From positions 29,451,610 through 29,515,609 of the forward strand of contig NC_052479.1 of NCBI RefSeq assembly GCF_009730915.1: a stretch of DNA of 64,000 nt, given 5' to 3'. A model generated the notes under the pieces. It was not told the origin of the DNA, searched no databases, and was given only the letters and a program-made list of their open reading frames with translations. The translations under genes were made by a program, and so were the position numbers. The DNA comes from Dioscorea cayenensis subsp. rotundata. Its lineage: Eukaryota > Streptophyta > Magnoliopsida > Dioscoreales > Dioscoreaceae. Below are positions 1-64,000 of this stretch, piece after piece; the first letter of the stretch is position 1, and each line of letters starts with the position of its first letter.

Positions 1-125
1 TCCAGGCAGATATTTTTGCAATTTTCAGTGAAACTTACAGAAATGTTTACCCAATATGTTCTAATTGTTTGAAACGTAGGATTTTCTTGCTGCTGATTTC
101 TTTTTCCATTTGGTTCTTGCACCAG

Positions 126-1832
126 CTGAACCTTTTGGTTGCAACAAATGTGGCTGAAGAAGGACTTGACATTCAAACTTGTTGCCTTGTTGTGCGCTTT
201 GATTTGCCTCAAACAGTTTCTAGTTTCATACAATCAAGAGGCCGTGCTCGCATGCTAACATCTGAATATGTCTTTCTCCTAGAGAGGTATTTTCTTGTGT
301 CAGTGATGAGTGCATCATCATGCATTAGGATTTGTTTGTATTAAACTTCAACTTCTCAAATCAATAACTCCATTATCTGATTTGCAGGGGAAATGAGCGA
401 GATGAGATGTTACTGGAATCTTTTTCGACTAGAGAGGATATCATGAAGAAAGAGGTCATATCTAGAACATCTAAGGAATCATTTAATGATTTAGAGGAGA
501 AAATATATAAAGTTTATTCCACGGGTGCATCTGTCAGTACAGGATGCAGCATTTCACTTCTTCATCATTACTGTGCCAAACTTCCTCGAGACATGTGAGT
601 GGCTTTTTATCTAATGATAAACTCTTGCACTACCTTTTTTTTTTCATTTAAATCATTTCACTTTAAGTATGAGTTCTGTAGGTATTTCACTCCACAACCC
701 AAATTCTTCTATCTCGAAAACCTAGATGGGATAACATGTCGAGTGATCCTCCCTCCAAATGCTCCTTTTCGTCAGGTTGACAGTTCTCCTTGTTCATCTA
801 AGGATGAAGCTAAGAGAGTTGCTTCCTTACAAGCCTGCATTACTTTGCATGAACGAGGTGCTTTGTCGAATTACCTTTTGCCTGATCATGGAAAAGGGAC
901 AAGAAAAGCTAATGCTTCTGAATGTGAAGAAAATGAAGGTTTACCTTCATTGCACAATTATCGGTTATATGTCTTCAATTACATTTATTACATTTTAGGC
1001 CTATTATTTTAAAAGGCAATTACCTTTTGCAGATGACTATCTTAGAGAAGAACTCCATGAAATGTTAGTGCCATCTGGTCTAAAAGAACCATGGTCTGAT
1101 TCTGAGGCTCATGTACCACTACATTTCTATGAAATAAAATTTATTCCCATTCCAGAGGATAGAGTTTACCGGAAGTTTGGTCTGGTTGTGAAGTGTCCAC
1201 TTCCTAAAGAAGCTGAAGCCAAGGAAAGCTGGATTTACACTATGCAGCATGGTAGGATTGTGCCAAGACCAGCTGCCCTTCTGGTGTACTTTCAGCAGAG
1301 AAGAGGTGAGGAAATGTTACTTTATCCTAAAAAGTTTACGTGAAATTCTCAATTCATATTAGTTATTTTGTCCGCAGATTACTCTTGCAACAGAAATTTT
1401 CGTGGAAATGTTCCTTAAAGTCATCCCCATAAGATCCGAGTTTTCTCTCCATGTTGTTCCTCTCTTTGTAGTAGCTGAATCTGAAATCACATTGTTCATT
1501 GACTTTTATCTTTTACTTCCAGTCAAGCAGTGTGCAGATGGGCGGTTCAGGAAGTTATTGATTGGCATACAATCAGATGCTGTTTATCATCTCCTGCGTT
1601 TGGATGCCAAGTGAATTCTGACAGAATGGATTATGTGCCCAATCGATGACACATTGAACTTTAATGGTCCTGTTAAAAGGTTGATGTCCTTTCATCAGCT
1701 TGATCTTCACTCCGTCATACGTAAGCAATTTTTCTTCATTGACGCATAGTTGGCGACATTGCAATGCCAATAGTCGGTCGCAAGGGTTCAAAGGGCAAGG
1801 ATATAAAGTAATGGCACACATTATAAGGAAAG
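126..1832 (+). CDS. DCL4: DICER-LIKE 4, partial: helicase C-terminus, DUF283, PAZ (contig 1 copy)
   Basis: Part of a plant Dicer, the RNase III enzyme that cuts long dsRNA into 21-nt siRNAs (tasiRNA and antiviral silencing, nuclear). Exons inferred from GT/AG sites and frame: 126-286, 388-594, 682-938, 1033-1305, 1378-1832. The first carries helicase motifs V-VI ([16 protein letters not shown] and [10 protein letters not shown]), close to DCL4 as I recall the family. The second and third are the DUF283 dimerisation domain; the last two lead into PAZ. The first three exons join in frame (phases 2, 2, 1). Exon 1033-1305 is 2 nt shorter than its contig 2 copy, and 1378-1832 is 21 nt longer with many indels, so the frame fails there. 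This fits poor consensus at a contig end and not a true pseudogene. The N-terminal helicase lies left of the window. DCL identity is firm; DCL4 over DCL2 rests on the RNase III half. Confidence 0.9.
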
Positions 1833-2247
1833 GTGGTACTTGAGTATACTGACATACAACTCTAAATGAAGATATTAACCACATGTGGATCTGCATATTC
1901 AAACTCGATCAACATTTGATACTGGTGATATAGTCATGTTAGTAATAGAAAGTTTGACTTTTGAGCTTTCTATGTCGCAATCTTCGCAGCACAGGAATTG
2001 TCCCGCGATTTTACAATTAGCTCAAACAGAAATCTGATTTTATAGCTTTTGAGCGATTTTGACCAGGCCGCCACCACTGATGAGAAAGTTTAAATCAGAC
2101 GTTTAATCGCTTCCTTCCATCCACTAAATCATCATTGCGCTTCGCGTAATGCCTTTAAAGTGTTAAATCGTCACTAGATGCCAATAGAAATTTCTCTGTT
2201 TGAAATCCTCCTGTAGTTGATTAATGTAATAGTTGATGGTCGAAGAA
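1833..2247 (+). other. DCL4 intron fragment at the end of contig 1
   Basis: Intron following the PAZ exon. It matches the reverse complement of about 31797-32188 with many small indels and stops at the N run. I see no separate gene in it. Confidence 0.7.
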
Positions 2248-3247
2248 NNNNNNNNNNNNNNNNNNNNNNNNNNNNNNNNNNNNNNNNNNNNNNNNNNNNN
2301 NNNNNNNNNNNNNNNNNNNNNNNNNNNNNNNNNNNNNNNNNNNNNNNNNNNNNNNNNNNNNNNNNNNNNNNNNNNNNNNNNNNNNNNNNNNNNNNNNNNN
2401 NNNNNNNNNNNNNNNNNNNNNNNNNNNNNNNNNNNNNNNNNNNNNNNNNNNNNNNNNNNNNNNNNNNNNNNNNNNNNNNNNNNNNNNNNNNNNNNNNNNN
2501 NNNNNNNNNNNNNNNNNNNNNNNNNNNNNNNNNNNNNNNNNNNNNNNNNNNNNNNNNNNNNNNNNNNNNNNNNNNNNNNNNNNNNNNNNNNNNNNNNNNN
2601 NNNNNNNNNNNNNNNNNNNNNNNNNNNNNNNNNNNNNNNNNNNNNNNNNNNNNNNNNNNNNNNNNNNNNNNNNNNNNNNNNNNNNNNNNNNNNNNNNNNN
2701 NNNNNNNNNNNNNNNNNNNNNNNNNNNNNNNNNNNNNNNNNNNNNNNNNNNNNNNNNNNNNNNNNNNNNNNNNNNNNNNNNNNNNNNNNNNNNNNNNNNN
2801 NNNNNNNNNNNNNNNNNNNNNNNNNNNNNNNNNNNNNNNNNNNNNNNNNNNNNNNNNNNNNNNNNNNNNNNNNNNNNNNNNNNNNNNNNNNNNNNNNNNN
2901 NNNNNNNNNNNNNNNNNNNNNNNNNNNNNNNNNNNNNNNNNNNNNNNNNNNNNNNNNNNNNNNNNNNNNNNNNNNNNNNNNNNNNNNNNNNNNNNNNNNN
3001 NNNNNNNNNNNNNNNNNNNNNNNNNNNNNNNNNNNNNNNNNNNNNNNNNNNNNNNNNNNNNNNNNNNNNNNNNNNNNNNNNNNNNNNNNNNNNNNNNNNN
3101 NNNNNNNNNNNNNNNNNNNNNNNNNNNNNNNNNNNNNNNNNNNNNNNNNNNNNNNNNNNNNNNNNNNNNNNNNNNNNNNNNNNNNNNNNNNNNNNNNNNN
3201 NNNNNNNNNNNNNNNNNNNNNNNNNNNNNNNNNNNNNNNNNNNNNNN
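2248..3247. other. Assembly gap, 1000 N
   Basis: Exactly 1000 Ns, a round number that normally marks a scaffold join of unknown size. Open frames running through it are meaningless. Confidence 0.99.
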
Positions 3248-3263
3248 CACATGTAATATTGCT
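3248..3263 (+). other. Probable degraded nanopore adapter at the start of contig 2
   Basis: The first 16 bases, CACATGTAATATTGCT, end in TATTGCT like the Oxford Nanopore top adapter, whose last bases are TCAGTTACGTATTGCT. Homology with contig 3 (near 47930, reverse complement) begins immediately after them. The match is imperfect, so the call leans on position and on the clean adapter at the other end of this contig. Confidence 0.5.
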
Positions 3264-3905
3264 TATACAAATGTTAGTTTAATCTAATTTATATAAATTC
3301 GCAAATCAGTATCAAGTAAAATTTTTAAAATACAATGAACATGAACTTTTATTACAAGACATACATATAAAAAGTAAGGACCAATTTTGCAAATATGATT
3401 ATTTATTGAAAATTCAAAAATCTTTTTCCATTGCTCACTAATAAATGGATCTGTTTGACAAATAACTCAGAAAATGATTTTAAGACAAAGGGAAAAATTA
3501 CATTTGTCTGACTGGTTCTGCCCAAATAGCATCAAGACTTGGGCAAAAATTTGATGTTTGGAATTCAGACATTATACTTTCAGCAAAAGCTAAACAACAA
3601 ACAAACTTCATCACAAACTTCATGTGCGCTTCAAAATATATACTGGAAAACTTGCTTGAATCTTCCTCTCTAATCTGAAATATTCTCAATGTGGGCAACC
3701 CATTGATGGCATGACATGTTATGGCTGGAGAAGCTTTGAAAAATTGGTATATGATGTCGATACACTGGATATGAATCAAAAATCTTTATTGCCTTTCTCA
3801 TGTAGAGTAAATGTATTTTGTTGACTTCAAAGCTTGATCAGACTTCTCGACGAAGTTGCTACTGAGAAGCAACAATTTGTACTACTAGAAGAACAAGACA
3901 CCCTG

Positions 3906-6458
3906 CTACTTGATTGGTCTTCCTGACTCTGCGGAGGATGAACCTTTCTCCCTAGTCTTGTTATCTTGATCCTTATCCTCTGTGACATTGATTGGAGGAC
4001 TTGAGCTACTGATCATGTCTTTCTGTTGGCTGGTGTTGGCTCGGCTAATTTCGACTTTGATCTTTGGGTCAGATCTTTGTCAACAGTTGCAGAATTATCT
4101 TTTTGGCAACACTTTGATCCTTGACAGGTCTGGTTTCGAAGTTGTCTCTTGCTATCGACAATTTCTTTGACAGTATCCTCTAGTGCATCTAGCTCTTTAA
4201 CACTCTTTGACAACTTTGAATCGTCCTCCTCGGCAACTGATTCCGCTTCTTTTGTTTTCTCTTCTTCCTCAGCTTTCTTCTTTTTCTCTACTTCCTAAAA
4301 TATCAAATTTAACAGTCATTTTATAGAACATTCTCAAAGGATCAGACTGATATTATATTGCACTGTCAGCGTAGTTGATTCCCGCCGCCAGATGCGCAAA
4401 GACAAAGATTAATTGATAAATATTATCAAGGAGGTGAGGAAATTAATACATGAAGAGTTTCAGATAAAAAGAAAAAGAAGCTCAGAAATAACATGGCAAA
4501 GGAACATAAAAAACTACTCATTGCACAAATGATTGAAGACAAACCAAAAGATTGATTAAATGTTACAAATGCTGTCCAAATATCTCCTTGTCTTAACACA
4601 CAGAAACTGTTTCAACACATCAAGTTAGGGTGATCCAGTGTTAAGAACAACAGAACAAAACACTTGAATTTTCGAAAGCAGCTAAGGTTTTGCTTACTGA
4701 TGAATCCACTTACTAATGAATCCACTTTTACTAAGTCAAGATTTCTGAAGCATGGGAAACACAAGTTCCCAAACACCCTTTCTCTTATAGGGAAGTCCCT
4801 TAGGAATGTTATTCCCAGGACTTCCAACAAAGTAAAAACATCACACGCCGTTGAAAAATGTCTATATGCAACCAAACAAAATAGAAGCTGAAAAGTGTCA
4901 AACAAAATTATCTATTACACTAATTCCGCTGTAGTGAACGTAGGGGAAAAACAACATAATTATTAAGATTGCATTGCATGAGTAGCATGCCAATGGGAAT
5001 TCAAAAAGTCAAAAATATTCAACATGAGAAATAAGATAAAGTAGTAGCATTCACACAAAATGGACAACAATGGACCAATAATCATTTCAACAAGTCAGTG
5101 TAGTTAAAACATAGTTCAAGAATACATAGTTACATACAACAAACATATGATCTCAGTTAAATACAAGGTCAACCATTCAAGCCAAACTCAAAGATGAGCA
5201 AAAGAGCCTCGAAAACTATTATTGTCAGGAAAAATTTTGGTAGACCTGGAATCGAATAGCCCAGACAGAAGACACACTGCTGTTTATCTCATGTATCATT
5301 ACAATAATTGGAATTAGTATAATAGTAATGATAATCAAATAGAGGAAATATGATGCTTATGCCTAACATCATAGGTATGCAAAAGTAAACACAACACATA
5401 AGATCCTGCTTTTACACCTTACAGCAACTTACTGAAGCATAAAACATTATGCACACAAACTTAGATCTTTCATCAATCATTTAAAAATTTTGAACATACG
5501 GATAAACATAGCATGCTCCACTAAACATACAGTGAGAACAAGTGACCACAAGGTTCACATGAAAACAGAGAGAGTTTCAAATAAATAGAACACACTAAAA
5601 GTGTCTCAATTGACTTAGAAATTTATCATACTAGATACATGCTCTAGAATCTAAATCATCACAAACCAAAACCAAAATGTCCAAATGCATGTCAACCAAT
5701 AGGAATTCAAGCTAAAACAGCTCAAACTAGTAGTTTGGGACTCATAATCAGCTACATTGTGTTTAAAACCTATTACTATTAAATGAATCCTTGCTTTCCA
5801 ATGCTAGGGTTTTTTTTTTCTTCAATCATCTGAACAAATTATTATCCAAAAAAATTCAACATCTCATAAATTGATCAAACAAAAGTGGCAAAGAGAGATA
5901 TATAGAATTAGAACACAAAAAGCCACAAAAAGGGAGAACAAAGTGAGTCAATAAACAAGATACCAAAGAATTGAAGAGCAATTACTGCTTCCATCCTTCT
6001 GATTTCATAGCGAGCATACTGAGCCACCAGATAAACAGCTAAGATGAAAACAATAAATCCATAAAACAAAGAAATCAAAATAGAAAAAGAGGAATCAAAT
6101 AAATGTAGAGAAATACCTAATGAAGGCATGCAAGCAAAGAAGAACTGCACCAAGTGAAAAAATCAAAACCCTGCAGATCAAACCCCAACCAAATCAGACA
6201 TTCTGAAAAACTAAAAACCCTAACCCTAGATGAACAGAGGATAAGATTATAAAGATCGAACCCAAACTTCTTCTTTTTGGGAGGTTCGGTGAAGAGGATT
6301 TTGGCAGCAGTGGTGAAGTCGAGGTTGTCAAGCTGCCGGTAAACGGGTGGAAGCGGGGGTGGTGGTGGTGGTGTCTTGTCGCCGCCGGAGACAAACCGAG
6401 CTCCGGCGAGGAGGTGGCGCAGGGGCAATCTGGGAAAAATCGTGTTCCTGTTAAACAT
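3906..6458 (-). CDS. Small single-pass membrane protein, function unknown (contig 2 copy)
   Basis: Four exons on the minus strand: 6262-6458, 6117-6170, 5986-6038, 3906-4294. I do not recognise the family. The N-terminus is basic and free of early acidic residues (MFNRNTIFPRLPLRHLLAGA), like a mitochondrial presequence, followed by a proline run. One hydrophobic segment is built by exons 2-3 (HLVQFFFACMPSL then VYLVAQYARYEIRRMEA), and the C-terminal third is Lys/Glu-rich and probably coiled coil. Exon 1 is intact here (197 nt, 65 codons plus 2). Exon 2 is 54 nt against 50 on contig 3, with longer T runs, which breaks the frame, and the last exon also has indels. These look like homopolymer errors near a contig end. 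The copy at 44824-47327 is the same locus in the overlapping contig. Confidence 0.7.
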
Positions 6459-6699
6459 TTCTCTGTCATCGTCGTCTCAGTGAAGATGGAAAACCAAGAA
6501 AATAGTTTTCGTTCATGTTTGAAAATCAGGAAAACAAAAATTTTTTTCACTGAATTAATAATTTGGTAAAATTATGAAAAACTCATTGTTTTTGTTTTCT
6601 TGATAATATATAATCTCTGATTTATTTATTTATTGATTTTTTTTTTACAATCTTATCTTGTACTCTTAAAATTTTACTAAAATACTAAAAATACCCCTA

Positions 6700-7403
6700 A
6701 CAGCACCAGAGAGTAGGCCAATGCTGTGTTAAAGAGTGAAGGGTTGGCTTTTATGTTTTTTATTTTTTATTTTTGTTTTAAATAGATAAATTACATTTTC
6801 ATTGAAACAAAAAGAGAGTTAACATCAAAGAATAGCAAAACACAAGAAAAACAACGATATTAATCCACTGGCAATGGAGAGTAAAAACAATTAAAGAGAA
6901 CAAAAAGAGACTACAAAACAAAAAGAAAAAGGCATCCTAGAAAAACCAAGGGATTAGGAGAGGGCATTACCTAGCTCTTGGTTACTCTGTCCTAATTAAC
7001 TACATGTCTTGCTTTGGAAACTTTCTAAGAAACTCCAACTATATTTTTGTTATGTAACTGGAGTTCACGCAAAATTTGCTTTCTTCACATTTGGTGTCTG
7101 CTATCAAGATCAGCTGCCATGTATGTATCCTTTTTACAGTGTGCAGGCGATTTCACATGCACTCTATGCTTCATCTATCTAGAGGATAGTTTTCAAACTC
7201 TTACTCCCATCGTCCATTTATGTGGAGTTGCATATACGGAGTTTGATTATCGTCCATAGCGAGTTAACAATGTTCTTTCAGTATGGGAAGATGACATTTG
7301 ATCCTTTTCGCGATCCTTTTTGTCAATATCCATGGGGTTTGTACATTTAGTTTCAAAGGATAGTAGTGGCATATCTTGAGGTTTCTCAAAATTCTTCATC
7401 CAG
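6700..7403 (-). mobile_element. Retroelement 3' end, contig 2 copy
   Basis: Reverse complement of the contig 3 stretch at about 35870-36496, ending in an A-rich tail on the minus strand (near 6760-6790). Here the tail is uninterrupted, whereas on contig 3 an 8-kb MULE is inserted in it. The stretch is more diverged from contig 3 than the surrounding overlap. No intact frame. Confidence 0.45.
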
Positions 7404-7795
7404 GGTAGACATCCCATATTAGTCACCCTTTATACTTCATTGCTTTTTAGTCATTCTATTTCAATTTAAGCCTTTTTAATCCTTTACTTTTTGAATGGGT
7501 GCAGCAAGTCCCAGTATATACTTTTGAACATACTAATTACTAATTTTTTATTGCTCATATATTCTATGAATCATATAAAAATAAAGATTTAGTATTATTT
7601 CGAATTGTGTATATTATGATGATTATTATGGATGAATTGTGTAGTATATTAATTATTTTTATGATTAGAGACGAGTCTTGAGGGATTTTGATTGCAATTA
7701 TTCGAGGAGAGAGAGGATCGAAAGATAAATCAAGAGAGGTAATTTGGGAGGGGCCCAAAGAAACGAATAAGAATGACTAATACTTGATGTCCCTA
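7404..7795. mobile_element. MITE-like insertion present only in the contig 2 haplotype
   Basis: About 390 bp present here and missing from the matching place on contig 3 (about 35850). The ends are imperfect inverted repeats: GACATCCCATATTAGTCA at the left and, read from the other strand, GACATCAAGTATTAGTCA at the right. I could not define a clear target duplication. The interior is AT-rich and non-coding. Confidence 0.55.
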
Positions 7796-8352
7796 TCTCC
7801 AAAAATCTTGTCTTCCCAACCCACCTTTAGAGAAAGTTGGAGATGAGCCAGGTTGCGATTATACTTAATTTGTGGATCTCGGATCAACTTAAAATGATAG
7901 CTAGGTACATTAGAGCAATTAGAATCACCAACTTGGAAGGACTTTGAAATAATAAGAGGTTGATTGTGAGTGGGTTGTGGCCCATCTATTGGACATTGGG
8001 TTGAATTGTGCACAACCATGGTTGGTTTGGGTTTAGATACATAACTGTGGCCAGCCACTTGAGAGGGAGCACCCATCGCTAACCCACTATCACTGTGCGT
8101 GTGAGTTGTTGGATCATAGACATGTGGCAACTTAGTTGCATGATTGTGGCCAGCCACGTAAGAGGTGGTATCCACTACTAAGCTACCATTAGCGTGTCTG
8201 TGAGCCGTTGGAGCCATGACACGTGGCGACTTGGCGCGAGGTCTTCCTCGGCATAGTTCACCAATGAGAGTTCGACAACTTTGTATGTCTTCTTGGTATG
8301 TCGGGTAGCTTCTCTCAATGCACCACACCTTTGCCCAATGGTCCGACAACAA
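7796..8352 (-). pseudogene. Retroelement ORF fragment, unknown (contig 2 copy)
   Basis: Open frame starting MLSDHWAKVWCIERSYP, rich in His, Pro, Ser and Thr. The same frame is at 35288-35860 on contig 3 with a few substitutions. It is followed (minus strand) by degraded sequence and an A-rich 3' tail, suggesting the ORF of a non-LTR element. I do not recognise a domain. The C-terminus is cut by the MITE insertion at 7404-7795. Confidence 0.4.
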
Positions 8353-9058
8353 GAGACAGTAGTAAATCCGCCGGGAGGCCTTTTACTTTTCTTTAATAAA
8401 TTTCTTTAATCAATAAATTTAGAAATTATTAAATTGAATAAATACTTAGCTCAAATAGCTTACTTGGCATAAAATATAGAATAAGAAAAACAATACGATT
8501 AGTTTGTTTAGACAACATTATTAAATAAATATAAATATTTTAAATAACAATCGTTTCAATATAGTATGATGCAAAATACATGGTTATTTCCTCATGAAAA
8601 AATACAGTTTAGTTTTAAAAAAAAAAAAATTAAGAGAGGATGTTGTATCATCATAAAATAAACTTTAAGGAGAAACTAGAAGGTAATTTTATCTTTTAAA
8701 CATTAATCCATCTTAATTAACTTAAAATTGAATGAAAATAAATTAATGCATGCATGTATGTTAGATTGTACATGTAAGTATATAACACATGCATGCTTGG
8801 TCTAAAATAAAGCTTTCACAAGGCAATATCATTCAATGTATGTATATATCTATATTTATATATATGTTTTCAATATAGAATTACTTTGTCAAAATGAGAA
8901 GATAATTACTTTACATATTCCTTACAACAAACATATGCAGTGAATGGTTAAAGCTGAAGAAATGGGCATCCCAAACATACCAATGATACAAATTAATTAG
9001 CCTATCCTTCACAGCTCAATGGTATAAGTATACAAAGCCTTGCCAATCACAATATAGC

Positions 9059-10087
9059 TCATTGTTTGGGTAAGTATCCGAGATGCTTGAGACACCACAG
9101 TGCGCCTTGAGCGGCATGCTCTTTGGCAGCTTTCTTTTGTGGCTTAGGATCACTTTCACACTCCAGGAGGACTGAATTGATTCCATCTGCTTTAACGGAA
9201 ACCATGCAAGTAAACCTGCAATGTTTCATGCAAACAGTTTGAAACCTTTTCAACAGTTTAGTTTGTTTACAGAGCAACCTGCTCATGTTGCATTCATGTA
9301 TGATGAAGCAGAGAAGATTTCACATGAAAAGCATGATCTTGTCACTTTTCCGTATCTCTGATAAAATTAATATGCTAGAACTTTGCTTACTGAATAATTC
9401 CTTCTTCCTTAGAGCAAGGTTTCAATGCCAGTATAAAGTATTTCGGGCAATTGTTGCGAATCAGCTTGGAAATTTCTAAAAATCATACATGTCTATAACA
9501 AGGACATGGAATTGTTGGAAAGAGCAATGAGAGACTTACATTCTAAGGTGGCTTGGTCCTTCTTCTTTACAGCACACAAATTCCGGACGGTTCCAATAGT
9601 GGGCAGCACAAATCTCATACAGCTTCGACTTGGCTGACTTGTTACCTGAGACACATGTGAATTACATTGTAGAGTTTAGGAATATAAAAAGAATTTGAAA
9701 TGCTTCTAAGTATTAACTATCATAAATTAGAATATCACCTATGGTCTCCATGTAATCATTACTGATGTCCATATTTTGTTGAATTTGCTGTTGTAAGGCT
9801 GGGTCATGTGAGTTGTTTTGAAGTTTATCGGTATGAGCAGAAGACTCTCCTGATGCCCACTTTGACAGGTTGGACTGCTCGTGATGGGAATGGTCTCCAG
9901 ATGGTGGCACTTCTTGTTCTTCTTGCCAATCTAAGTCCAACTGAGTCTCAGTAAAATTTGCCTCGAGGAGATCACCAGGGTCTATTACCATGCATTCTTC
10001 ATCATAGCCTATTAACTGTGCTTCTCTCTTGTGGGTTGACTGAACAATTTCCTCTAATGACTTGCTTTTATGTCTGTAACCTTTTGC
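9059..10087 (-). CDS. DCL4: DCL4 last three exons: acidic linker and second dsRBD
   Basis: Exons 10087-9739, 9645-9540 and 9215-9059. The first is the acidic, Gln-rich linker (about 116 codons). The other two form a dsRNA-binding domain: [18 protein letters not shown], then [11 protein letters not shown], then [20 protein letters not shown], the alpha-beta-alpha pattern of the family with the basic KK-AAKEHAA helix. The protein ends YLPKQ. Phases 1 and 2 match across both introns. Confidence 0.9.
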
Positions 10088-13000
10088 CTGTCCATCCAAG
10101 TTTAACAAACAATTGAAAAATAAAAGGAGAAAAGAAAAAAGCTCCGCAGAGAGAGAGAGAGAGAGAGAATATGTGATTCATTAATGACAGTGATCAAGGA
10201 AACTATAGCAACAGCATTTCAAATACAATGAGTAAAAGAAAAATATGAAACTTCAATGCACAAAGTACCACTTGATTCACATCACATATAGGAGTCATAT
10301 ACAATTCCTAAGTGAATTTGCACAAAACTAGCTACTTTGCAAGACCTTCATCACTTAATGCAAATACGAAGACAAAATTGACAAGGCCAATAGGGAACTA
10401 ACATATGCAAATACTGATTACAATGGCACAGGACCCTATGTAACACCATCCAAGACAAACCAAGATAAGCGGGGAAGCATACAAACTAGTAATCAATATC
10501 CACACACATAAAGAAATCCTACCACCAAAATTACTCTGCTGATCCTACACAGAACACAGACAGAGCAAACATCCCAAGAACAAAAGACAGGGAAAGCTAG
10601 TTTCCTCTAGTGCATAAGGAAAATGAAATTATCACCAAATTTTATGGTTCCGCTCATATTCTCATTGTCCATCAATCCAAACACAGCTTGAAAGGCATTT
10701 ATTTACCTCTTCCTCCATGGAATCAACCCAAATTGATCTTCCTATCACTCATAAGAAACCAATAGAATCAGATAAAACATCCCTCAAAACTCTGGAAACC
10801 CAAAAGTTAGTTTTGGTTTGAGTAGGAAACAACAAAACAAGATCCACAAGCAAATAAAGGATATATATAATCTCGTCTTCTAATCCCAGATAATCCCTCA
10901 AGGCAAGCACAGTTTAAAGGAACAAATACCTCTTCCTCCATTGGATCAACCCACTGATCAAAACCCATCTTTCTTGTTCCTACTCCTTGCCAATGGACGG
11001 TAGTTTCATTACAATGCCTAGGACAGTGGGCCCCAATTACATGAAAGGGCATTGATCCACATGATGTGTCATGGTGGAAATAGGTATGGTCCAACAATTT
11101 TGTAATCCAGATCCTGCCACGTGTCCTAAATTACACGGCCAAGGCAATTCACGGACAATGGTTGGTTCTGAAGATACCAATCGCTTTATTGAAGAAACCT
11201 TTGAACATCTTTGCTTAATTTTTTTATTTTATTATTTCCTTCACCCAAGCAAAACAAAAAAATAATACTGAAACCAATCTCTTTATCTGAAGAAAAGAAA
11301 GCTTTAAACATTTGTTATTATTATTATTTTTTAATTTCCTTCACTCAAGCAAACACAAGAAAATAATACTTTTGCTTAACAATATTGATATTAATAATCA
11401 GAAAAGGTTTTTACCTTCAGCTCCCGAAGCGCTTCTTGTGCAGCCATTCTTCTAGCAACTTTGGAGCTGTGGTTGGTTGCAGTGAAACTCAAAAGCTCAC
11501 CATTTGCACGAATTTCTATTCTGACTAAATAATCTCCTTTGACTTTCTCATGATCAGGAAACTGAAGCTCAAAGTTCTTAAACTGGCAAAGCTCCCGAAG
11601 TTCTCTAACAGGATTAAGCTTAAGACTAGAGAAACTCAATATTGGATTCAATAGCTTGAGCATAATTTTCCACACTAACTCCAGATTGAATCCTGAGTCC
11701 AGAAGAATGGCACCGATAGAAGATTCAACAATGTCACCAAGAACCTGCATGTGTAATTCAATTGAAGGAAAATTGTTAATGTTGTGATTTTCCAGTGCAA
11801 ATATTATCATTCATTGAATGTAGACAATGGAGCAAGGCAAACTGTTCAAACTGCTCTCCAAAACTCAGCAATAATCAGAACATGAAAGGATGAAAAGCAC
11901 AAGAGAATCACCTTTGGGAATGATGGCTCTTCCAACTGTTCTTGTTCTAATTCAGACAAATGAACATAACTCACAAATTCATTTATGGCCTGAGTGAGAC
12001 CACTAGAATCTTTTAGTAGATACAAGTGAAAAAACTGCTGTGTTGCTATAAGCGCTAAAGAATTGTTATTGACAGTTATTGATCTCAAGTCAGTTAATTG
12101 ACCTGGCTTCAGGTCAGGATAAACTGAATAGAGATATGACGTTACCAAGTACTCCATGACAGCATCGCCGAGAAACTCCAGGTTCTGTTTCAATAACAAA
12201 AGACTCAATTAAATAAATCATATACCCTGATCAGCAAAAAACTGCCCCAAATAATAAAATCATGCATATCAAGTTGTCCTTATAAAATAAGAACCTGGTA
12301 GCATCCTCCAGAGTGCTTCTGATAGGAAGGGTGCACAAAAGCCTGCAGAAGGAGACCCTTATGTCGAAATTTATAACCTAGTGATTCCTCGAGTGCTGGG
12401 ATGTTAATTTTTCCAAAAAGTGACAAGTTCACCTTGCTTTCTCTTAAAACTCTATGTACATCCAAAATTTCAAACTCAACTTGAATTCCAAGCCATCGAA
12501 GAAATGCAGTTGCAGCTCTAAATCCACTCTCAACCAAAAATGCTCCAACAAGGGCTTCCACAACATCTGCAATTGTTTTTCGATGGAGCCAACGATGTGA
12601 TTTAGAGCATTTAGATTTATGGGCTTCAGCTACATCAGCATCTATGTCCTGCCCTCTTTGGTAGCATGTAGTTGATTTTGTGTCTATATTGCAGGAAACC
12701 ATACAAGGACGACCCAGAGCAAAAAATTGAGGGGGTTCAAATGATTCGTTGCATATGTACACCTGAAAATTAAGAACATACAAATAGTCCCCACTATATC
12801 TAAAATTGTGCTCCAAGAGCATCTACCAATCAAATAGCAGTTCATAAACCAGAAAACAAAGGAATTAGAAATAATAAATATGTTTGGGTTTGTCAAAGTC
12901 AACTACCAGTGAACTTCAACTCCTGTTCGCAATTAGCAATGACAGAAACACAGGAGCAAAAATCTATAAAATAAGCCCCAGAGAAAACTTAGCACTTCAT

Positions 13001-16000
13001 CATTTTGATTTTTTGTTCATATTTTCTTATTGGCATTACAGCCAGATTATTATCAGTCTTGCACCTTGATACGCTAGGAAAAATGCAAATATTATGGTCA
13101 GACACGTTGCACAATCTAAGCCATCCATCACCAAATAGATAATTACCTTACAAAAAGATACAAATGACACCAGATATGGATAATTACCTACAGGGGGATA
13201 CAATACTCTCATTTGGTGGTTTAACTTAATGCATAAGAGAGTTCCCTGAACACAGACACTTTAAAGATCCCCATTGCTTGTTTCCTTCCCTAGCCATCCT
13301 GTTGACATGAAAGGTGCAAAATAATAGATTTTTTACAAATATTTTTTAGAAACTTTAATTTTTTTAAACATATATATGATAAGTGCTTGTGCGATAAGAA
13401 TGCGAAGTGTTCTTTCCTTATGATGAGCATTACTTTTATCAGGTTTAAGCGCTAATACATGTATTTGTGTTCTTTTGCGCATGTAGGGTTGCGAAGCTAA
13501 ATATTGAGAAAAAAAGCCAATGTAGATCGTGAATGCACTATTTAATGAAATCTTGGGAAGAAACAAACCCGAAGACACAAGTCGGGCTCAAGATACGAGA
13601 ATGTGTGCCAACCTCTAGGTATTCAAGCGAGTACAATGATGTGGAAGGGCACAGAAGCAGTCACATTCGAGTATCCCGATTTGTGCAATGATAGCAAGAT
13701 CCTTGCTCCCAGTTTCTCCTTGGCTCCCACTGCTTCTCCTTCCCCCCTTGCGATGGCAAGTGGGGGAAATGATCCGCCTCCCGTCTCAAAACCTCCTCCA
13801 TCAAGAACCTGGGCTCAAATCGCCTCTGCTGCTGCTCGTAACTCGGAGAACTCCCCGCTTTACAATCCGCAACTTCTCTCAAAAATCAAAAGCTCCACAT
13901 CTCAGTTCGTTCGGCTTGATGATGATTCGGTTGCTCGCGCTCGGATGCGTTTCCAGCATTCTCTTTATGGCAAGTTTTTCGGCAAGCCCCCTCCGTTTGA
14001 ACAGGTGAAGCTGTCTCTCCTTGCAAAATGGATGGATATCGGCGAGGTCTCCATTTCTGACCTCCCTAATGGCTTCTTATTAATTCGATGTGCTTCTCAT
14101 GATATTAAACAAAGAATCCTTGTGGAAGACCCTTGGTCTATCAATGGTATAGTCCTTCAACTTTCACCCTGGCAAACTTTCTTTGAACCATCCTCTGCTA
14201 AACTTACCACCGCTGCTATTTGGGTTCAACTTCATAACCTATCTGTCGATTTCTGGGAGGCTGAAACCCTGGAGTCTATCACGGCTCATATTGGTAATCT
14301 TTTGAAGGTGGATGACCTTACATCTTCACTCGTTCGTTCAAGATTTGCTCGCATTTGCCTGGAGGTTGATCTCTCCAAGCCGTTGAGCCGTGGCTTTTGG
14401 CTTGGTGACGATGTGCACCGAGTCTTTGTGGTGGTCTTATACAAACGGCTTCCGACTTTCTGCTATTCTTGCGGTCTGGTTGGGCATGGGTCGAAGGCTT
14501 GTCCTCAGCCGGTGCCTGTTGGGAGGGAAAGATCTCCTCCACCCCCTTGTGCGTCACAAGGGTTGGTGATCGAATCAAACTCTCCCTCAGTGCAACCTGG
14601 GTTGACGATAACGCCATCGCAACACCGTCCCGATGAGATGAGCAAATCGTCCTTTCCAAGTTCTAACGATCTTTCGCCGGATTTGCAGTTCGGGTCATGG
14701 TTGTTAGCTCCTCGCCGGCGGGGTCATGTCCGCGGTCGTGGTGCTTTGACACGTGGCAAGCATGCGACTGTGGACGGGGCAGCCGAGACGAGGCCTGCTG
14801 ACAATGTCACTCGCTCTGACATCCCCTCTGCAGCGCGAGGTATACGTGGAGGCTTCTCAGGGCGTGGCAGGGGCGGCCACACCTCCTCTCGTACACCTAG
14901 AGCCGATTACATTGATGGCAAGACTCCCTCTCCGCACGATGTTACTCTTGATTCAAATCTGACCGTTGATGAGCCTCGTTTGGTGGTCTCTCGGGACTCT
15001 GACCCACCTAACGGCTCTCTTTCAAAAATACTGATGCTCTTCGTCTGGGAAATAAGCACCCTGCCTCTCGTGCCTCCCAGTCAATTCACGACAAAGACAA
15101 AGGCAAGGCGCCTTCCATCCCGCGCACTAACTCCCCTCCACCCATTTTGCGTATGGCGCCCTTGGAAAATACCTCCCATCCTCCTAGCGACCATGGTAAT
15201 CCTCATCTGATGGCGATGGATAGGGTCACTGCTGCACTAGCGTCAAACGCTCCTGACGAGGATGATCCTGGTCCTTCTTCTGATGCTGATGAAGAGGGTG
15301 TGGAGGACGTTGGTGATGAAGAAATGTCCGAGGAAGATGATGAGATCGACGATCTGATGACTCTTGATCAGTATCAAGACGTTCAGCGTAGAGAATCTTT
15401 GGTTAGGAAGAACCTTGCAGTCCCTAATGACCCGCATAAGAAGGGCAGAGTTGAAGTGGGGGGGAGCCACTCCTCCTAATTTCTCCTCTTTTTCTTCTTT
15501 CCTAATTTTTATGGATTTGGTGTTCATTCTTGCTTTTGTGTCTTTTCTCTTGCTTATTTTCATGATTAAGCCTAAGATTATTTGTTGGAATTGCAGGGGG
15601 ATATCTAGTATGGATACCTCCAACCGGATCATGAGATTTATCCGTCGTGATAAACCTTATCTGCTCTGTTTAGTTGAAACTCGGGCTGACTCTCTTCGTG
15701 TGGACCGTCTAGTTAGAAAGCTTCCTTGCAGCTGGAAATGGGCGGCGATTCTAGCGAACGGTTACTCTGGAGGTATTATGGTTATTTGGAATATTTGTGT
15801 AGGCCTTGTTTCCCTTGTGGCTATTTCCAAGGGAGCTCTGCATTTGATCATCTCTTCGGATCAATCTCATAATTGGCTGATTTCGGTGGTTTATAATAGT
15901 ACTCGTACTTCTTCTCAAAGGGCTCTTTGGTTTGAACTCTCTAAACTCTCCACTCTTGATTTTCCGTGGATTATTATTGGTGATTTTAATTCTATTACCT

Positions 16001-19000
16001 CCCCTTGTGAGCATAAAGGTGGTTCTTATAGGCACTACTCCCGCAAGGCCACTTTTTTCCTCAACTTTATTAATGATAATCGTCTTTTAGATCTTCATTT
16101 CACTGGTACTAACTTTACCTGGTGTAATAATAGAACAGGTGCCGCTCGGAGATGGGCTCGCCTTGACCGGTGCTTAGTCAATCTTGTGTGGTATTCCAAA
16201 TTCAACTCGTATACTCTTTCTCACTTACCTAGGCTTTTTTCTGATCACGCCCCCCTTCTTCTTACTGTTCATAATAGTCCCTCTCGTAAGCCCGGTTTAT
16301 TTAGATTTGATAATTTTTGGCTTGACTATCTGGGTTGTCATGTTGCAGTTAGGAAAGCTCTTAACTGCACTCCTAATGGCAATGCCTGACATGCTTTTAA
16401 TCATCTCTTATCTCGAGTGCGATCTCATATCAAATCTTGGTATGTGACTGGCTTCAATTCTATTGAATCGGCGTTACTCTCTACCGAGGATGCTATTCAG
16501 ATAGCTGAACAACAGGACATCTCCTCTCCTGATTTGCACTCTCATCTCTTAAGTCTTTATGCTAAATTTGGTGATCTTCAAAGACAAAATGCTACTAAAT
16601 GGGCTCAGCGGAATCACCTACTCTGGATTTGTAACGGTGATCGGAACACAAGTTTTTTTCATAACTATGCACGTATCCGTAAGCACAGAAGTCTTATTTC
16701 TCAAATTTCTGATATCACGGGTAATATCTACTCTGACCAGAACTCTATTAATGATGCCTTTTTGAATTATTATTCTACACTGTGGTCTACTAACTCTTCT
16801 GATTCTTTATCTGACATTCTCTCTGCTTTACCGGATGACCTTCCCCGTCTGTCTTCTTCGGATGGTGATATGCTTACCCGGGAAGTTACTAAGGAAGAGG
16901 TTTATCATATAGTTATGGAGCTCCCTTCTGGTTGTGGTCCTATTGCTGGGAATCACGCTTCTTTGCTCGAGCTTCAAAGTTTTCAAATTATCCTTCTTGA
17001 AGTTTCCAGAGCTCAAATCAATCTGCATCACGTCCTCACATCCAACCGCGTTGTTTATCAAGCTCTTCTGGACAACCACTGGGCTGCTGATATACCAATT
17101 CACTTCATCAATCAATGGACTCGGGACATTAACCAGTTGTTATTCAGCGTTGGCTCCCCTCGCGTCCATCTTGTCCCCTCTGAATGGATAACACCGGCCA
17201 ATCATTTGGCTTTGCTTGGCAGGAATCTTCACTCGATTTCCCTCTATCATCTGGGTAGAGATCTCCCGAAGTGGATAATGAAGGGCTTTACTTATGCAGG
17301 TTTTCAATTTTAATTTGTATTTTTGTTTGTTTGTTTGTTTTGCTTTCTTTCTTTGTTTCTGTTTTCTTTGTTGTATTTTCTTTTTCTGGTCTGTAATCCT
17401 TAGAACTCTGTAAACCTTTTTCTTTGTGATTAATAAAATAGCTCTATGAGCTCCTTCCCCTAAAAAAAAAAGAAGCGATGCGATGTATAGCGTAAACGTG
17501 TGCTGGTACTGTAGTAGGTTACTGTAGCAAAACACTTCGGTAATTTGCTGTAGCGGTACTGTTCACAACTTGCTGAAAATGAAATTACTAGAGAATCCAC
17601 ATGGGCATGTGAAAATCCCCCACACCCGTGTGGATGCCCGATTCCAGCCTTTTTAAAGCCTTGGCTTAGCCCGATTTCAGCATCCTTCTTTCCATCTTTT
17701 CTCCAAATTTGGAGAGGCTTGCGGCTAGAGTTTAGAGAGCCATTGACAAGGCTTTTGGAGGGGTTCTACGCCTTCGACACCGCGATTCTCTTGGAAGATA
17801 GCTATTGGGGGAGTTTTTGTCGGCACCGATCCGGCGAGGTGTGCCCTAGGCTTAACAAGGGGACCCTTGAAGAAGGCGCGACCACTCCACAAGACCATCG
17901 ACACAACTATCGAGGGGGTTTTCCTATGGACTATTTGTTTTTACTTCCGATTTTACAATTGATTGTATCTTGCTCTATGGAGAGCTAAACCCCTAGTGGG
18001 TACTTGGATTGGTGAACCCTAGGATGTATTTGTTTCATTAAACCTTTTATTATGCTTTCCTTAATTGATGTTTCAATTGAGTTCCAATCTTGAATGCTTG
18101 ATTGTTTGAATAATCCTTTAGAGTGACACTAGGGTTGAGAGTTCACCTTGGTAACCCTTGTGAGTGAGTGACACACCATGAAAGTTAAACAAAGCTAGAT
18201 TGGAGAGGATTGAGAGGGTAAGTCAAGAGGTAACGGTGCGTCCCCTTTCCCCTCCGGTGTGATTTATCCTACATCCATTTCCTCGAGTTCTTTGCGGTCA
18301 CAATAGAGTGAAGTGCTAGAGAATAAACTCCCTAGAGGATAAACTCCCTGGGGCTTAGTTGTGCAAGCGATAGAGTGAAACGTTGAAGTGAATCTAAGTA
18401 TCTGGGGTTTAAATGTAACTAAGGGCCTTTCACCTGGACCAAAGGGTTAGGTCTACACATAGGAATAGGGTTTATCACTTGGAATCCCTAGAACTCCATG
18501 TAACTTTATATAGTATGAGGTGTTGAGACTGTTCGATTTCTCCGCCGAGGCATAGTATAAAATTAGTCACGGTTGACCTTAGATTTGGGACCGTGTATTG
18601 TAGGATCTCCACGACTCATTAATGCATTAATTAGAAAGCATAATAGTTGGTTTTGCACTTGAAACGATTATCCTAGGCAGAACAGTATCTGAATACCCCA
18701 CTTTATATCGATTTCCTTTCCTCACTTATTTGTGCTTCTTTTTCTTGTTCTTTTATTCTTCTTTACATCACACTTTATCAACACAATCATTGTTCATCTT
18801 CACTTGATTAAGTAGCAACTTAAGTATTTTTATTCTCTACTCCCTGTGGATACGATACCCCATTCACCTGGGAATTTATTACTCGACAAACCCGTGCACT
18901 TGCGGGTCACACGCAAGGGTGTTGTCAATATGCTAATTTATAAAAAAATGGAGGGATTTGTAAAAAAACACACCTTAAAAATATAATTTGTTTAACTATA

Positions 19001-22000
19001 TATATTTAACTTTGGATGATATATAAATTTGTAAAAAAATGAGGGAGAATTTGCAAAAGCTATATATGAATTTATAAGATCGAGAGGGGGTATTTGTAAA
19101 AAACAAGGGGGCCACGGCCCCTTTCAGCCACCCCCGGTTGCATCCTTGTCCACAATCTTCGGTAAAAAAAAAACTACATAGCACGACATAGCGCCTCCAA
19201 GCAACAAGAATCAACCTCCTCGGAAACTATCGCCATTTCTTGAAAGAGAAAACCTAGATCAAATGTATAAAGCATTTGAATAAAAAAATGGAAGCATTAA
19301 TCCAAACCCTATGCAACTCTCACAAAGGATAATGCAAGTTCTAGAACATAAACGTTAAGAACTCTCCCAAAAAACCAATTGCAAAGCTCGTCCCATGTTG
19401 ACTTAAGATCAACATAGAGACATCTTGCCAAAGAAGAAAGTGCTAGGCAGGCAGATTGCCCGTGCATCCTCATAGTTTACCCCAAAGATAATGAAGGGCC
19501 TTTTTGCCATTGATCGAAGCAAATAAAAATACCTTGGACCCTGTTGACTACATCAAATTTCTCAAGTCGGTCATAATCTTTCATGGGCCTTGACAACATT
19601 TTGCACATGACATTCCTAGCCATGCTGTGACGAGCAACCTGATCATGGAATTCCAGCCATGCTGTGACGGGCAACCTGATCATGGAATTCCAACCTGCTT
19701 GCAAGATCTATATCCTTGTTTAAGCAATTGGAAGAACTCTATATCAACCACTTAATCGATAGCAAGAGACCTTAGCCATGTTAATCTTTATTAGCAACAA
19801 GAAGAAACAACCGTTAATCCCAAATATTTGGTTGGCTATATGAATCATTTCCTTCCACATTGCTTTATCAAAAGAAAGACTAAATAAACCAAGCTTTGTC
19901 ATATCATTAAATAAAGTTTCTCCTAAATAATTTTTAAGTCTACCTTCACCTCACATACAAACATCCATTTGAAGAGCTTTCACTTTTCTTATGGGAACAT
20001 CTACAAGCTATCTAATAACATGCCACTACCATCTTAATCAGTTCTCTCTTAACCCGTAAACAAAGAGTACCACTCCCAATCTATTTCAAATAAAGTTCAT
20101 TCATTAATCAATCCTTCCAAATAACACTTGACGTCCATCTTAACTTCTTATTTCGGTTGTGCATCCTTGGAGTGTGTTGTTTCTTAATCACCCAACAATC
20201 TGGCACATACATCATAGCTAGTCTAACAACCATTTCATAAAATTTACCCTTTAATCAAAAAGCATTTTACTATTACATAAAACTTTAGAAGCACCCATTC
20301 AGTTTATGGAACCTGACAATTTTTAAGTCTATCTTCACCTTATATGCGACCATCCACTTGAAGAGCTTCTACCATTCTTATAGGAACATCTACTGGTCAT
20401 CTAAGGACATGCCACTACCATCTTAATCAGTTCTCTCTTAACCCGTAAACAATGAGTACCACTCCCAATCTATTTCAAATAAAGTTCATTCATTAATTAA
20501 TCCTTCCGAATAACACTTGACATCCATCTTAACTTCTTATTTCGGTTGTGCATCCTTGGAGTATGTTGTTTCTTAGTCACCCAACAATCTGGCACATACA
20601 TCATAGCTAGTCTAACAACCATTCCATAAAATTTACCCTTTAATCAAAAAGGCATTTTACTATCACATAAAACTTTATAAGCACCCATCCATTTTATGCA
20701 ACCTAACAATTTTTAAGTCTATCTTCACCTTATATACGACCATCCACTTGAAAGAGCTTCCACCTTTCTTATTGGAACATCTATAGGTCATCTAAGGACA
20801 CACCATCTTAATCGATTCTCTCTTTACTTGTCAATGATGAGTGTCACCTGGCTTAAAAAGCACCCATCCATTTTAAGCAACATGCGTTGATCCTATTTGT
20901 AATATCTTCTATAAGTTCCACGCCCTCTTGGATTATAAAGCCTAGTTACCAAATAATTCTGCATCTACTAATCTCAATATCATCCGTCCTAACTTCACCC
21001 TCGATTTTACTTGCCTTAATACTAAAATTACAATTCAAATATTCTATTTTTTTACCATACTGAACTTGAAGTCTTTAGCTTCTAAAGTGTTTCTCCACAT
21101 CTCCAGCTTCAAGTTGGCATCTTCCCAACTTTCAACAACCAAGACTACATCATCAGCAGAAGGTATATATCAAGGAATCTGATTATAAATATGCTTAGTC
21201 AATTAATCCATAACCAAAACATACAAGTAGAAGCTTAATGTTGAACCGTAATGTAGACTCATAGCATTTGGGGACTCTCTAGATTCTTCCAATACAATTA
21301 TAATGCTAGAAGCAAAGTTATAATACATATCTTATATAAGATCTATGTACCTAATAGTAATCTTCTTTTCTAAAACACACCTAAGGACCTCCTCAATTAC
21401 CCTATCATATGCCTATCTTAGATCACTAAAGGTCATGTACAAATCTTTCTTTCTATCCTTATATTTCACCATTAACTGCCACAAAAATATAGATTGTTTC
21501 GATCTCAAGACCTTTGACGTAACCTTAATGAACCCACACCGTAGTTACACTCATAAAGAACTACATTAGTCACCATTCCAGTTGTTTTTGTTAAAGAGAC
21601 AACCCAAAAGTCTACCATAGCTCCTAAACAGAGATGAAAAAACATCAATACCAAAGAGATCCAGGCAATAAGACAAGAATAAGCGAATTGAGACAAATTG
21701 AGAGAGAAAAACTAAATAAAAACAGCAAAAACCCTTCAAGAGATACAAGACTTAACCCAAGTAAAAGATCAAAGGGGACACTCTTGCATGCTTTTGTTAA
21801 AATCGAGAGACCCTAATCATAAACCAAGGACATCCTTATGCAAATTCATGACTAATAGATCGTTAAGTGGCCTTTGAAGATGAAGGTAGTCGCCAACCAA
21901 AGAATCAAGAGAAAGTAATATCATTCCAACATGAAAACAAACACAGTGCCGAAGAGTTCATGCACCTTAGAGACAAGATTGAAGTTCTAGTTTAACGAGG

Positions 22001-25000
22001 GTATTTTTTTATGTCTAGCAAGACAATTTAAAGGTCTACTTATTAGCTCCAAGGTAGAACCAATAATCAAAAGGCATCATCCACCATATATCGAGAGGTC
22101 AAGCTATAGGAAGTAAGGTTAGCTCAAGATGGAAAAGCTACACTAGAATGCTCATCCAAACTAAACCGCCAAAAAAGCTGCTGCTCTCTTTACTAACGAC
22201 ATTGAAGTAATCTACATTACTCATGATGAAAAAACTTGTGTTTGCCACAATTACTACTGGTTTTGACATCATATGCGTCCTTATTGATAGTGGAACCTTG
22301 ATAACATCACTACCTAGCTTTATTAAAAGATACAACACAACCAGAGGAAATGATCAACCACCCACTTATAGGCAGTTCTCCACCAAAGTAACAGTGACGG
22401 TGAACTTCATAGTGGTTAAGTGCCATTCTTGCATTATGATCAACATTCATTAACCACCTTTTAAACTCTTAAGAGTAATAGACTCCACAAACCACCACAC
22501 GACAAGTTGCCCACGACAATGCTACATCCAATTTGAAGAACTACAAGTCAAACGGAAGAATGTGACAAAAGAAAAGTAGCTTCTTAAAAAAGTGAAGTAC
22601 CATGACCATGGCCAAGACTGGCAAAAAAGCAACCAATGCCGCCATGGCTTAAAGTATGTTCGCCCTCCTCAAGAAGACTATCTTTAACTAAAAAAAAGTC
22701 CTCGACCTCAACCAGCGTCTTTGGGATAAAATCCCCTTAAAGGACACACCTCCTTAACATTAGAAATGACCAAAAAGATTGAGCTCCTCATTGAAACTGT
22801 TGGAAATATAGTACCACATCGGTTGTGTGATAGAAGTATAATGAGTTTATATATAGGTATAAGGGGTTGAGCCACTAAGTCTTGAGACTTTTTGGTGTAA
22901 GACCCCTACGCCCATATAGGACCCACTAGTACCAAAATATAAAATCTAACAGAAACCTTCATTTTCTTCCTTGACAATCTTAGAGGAAGGATATCCATTC
23001 CACAAACAAAAAGGTGCCAAGCCATCTTGCAACTCCCTAAAAGTGCAAACGGAAAAAAAAAAACGATCAGCAAAAGTAAGGCAAGCATCCTACCTTCACA
23101 AGGAATAAGCCCAGCTACACATAAGTTCCTAATTAACATGAAGACAATTAGAGGAGCTTGAATTGCTCCTCGGCAAAAACCAAGTTCGGACAAAATGGCA
23201 TCAAGCTTGGGAGCACTATATAAGGTTAGAACCCCGCATCCAAACTTGAAAGAAAATAAGAAAAACCCAACTTCCAATGATGAATTGAGAAAAGAGCTTT
23301 CCTTAAGAACAACCTATGGGGTCCAGCATAAATAATACTAGTCCTAATAGTTACCTTCTTAAGGCAAAAAGAAAATGGAACCGACAAAAACTAATTCCAA
23401 ACCAAAAAAGACAACATGAAAGACAAAACCACGAAGAATCCTTTAAGAGTTTACGACAAGCCAAAAATACAAATAAAAAATCTCAAAAAGTTAAAGGAAG
23501 ATAACGGTAAGCTCGAAAAGCCTTGACGAATAACGTCAATTCTCTAGATGCCCAAGAACAGGCTTCCTCGCCGAAGCTCAATACCCTTGCTTAAAAGGAA
23601 CTCGAATGTTGAACCCATCACCAATTCAAATGCAGTCAAAGAACTATTGTCACTCCGACAACCACTTCAAGCCTCCTAACGGAAAACCCTCAAGATCGTT
23701 ACTCATCCTCATAGACAAGGCACCTTCTAATTCAGCTAAGCGCTACCTCTAGACTCTCTTGATGAAGCGCCAAAATGTGTGAGTCAGATCAAAGAAGATT
23801 CCCATCAAAGCGAAGAAAAATAGGAGGTGCTACATCGAGAGTGTCCACTACCATAAAGCACCTTGGAAACCAAGACATTATGTTCATCATAAGCAATGAT
23901 CAAATGAACCACCAGAACGAGCTTTTCAACTCAGCTCACTACCAGAAAGCACCTCAAGCACCAAATAATCAAGGTTAAGACCATGTCAATCTGGCAACTA
24001 GAACCTTTAGCACAATGATACCCAGGGTCTAGCTTGAACTCTAACCCATCTGAAGCTGCAGATGGGTCGGCCCCAAGAACTACGTGAGAAGGAGGCAAAT
24101 TATAGACAAAAAAAAAACCTAACATTATTGCTGAACACATGACATGATTTAACCTATCCATAGCTAGCTATAGATAATCATTGTATAAAAAAAATCACAC
24201 AAGATAGGGAATATTACCCTATAATGGGATGGAAATCGCCAAAACAATGGAAAAATTGTAACCCTCTTTTCCTTCATGCATGGCAGTCAAGCATCAGAGA
24301 ATTCCTCTAAGCATAAGCACTCAGAGGACCCTTATGCCCCTTATGTGTGCCCAGAAAAACCAATAACAACTTTAAAGCATTTGAAGACTCCGATAAACTG
24401 CTAAACCAAAACTTCACCTTACCCAAGGCAATAAATAAAATTATTGAACACTGAAACAATCAATAGCCTCCCAAATCTTCGAGTCCCATTAACAATATAT
24501 TATTAAAAGATAGAAATATTTGAGTTCAAAAGAACATATATATTTACAGAAAAACAAGAATGTATAACTTTAATAAACACACATAATTCAATATATAACA
24601 AAAGCTAGAGGAGGAAAAGATTCATTTTATCAGAAAAGAATATAACCTGTAAAACATACTTACCTGCAAATTATTCTTAATTGCTAAATCATATAGATTT
24701 GCATTGTTAACAATACTAGAGCGCCTCTTAGTTAATTGCCCTTCATCAAGACCCTCGAACGAGAGGAAACTATGTCGGCCAACTGCATATTTCAAGAAGG
24801 CATCACCAAGCACCTCAAACCTCTCAAGGGAGAGACGCTCCAAGCATTTCTCCGTAGTGAGCGCTTCTAGGATCTAATATTTTAGTATTGTTGGTCAACT
24901 ACTTATAAATATGCTCACAAAGACTAATACAAGAATTTGGATGGAAAAGTCTTACACAGTCACCACTAATCTCCGAGGCCTCTCGGAAAGATCTTGACAT

Positions 25001-28000
25001 AACATCCTTTAATTCAACAGCAAGAAGTAAACTTTCAAGCCGATGCATTAAAGAAGGCAATAATGACAACGAACTGCCAATATCCTTTGAGAAACCCACA
25101 ATCTTTAAACAACATAGTTCTGCGGGTATCACGTCAAAATGTTCCTCTATTTCACGAACCACTGTTGGAAACAAAAAGAAACACTATGAATGTGTGCAGA
25201 ATAAAACATCATGTTGGAACAAAATGACCTTCATTTATAATGATGGATATGATTAGTAAACCACAGTATGCAATTCAAATTTGCATTTTGAACTTCGTAA
25301 TTAAATTAAATAACATGTACTACTACTCTTCACTGATGGATCATGATTTGGTGAAAGAAAAAAGTTGTTGGTAGTCTCTCAGACAAATGCAAAGCAGAAC
25401 TTCTTTCAAAGTCAATATTAGAAAGTATTTCTAATTAAACATGAATAAAGTCCAACAGGAATGACCAAATTAAACTAGCCATGACAATTCTACACTTCCG
25501 GATTCTGATCATCTCACAGAATTAACTTACCACATAACCAACGACAGTTAAACTTATAACATACTATGTTTCACCACTTGGTCATTCAATGCCCATAAAT
25601 CAGCTCATCATGGAAATGTGTAGGACAATCCAATTAACAATACCTTTTGGCAAAGGGGCATTTTAGTATTGCACAAACAAAGATTTCTTTCTTCTTTCTT
25701 TCTGTTTTTGGCTATATCGGAGAAAGTTGACATTGAAAATGAGATCAGAAGTCAACAACACAGGTTTTTTCCTTTACAACAGTGGGCTATGAACCATGGC
25801 CACTATGAACCATGAACACAGAGACAACAACACAACAATATTTGAAGATTGAGGACATTGGGTACGGTGGGTCACAACAACAAAACATATTTTAATATTT
25901 ATTATAAATGTAAACCATCATATTTTTTACTCGAATATTAGTAAATTGTCTAGTAGCTCTATTGCAATTTGTTATAATATATGTGAACAAAAAGTCTTTT
26001 TAAGATTAGACAAAAATAACAAGTAAATAGTAAACACAAAAAAAAAGATAGGATGCTTTGGCAATTTGTTACATATGATGTTGTGTTAAATAACTGAAGT
26101 TTGTGACTTATATATTTGACTAGCTACTAGATAATATAAGGATACTAGATCTTTGAATAACTACTTATATATGCTTCACAATATATGTGCGTAATCCGTT
26201 ACATGTGTGGTATTGTGCGATACACTGTGTCCAGTCATGTCCATGTCTAACACCAATACAACACCGGTAAGCATAATGTCGTGTCTAGCCTTATGTGGGC
26301 CTAACTAATCTGTCTCTCTTTGTTCAACAAACAGTTCAAATATATGTGAAAAACTCCTTTTTCAGAATGATCTACAATTATTTAACTACCTGATACTAAC
26401 CCCATGTTTGGTTGGGGGGGTTTGGAGGGGTAAGGGGGGAGTTCGGAAGAGTATAGGTTGTTTGGTTAGGGGAGTTTGGAGGAGGAGAAGGAGTTTGGAG
26501 GGGTGATGCACCCCTCCCCGCGCACTCCTCCAAATCGGGGTCTTTTGGAGGAGTGTTGTTTGAAGGGGGGGAGGGGAGGGGGGTTTACCATAATACCCTC
26601 ATTCATCTAAATATATTACTATTGTATGCTATTTAAAAGCAGTTCTGCAGCTGTTCCCTCCTCTTCTCATTTTCTCGGACAATTAGTTCACTAGTCGTTC
26701 CTGGGACAAGAACTCATATAGCACCAGATCAACTCCATTGCTTGTTTTCTATTGTTGCTACTCCATCAAGGTAAGTGCTTGAAGCAGGATCTCATAGTTA
26801 TTAACATTTTGTTTTACATAAGCTTTCCATAGTTACAACCAAAGTTACCAGGAACGGGGTACGTCTTGGTACCTGGTACGAAAACGGGAACTTGGTACCT
26901 AACTTGGAAATTTTATGGTATGAAGGGGGTAGGCTTAATTGGTACGATATTTCGGGTCGTGGTACGCTTCATAATAGTTTTAGGATCATAAATAAAAATC
27001 TTCATAAAATATAAACAATTTTGTATGAGTAAAGTTTGAGTTGATTTACTTAACATTGAAAGTTGAAATATTACCACAAAATGCTAATATGAGACATAAC
27101 ATTTCATAAGTTTTAAAATTAATATGAAAGTTTAAGATAAATAACATGTTCAGTTGCATTAATATTATGAAAACACTTCAAAGTTCAAACATTCTAGAGA
27201 CAGGCTGCAGCATACTTCAAGGTTTAAACTTTAAGCTTTAATATTTCAGAAACAAAAAACAGAGGCTACAACATAAGTCATACATTAAGATTCAAAAGTC
27301 ATACACTTCTATTCTCGGACCAAAAAGCTAAGGATTTCTATTAGGAGATGAAAGTTCACTAGTTTTCATTAATATGTAATTCATTAAAAAAGAGAGGCTA
27401 AGAATTTCTATTAAGAGATGAAAGGTCACTAGTTTTCATTAATATGTAATTCATTAAAAAAGAGAGACTAAGAATTTCTATTAGGAGATGAAAGGTCATT
27501 AGTTTTCATTAATATGTAATTAATTCTCTAGAGATTTTGACTGTTGGTTATTTTTTGCATTGTTATTGTTGTGTAAGTGTAACTTTAATGGCATTCATAA
27601 TTGAACCAAGGCATAGGCTCTAGCTACATCATGGCCTAGGTTATTGTTTTGGAACTTGGATTCTTGGTTTTTCCACCCCATTTATTTTTCACTTTTTTTC
27701 TCATTGATTTTCCACCACTACTATAAGTTTTTAAAAATTCAAGACATTGGTTTTCTATCAGCTAAAGAGAATTGCTCTTGCATGTCTCTTCCCTTTGTCA
27801 TTTATTCTTTGTTTTATTCCAACCTATTTTATTCTTCCTATACATCCTAGTTACACTAAAAAATCCATTCAAATTCCATGAAAAAACAAATACAATCAAA
27901 ACTCAAAAGTCATGCCTAATATCAACCTAGCCTTCTCTTCTGCTTCTCATCTTCGGTGGTTTTAAGCATCATATCTAAGCAACTAGTGGTACCTTTCCCT

Positions 28001-31000
28001 CCTTCTCATATTTGGCAAGCTTAAGCTTCATATTTGAGCAACTAGTGGCAACCTTCTCTTCTTCTCTTTGGTGCCTTTAAGCTTCACATTTGTCTTAAGT
28101 TTAAAACTTTAGAAGCATTGCCTTTCCTATCTTTCAAACTCATGCTCCCTTAATTTCTTCAAACTCTTGGATCGTTTCTTTCATGGAACCAATTCCCGTT
28201 CCTAACGTCCCCGGAACTTAAACGAACCACGATCCGGATCGCACGAACCGGTTCATGGTTCCAGGGGGGTTGTAACGATCCTGGTAACATTGGTTACAAC
28301 AACTGAACTTGTAAAAATTGCTATACAAGCATCAGAAATGCATTCGGTTAGAGGCTAATTAATAATTTCCCAAGTATTCATTTAACATTATGGTATAGAT
28401 CAAGTGTTTGTAAATGTGAGTAATTAATTCGGTTAGAGGCTCATGCAGTGGTTTTATTTTGCTTAGATAGCCATAATTGCTTATATTGTTGCCAAGATTT
28501 CAAATTTACTATATATTGTCATCATTGTTGGCAGGATTTCAAACTCTTTCAATTTTTTTTAGTGGTTTTCTTTCTGAACTTTTAATCAACATTCTGACTT
28601 CATCATAGCCTTTTGATGAAAATCAATTTCTATATATGATTTATGTAATAATTCTCATAATTTATTTTTTTCTCAAATTTAGATGGATAACGATGAAATT
28701 ATAGGATGGTGGATTATCGTGAAAAATATGGTAGCTCATGTTTGTCTCATTGCTCAATGGTATTTCCTCCAAATGCATTCTCGTAAAAGAAAAATAACAT
28801 ACACCATGAGCTCTGAAAGAGAACAAATTAAAGACGATATAATGACACGTATTACAAACAGTGAGACTAGTCATAATGTAGTGAGAATGAGACCTTCTAC
28901 ATTGTTGAAGTTAACTGAAATGTTAGAGAAAGCAGGTGGCCTACGACCTACACGATGGGCAAGTGTAAATGAACAAGTTGCAAAGACCTTATATATACTA
29001 AGTTACTAACACATAGTGCCAAGAATCATGAAATGAACTTTTGGTTTCGACGTTCAAGAGTGACTATTAGACGCCATTTACATAATGTCATACAAGCTAT
29101 AGTCCAATTAGAAGATAAATTTCTTATCCAGCCTAATGGTGTGACGGTCCCTCCTAAGATACTTTGTAATGAAAGACTTTTTCCCTACTTTAAGGTAAAT
29201 TTTTAAATATTTTAGCACATGTACATCTATTTCACACAATTGATAACAATAAGCATTTTGCCATTAATATTTGGTAGAATACTCTACTTAGTCCCTCTAA
29301 TATAGTCAATCTGCCTTTTTGGCCGCTTTAATATGATTTGTTCCTAGAAAGTCCATATATTTTAATTTTTAAGAAATACAAGTCAATTTCTCCTATATAA
29401 TATCCCTAGGAAGTCCCTATGAGGACTTACATTTCTCAAAAATTAAAATACAGGGACCTCCTAGGGACAAATTATATTAGGGGGACCAAAATGGCAGATT
29501 GACTATATTAAAGGAACTAAAAAGGGTATTCTACCTTAATATTTATATCATGTTCATGTGTAATGATTGTGTTGGCGCAATTGTTGGGACTTATACGTGT
29601 AAAAGTGGCTTGTGAAGATGTTCGTAAGTATCGCGGTAGGAAAGACTATCCAACACAAAATGTCTTAGCGGCGTGCACATTTAATTTAAAATTTACATAC
29701 ATACTTACTGGATGGAAAAGTACTGCATCAGACTCTAGAATTATTAAAAATGCATTGACGAGAGAGGATAATTTGAAAATGTTATATTAAGTGAAAAGTT
29801 AATATAATACGTGGATAGTTGGCTTAGTAAGTTAAAAAACTCAATAATAAGTGGTTTAATATAAAAAATAATTATGAGTAGAAACATTTTAAATTAAGTG
29901 AAAACTTAATATAATACGTGGATAGTTGGTTTAGTAAGTGAAAAAACTCTATAATAAGCGGTTTACTATAAAAAAAAATAAGTAAAAACATGTTATATTA
30001 AGCGAAAAACTTAATATAATGTGGATAGCTAATTTAATAAGTGAAAAAGCTCTATTATAAGTGGTTCATTTGTTTTAGAGTGATGTTTACCCTGGTTCCA
30101 GGGTTGGGTTAGCAACCCCACCCCCAGGGTTAGCATTCAGTCCCAATTTCTACCCAACTATTCTGTCTGAATAATATTTTTCTCCTTTTTAAATTGAAAA
30201 CTTATTTATATTAAAAATATATATATTACTTGAAGATAATATATTTGATATATTAATATTAACCGATAGAATAGAATAGTGTGACTATCATTATCCTATT
30301 ATATTAATTAATTAATTATAAATCATAATGGTTACCCTTGTGTAACCCCGGCCTCAAAGTTATTAACCCCCACTTCAAATTTTTTTACTATTTTTATTAA
30401 TTTGAATTTTTTTATGTAGGTGATTATGTCTTATCTCAAAATAATGTTATCCTAATTACAATAATTTGTAATTTAATTTTGTGAAATATAAGATATTTCT
30501 TATTTAACTTTGATTGTAAAAAATATTTTAAAAATATTAAATAATTTTATATCCAAAGGGCCTGCAAACTATTTTTTCACTAATAAAATTTCTCATTTCG
30601 TTTGATTTAAGGAAAAATTCACATTCTATTTTTCTTGTTTGGCTCTATGAAAGAAAAATCTTAAAATGTTGGCTGAGATCAAGATAGATATTTGGCATAA
30701 AAATAAGCTAACATTACAAAATGTAGATAATTCATTTTATATAAAAAAGGAAAATTGGTCAATATACATTATACTCCCCCTCACTCCTCCATCTAACCAA
30801 ACAAAAAATTTGAATCACCCCTCCTCACCACTCCAATGAACCAAACATAGTATTTTTACAAATCCTCCATCCTCCTCCCCTCCTAACTCCCCCTGTGAAC
30901 CAAACAAGGGGTTAGTGAATTTAATATAGTTGTCACTTCCAAAAATAGAGTGTCAACCTTAAATATTGCACAATGAACGGACATTTTGTGTTAGACACAA

Positions 31001-33749
31001 CACAGACAAATTTCGACTAAGTAATTGTGAGCCCGACACTAATTCAAAAGCAGCCTATTCTTAGTTGGATCCTGCTACCTTCCCCTCTCAGCCTTTTAAG
31101 CAGCTTCAATAAGAATCAGACAAGATGGCATGAACAAGAAATGCATTGTAAATTAGTTATATTTCTTAATGACAAATTGTAATTTAGTTACCCTCATGCC
31201 TTTGATCCTAGACTAGATGATTTTCTCTAATCAGGACAGCAAATTGTAAATTTGCCCCTCACGACAACTAGGTTCAGGTGGACATCTTCATGGCCATTAT
31301 TTTTTCAGGGATATCTACTCATATTCATCATGCTTAACAAAAGGTACATGCAAAGCAAAAAAAAGATAAAAGAAAACCCAAAATTCAAATTAGAATATGG
31401 AGCTAATAATGTATAAATAAAAATGTAATATTACCTGTACTCTCTTGTAATCGATTATGCAGCAGATTACGCAAGGCAAAAAGTTGTTTTGCTTTTAAAA
31501 ATGGTTGATCTGGATGTTTTAGCTGAATGCCAAACCTGAGTTTTATCACCAAATGCATCAAAGAATATTTTAAATGATGGTATATCTATCATAAGCACCT
31601 TAAAAATTACTGAATGAAAGAAAGCTGACGAAAAACATTTTTCAGGTCCTCAAATCAACAAATATAGTTCTAGGAATACAGGTGGTTGGTTGGTAACATC
31701 CCCATAGTACCTAAATTAAACTACTTATATAGGTGATAAGATCCACAGACTATGGGAACACAATGAAATTCTATAACAACAATGTAAGTTCTTCGACCAT
31801 CAACTATTATTAATCAACTACAGGGAGAATTCAAACAGAGGAAATTCTATTGGCATCTAGTGATGATTTAACACTTTAAGGCATTGCAGCGCAATGATGA
31901 TTTAGTGGATGGAAGGCAAAATTAAACTTTTTGAATTTAAACTTTCTTATCAATTGGTGACGCACAAATCAACTCAAAGCTATAAAATCAGATTTCTGTT
32001 TGGCCTAATTGTAAAATCATGGGACAATTCCATAATATTGTGACCACATAGAAAGCACCAAGTCAAACTTTCTATTACTAACATGACTATATCTACCATT
32101 ACAAATGTTGATCAAGTTGAATATGCAGAAAAAATCCACATGTAGTTAATATCTTCAAATTTAATTGTATGTCAGTATACTCAAGTACCTTTCCTTATAA
32201 TGTTGTGCATTACTTATATCCTTTGAACCCTTGCGTCGACTATTGGCATTGATATCATCAACTATGCCATCAATGAAGAAAAATTGCTTATTATGCGGAG
32301 TGAAGATCAAGCTGTGAAGGACATCAACCTTTTTAACAGGACCATTAAGAAGTTCCAATGTATCATTGATGGGCACATAATCCATTCTGTCAGAATTCAC
32401 TTGGCATCCAAACGCAGGAGATGATAAACAGCATCTGATTGTATGCCAATCAATAACCACAGACCGCCCATCTGCACACTGCTTGACTGGAAGTAAAAGA
32501 TAAAAAGTCAATGAACAGTGTGATTTCAGATTACTACCCAAGAGAACAACATCAGAGAAAAACTCAGATCTGTCGAGGATGACTTTAAGGAACATTTCCT
32601 GAAATTTTTGTGCAAGAGTAATCTGCGGAAAAAAAAAAAAAATGTATGAATTGAGAATTTCAGCAAACTTTTAGGATAAAAGTAACATTCTCACCTCTTC
32701 TCTGCTGAAAGTTAAAACACCAGAAGAGATAAAGCTGGTCTTAACAATCCTACCATGCGCAAGATGTAAATCAACTTTCATAGCTTCAGCTTCCTTAGGA
32801 AGTGGACACTTCACAACCAGACCAAACTTCCGGTAAACTCTATCCTCTGGAATGGGAATAAATTTTATTTCATAGAAATGTAGTGGTACATGAGCCTCAG
32901 AATCAGACCATGGTTCTTTTAGACCAGATGGCACTAACATTTCATGGAGTTCTTCTCTAAGATAGTCATCTGCAAAAGGTAATTGCCTTTTAAAATAATA
33001 GGCCTAAAATGTAATAAATGTAATTGAAGACATATAACCGATAATTGTGCAATGAAGGTAAACCTTCATTTTCTTCACATTCAGAAGCATTAGCTGTCCC
33101 TTTTTCCATGATCAGGCCAAAAAGGTGATTCGACAAAAGCACCTCGTTCATGCAAAAAGTAATGCAGGCTTGTAAAGGGAAGCAACTCTCTTAGCTTCAT
33201 CCTTAGATGAACAAGGAGAACTATCAACCTGGCGAGGACATTTGGAGGGAGGATCACTCGACATGTTATCCCATCTAGGTTTTCGAGATAGAAGAATTTG
33301 GGTTGTGGAGTGAAATACTACAGAACTCATATTAAGTGAAATGATTTAAATGAGGTAGTGCAGAGGTTTATCATTAGATAAAAAGCCACTCACATGTCTC
33401 GAGGAAGTTTGGCACAGTAATGAAGAGAGTGAAATGCTGCATCCTGTACTGACAGATGCACCCGTGGAATAAACTTTATATATTTTCTCCTCTAAATCAT
33501 TCAGTGATTCCCTTAGATGTTCTAGATATGACCTCTTTTCTTCATGATATCTCTCTAGTGAAAAAGATTCCAGTAACATCTCATCTAGCTCATTTCCCCC
33601 TACAAATCAGATAATGGAGTTATTGATTTGAGAAGTTGAAGTTAAGCACAAACAAATCCCTAATGCATGATGATGCACTCATCACTGACACAAGAAAATA
33701 CCTCTCTAGAGAAAGACATATTCAGATGTTAGCAGCCTCTTGATTGTAT
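9059..33749 (-). CDS. DCL4: DICER-LIKE 4, helicase C-terminus to stop (contig 2, transposon-filled introns)
   Basis: Class 4 plant Dicer spanning 24.7 kb. Exons (minus, high to low): 33749-33701, 33599-33394, 33317-33064, 32969-32695, 32622-32189, 31535-31435, 25161-24956, 24873-24664, 12762-12295, 12184-11912, 11744-11415, 10087-9739, 9645-9540, 9215-9059. From 32969 to the stop every junction keeps phase. Domain order is helicase C, DUF283, PAZ, RNase IIIa, RNase IIIb, dsRBD1, acidic linker, dsRBD2. RNase IIIa shows [10 protein letters not shown] and [13 protein letters not shown]; RNase IIIb shows [12 protein letters not shown] and [12 protein letters not shown], so the acidic catalytic residues look intact. 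The three exons nearest 33.7 kb carry deletions against contig 1 (one base lost at the 33317 acceptor and a 13-base loss removing part of the RGRARM motif), best explained as read error at the contig end. Two dsRBDs and the wording around NNLQVYIC favour DCL4. Confidence 0.92.
10088..11414 (-). other. DCL4 intron, 1.3 kb, with a (GA)n run and a diverged duplication
   Basis: Holds a short AG microsatellite (about 10150-10168) and two diverged copies of a segment with CCTCTTCCTCCATGGAATCA (near 10708) and CCTCTTCCTCCATTGGATCA (near 10931), about 225 bp apart. No convincing gene. The open frame at 11097-10807 (minus) has no family I know. Confidence 0.5.
11415..12762 (-). CDS. DCL4: DCL4 exons: end of RNase IIIa, RNase IIIb, first dsRBD
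   Basis: Exon 12762-12295 (156 codons) begins [20 protein letters not shown] and holds the second RNase IIIa acidic motif ([10 protein letters not shown]) plus the start of RNase IIIb ([14 protein letters not shown]). Exon 12184-11912 (91 codons) has the IIIb signature LEFLGDAV and TDLRS. Exon 11744-11415 (110 codons) has [18 protein letters not shown] and then dsRBD1 ending [15 protein letters not shown]. All three are phase 0. Confidence 0.93.
13753..15479 (+). pseudogene. LINE ORF1: DUF4283 and CCHC zinc knuckle
   Basis: I take the start at 13753 ([15 protein letters not shown]), in frame with an upstream Met at 13603 that lies in LTR-derived sequence. A DUF4283-type region ([20 protein letters not shown] through [17 protein letters not shown]) is followed by the knuckle [14 protein letters not shown] (Cys at 14461). 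A frameshift near 15030-15040 moves the acidic C-terminus ([17 protein letters not shown]) to the frame ending at 15479. Role by family: RNA binding in the LINE ribonucleoprotein. Confidence 0.8.
15511..17313 (+). pseudogene. LINE ORF2: endonuclease with truncated reverse transcriptase
   Basis: The endonuclease has the APE-type motifs [20 protein letters not shown] and [12 protein letters not shown] at 16387-16389 (NGNA-stop-HAFNHLL) interrupts a frame that resumes at once; probably TGG originally. The pre-RT region (NRNTSFFH-like [13 protein letters not shown]) continues to ELPSGCGP near 16940. There the frame jumps to a RNase H-like tail ([19 protein letters not shown]), so the polymerase motifs including the catalytic FADD are absent. 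Confidence 0.8.
19700..21570 (-). mobile_element. RTE-type LINE reverse transcriptase, decayed
   Basis: On the minus strand the stretch 21500-21050 translates, with stops, to [17 protein letters not shown], then [13 protein letters not shown] and [20 protein letters not shown]. These match the palm region of plant RTE-clade reverse transcriptases (normally FxDLEKAYDRV and FADDIVLLGE). The downstream LKGKFY-like and [15 protein letters not shown] pieces repeat in tandem at lower coordinates. Multiple stops and frameshifts; no function expected. Confidence 0.7.
19932..20885. repeat. 389-390 bp tandem repeat, about 2.4 copies
   Basis: Copies begin with TTTTAAGTCTA/T at 19932, 20321 and 20711. 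The unit covers the RTE-LINE C-terminal coding part ([11 protein letters not shown] on the minus strand). The third copy is partial and internally deleted. Copies differ by scattered substitutions, so the duplication is old. Confidence 0.85.
21630..24000 (+). mobile_element. Ty3/Gypsy gag-protease debris
   Basis: A frame at about 22220-22450 reads [20 protein letters not shown] then [10 protein letters not shown], resembling the retrotransposon aspartic protease (usual core VLVDGGSS or IVDTGSS). Upstream frames are short, basic and Lys-rich, as in gag; other pieces (23775-23978) are polyprotein-like. Heavily broken. I cannot place LTR ends. Confidence 0.45.
22797..22935 (+). mobile_element. 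Short LTR or TRIM-like fragment
   Basis: Begins TGTTGGAAATATAGTACCAC and continues with ATCGGTTGTGTGA and GACCCCTACGCCC, wording I associate with small plant TRIM or LTR ends. The other end is not defined. Confidence 0.3.
24664..25161 (-). CDS. DCL4: DCL4 exons: PAZ-RNase III connector and RNase IIIa signature
   Basis: Exon 25161-24956 encodes the connector ([18 protein letters not shown], then [18 protein letters not shown]). Exon 24873-24664 encodes [19 protein letters not shown] and [10 protein letters not shown], followed by [14 protein letters not shown]. The exon ends at NLQ and rejoins VYIC at 12762, 11.9 kb away, with consensus GT and AG at the two ends. Confidence 0.93.
26840..28292. 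mobile_element. Non-autonomous hAT element, 8-bp target duplication
   Basis: Flanked by identical 8-bp GTTACAAC at 26832-26839 and 28293-28300. Termini are CAAAGTTACCAGG and, from the other strand, CAATGTTACCAGG (12 of 13 match), then GAACGGGG-type sequence on both sides. No transposase is visible. It sits inside the Harbinger element, so it arrived later. Confidence 0.85.
27321..27530. repeat. 70-bp tandem repeat, three copies
   Basis: CTAAGGATTT or CTAAGAATTT starts at 27328, 27398 and 27468. Each unit carries AGTTTTCATTAATATGTAAT. Lies inside the hAT element. Confidence 0.85.
28683..29790 (+). pseudogene. HARBI1-like transposase, broken
   Basis: Pieces of a plant Harbinger transposase: [20 protein letters not shown] and [16 protein letters not shown], then [20 protein letters not shown] and [15 protein letters not shown] up to 29200. 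After an intron carrying a MITE come [11 protein letters not shown] and [20 protein letters not shown], then [20 protein letters not shown] (29563-29790). The family's first catalytic Asp in GAIDGTH is Val here (GTT), a frameshift follows immediately, and the remaining C-terminal catalytic part is missing. Inactive on three counts. Confidence 0.8.
29273..29535. mobile_element. Mutator-type MITE with 9-bp target duplication
   Basis: 263 bp, nearly all of it terminal inverted repeat of about 110 bp starting GGTAGAATAC. Flanked by TTAATATTT at 29264-29272 and 29536-29544. It lies between two coding pieces of the Harbinger transposase. Confidence 0.85.
29784..30065. repeat. About 105-bp tandem repeat, 2.6 copies
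   Basis: Units start at TTAAGTG/TTAAGCG at 29787, 29894 and 29998 and carry AATATAATACGTGGATAG and ATAATAAGTGGTTTA-like text. Inside the Harbinger element. Confidence 0.8.
31435..33599 (-). CDS. DCL4: DCL4 exons: DUF283 and PAZ (contig 2 copy)
   Basis: Exons 33599-33394 and 33317-33064 (DUF283, with frame-breaking indels), then 32969-32695, 32622-32189 and 31535-31435 (PAZ region, clean frames). The clean part gives [16 protein letters not shown] and [13 protein letters not shown] where contig 1 is garbled. Conversely contig 1 is clean across DUF283. The two ends are therefore complementary reads of one gene. Confidence 0.85.
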
Positions 33750-33765
33750 AGCAATACGTAACTGA
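33750..33765. other. Oxford Nanopore ligation adapter remnant
   Basis: AGCAATACGTAACTGA abuts the N run. This is the reverse complement of the 3' end of the standard nanopore Y-adapter top strand (TCAGTTACGTATTGCT). The homology with contig 1 stops exactly at its edge. Synthetic, not plant DNA. Confidence 0.95.
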
Positions 33766-34765
33766 NNNNNNNNNNNNNNNNNNNNNNNNNNNNNNNNNNN
33801 NNNNNNNNNNNNNNNNNNNNNNNNNNNNNNNNNNNNNNNNNNNNNNNNNNNNNNNNNNNNNNNNNNNNNNNNNNNNNNNNNNNNNNNNNNNNNNNNNNNN
33901 NNNNNNNNNNNNNNNNNNNNNNNNNNNNNNNNNNNNNNNNNNNNNNNNNNNNNNNNNNNNNNNNNNNNNNNNNNNNNNNNNNNNNNNNNNNNNNNNNNNN
34001 NNNNNNNNNNNNNNNNNNNNNNNNNNNNNNNNNNNNNNNNNNNNNNNNNNNNNNNNNNNNNNNNNNNNNNNNNNNNNNNNNNNNNNNNNNNNNNNNNNNN
34101 NNNNNNNNNNNNNNNNNNNNNNNNNNNNNNNNNNNNNNNNNNNNNNNNNNNNNNNNNNNNNNNNNNNNNNNNNNNNNNNNNNNNNNNNNNNNNNNNNNNN
34201 NNNNNNNNNNNNNNNNNNNNNNNNNNNNNNNNNNNNNNNNNNNNNNNNNNNNNNNNNNNNNNNNNNNNNNNNNNNNNNNNNNNNNNNNNNNNNNNNNNNN
34301 NNNNNNNNNNNNNNNNNNNNNNNNNNNNNNNNNNNNNNNNNNNNNNNNNNNNNNNNNNNNNNNNNNNNNNNNNNNNNNNNNNNNNNNNNNNNNNNNNNNN
34401 NNNNNNNNNNNNNNNNNNNNNNNNNNNNNNNNNNNNNNNNNNNNNNNNNNNNNNNNNNNNNNNNNNNNNNNNNNNNNNNNNNNNNNNNNNNNNNNNNNNN
34501 NNNNNNNNNNNNNNNNNNNNNNNNNNNNNNNNNNNNNNNNNNNNNNNNNNNNNNNNNNNNNNNNNNNNNNNNNNNNNNNNNNNNNNNNNNNNNNNNNNNN
34601 NNNNNNNNNNNNNNNNNNNNNNNNNNNNNNNNNNNNNNNNNNNNNNNNNNNNNNNNNNNNNNNNNNNNNNNNNNNNNNNNNNNNNNNNNNNNNNNNNNNN
34701 NNNNNNNNNNNNNNNNNNNNNNNNNNNNNNNNNNNNNNNNNNNNNNNNNNNNNNNNNNNNNNNNN
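33766..34765. other. Assembly gap, 1000 N
   Basis: Exactly 1000 Ns joining contigs 2 and 3. Confidence 0.99.
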
Positions 34766-35287
34766 CCTTGTTCATTTTCAATTTTTCTTTAATACATACA
34801 TTGAATGATATTGCCTTGTGAAAGCTTTATTTTAGACCAAGCATGCATGCGTTATATACTTACATGTACAATCTAACATACATACATGCATGCATTCAAT
34901 TTAAAGTTAATTAAGATGGATTAATGTTTAAAAGATAAAATTACCTTCTAGTTTCTTTTTTTTCCTTAAAGTTTATTTATGATGATACAACATCCTCTCT
35001 CAATTTTTTTTAAAAAAAACTAAACTGTATTTTTTCATGAGGAAATAACCATGTATTTTGCATCATACTATATTGAAACGATTGTTATTTAAAATATTTA
35101 TATTTATTTAATACTGTTGTCTAAACAAACTAATCGTATTGTTTTTCTTATTCTATATTTTATGCCAAGTAAGCTATTAGCCTATTTGAGCTAAGTATTT
35201 ATTCAATTTAATAATTTTTAAATTTATTGATTAAAGAAATTTATTAAAGAAAAGTAAAAGGCCTCCCAGCGGATTTACTACTGTCTC

Positions 35288-36496
35288 TTGTTGTCGGACC
35301 ATTGGGCAAAGGTGTGGTGCATTGAGAGAAGCCACCCAACATTCCAAGAAGACATACAAAGTTGTCGAACTCTCATTGGTGAACTATGTCGAGGAAGACC
35401 TCACGCCAAGTCGCCACATGTCATCGCTCCAACGGCTCACAGACACGCTAATGGTAGCTTAGTAGTGGATACCACCTCTTACGTGGTTGGCCACAATCAT
35501 GCAACTAAGTTGCCACATGTCTATGATCCAACAACTCACACGCACAGTGATAGTGGGTTAGCGATGGGTGCTCCCTCTCAAGTGGCTGGCCACAATTATG
35601 TATCTAAACCCAAACCAACCATGGTTGTGCACAATTCAACCCAATGTCCAATAGATGGGCCACAACCCACTCACAATCAACCTCTTATTATTTCAAAGTC
35701 CTTCCAAGTTGGTGATTCTAATTGCTCTAATGTACCTAGCTATCATTTTAAGTTGATCCGAGATCCACAAATTGAGTATGATTGCAACCAGGTGGTTCAT
35801 CTCCAACTTTCTCCAAAGGTGGGTTGGGAAGACAAGATTTTTGGAAAAAAAACTGGATGAAGAATTTGCAAACCTCCAAAATATGCTACTACTATCCTTG
35901 AAACTCAAATGGCCACAAACCCCATGGATATTGACAAAAGGACTACGGAAAGGATCAAATGCGTCTTCCCATACTTAGGCAACATTGTTAACTTTGTCAT
36001 TCAGGCTAACCAAACTCCCATTGCAAACCACATAGCGAGAAGTAAGAGATTGAAAAAAACCATCCTCCAAATGGGCAGAACAAGCAGGTTATGTGAAATT
36101 GCCCCGCACTCTGTAAAAAAAGGTACATGCATGGGCAACCAATCTCCAATAGTAACACCAAATGTGAAGAAGACAAATTTGCAGAACTCCACCGTTACAA
36201 CAAAATATAGTTGGAGTTTTTTGGAAAGTTTCCAAAGCAAGACATGCAGTTAATTAGGACAGAGTAACCAAGAGCTAGGTAATGCCCTCTCCTAATCCCT
36301 TGGTTTTCTAGGATGCCTTTTTTCTTTTTGTTTGTGGTCTCTTTTTGTTCTCCTTAGTTGCTTTTTTACTCTCCATTGCCAGTGGATTAATATCGTTGTT
36401 TTTTTTCTTGTGTTTTGCAATTCTTTGATGTTAACTCTCTTTTTGTTTCAATGAAAATGTAATTTATCTATTTAAAACAAAAATAAAAAATAAAAA
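35288..36496 (+). mobile_element. Non-LTR-like retroelement remnant with A-rich tail
   Basis: A 190-codon frame (35288-35860, MLSDHWAKVWCIERSHP onward) is followed by a second, overlapping frame (35909-36253), then a TTGTTTCAATGAAAATG 3' end and an A-rich tail (36474-36496). The tail and single-strand orientation suggest a LINE-type element. No endonuclease, reverse transcriptase or zinc knuckle is visible, so the class is a guess. The same element is at 6700-8352 on the reverse strand of contig 2. Confidence 0.45.
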
Positions 36497-37689
36497 GGGA
36501 AAATTATTTTTAAGTCCCTGAAACTTTTTAAACTTCCTCCAAGGTCCTTCTGACAAAATTAAAGTCCCCATCCGTCCTTCCTTTATAGTTTTTGTACTCG
36601 TTCATCCCTTCCGTCACCCCAAGCTGTGATATTTTTGTTTAATCCCAAAAATACCCTTGAAAAAGTTTGGAGGGAATAATGGCGTCAAGTCAAATCACAA
36701 CATGGCTATTGTCATCGCAAACTTGCTTTGGAAGTTGCATTCTTCTTCTACTTGTATCTTGATGAAGAAGCTGGTGTTCTGGTCTATATTGTTTCCATTC
36801 TTGAGCCTCTTCATGTAAAGAACCAATTCTATCTTCGTTCGTCGTCTCCGTCTCCCCAGTCCGGAGAAGCTATCCGAGTCTGACGTTACACCCGTACCGC
36901 AAGGATCTCATCTTGAGCATACCGTATGTCTACCTAGAGATTTTGTTCATATTATTATCTTATTTTTTTATCAACCACCATGTTCGAGGAAGGTGGCGGT
37001 TTATGACTAAAGGTTTTTTTGTTTTGTTCTTTGCGAGTGGCTTAATGGACATGTTTTTATCTTGTTAGTGAAAATATAAGGGAGAGGGTTGTGTGTTAGA
37101 TTTAACCATCTTGAGTGGGTGGGGAATTATTATTGGAAGAAATATGTACGTATTGGCACCTTCAAGCTTCATCGGTCAAAGTTAAGTATATAATTCCATA
37201 TGAGCGGAAGGCGTTGGCTTCCATTAGTTCGAAGATGACTTCCAAAACAATGTGCAACATTCACGGTTATTCAAAATAAAGCGTGGTTGATATGTTGGTA
37301 GAGGCTGTGGATAGTAACACGAGAAGATAACTCTAGGGTCATCGAGACCATCGTGAAATATCATATATCTTTTTATTCTATCATTTTTTTGTAAATCTAC
37401 CTTCTACGAGATAGATGTTGTCCTTCTATTCGATTTTTAATGGTGTACACATGTGATACGATGATTGTTATCTTGGTTTTTTTGCGCATTAAAAACATTT
37501 TCATATTTATTCACTTTAGATTGTAGTTAGTTTTTCGGTTTTTGTAGTTTAGATTTTTTTGCTTTACATTAAGATTTTTGGTAGTAAGAATTCAATTTTA
37601 TAGTGTTTACGTTTTATTTATTGAACTAACAACTTACTTTTTCCATCATACTAGAGAAACATTGTCGATGCTACCCCTGAGTTTTACAT

Positions 37690-39790
37690 GGAGGACCTTT
37701 AACAATAAGTAATCCGACAAGAGATTGGAAGCTGAGTTTACTATGATTGGTCATCGTTTTGAAAATGACGAAGACTTTAAGGATGCATTGTGTGACTTAG
37801 CCATCAAGCACAATTTCAACTTTCGGGTTCATAAAGAACGATAAAGATAGAGTGAGCTGTGACATGTCTTGATGAAGATTGTCGATGGCGTGTTCATGCC
37901 TCGAGGCGGAAAACCTTCCTACATTCGAGATTAAAACAACACAACATGAACACACATGCGGTGGGGGCATCAACACACCATTTCACCCGAGAGTATCAAA
38001 GAAATGGGTTAGTAGGAAGGTAGTAATGAAATTACGTGATCGGCCTCTATACCGAAAGCGGTGGATATACAACGAGATATATTACGTGACCACGGTGTTC
38101 GTCTGCCGTATAAACAAGCCTAGATGGGTAAAGAGTTAGCAAAGGGAATTCTTCATGGCAGTGATATAGCAAGCTATGATCTGTTGGTATGGTATGCAGC
38201 CAAAGTTTTTGAAACTAACCCGAGTAGGCGTCGTTATTATTGACAGCGATGGAGAAACGATTCAAGCGTGGGTTTTTACGTTTTTCGTGCTTCTCTTGAT
38301 GGTTTCAAAGCGGGGTTGTAGGCCTATGCTTTTTCTAGATGGAACTCACTTGTTGGGAAAATATGGCGGTATCCTTCTTGGTGCAACAGCCAAAGATGGA
38401 AATGAAGGATTTTTTCATTTGGCATTTGCTATCGTGGATATTGAAACTGATGATAACTGGACATGGTTTACATCAACTTTGGGTGATGCAATATACAGTG
38501 ATGACGATTACACCAACATAATCACATTCATCTCGGATCGGTCGAAAGGACTTGTAAATGCTATTACGAAGGTTTTTCCTTCATCCCCACATGCTTATTG
38601 CTTGTGACATCTACATGCAAATTTTCTTAAATCAAATGGGCAGCTAGGAAAGTCATTAAAAGATGAGTGCTTGAGTTTGATTATGAAGATTGCATATGCA
38701 TGTACGTCTTTCGAATATGATGAAGTTATGCGCTCCTATTGGCCACATCGGGACAAAGCACACCATTGGATGTTCCAGAAATCGGACATGTCATATTGGT
38801 GTAATTACTTGTTTAGAGGCCGGTGAGTGGGGTGAAATGTACTCCAACGTCGCGAGAATCTTTTTAATGCATGGATAAGAGAAAGCACGACACCTTCACG
38901 TGTGTAAGATGGTAGATGCAATAAAGGTGGTACCCATAATAGAATGCAAAGTTGTTACATGCTTTCCCGTATTCATGTTTTTCAACCATTTGCTTTTTAA
39001 TATTGTTCTTTCTTGTTACGATTTCAGCTTAATCTATTTTACTATTAGAGGTTTTGAGTTACGTATTTTTATATTTCCCTTTTCGTTTATCACGTTACTG
39101 TTTAGTATTAGTAGTTGGTGTTTACAAATTATGCAATGTGTTCTACAGTTTGTACTTGCATTATTACCCCTAAATCTGTTATATTTTACATTTTACTATC
39201 GTAATGGTATGCTCCACGGTGCAATTGATACAACCTATGTTCATGTTGTTAGGGTTTAAGATGATGAACATGATGTACAACCGACGTAATTGTTGCTTGA
39301 AATGGGGAATCTTATCTTTTGCCCGATGATACACAAGAAGATTGAAGTAATAGTCGAAGAAAGTAGGTGCTTAGTGATAGGTTGTTCGGATGGAGAAGCA
39401 GTTCGAGGGTTGTTGACCACGGAGTAATTCTGTTAATTTGTGTGCTCGAACATGCTCTTATCGCTTGTTGGCGAGTTTCACGGAATACCATGTAAGCATG
39501 CTTGCTGCGACGATTATCCAAAGCTGATACAAATGTCCATCGCTTCATTGAACCATACTACTTTTGTCCAAATCCTACAGAGTTGACATACAAAGAATCG
39601 ATATTCCCTGTACCAGATCATGACAAACCGTTGGATGACTCTCGCCAACTCCGTATTCGACCACCTATCTCAAAGAAAAGGCCTGGTCGTCCGAGGAGCA
39701 AGCGGATTGAGTCACAAGCATGGCATGTGCGTGAAATACATTATAGCCGTTGCCACTCAATCGGACATAACAGGGGCAACATGTAATGAA
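37690..39790 (+). pseudogene. MULE transposase (MURA-like), frameshifted
   Basis: In order: MuDR N-terminal part (MIGHRFENDEDFKDALCDLA), zinc-binding LPTFEIKTTQHEHTCGG region (37879-38139), transposase core with CRPMLFLDGTHLLGKYGG and FISDRSKGLVNAITKVFP (38176-38607), and the SWIM-type GIPCKHAC near 39480 followed by RPPISKKRPGRPRSKR and a CCHC-like RCHSIGHNR (39502-39786). Visible damage: TGA where the family has Arg after AYCL (38605-38607), a frameshift at the FNAWIRES site (about 38850), and another at the SWIM motif. The D-D catalytic residues are readable. Confidence 0.85.
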
Positions 39791-40364
39791 GTAATCATGA
39801 GACTAAACACTAGGTGGTGTGCATGTTTTTGTTAAACAATGAAATAGGGTAACATGTTTTGAAAAATCGTCCATCCAACTATATATGTTAATTTATATCC
39901 TGGCAGTGGATGGCGAATTTTTGAAGTGTAAAATAGCGTTTTTCGGTTAGCGATTAATGAAAATGAGCTGATATACGTAGTAAGTAAACAACAAACCACA
40001 CATATAAACGTAGTCATATATTAATGAAGCGCATATTCAATTTATAAACAACAAACACAATAGTTGGATACGAGTAAGCTTTATTGAGTCGAGCAAGCAT
40101 TGAAAGTGATGTATAAAGCGAGTAAGTCATTTGGAGCTAGCATATATGATCAGTAATAGACAAAAATGACTTTTGCTGTTAATTTGTATAGCATAAGTTA
40201 GTAAGACAGTACAGTAATGGCTATTCTTACTAAAGTAAATATTCAAACACGATGAATGGTATTCTTAGGGAAAGTAAGGCGATGCGATGAAAGTGAGGGA
40301 CATTCATTTCATGTTAGGCGTTTTGACTTTTTCGAGCACAATCACTGAGGCAGTGCATGCTGCA

Positions 40365-41290
40365 TTAATCTCGGGATGGGTGGGCGTGGTTATTGGGCTC
40401 TTGATTATTTTTCTTGGTAGCTTTGTGGTGGCGCATCATCCATTTTTTCCCCATCCTCTGTACTTGCCTCACGGCGCTTGCGTAGGCGATGCTAAGCGGG
40501 GTGTGTTTTGGTGTAATGCCATCTGACAAGATGCGTACAGCGTACTCTAGATCGCGAGATGGGCAACATGTCCCGAATGGGAGTGCACTGAGTTCCTCGC
40601 CATGCAGAAGCTGTTCCATGAAGCGCATCAGGTACACTGAGACAATCGACACTGTCCTCCCTCTGTTGTGGGCAGTCACGAACATGGGTAAGGGTATACT
40701 GATGTCGCCTCATTGATATTGAATTTTATCTGCAAGCGATCTTCAAACAAGGAGCGATCGCAAAAACACGAAAGCAGAGTTACAAAAAAAGTACCGAAAG
40801 CTTCGAAAATGGGTATCAATATTACCATGGCATTTCGCTGCATGATCATAAAACTCGGACTACGGACGAGATGAATAATGAAAATATGCCTTCTCGTCTT
40901 TGTCGAGTACAATAAGATGGTAATGTTTGTTCAAAGCAACCGACATGAGAACAAGTTTCACTCTGCCATAATCTTCTAAAGCTGGGGACATCATTTTATC
41001 AAGACCATCAGCTGAATGCTCCCTGGCTGTGACCCAGCAAGCGCCAGTGGGTCTACAAATTGTGGCTAGGTCTATCGAACTCGTGGGAGATTTCTTCGAA
41101 AAGAATCGAGTAACATAAGGACGAACACATCGATGACAGAATCCGGCACCATAAGTTTACCATCGATTAAAAGCATGAAGATGACATCGAGTCGTGAATG
41201 TACCCATACATTGACTCCACATCTGATGAGTCCTAGTATCATATCAACGAAACATATGAACAACATATAATAAATATAAACACTTAACAA
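40365..41290 (-). pseudogene. Ulp1-like cysteine protease (C48) carried by the MULE, broken
   Basis: Reading the minus strand: DSVIDVFVLMLLDSF (near 41110, family WLxDxVIDAY), then ALNKHYHLIVLDKDEKAYF (about 40950-40890; the His is the expected catalytic one), then CPQQREDSVDC (about 40640; Gln and Cys of the active site), continuing in another frame as LMRFMEQLLHGEELS. At least two frameshifts and a stop separate these motifs. Family role: SUMO deconjugation; for MULE copies the role is unknown. Confidence 0.7.
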
Positions 41291-41549
41291 TAAAAATAAA
41301 CAATTACAATGATATCTAAATTGCTATTTATAATACTAGCATGCACAAATTGAAACTTGCAGAGAAAATTTGAAAAACGATCAATACACCATGATAGTGA
41401 AGGTTTAATTTTGGATTCAATAAGCATAGTGTCAAATTGAACCAGCACAGTGCGAAATTTTGTTGAGGTACTTACTCGTCTATTCTGCTGTTGAGAAACA
41501 CACTCAATGCCATTTGTTGTAATTTTTTCAGACGGCCAAAACCTGCGGG

Positions 41550-42125
41550 TCATTTTTTTTCTGGAATGAAATCTTTTGGAGGTTCTTTTACGTTCTCATG
41601 GCATATATGTAATCCAGTGTCTTCTAAACTGGTGGGGATATCTTGTATTTCCTCTACTGGGGATGGTTCCTTCTCCCCCTTTTTTACAAATAATTTTTCA
41701 TCGTTTTTCAGTTGGGTTAAGGACTCTATGGCATTATCAATGTCATCAGTTGTTTGCTCATTAAGCACACTCATTTGTGATGGAGTTGCCGCTGTCCTTT
41801 TCTTTCCTTTTCGAGTGCTGACATTTTTTGTTGAGGGAGCAAGTGTTGGGCAAGAGGATTTCATTGCCCTTGTAGCTCGCGTGACTGGCTTCTCATACTG
41901 GGACGCTTCAGATACGTCTGCCAATGGGGGTTTCGGTACTCGTGGCTTGGACGCCACTTTCTTGAACTTTTTGGCCGGGGGTTCAGACGGATCATCATGG
42001 GGTGGTTGCTCCTCATTCCTGTTGATGACATCTTCCTTCCTTTCAAGAACTCTTACCTTTGCACGAAGTGCTATCAACTCTTCCATCAAAGTTTCATAGT
42101 TCTCGTCTTTTGTGGCCTTCCTCAC
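41550..42125 (-). pseudogene. MULE accessory ORF, Lys/Pro-rich linker
   Basis: 191 codons with an N-terminal heptad-like stretch (YETLMEELIALRAKVRVLER) suggesting a short coiled coil, then charged, low-complexity sequence (PAKKFKKVASKPRVPKPP). It lies between the mobile-domain-like region upstream and the Ulp1 region downstream on the same strand, so it is probably the linker of the same polypeptide. Confidence 0.6.
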
Positions 42126-42682
42126 TGGACTTGAGGATAGCGATTGGCTGGCGCAGACTCCAGCGTAGTGCTATCTGACGCCTACTATGCTGACCTTTTT
42201 ACATGCGGAGGGCTCCCCCTTCATTTTCCCATCTAATTTCCTTCGCCTTGTCCTCATATACTTAGGTGCTTTCATAGCATCGGATGTCTCTGAAACCATC
42301 AATGAGTTATTCCGTTGAACCTTTCCATATCCGAGCAGTTCAATTTCAGATTCTCTGTCGGGCCATGAGTGGAATCAAACTAGCGAAGAAGATAACAAAC
42401 ATCAACGAAAAACATGTACATTAGAAATTAATACATAAAAAAATCTTTGCATAAAAATAAACATCTTATATAACATACTTGAACATTTATATAAATAAGT
42501 AAACAATTTTTGCCAAATTGTGAACAGATTGGTGTGAAACAACATTACAATTGTAAATATTAATTTCATACCAGATACTTATGAGTACTATATTGTAATA
42601 TTAAAACCGAAATTAGAATATTCACCAGATGACATGCTAAACTATGCATACCTTCTTGCCCTCTAGTGAATCAATCAAGGCA

Positions 42683-43488
42683 CTAACAATGCACTTGTTT
42701 CTTGTAACTACCAACACCATAACGTAGAATGCGTGGTGTCCTTCCAAAGTGAACCTTCTTCCCGTTACCTGTGACTTCATAAAACCAAATGATTAATGCC
42801 ATAGTACAACCCCTTATGTATCCTATCCTTGATTGCTTCCCGGCACATCTCTCTCTTTCACCTAGCGGTGCAGAGAGGTATATCATCCATCATCCATTTA
42901 TGTGTAGCTTGTGCCCAGTGCGTCATCCTATTGTTGATAGATTGTCCACATAGTGGGGTAACCATGCCGGTGAGCGAACATGAAGTTGTGGGGAAAAGGA
43001 CAAATCCTAGAATGTACACTAATAAAAAGCTTCACAAAGCTTTCTTCTTTCTTGCTTTCTTTTTACCACCATGTTCATTAATGACCTCACGCAGGGCGGG
43101 TCCACATGTCTCGGTCTACTCCTTTATTAAAGTATTCCTTTTCAAATTCAGAACGTTCCTTTTTTCCTTTTGAAGTCAATGGCAGTGTCATCACATTGTA
43201 ATCCTAATATTAATGAAACATCTTCGGCCTTGAATTGCAGAAAACTATCCCCAAATGGAATGTGTTGCTCCTTTCATCAAACATCTGCATTAATGCATCC
43301 AAAACACTGCGCTCTTGGACTATGGGCTCAATGTCCATGAGGTGGTTGAATGGTGTCCTTTGAAGTATATCCCAATGCCTTCGTGTCATCATCTTCTTCA
43401 ACTGGTTGATGGTATCAACAACTAGTGCTAAATAACAACGTCCGTTCACAAGATTTTCTGAATTGTCACCCATAATCTTCCTAATCAC
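42683..43488 (-). pseudogene. Plant-mobile-domain-like (PMD/DUF1985) region of the MULE
   Basis: 43488 downward: TRRHWDILQRTPFNHLMDIE then ERSVLDALMQMFDERSNTFH. The next expected motif, GDSFLQFKAEDVSLILGL, is readable only in another frame, so there is a frameshift near 43258. Further down, RGCTMALIIWFYE (42886-42683) matches the (G)CTLALQIWAYE part of these domains. Typical N-terminal half of MULE-borne Ulp1 proteins. Confidence 0.65.
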
Positions 43489-44823
43489 ACAAACAAAACA
43501 AACTGGTCAGGCGACATATACTTATTGAATAACAAGTCATAACCCACTATATCTTTCCCCAAACAATATAAATTGCCCATAATATCAACAACAACTCACA
43601 ATGCAAGCAATTGTCATACGTAATTGAGCAGAACAGCGAAATGTAAACAATAACCACTGATAGTAATTTTATTCATAATAAAAATGCATAAATCCTAAAT
43701 GTTAATGATCCATTCACATCTTCTTTGGTTCTAAATGTTAATCATCCATTCATAATACAACTAAAAAGATACGATCTTATCGAGTATGAGGATTGTTAGC
43801 ATTTGAACATCAAATACATTTTGTAAATCCGGCCCTAAAATAAATTCCACATGTTGATATCAGCGTTATTAGAGATTCTGCGACATAAGACATTTGTTTT
43901 CATGCATTCGTGCGGATTTATTCATTACAAGTCGAAATTATGGCACAAAAGCTATTGTACAAACTAACTACACCTCAAATTTCATGTCTTCGTCAAGAGA
44001 TTTCAAGGAATTTCGTAGCTTATGAACAATGATAATCCAATTTAACAAACGATAAAACTATAAATGCAAGATAAGACTAACCAAAAGGGTGTTGGCCTCC
44101 AAATCGCCGTCGGCCTTGAACCTTTTTCCCTTCGATTGTCCAAAGCAGAGGCAAGGATGCTCTCAAACTTTCTCCTTTTTCTCCGGTGATAAGCATCGAC
44201 ACGAGAGCCGGCCGGGCTGCTGATATGAGTCGTTAAATAGAGGAAGAGCGAAAAACCTTTTCTTTTCTCGGGAGAAGAAAAATGAGTATGGGGATGTGAT
44301 GTGATGGTTCACTTTTTAAGCTATTTTACATTTTCAAAATTTTATAACCAAAGCTGAGGGTAATCCGTCATTTTACTCGTTTTTAACACCGTTAGTGATT
44401 TATTGGACTTGAAAGTATTTACTATGAAAAGGAAGAACTTATAAGGGATATGGAAAAGTCAAAAGACTTTTTACTCCATTGACAAAATGGGAGGGATGCT
44501 CCATACAATTTCTCAAATAAAAAACACAAAAGCCAGCCCTTCACTCTTTAACACAGCATTGGCCTACTCTCTGGTGCTGTTAGGGGTATTTTTAGTATTT
44601 TAGTAAAATTTTAAGAGCACAAGATAAGATTGTAAAAAAAAAATCAAAAATAAATAAATCAGAGATTATATATTATCAAGAAAACAAAAACAATGAGTTT
44701 TTCATAATTTTACCAAATTATTAATTCAGGGAAAAAAAAATTTTGTTTTCCAGATTTTTTAACATGAACGAAAACTATTTTCTTGGTTTTCCATCTTCAC
44801 TGAGACGATGATGACAGAGAAAT

Positions 44824-47327
44824 GTTTACCAGGAACACGATTTTTCCCAGACTGCCCCTGCGCCACCTCCTCGCCGGAGCTCGGTTTTGTCTCCGGCGGC
44901 GACAAGACTTTACCGCCACCACCACCCCCAGCTTCCACCCGTCTACCGGCAGCTTGACAACCTCGACTTCACCACTGCTGCCAAAATCCTCTTCACCGAA
45001 CCTCCCAAAAAGAAGAAGTTTGGGTTCGATCTTTATAATCTTATCCTCTGTTCATCTAGGGTTAGGGTTTTAGTTTTTTTTTTTTTCAGAATGTCTGATT
45101 TGGTTGGGGTTTGATCTGCAGGTTTGATTTTCACTTGGTGCAGTTCTTCTTTGCTTGCATGCCTTCATTAGGTATTTCTTTACATTTATTTGATTCCTCT
45201 TTTTTTCCCATTTTGATTTCTTTGTTTTATGGATTTATTGGTTTCATTTTAGTTGTTTATCTGGTGGCTCAATATGCACGCTATGAAATCAGAAGGATGG
45301 AAGCGGTAATTGCTCTTCAATTCTTTTGGTATCTTGTTTATTAATGCACTTTTGGCTTTTGTGTTCTAATTGGAAGGCTGAATTTTTGGATAATAATTAG
45401 TTCAGATGATTGAAAAACAAAAACCTAGAATTGGAAGGCAAGGTTCCCTTAATTTAATATTACTAGCTTTTACTCACAATGTAGCTGATTATGAGTGCCA
45501 AACTACTAGTTTGAGCTGTTTTAGCTTAAATTCCTATTGGTTGACATATATCTGGACATTTTGGTTTTGGTTTGTGATGAATTAGATTCTAGAGCATGTA
45601 TCTAGTATGATAAATTTCCATGTCAATTGAGGCATTTTTAGTGTGTTCTATTTATTTGAAACTCTCTGTTTTCATGGTGAACCTTGTGGTCACTTGTTCT
45701 CACTGTATGTTTAGTGGAGCATGCTATGTTTATCCGTATGTTCAAAATTTTTAAATGATTGATGAAAGATCTAAGTTCGTGTGCAAGATGTTTTATACTT
45801 CAGTAAGTTGCTGTAAGGTGTAAATGCAGGATCTTATGTGTTGTGTTTACTTTTGCATACCTATGATGTTAGGCATAAGCATCATATTTCCTCTATTTGA
45901 TTATCATTACTATTATACTTTTTTTTTTTAATTCCAATTATTGTAATGATACATGAGATAAACAGCAGTGTCTTCTGTCTGGGCTATTTGATTCCAGGTC
46001 TACCAAAATTTTTCCTGACAATAATAGTTTCGAGGCTCTTTTGCTCATCTTTGGAGTTTGGCTTGAATGGTTGACCTTGTATTTAACTGAGATCATATGT
46101 TTGTTGTATGTAACTATGTATTCTTGAACTATGTTTTAACTACACTGACTTGTTGAAATGATTATTGGTCCATTGTTGTCCATTTTACATGTGAATGCTA
46201 CTACTTTATCTTATTTCTCATGTTGAATATTTTGACTTTTGAATTCCCATTGGCAAGTACTCATGCAATGCAATCTTAATAATTATGTTGTTTTTCCCTA
46301 CGTTCACTACAACGGAATTAGTGTAATAGATAATTTTGTTTGAACACTCGCTTCTATTTTGTTTGGTTGCATATGACATTTTCAACGACGTGTGATGTTT
46401 TACTTTGTTGGAAGTCCTGGGAATAACATTCCTAAGGGACTTCCCACAATAAGAGAAAGGGGTGTTTGGGAACTTGTGTTTCCCATGCTTCAGAAATCTT
46501 GACTTAGTAAAAGTGGATTCATTAGTAAGTGGATTCATCAGTAAGCAAAACTAGCTGGGTTTCGAAAATTCAAGGTTTTGTTCTGTTGTTCTTAACACTG
46601 GATCACCTAACTTGATGTGTTGAAACAGTTTCTGTGTGTTAAGACAAGGAGATATTTGGACAGCATTTGTAACATTTAATCAATCTTTTGGTTGTCTTCA
46701 ATCATTTGTGCAATGATAGTTTTTATGTTCCTTTGCCATGTTATTTCTGAGCTTCTTTTTTCTTTTTTATCTGAAACTCTTCATGTATTAATTTCCTCAC
46801 CTCCTTGATAATATTTATCAATTAATCTTGTCTTTGCGCACCCGGCGCGGAATCAACTACGCTGCGAGTGCAATATAATATCAGTCTGATCCTTTGAGAA
46901 TGTTCTATAAAATGACTGTTAAATTTGATATTTTAGGAAGTAGAGAAAAAGAAGAAAGCTGAGGAAGAAGAGAAAACAAAAGAAGCAGGAATCAGTTGCC
47001 GAGGAGGACGATTCAAAGTTGTCAAAGGTGTTAGTAAGGCTAGATGCACTAGAGGATACTGTCAAAGAAATTGTCGATAGCAAGAAACCTTCAGAAACCG
47101 ACCTGTCCAAGGATCAAAGTGTTGCCAAAAAAGATAATTCTGCAACTGTTGACAAAGATCCTGACCCAAAGATCAAATCGAAATTAGCCGAGCCAACACC
47201 AGCCAACAGAAAAGACATGATCAGTAGCTCAAGTCCTCCAATCAATGTCACAGAGGATAAGGATCAAGATAACAAGACTAGGGAGAAAGGTTCATCCTCC
47301 ATGAAGTCAGGAAGACCAATCAAGTAG
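44824..47327 (+). CDS. Small single-pass membrane protein, function unknown (contig 3 copy)
   Basis: Same gene as 3906-6458. Exons 44824-about 45020, 45122-45171, 45253-45305, 46937-47327. Combining the better reading at each place gives about 229 residues: presequence-like N-terminus, Pro-rich stretch, FTTAAKILFTEPPKKKKFG, a membrane segment around FHLVQFFFACMPSL and VVYLVAQYA, then EVEKKKKAEEEEK coiled coil, DALEDTVKEIVDSK and a Ser/Lys-rich tail ending SGRPIK. Here exon 2 is clean (50 nt). Exon 1 has one extra T after ARF plus compensating changes, and exon 4 has one extra base after KEA. The start at 44824 is the first Met in both copies. An inner mitochondrial membrane location is a guess. 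A MULE lies 310 bp upstream of the start. Confidence 0.75.
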
Positions 47328-49607
47328 CAGGGTGTCTTGTTCTTCTGGTACAAATTGTTGCTTCTCAGTAGCAACTTCGTCGAAGTCTGATCAAGCTTTG
47401 AAGTCAACAAAATACATTTACTCTCGCAGAAAGGCAATAAAGATTTTTGATTCATATCCAGTGTATCGACATCATATACCAATTTTCAAAGCTTCTCCGG
47501 CCATAACATGTCATGCCATCAATGAGTTGCCCACAATTGAGAATATTTCAGATTAGAGAGGAAGATTCAAGCAAGTTTTCCAGTATATATTTTGAAGCGC
47601 ACATGAAGTTTGTGATGAAGTTTGTTTGTTGTTTAGCTTTTGCTGAAAGTATAATGTCTGAATTCCAAACATCATATTTTTGCCAAGTCTTGATGCTATT
47701 TGGGCAGAACCATGTCAGACAAATGTAATTTTCCTTGTCTTAAATCATTTTCTGAGTTATTTGTCAAACAGATCCATTTATTAGTGAGCAATGGAAAAGA
47801 TTTTGAATTTTCAATAAATAATCATATTTGCAAAATTGGTCCTTACTTTTTATGTATGTCTTGTAATAAAAGTTCATGTTCATTGTATTTAAAATTTTAC
47901 TTGATACTGATTTGCAATTTATATAAATTAGATTAAACTAACATTTGTATATTTAAGGGATACAATTGTTCATGCTTAAAAACTCTTACTTAATCTCCAT
48001 TATTTTATCTTGATCACATCTAATACAAAGAAAAAAAAGGGACTTTTGATCACATTATCAGACTTAATCCTAATCCATGAAATCTTCACCATTACAACAA
48101 TAATATAACACAAAGGATCTTTGGTTAAAAAAAAAAAATGTTTAAAATGTAACTGAGAAACTATCTGGCCTGGAAAAAATGTAATAATATTGTAAGTACA
48201 TGAACAGGGTATTAGTTTGTGCTTTTGAAAAATTCACTGAGTTGCAAAGAAAGATAGCCAACCATCCATGTCTTGCATTAGTAAATGAGGTATTCACTTC
48301 ATATCATGACAATGATATATATATATATATATATATATGTAAGGTTATTCTCTATATGCTGGACGTCCATGACGATATGAAGTCCATATAAAATGTCCAT
48401 TATCATCGATTGGATCTCAATCTAACGGCTAATAGTGGTGAACAGTATATACTACATTAACATATACAGAATTCATCGCTTGAAAACAGTCTGATGAACA
48501 ATAATCATCGTATCAATTTCGCTCATTGGATCATAATCCAAAGTCGATAATTGACGTCCATGATTTTATCTATGTGACGTCCATGAAATGTAAATTTCTA
48601 GAAATATATATATATTATTTTAAATTTTTACCCACCGGTTTAGCTTGCTTATGTTGCTTAATTGACTCAAACTTCTATCATTTCAACCGACATTGTTAAT
48701 TAAAATTATAAATATTTATGTCTTACAATTTAAACATGGACTTATGTCTTCAACTACTACGAGTGTATATATATATATATTGTATTATGGAAGATACACA
48801 AGAATGAATAAAAAAATAAGTAATTATATTTATTATATATTATCTTGAAATGTTTGCAATGTTCATAGAATCACAAGCCATTGAATGAACTAACAATCTT
48901 AATTTATTACTAAGATTGATGGGATGTTTCTTTCTAGGCTTCAAATTAAATAGAGAATGGAACTTGGGCTAGTTTATTAATATCTATTTGCTAATGAAGG
49001 CAAGACAAGATGTGCTAAGAGATATTGGCATCTCTCTTGTCTTGAGATGATATTCTTATCCTTTATGGCTTGAAAAGGGACAAGCTTGCATAGGATCTTG
49101 TTTTATACATGCTATGTGTGCTCACTTTGGGTAATTTGGCAAAGAGATTGAATAGATTAATTGAAGGTTCACCATTGGAGCCATTCACTCATGTCCAATT
49201 AATTAATTACTTATTGACTCTTATTTCTCTCTTGGGGATGTGAATGGGTGGAGGAAATGAATGTTAAAAAAATAAAAAAAATAAAAAAATAAAAAAATAA
49301 AAAAATAAAAAAATGGCGAACTAACCTTTGTGTTCACCAATTGGCTTCATTCAATGAGGATTTTTGATGTTACCTTCACCATCTCTTCCACTTTTTATTT
49401 TTTTTTTATTCTTTACTCTTATATGTCGGCCACATGCTATTTCTATGACGAAAATGGACTTCATTTTAGTTGATATTTGAAGTGTTTTTGTTGAGTTATT
49501 TATTTATTTATTTATTTTTATAAAAAATAGACAAATCATAGGTTAGAGACGTGTATAAATGTGGAATTATGATCATAACACACCTGTGTTTTTGTCTTAT
49601 GCAAACT

Positions 49608-49708
49608 GAGGTTCAAACTAATATTTTCAACAAGACATAAGTATTCTATGTAAGAGGTTCAAACTGATATTTTCAACAAGACATAAGTATTCTATGTAAG
49701 AGATTCAA
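49608..49708. repeat. 46-bp tandem repeat, 2.2 copies
   Basis: GAGGTTCAAACTRATATTTT starts at 49608 and 49654; a third copy begins at 49700 and fades. The two full copies differ at one base. Confidence 0.9.
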
Positions 49709-51205
49709 TATCAATAGATCAAAATGTTATTGTTTCATTGGTACCATAATATATTCATTTATCATATAATAGATGTTATTATTTAGATACAATTAAAAAC
49801 AAAAAAATAATAAAATAGTTTTTTTAAAAGAAATTTATAAATAAAAAATTATTGGAGCGGATTAGTGAATGTGGTGCTAATTTAGAAAAAGTATATTATT
49901 GATTGATAATTTGAATCATTCAAATCAACGTACCAAATTAGAGTCCATTTTATTTGAACGGTGAATACGTATTCCATCTACGTTAGAATAAACAATCAAG
50001 TCATTTATATTTTTAAATAAAAAATTCTCAAGAAATCTACTTTGTAAATTTGTCAATATACTCATGATTTATACAAAGACTTGTTTTTTTACTTATAAGT
50101 CATGCATTAGACTTATTAGTGTGTGCCATTTGAAGCATTTTCATTTGTTATTTTTTGAAGCTTGTCCAATTATTGTTGTATACTTTCCATATTTTCCAAT
50201 ACATAAATTATTATATTAAAAAAATATCATAGCTTCTTATTTATGTATAATATCTTTGGAAATTTTTTTCTTTTATTAGAGTTTCACCATTCAGAACCTT
50301 TTCATCAATTTATTTTTATTTTAATTATTAGTATATGCATATTTTTGTATCTATTGATTCTATTCACAAATTTATAATTTGAAATGATTATACAATTTAA
50401 ATTCACATGGTTTTATATGAACAATAGTTTTCAGCATATCTAACAATATAAATATACATCAATTAATTTGATCTTACAATTTTAGGGAAAAACTTATTAT
50501 CCAACTTAAATATATTTTTGTATCATTTAGCTCCTGAAAAACAATGCTACCTTTTTCAATGATGTTTAGTATATTATATCAATATGAAAACACCTTTCAA
50601 TTTTCCAAGAATCTTGGATAATATTATAGTTTATTTTAAATTATGGAATTTTTTGTGTTTTAATTTTGCTTACTAAATAAAACTAACAATAAGAAAATCA
50701 TTATATAGGATAATATTTTTTATTTGTAAAATTACTAGGAATCAAATCAGTTTAATTATTATTAGGTTAATACTATGTGCATTTTTAATTATTAATATTT
50801 TAGCAAAATTATGTTTCATTTTCTTTCTATGTTTATATATGTTTTCAATATCCTCCAACGCCTCAGTAACTGCTAACTAAAAACATTAAGATTGTCTTAA
50901 AAATGGAAAAATAATAGTTTTGGAAACTTAAAAAAAATCATATGCCTTGAATTAAATTTTTCATCTATATATATAATGTAAAAAATGTAATTTCACCTAG
51001 TTGATCATACCAAATACATGGATAAAAAAAAAAGTTAATGTAATAAATTCATGGAAACTATATGAGAGGAAGATTAATTAATCATAAAAGGCAATTAATT
51101 TTTTTATAGTTAATGGATCATATAATGTTTCTACTCATAAATTTTTTGGATCGCCTAATTAATCCTATTTAATATTTTTCCCCCCTTTGTAATCAAGTTT
51201 ATTTA

Positions 51206-51264
<59 letters not shown>

Positions 51265-51400
51265 TGGCAATGACAGAGAAAAAATGGAATTTGCGTGATT
51301 AAAGATATGAAAATAACGCTCCTTTTGGTAGGAAATAAATTTTAAATTAATTCACTTAATTAGAAAACTATAAATATTTCACAATTTTAAAAATAAAGGG

Positions 51401-51450
51401 CATCAACGATTATTTGTCCAAGTAAATTTAATATATAATAATCACATCAC

Positions 51451-51487
<37 letters not shown>

Positions 51488-51735
51488 ATAGTCACTTTTA
51501 AGTGGGAAAAGACTGTGTTCATCCACCATTTAAAAAAAAACAAAAAAAAAAGCAAGAAAATTGAGCAAAAGAAAAAAAACACTTTTGATCATCAACGATA
51601 GTCAAAGTGAATTTAACATATAATCACATCACATTATTTATATATATATTTATATATATTAAAAAATAGTCACTTCAAAGTGGGAAAAGGCAAGAAAATT
51701 GAGAAAAAATATAAAAAAAAAACACTTTTGAAGCA
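51401..51735. repeat. About 190-bp imperfect tandem duplication
   Basis: ATCAACGATTATTTGTCC at 51402 and ATCAACGATAGTCAAAGTG at 51591 both run on into TAATCACATCACATTA, a TA tract, TAAAAAATAGTCACTT, GTGGGAAAAG and AAAACACTTTTGA. The copies differ in TA tract length. Confidence 0.8.
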
Positions 51736-52984
51736 TAATATGAAAAAAAAGTCCTCCTATGTCACAATAAAATAGAGATATTTAGGTTCTAAAGTTTTGT
51801 ATAAATCCTTGCAAAATGTACTTAAAAGTTATTTTCTTCAAACATGTAAATTTTTTTAATTTTAGTAGAGAATAAAGGGAAATTATTATCTCCTTTTTAA
51901 AAATATTTCCAAATTAGTAGTCAAATATCCAAAGGGTAACTTAAGATCCTTTTTTAGAATAATTTAATTGCACATATTAATCATATTAATTAGTCCCCTA
52001 AGTAAAGTTCAAACACAACACTTATACAAACATTACAAATTATTTGGATTTAAAACTTTAACTACAGTGAAAGTATCACAGACAACACAAGAAGGTCATT
52101 TTAAAAAGCTCCATGTACTTAACCTTAAAAACAAGTCAAAACCAAGATAAGGATGCATGAATCTAATCCTTAATTCCTTGAACACAACACATGCTCCATG
52201 GGGACATTTATTACCTTTGAATCACTCTGACCTAATTAATTAAACAACTTGACACAACATTTCAATTTACTATCAATGCTCACAAAACACTTGTTCATAT
52301 AATTAATTATAAGATTCCTTGATTAACATAAATATTATATATATATGTATGTATGTATGTATATTATATGTATATATATATATATATATATTCTATGATA
52401 AATTCATACTCCATATTTAAATTTATTTTGATTAATGACTAGTTATATCCCAAAATACAATTTAATACAAAAATATGACACATTGAAAATATGTATTAAT
52501 TGAATGAAAAATTAAGATATAATATAACACACCATTATAGTCTCAAAATGGTGATTTTCTTAATGACACTCTTTGATCCAAATAAAAAAATATATATTGT
52601 AAATCAAAATATAATAACAATACAAATAACCAAAGTCTCAAAATAGAATAATTTCTTTTACAATATATACAATTTTATTATTTATGTAAAAGAATCAAAC
52701 CTACTACTTATATCCTATATAACATTAAATAACAAATCTTAATACATGGAAGTACATGGTGTCATATTTAAACTCCTGATTATAGTACTTCCTCTCCAAC
52801 AAGGAAACTCAATTACCCATAAAAGCCAACAAAGGATCATCAAGGCAAAAGAAAAGTTAGGGTTAATAGCTGTTTATTTCTAGGGTTAATTTCCCAAACA
52901 AGACACACAACTTGTTTATTTGACAGAGAAGAGAAGTAATTCCATACTTCTACTTCTCTTCCCTTCTTCTTCTTCTTCTCCTTC

Positions 52985-53052
52985 TTCCTTTCTTTTTATA
53001 TCACTGCAAAACACCACCCCCAAAACCCTAAAAATTTCAACAAGCTCAAACC
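52985..53052 (+). promoter_or_regulatory. TATA box and leader of the C2H2 zinc-finger gene
   Basis: TTTTTATATC near 52994-53003, about 55 bases before the ATG, preceded by a CT-rich stretch (52940-52990). The leader is A/C-rich and the start context is AAACCATGG. Confidence 0.5.
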
Positions 53053-53679
53053 ATGGAGAAGAATATTATTATTCAAGAAGGAGTTGATGATCAAGAAGGA
53101 AAGGAAAACCATTCATTGGATTTAAGCCTATCACTGTTGAGCTCTACTACGAGTTTTGAGTCTGTTCGACAATCGAAGGAGACCGAACAACGTGTGTTCT
53201 CATGCAACTATTGTCATCGGCAATTCTATAGTTCACAAGCTCTTGGAGGACATCAAAATGCACATAAGAGAGAGCGAACACTTGCTAAACGTGTCGACCG
53301 GGCTCATGATCTCTTGACACATGATGATGAATATTATTCCATGCAGAGCCATGCAACAAGGAGTACTGTTGGCAGTAGTGGTTCTAGGGTTCTTGGAATT
53401 CATGCTCACTCAATGATACATAAGCCTTATAATGTTACTGATTTGTTTTATCGACGACACGGTTGGATGGCTGTTGGTCGACCGGCGGAGATTGGCCGGA
53501 GACCTTTGAATCTTGAATCAATTTCTTTTAAGATGGCCGGAGTTAGGTTTGATCAACCGGTGTCTGCTGGAGTTTTGCCGTGGTCTGGTGGTGGTGATGG
53601 TGGTGGTGCTAGTGGTGGTGAGATATCCGGTGTTCGTCTTGAGGATTCTCAGAAGATAGACTTGACTCTCAAGCTCTAG
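53053..53679 (+). CDS. Single C2H2 zinc-finger repressor with two EAR motifs
   Basis: Intronless, 208 codons. One Q-type zinc finger, Cys51 and Cys54, His67 and His71, containing the plant-specific QALGGH (62-67). EAR-type motifs at both ends: LDLSLSL (about 22-28) and IDLTLKL (202-208), which recruit TOPLESS-type corepressors. A Gly-rich stretch precedes the C-terminal motif. This layout is that of the Arabidopsis ZFP1/3/4/7 group, nuclear regulators of germination and shoot traits; I do not assign a specific member. The start is the first Met in a good context (ACCATGG), with a TATA box about 55 bases upstream. The frame is clean, unlike genes near the contig ends. Confidence 0.9.
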
Positions 53680-55020
53680 TTGGTTTCTTTGTGGCTCTTG
53701 CTCTCTTGATTAATTCTTTATATAAATATATATTATTAGAGTTTGAGGTTCTTAATTTCTTGTTTTAAGTTGATTAAGCATGAGAGTTTTCTTCTTTAAA
53801 TTGAGAATTTAATTACTTTGTGGTATATATCTTGTTTGAAGTTATTCTTAATTAGTTACTTTCTCTTTATTATATATATATATATATATATATGATTTAT
53901 AAGTTTTTTGTGTTCATTAAGTATGAGAATTTTGTGCTTTAACTGAGAATATATTTAATTACTTTGTGGTATATATATATGATGCTTGGAGTTATTTTTT
54001 GTTCTCTCCTGATCATACCTATGCATATAATTGAGAATTTTCTATTTCATATATGTATGTATGTATATATATATATATATATATATATGAAAACATGTTA
54101 CGTTACACACTCATGTTTGACCTCTGTAATTAACTTTGAACTTTGTGTAGTTCCGTCAGGGTTGAAAGTTCAACTTGTTGAATGGATTTACATAATTTTC
54201 ATGGAATCAAAGAGAAATATTGATAATGACAACATGTTCATTGTATGTTACAATAAATCATTAGTGGGCGGTGTCAATAGGTTTAGCTTAAGTTGTACTA
54301 ATTATTGGCATCTTAAATATATATAACATTTGTTTTTATTAATTGGAGAGGAGACTGACTTTATTAGATATATATATATCATTGAGTTAATTATCAGTGG
54401 ACATCATCACTTCAACTAAACAAATTTACTTTTCCACATAAAACTTAGACAAAATGAATTGAATATTAAAACACTCCATTTTGTCTTTCCTTTTGTTTTC
54501 AATTACCTTTTCATAAATAGTTTTTTATTTCAATTGACTTGAAAAATGTGCGTTTCTAGATTTGATACTTTCGAGCTATGAAAGCCCTCACATTAACTAT
54601 ACATTCAATTAATTTACTTTGGGTAGCTTTATACACATCATGCAATCTCCATCCTTTGAACTTGAAACTATATTATATGAAGATATCAATATAATTTATT
54701 ATTTTATTATCCATCAATAGACATAAAAAAAAAATCAATTTTCATGACCAAATCATAGTCCTTTGGTTTTTAATAGAAGAACTTAAAATGAAAAAAAAAA
54801 AATCATGTAACAAATCCTAAATAGTTGAAATTAATGGCTTTTATTGTTGTTATTAATTACCGTCGTTTGCTTCATGACCAAATCATTCTTCCATGAACTC
54901 ACTCAATGTTCTTTGTCTTTTAGAATTAGATTATATTAATTGATTAGAGAGGCATGAGTTATACATCACAAAACATCTCAACCACACATTAATTTGTTGA
55001 AAATATCCTTAAATCTCTGG

Positions 55021-55078
<58 letters not shown>

Positions 55079-56035
55079 CAACAACAAATCCATTGAACTC
55101 AAATTGAAAGAAATGGATGTGAGTGGATCATGGTGCATTGAATTCAGTCTTAGGCCATAAAAAAGATATATAATTAAGAACAAGTGGCAAAATGAACAAA
55201 ACTTTGCTAAGCTTTTGAATTAATGTATGTTCAACCAATTGGCATGCATTAAGCCATTGACTAACTTGGAATTTAAATGTGATTGGATGTATATATAGAA
55301 GCCAAGAAAACATCAAGCTCTTCAAAATATCAAACATTGGTTACATGTTATGTCTGGCTGAGATTATTTACTTGTCTTTGTTTGTCAATCAGGAGGACAA
55401 GAGTACATGCAAGATTTTAAATTTATTTAAAATTGCTAAATAATTAATATTACATTATGAGCTTGGATTGAATTTGTCTCAAAATTATGAAGTTCTGGAT
55501 GATAAAAAAATGATATAGTACATGTACATTACACATCACACACGAAAGAACATAGGTCCTCAAAATAAATTTTATATATATATATATATATATAGCTTGA
55601 AAAGGAATTGACTGTATAAAATACTTCAAATTAATTGAATTATTTAAACCAAATTTGAAGAATATATGCAAGCATGTGGAAACTTGAATTAGCTTTGTTT
55701 GTTATACTAAGTTACAATTAAGTCGAACTCAATATCTTATATTTATATTTGTTTTTACTGGCTTGCTCTTTTTCTTTCCTTTTCTTTTCTTTATTATTTA
55801 TTTATTTATTGTCTTCAAACTAATCAAAATTCAAGATAACAACAAATTTTATTTATGTTGTTATAATAAAAGGGGAAGAAGGTCTCCTTATTTATTTCTT
55901 TAATAGCAGATATTACAAAGCAGAAGATGAACAGAGTCACCATACATAATATTTATAACTATATATATATATATTTGTATATATATAATTAGAGATGTTT
56001 TGATCAGTTCATTCATCTTTGCCTTAAGGTGCAAA
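53680..56035. other. Intergenic, AT-rich, microsatellites
   Basis: Long (TA)n at 53873-53894 and 54065-54090 and an (AAT)n run at 55019-55086. Short frames here are low-complexity or unsupported. No gene recognised. Confidence 0.6.
55019..55086. repeat. (AAT)n microsatellite
   Basis: About 20 uninterrupted AAT/ATA triplets followed by ACA triplets. It produces a spurious poly-Leu frame on the other strand. Confidence 0.95.
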
Positions 56036-57537
56036 TCAACCCAATGTTGTTGAAGCTGCAAAAAGAAAGTAAATAGGTCATGCATTTGTAATCAGAAAAC
56101 TCAGTGTATCTACTATTAATTTTAAAAAAACAAAAAGGTTAAATCCATTTAACATCTAAAGCGAATGTTTTATTATTGTTTTTTAAATTGCTTGTATAGC
56201 TCTATAAAAACATATAATTGATAATGCACTCATGCAAATGTTATATTTACTTATAAATCTTTATAAAATATGTTTTTTTAATACCAACATTTTATAATAA
56301 AATTCTGTATTACCCACTTCAAATAAATAAATAAATGAATAACATTTAAAAAAACTTAAAAATAAAGTTACCAAGATGGACACAGAAAAAAAAATTTGTT
56401 TGATCCGGTCAGATTAGTTTCGGTTTGAGCAGTATAATTTCCAAACAAATTAACTAATCATGTATGAGGTTAAATAGTTTTTAACCTAAATTAAATTAGA
56501 CTTGTTATAAAACACAGATCATTGGCTTGAGGTGCTGTATATTTGTTATAATATTTTAAAAAAATAAAAAAATAATAAAAACAAAACAAAAAAAATCCTC
56601 TGCTTATGTTAAATTTTGAATAGATCAATTATAAATTTTTAAGTATTTTTGAATAAAGTTTAAAAAATTATGATTATAATAGTTTTATAAAATACTATAT
56701 AAGAATAATATTATCTTATTATATATATATATACTTAATTCTTTGGTTTTGGTTTATTCAGCTTTTAATTAACAACCGTTATATATTGAACCAAACCTCA
56801 ATCCAGTTAGTTTCCAACAGTGCATGAAGACAACTCTTCATGACTAAGATCTAACCCAGCATTAACATGTGTGAGCTTTGAATGAAACTCAAAGCATCCC
56901 AAGTCTATGTTTGACCAAACATTTGTTAACAAAACCAACGGCTCAAGAGCTTCCCCAAAGCTTTTTTTACCAAAACAACCTTTACTTTACAGTAATATAC
57001 ATACCCGTAGCTATATATCACACCTTAAAATTATACATACTAGCAAAGTTCTACCTTAACTTCTTATATGATGTATATATATATACACTTAGGGGGCGTT
57101 TGGTTGGATGTAATTCTAAATGCAGTGGATTTCTAATTACAATGTAATTAGAAATCCTTGGTTTTCAAAATACAGTGCAGTCAAATCTTGTGTTTGGTTA
57201 GATGTAACTGAAATTACTGTATTATAAAATTTTATGTTTGTTTGAAAGGATTTGTAAATCTGTAATTGGAAAATGCATGTGTATATGTGTGTATATATGC
57301 ATATATGTATATATGTATATGAGTATATATATGTATAAATATACATATATATATATATATGTGTGTGTGTATATATACATATATGTATATGAGTATATAT
57401 ATGTATAAATATACATATATATATATGTGTATATATACATATATGTATATGAGTATATGTATTTGTATAAGTACATGTATATGTATATATATATATATGT
57501 ATATACATATATGTATATAAATATATATCGGTATAAG

Positions 57538-57575
<38 letters not shown>

Positions 57576-59725
57576 CATATACATATATAAGTATATATAT
57601 AGTCAGATGTATAGACATGTATATGTCATACATATATGTATACAAGTATATATATATATATGTATAGGTATATGGCATACATGACATATATATGCATATA
57701 CACATATAGGATATATAGTATGTGTAAAAATATGTTTATGAGAATATATATATATATATATATGTATGCAAAGTGTAGCTATGTATATGAACTATATATG
57801 TATATATATATCTCTGATAACTATATGTATATATACATATATGTATATGAGATAGTATATGATATGTGTAAAAAGTGACTCGTGATATGTTTATATAAAT
57901 ATATAAATGCATATGTATGTGTAGTATGTATGTATGTACAAATGTATTTATATATATACATCTGGCTTTTAATCTCAGGATTTTGGCTTTACGACCACCA
58001 AACAGAAACCAAATACAGCCAAAATTTATCGTTACGATGTAATCCTGAATTACATCGTGATTATAAATACACTCAAACAAACAACGACTCATAAAGAAAG
58101 ATTTTGCTATACATGAAACTAACACACCCAAATAAACACACCCTTAATTGGAAACTATGACTGAGACTCATACTTTTACTGTTTTACAGGGGACAAAAAG
58201 AATATCTTTAAACTATTTGAATATTTTATATAGATTTTCTTTTATATTTTAAATCACAATCATTAGTAAGCTATATATATATACAAGTTATAAGAGTTAA
58301 TGTAAAATATAGAGTATACGTGATCGAATGCATGATGAGAAAAATAGAAAATTACGTACCTTTCTGAGATAAAGACCAGTTGTAATCTCCACCAACTGAC
58401 CATGCAAAGTAACCCTTCAGACCCTTATTCTTAACATAAGAAACCTTAGCACTCACAGCATCCACATCATCATACCCTATCCAAGTCTTCCCAGAGTAAC
58501 AATAATTCACTACATAAGTGCTATTATACACTGTTGTTGCACCACTACTCCCAATAAAACTCTTAATGTAATTGAAACTTATAGACCCATCATCAGCATC
58601 AATGCCAACACCAGTAGCAGTAGCCACTCCATTTGCAGGTGCACCCAAACCATGATTAGCTGGATCATTGAGCTGCCATGCATATCCATAGAATGGCAAA
58701 CCAAGAACCATTTTGTTTGCCGGCATGCCGGCGGTTATCCATGCAGTGATTCCGGAGCTGCCACTGATGCCACCTGAAGGATCATTTAACGCTGCGTGTG
58801 CGCTTGTAACTTTGGGAGTATATGTTGGAGCGTAGAAGTCATAAGCCATGATGTTAAGAAAATCTATGTTGGTATTAATGCAGGAAACAGGGTATGATGG
58901 AGAGTTTAAATTAGGGGTGGCGCTGACGGCGGCGGTGATGAGAAGAGCTGACTTGCCGGAGCTTTGGGCTTCTTTAGTAATGGCGGCACGCAACTCTGAT
59001 ATGAGAGTGCAGAAGTTTTTCATGTCCGTTGTTGTTGCAGGATACTCCCAGTCCATATCAACCCCGGAGTAACCTGATAATATAAATATTATATTAGATA
59101 TAATATTTTTATTATTTGCTTGAACTAAAGGTTAGAAGCATTTTTATAGTAATATATACAAATTCTCTAAGAATACAAGAAAGTAAAATAAACTAAAAGA
59201 CTAGAAAAGCAAAAGTTTTATGTGATCCAAATTATCAAGAAACTGGATATCTAGCTCCAACTCCTTAATTCTTCATGCATCATGTTATCATGATATTATA
59301 AGATAAGATATAAACTGCAAAGAAATATATAATATTTGAACTTAACCATTATTTCTTGCAGTAGAGATGGTGGAATTGATAAAGGATGCCCTGGAGGAGG
59401 ATTGGCTGGCCATGGAGGAGAAGGTCGAGGGGTTGGCACTGCCACCGCCGATGGAGAGAAGGGTGATGATGGAGGGGTTGGATTTACGGACGGTGGAGGT
59501 GAAGGAGGAGCAGGAGGAGGAGATGGAGATTTGAAAGTTGGTGGGGCTGAGAGTGGCAAAGGCACAAAAGAGGTGAGTGAAGAGTGTGGCATTTATGGAG
59601 GTGGCCGGGAATTCGCTTTCCGGGAACCAGTAGGCACCTTTCACTTTGGTTTGAGCTGTGGAGAGATGAAAGGTGGTGGTGGTGAGGAGAAGAAGCATTA
59701 TTAGGGTTAGGGTTTGTGTGGCCAT
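56036..59725 (-). CDS. GH18 class V chitinase, complete
   Basis: Three exons: 59725-59347, 59073-58360, 56055-56036 (379 + 714 + 20 nt, 370 residues). Residues 1-24 look like a signal peptide ([13 protein letters not shown]) with cleavage near AQT, so probably secreted. Family role: endo-hydrolysis of chitin with retention, used in defence. The catalytic motif reads [12 protein letters not shown]: Glu136 and the two preceding Asp are present, but the first Asp of DxxDxDxE is Ser (129). Other family marks: [37 protein letters not shown] and [13 protein letters not shown]. The last exon codes only ASTTLG after a 2.3-kb intron carrying a MITE; the phase (1 + 2) is exact and the paralogue has the same design. 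Confidence 0.88.
57092..58143. mobile_element. Tourist-like (Harbinger) MITE with expanded TA-rich interior
   Basis: TTA flanks both ends (57089-57091, 58144-58146). Termini are GGGGGCGTTTGGTTGG and, from the other strand, GGGTGTGTTTATTTGG, with ATTACATCGTAA-like subterminal sequence. The interior (57270-57960) is almost entirely TATATG-type microsatellite. In intron 2 of the chitinase gene. Confidence 0.75.
57270..57960. repeat. Large TA/TATG-rich compound microsatellite
   Basis: About 690 bp of TATA, TATG and GTAT units with internal higher-order copies (for example ATGTATATGAGTATATAT at least three times). Frames reading Tyr/Ile in all phases are artefacts. Confidence 0.95.
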
Positions 59726-60677
59726 TTTAGCTTAATTTGCTTGTTATCATTGGAAGTGTGTATATGATAATTTATAAGGTTTTGACATAAGGTTAAGTTC
59801 ATAAAAGAAATGGTTAAGCTTAATAAATGAAAGTTGATGAATGGTACCAAAAAAATATGGTTGAATACGGAAGTGTTCTGGTTTAGATTGGTTTGAAAAT
59901 TTGGGTTTCATTATAAGCACTTCAAAGCCACAAAATATATGCATACATATATATATTATATATGTATGGAGGAGAAGAAAGAAGAAATCCCAAGAAACGT
60001 GTTCTTTGAAAGGTTTTTTCTTTTAAAGTTATTTTTATTGTATTGTGTTATATTATATCTTCAAACATTTTATATGTGGACTAATGTTAGGATAAATGAA
60101 CGAGTTTTACTTTGATTGTTCTTTTTTTTTTTTTCCAACATCTTAGACTTCATGAATAAGCCTTTGTTTAATTGACATGCAGAAATCCAAGTCATCCTAT
60201 CATTTGAAGGCATTGGATAACATTCAGGAAAGAGAAAAAGACAGGCAAATGTATAAGGAAATAAAAATTATATATACATTTTTATTTTTAATAGAGTTAT
60301 TTTTTTATAATTTATTTAATTAATTAATTAAATTTATTTTTTCTCGTGTTGGCATGAGTTTTGTCCTTGTTTTAATTGATTGGTACTTAGTGATTTATCC
60401 ATTTTATTCAAAATAATAATAATACTTAATACAGTACTTGGGGGTATTAGGCTCAAAATTCTTTTTATTCTCTTTTTTATCATATCCATGCTTATAATTC
60501 TCATTTATATATACACACACATGTATATCCGATTTTTGTGTACTTTTATCATGGTTGAAGTTCCAATTAATTTGTTGATGGATTAACAAATTTTTCATAG
60601 AATCAAAGAAACATGGTGCATGCATGCCCACTACTCATTAATTGGATGCCATATTAGGGCTTTTTGAATAGATTAAT

Positions 60678-60996
60678 GGTAAAATACCCTAGTTGGTCCC
60701 TCTATTTTTCTCTCTCTCATTCCCCTACTAAAAACGCTCCCGATCTAGTCCTCTATTTTTCGACGCTACCACTTAATTGTAACGTTTCGATACCCGGGTC
60801 CCTCTACTTTTATAAATACGTTTCACCAATTCCCTCTGAGAGCATACATTTTAAAAGTAGAGGGACCTGCGAATATTTTATAAACTAAAACTGAGCACAT
60901 TTTCAAAAGTAGAGGGACTAGTGGGAAGCATTTCTGAGTAGAGGGACCAAAAGAGAAGAGAGAGAAAAGTACATGGACTATATTGGTGATTATACC
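60678..60996. mobile_element. Mutator-type MITE with 9-bp target duplication
   Basis: 319 bp flanked by TAGATTAAT (60669-60677 and 60997-61005). Ends are GGTAAAATACCCTAGTTGGT and, from the other strand, GGTATAATCACCAATATAGT; both continue to GGTCCCTCTA-like text. Start and duplication length resemble the MITE at 29273-29535. Confidence 0.85.
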
Positions 60997-61647
60997 TAGA
61001 TTAATACATATAAAATGGATCATTAGTGGGTGTGATTAGGCTTACCTAATTATTGGCATCCATCTTAACTCTAAAAGACATATTTTCGTTACTCCAAATG
61101 GAGATTAATTACTTTATAAGATGTAGATACATATATAATTGAGTTTTAAATCATGTTATCACTAACAGCTAAACAAATTACCCATCAAACAATCGAATAA
61201 AATATAATAAATTCAAAAATTACATTCCATATAATATATTTTCCTAAAATATAATTCACAATAATTGAATAATTTTAAACCAAGTTAATTTGAACAATGC
61301 CACCATTAACTTTCACTTATTAAACAATCAAACAATCAAATTAAATTCAAGTTCAAACAGAGCTGAAAATTTTTTTTTTTCTTAATATTTTCTTATAAGA
61401 AAACATAGATAATTTTGGATGATTAGCTTTGGCTGGGCATATTATTTATTCATTAAATAACAACAAAAAAAAACAAAAGTCTGCTTATTTAATTACTTAA
61501 TTATTTCACAGCAGAAATAATAGTGAAGAAAACATGAAACAGATTTCATGTTGATTACATCATAGAAAATATTTATAAAGTTATATTATTAATCTAGAGG
61601 TTAATTTTGTGATCATTCATCTCTGGACCTCTGGCTCAACATCCAAG

Positions 61648-64000
61648 TCAACCCATTGTTGTTGAAGCTGCAAAAGAAACAGGTCATGCATTTGTAGTTA
61701 GCAAACTCAGTTTTTCTATTATTCAGTAAATTAATAAAAATTACGTTAAAGATTTTTTTAAACATGTACTACAAGATACGATTTTTTTTTAATTCATAAA
61801 ATATATATACCACTCATTGTATTAAACTAGTCATACTATGTGCTTGCGCCAACACTGGGCACCGACTTCAAGTGTTCGACCTAATATGTGGCACAACTCA
61901 TGCCGCACCACTTTAATGTACAACTGCAAATACAAATATTTTTTATTTTCATTCAAATTATATTTATTTATATATCTTTATAAAATATTTTATTTGTTTA
62001 TATACCGTAGCACTTCAAGTGGACATAGAATATTAAAAAACTAAACCTTATTTTTAAAAGTATCTAATAAATTCTTAAAATTTTTTTACTTATTTATCAA
62101 TCTAAAATATTATTTATTAAATTATTTTTAACTATTAACAAATTTTCATATTTACCTTTTTCATTTCAATTTTCTCTTTTGCCCCCTTCTCGTTTAAGCT
62201 CCACTTGCGAGTCCGAGATTATCTTTTCTATATTTGTAGGTCGCCTTATACAATGACTGAGGAAGAAGAATTTGGTGGACTTTGAGGTGTGTAGAAATAC
62301 TATTTTTTAGAAATTTAACATCTTTTAAAAAAAATGAATGAAATAAGAACCCACTTGCACTTTTCTATGTCTAACTATTAATATAAAGGCCCATCATATG
62401 TTTGAATAAATAAATATAATAATATAATATAAATAAGAATATATATATTAGAGGGTCCACTTGCATTTTTTTTATATCTGACTTTTTGATTTATTATTTA
62501 TACTATATAAACATATGTACATTCTTCTCTTTATCTGATGTGAGACTAAAACTTTCATATATACTACAATTAACATATTTATCATAGGAATAACATTTAA
62601 AGGAGGCGTACATAGTACAAAAAAACGTTTGAAAAAACTAAGAATCAAAAACAATAACAAAAGTCAATAAAAAAATTGAGAATGAATAAATAAATAAAAT
62701 GGCGCTCATGGGAGCCATTTTCTCAAAAATAAACCATTACGTTTCAAACGGTGCATGAAACAAGTCTGAATGACTTGGCGTCATGACTTTGAAGATGTAA
62801 GGTAGCATGTTGGTAAGTGTCAATTTTGAAACTTAAATTGCACGTTGTCGGCTTGTTAACCCCGATTCTTTGTTTGACGAAAGAATTGATGGTTTGGACA
62901 ACAGACAATTCCTAATTGCTTCCTATTTTTTTCTCAAAACTTTTTATTGAAATAAGTCCTCCTTTAGATGTGTGTTATAATTATTTTTTATAAAATAATC
63001 AAGTCATTTAATTTTATTAGGATTATATATAGACGTATAGTTAATTCAATACAGTAGGGGCCTTATCTTATGTAAGTTGAGGGTTAAATCCATCACCTCG
63101 GTAAAAACATAGTGTTCTTATCCTATGTAAGTTGAGGGTGAGATCCTCCATCACCTCAATAAAAATATGAACACAAAAGACCTAATGACAGTAGACTAAC
63201 AAATCATCGGGATGTATATATATACCTTCAAATTATACATGCTCTTGTGAAGTTGTTCATCTAATATTATATATAGACAACATGTTTTCTGGGGTGGGGG
63301 CGTCTCTAAATATGTCCCCAGAAAACACATCTAGGGGCGTCCCCACAGCAATCGTTAGATCACCCATCTAACGGTTATTGTTTCATTACTAACCCTGGAG
63401 CCGGGGTTAGTGATGCTATAGCCCTACCTTTGGGGTTATATTTATAATAAAATAATAACCGTTAGATGATGATCTAATAGTTATGGTGAGATATCACTAA
63501 ACTTTTAAATTTAAAAACATTACTAAATTACCAGTCCTCATATATATATATATATATATAATGCGCAATGCTTGTTGAGAAAATAATTACCTTTCTGAGA
63601 AAGCAACCAGTTATCATCTTTATCAACAGACCATGCAAAGTAGCCCCGGAGACCATTCTCCTTAACATAAGAAACCTTAGCACCCACAGCTTCCACATCA
63701 TCATACCCTATCCAAATCCTCCCTGAGTAACAATAGCTCACCACCACCTCACTGTCATACACTGTTTCTGCACCACTACTCTCAATAAAACTTTTAATGT
63801 TCTTGAAGCTTATAGCACCACTACTATCAATGCCATCACCGGTAGCCACTCCAGTTGCAGGTGCACCCAAACCATGATTAGCTTCATCACTGTGCTCCCA
63901 TGCATATCCATAGAATGGCAAACCAAAAACCATTTTGTTCACCGGCAAGCCAGCATTTATCCATGCAGTGACTCCGGAGCTACCACTGATGCCGCCTGAG
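61648..64000 (-). CDS. GH18 class V chitinase, tandem paralogue, cut by the window edge
   Basis: Last exon 61667-61648 (codes ASTTMG and stop) and the C-terminal part of the large exon, 64000-63591. The readable part includes [50 protein letters not shown] and GLRGYFAWSVDKDDNWLLSQK. The catalytic motif lies outside the window. It shares the split site (SQK-G then a 20-nt terminal exon) and orientation with 56036-59725, so a tandem duplication is clear. The intron is 1.9 kb here. Confidence 0.88.
61668..63590 (-). other. Chitinase paralogue intron 2
   Basis: AT-rich; contains a fold-back region at about 63270-63500 (TAACCCTGGAGCCGGGGTTA) that resembles a small MITE, and a (TA)n run at 63541-63560. 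No gene. Confidence 0.6.

Follow-up and report, generated by a model that had tools for sequence, protein, structure and literature searches.

Contig 2, a 30,518-bp contig at positions 3248-33765, has very probably been placed in the assembly in reverse orientation with its end overlaps unmerged, which would be an ordinary assembly artefact and not a real inversion. The original prediction of such an error was supported by three kinds of evidence: the anchoring of the overlaps at contig ends, the restored collinearity of the DCL4 gene, and complementary frame breaks in the two copies of the first overlap.

Overlaps at the contig ends

The window, the whole 64,000-nt stretch analysed here, corresponds to C9:29451610-29515609. 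Reading 334 kb around it revealed seven contigs and six joins, each of 1000 N. Contig 2 is located near one end of C9, as judged by coordinate, and lies between contig 1 (61,580 bp) and contig 3 (50,607 bp). It had been claimed that both of its joins are exactly 1000 N, and this is what we counted (2248-3247 and 33766-34765). It had also been claimed that both neighbours overlap contig 2 in reverse complement, and a self-comparison of the window indeed showed two inverted matches, named overlap A (contigs 1 and 2) and overlap B (contigs 2 and 3) in the following. The matches were present, but their predicted end points were off by 2 to about 21 bases, and overlap B, although inverted as described, is not continuous and consists of three pieces, each of the two contigs having a stretch that the other lacks.

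The seven contigs form 21 pairs, and each pair was examined in every relative orientation allowed by the fetched ends, giving 61 combinations by the count of the script loops. Matches were recorded if they comprised at least 500 bases with at least 80% identity and lay no further than 30 bases from the end of a contig. In two of the 61 combinations the ends of both contigs were anchored, namely in contig 1(+)/contig 2(-) by a single match and in contig 2(-)/contig 3(+) by two matches forming one collinear chain. The distances between match and contig end were 0 bases for the right end of contig 1, 16 bases each for the right and the left end of contig 2, and 26 bases for the left end of contig 3. 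Among the others, one combination (contigs 4(+)/5(-)) was anchored at one end and the remaining 58 gave no such match. As predicted, flipping contig 2 converts both inverted matches into end-to-end overlaps, and this single flip resolves both joins. The whole block of contigs 1, 2 and 3 fits equally well when turned round, so the relative orientation alone is determined and not the orientation of the block on the chromosome.

Contigs 4 and 5 (C9:29537982-29599835 and 29600836-29687695) are located outside the window and share an inverted homology of about 28 kb with 83-96% identity (contig 4 33364-61839 versus contig 5 59530-23954; join at C9:29599836). This homology meets the right end of contig 4 and no end of contig 5; it could mean that a second contig is misoriented, that one contig is a surplus haplotype, or that the sequences form an inverted repeat. 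Since it is anchored at one end only, it was excluded from the support for the flip of contig 2.

DCL4 across the first join

The DCL4 product gives rise to 21-nt antiviral small RNAs. With the DCL4 protein P0001 of Dioscorea sansibarensis (1497 aa) as reference, parts of the gene were located upstream of the window on the plus strand (residues 1-51, 90-216 and 257-330). Within the window, contig 1 contains exons at 72-1848 (+) for residues of about 310-774, and contig 2 contains exons at 9062-33597 (-) for residues 379-1497, which follow each other in sequence as the coordinates fall from 33597 to 9062. The encoded domains appear in the order Helicase C, Dicer dimerisation, RNase III and dsRNA-binding. 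This order is the same as in plant DCL4, whereas the gene in the window is split over two strands in the present assembly. A composite protein of 919 aa is 87% identical to P0001. The prediction that a flip of contig 2 would turn DCL4 into one locus on the plus strand held: the exons on the plus strand of contig 1 and the minus strand of contig 2 become one collinear gene with long introns. These introns, holding transposons and tandem repeats, distinguish it from plant DCL4. One of them contains LINE-like remains at 13549-16389 (+), opposite to the gene strand, with DUF4283, a zinc knuckle and an endonuclease domain, and tandem repeats are located between exons at 19929-20800 (unit 389 bp), 27327-27525 (70 bp) and 29768-30066 (107 bp).

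A search of the genome (584,211,761 bases in 2249 sequences) for DCL4 yielded 39 matches, with 31 of 77 candidates scored. No other near-complete DCL4 was among the matches listed; those elsewhere were fragments or weaker Dicer matches. DCL4-like RNase III fragments are present at C424:36378-36566, C16:1458849-1459322 and C16:1608058-1608276; they show 46-78% identity, some of them with stops, and are possibly pseudogene pieces. The best protein matches of DCL4, as of the second gene described below, came from Dioscorea, and neither D. alata nor D. rotundata was represented by a DCL4 among the 120 listed of 601 and the 120 listed of 731 protein matches. D. sansibarensis itself has a pair of DCL4 proteins, P0001 and P0002, that are 85% identical and whose tags, C34g0226111 and C34g0226131, are two steps apart; they probably represent a tandem pair.

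Overlap A has one copy in contig 1 (228-2247, +) and one in contig 2 (31789-33749, -), located at the right end in both cases. The inverted match of 228-2247 with 33749-31789 shows 88.4% identity over 2062 columns (E printed as 0). For the analysis of the reading frames, we set the bounds of five exons and made a frameshift-tolerant alignment of each with P0001. In the exons of residues 360-378, 379-447, 448-532, 533-621 and 624-762, the contig 1 copy contains 0, 0, 0, 3 and 6 frameshifts, respectively, and the contig 2 copy 0, 4, 4, 0 and 0. The exon of residues 360-378 is free of frameshifts in contig 2, but it contains one stop and 11 bases are missing. The frame is open to about position 1227 and broken beyond in contig 1, and in contig 2 it is broken for residues 360-532, nearest to the contig end, and open for residues 533-762. 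The breaks are found solely near each contig's own end, and the exons of the two contigs complement each other. Between the error-rich zones 301 bases, intron included, are identical (907-1207 in contig 1), and of 291 columns in the clean middle of the overlap 1 shows a difference. In the genome search no third copy of overlap A bridging a join was found, the two window copies being the only ones among the matches listed.

Two DCL4 paralogues on contigs 1 and 2, with overlap A as a gene duplication, would have a precedent in the two genes of D. sansibarensis, and DCL4-like fragments are present on C16 and C424, but we regard this reading as very improbable. The 301 identical bases include an intron, the remaining differences are frame breaks distributed by contig end and complementary between the contigs, and in the stretch examined neither contig holds the whole gene, as contig 1 ends at about residue 774 and contig 2 begins at about residue 379. 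Because the frame breaks are complementary and ordered by their distance to the contig ends, we read overlap A as one locus and not as two gene copies: judged by its sequence, it is a single locus seen in two noisy contig ends. Such a dependence on the contig ends would be expected neither from two copies of the gene nor from an ancient duplication.

Probable haplotype differences and a second gene at the other join

Overlap B has its two copies at the left ends of contig 2 (3264-8845, -) and contig 3 (34792-47951, +), the latter copy being split by an 8-kb insertion. The three inverted pieces, all with E printed as 0, match 34792-35845 with 8845-7798 (94.7% identity), 35853-36496 with 7403-6757 (84.1%) and 44515-47951 with 6765-3264 (92.9%). 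The cleanest block contains 26 mismatches in 1054 bases, and one 400-base stretch is about 74% identical.

The insertion at 36497-44514 (+; 8,018 bp) is present in contig 3 alone and contains a MULE transposase domain at 38170-38607 (+; PF10551, E 2.6e-16). The sequence AAATAAAAA flanks it on either side and occurs as a single copy at the empty site of contig 2; since this sequence is A-rich, the exact length of the target site duplication is uncertain. Target site duplications of MULEs are about 9 bp long, and terminal inverted repeats are missing from some of these elements. No terminal inverted repeats were found for the insertion in contig 3, the best terminal alignment comprising 18 columns away from the ends. 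Conversely, a stretch of about 0.4 kb in contig 2 (about 7404-7797) is absent from contig 3. It includes a short element of about 320 bases (7404-7725) whose ends match each other in inverted orientation, with similar copies at at least 28 other places in the genome among the matches listed. The simplest reading of this presence and absence of transposons is that overlap B probably represents two haplotypes of one locus, and this would account for the fact that contigs 2 and 3 were left unmerged; less simply, the two copies may be duplicates and not alleles. A genome search with overlap B (58 matches, 40 of 94 candidates scored) gave no third copy bridging a join among the matches listed. Outside the repeats, these matches comprised solely the two window copies and a diverged partial relative on C1234, with 81% identity over about 440 bases and some shorter pieces, that bridges neither join.

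The resemblance to different haplotypes in contigs 2 and 3 could also be expected if contig 2 were a surplus haplotype contig without a place in the contig order. We consider this extremely unlikely: its ends alone overlap the neighbours, and its exons encode DCL4 from about residue 775 to residue 1497, a part for which the matches listed offer no other near-complete copy. Likewise, the DCL4 exons of contig 2 were not found on another contig overlapping contig 1 among these matches (31 of 77 candidates scored). A reversed contig 2 with its proper place between contigs 1 and 3 is the reading that we prefer.

Overlap B also contains a second gene, an uncharacterised plant protein for which 430 relatives were found and 120 listed. 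Its product probably has a membrane span, as judged by eye from the sequence. In the contig 2 copy (3909-6458, -) the first exon is open and the last exon, near the contig end, is split over two frames; in the contig 3 copy (44822-47324, +) the first exon is broken and the last one mostly open. The broken first exon lies about 10 kb from the end of contig 3, so the damage in overlap B is not simply tied to contig ends; it may stem from sequencing errors or from divergence between alleles. The relative in D. alata is IHE45_09G016700, located on chromosome 9 by its tag, and the open first exon shows 91% protein identity to D. alata. This is lower than the 97.4% nucleotide identity that the D. 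alata paper gives for D. alata and D. rotundata in their coding sequences (PMC9010478), so the source is probably D. rotundata but may be another Dioscorea.

This "membrane-protein gene" had been predicted to become one locus on the plus strand after the flip, and we found it on the minus strand of contig 2 and the plus strand of contig 3, which agrees with this claim. In the flipped layout it comes next after DCL4. The corresponding D. sansibarensis tags, C34g0226101 for the second gene and C34g0226111 for DCL4, are adjacent, although tags indicate order and not strand. Two further genes in the window are a C2H2 zinc finger gene at 53032-53679 (+) and a glycosyl hydrolase family 18 (chitinase-like) gene at 58352-59731 (-) in two open pieces.

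Inversion or assembly artefact

A real inversion of the contig 2 segment by staggered breaks would have duplicated the breakpoints in inverted orientation and cut DCL4 in two. Such inverted duplications of breakpoint sequences are familiar from work on Drosophila. The repeat order in the window, a, b'...a', b, with inverted duplicates at both breakpoints, is precisely the one expected from this mechanism. Nevertheless, there is very little likelihood of this origin, as the window differs from it in several respects. Both breakpoints would need to coincide with contig ends, where the duplicates in the window end. The mechanism predicts one age for both pairs, but overlap A shows 1 difference in 291 columns and overlap B 26 in 1054 bases plus two insertions. 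The frame breaks in overlap A track the distance from the contig ends, for which an inversion gives no reason. An inversion would also break the sole near-complete DCL4 copy among the genome matches listed. Whether fixed or heterozygous in the clone, such a rearrangement is highly doubtful.

An assembly artefact is by far the more probable reading and would have arisen as follows. Contigs of a heterozygous plant, probably the yam Dioscorea rotundata TDr96_F1 (v2), were lined up as a pseudo-chromosome with spacers of 1000 N, and contig 2 was very probably reversed in this step, with contig 1(+), contig 2(-), contig 3(+) as the true relative order. A real end overlap would then be hidden at either join. 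The first would have been left unmerged because both contig ends are rich in errors, the second probably because contigs 2 and 3 represent different haplotypes, with the MULE insertion and the short repeat as distinguishing features. Too few linkage markers for orienting a 30-kb contig would be a plausible cause of the reversal. In the 2017 assembly of D. rotundata, RAD linkage maps served to anchor the scaffolds, and stretches of 1000 N were used to link them (PMC5604175). This method is printed for the 2017 version; for the assembly of v2, the main text of the paper points to a supplement (PMC7749330). The D. alata paper, which gives GCA_009730915.1 as the accession of TDr96_F1 v2, contains a passage in which imperfections of v2 due to linkage-based ordering and orienting are suspected (PMC9010478). 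The case described here has in common with such errors the 1000-N joins, a misoriented contig and a heterozygous source. In contrast, the suspicion expressed in that passage concerns differences within chromosomes, chiefly in recombination-poor regions, and here one 30-kb contig is affected.

Taken together, the orientation of contig 2 is not new biology and very probably reflects no real feature. All six joins share the 1000-N spacer, and more errors might come to light if joins of this kind were scanned for end overlaps in inverted orientation. Users of the assembly would meet a gene of RNA silencing, DCL4, broken over two strands, a doubled second gene and a false 30-kb inversion in comparisons with other yams. 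The error is small and correctable.
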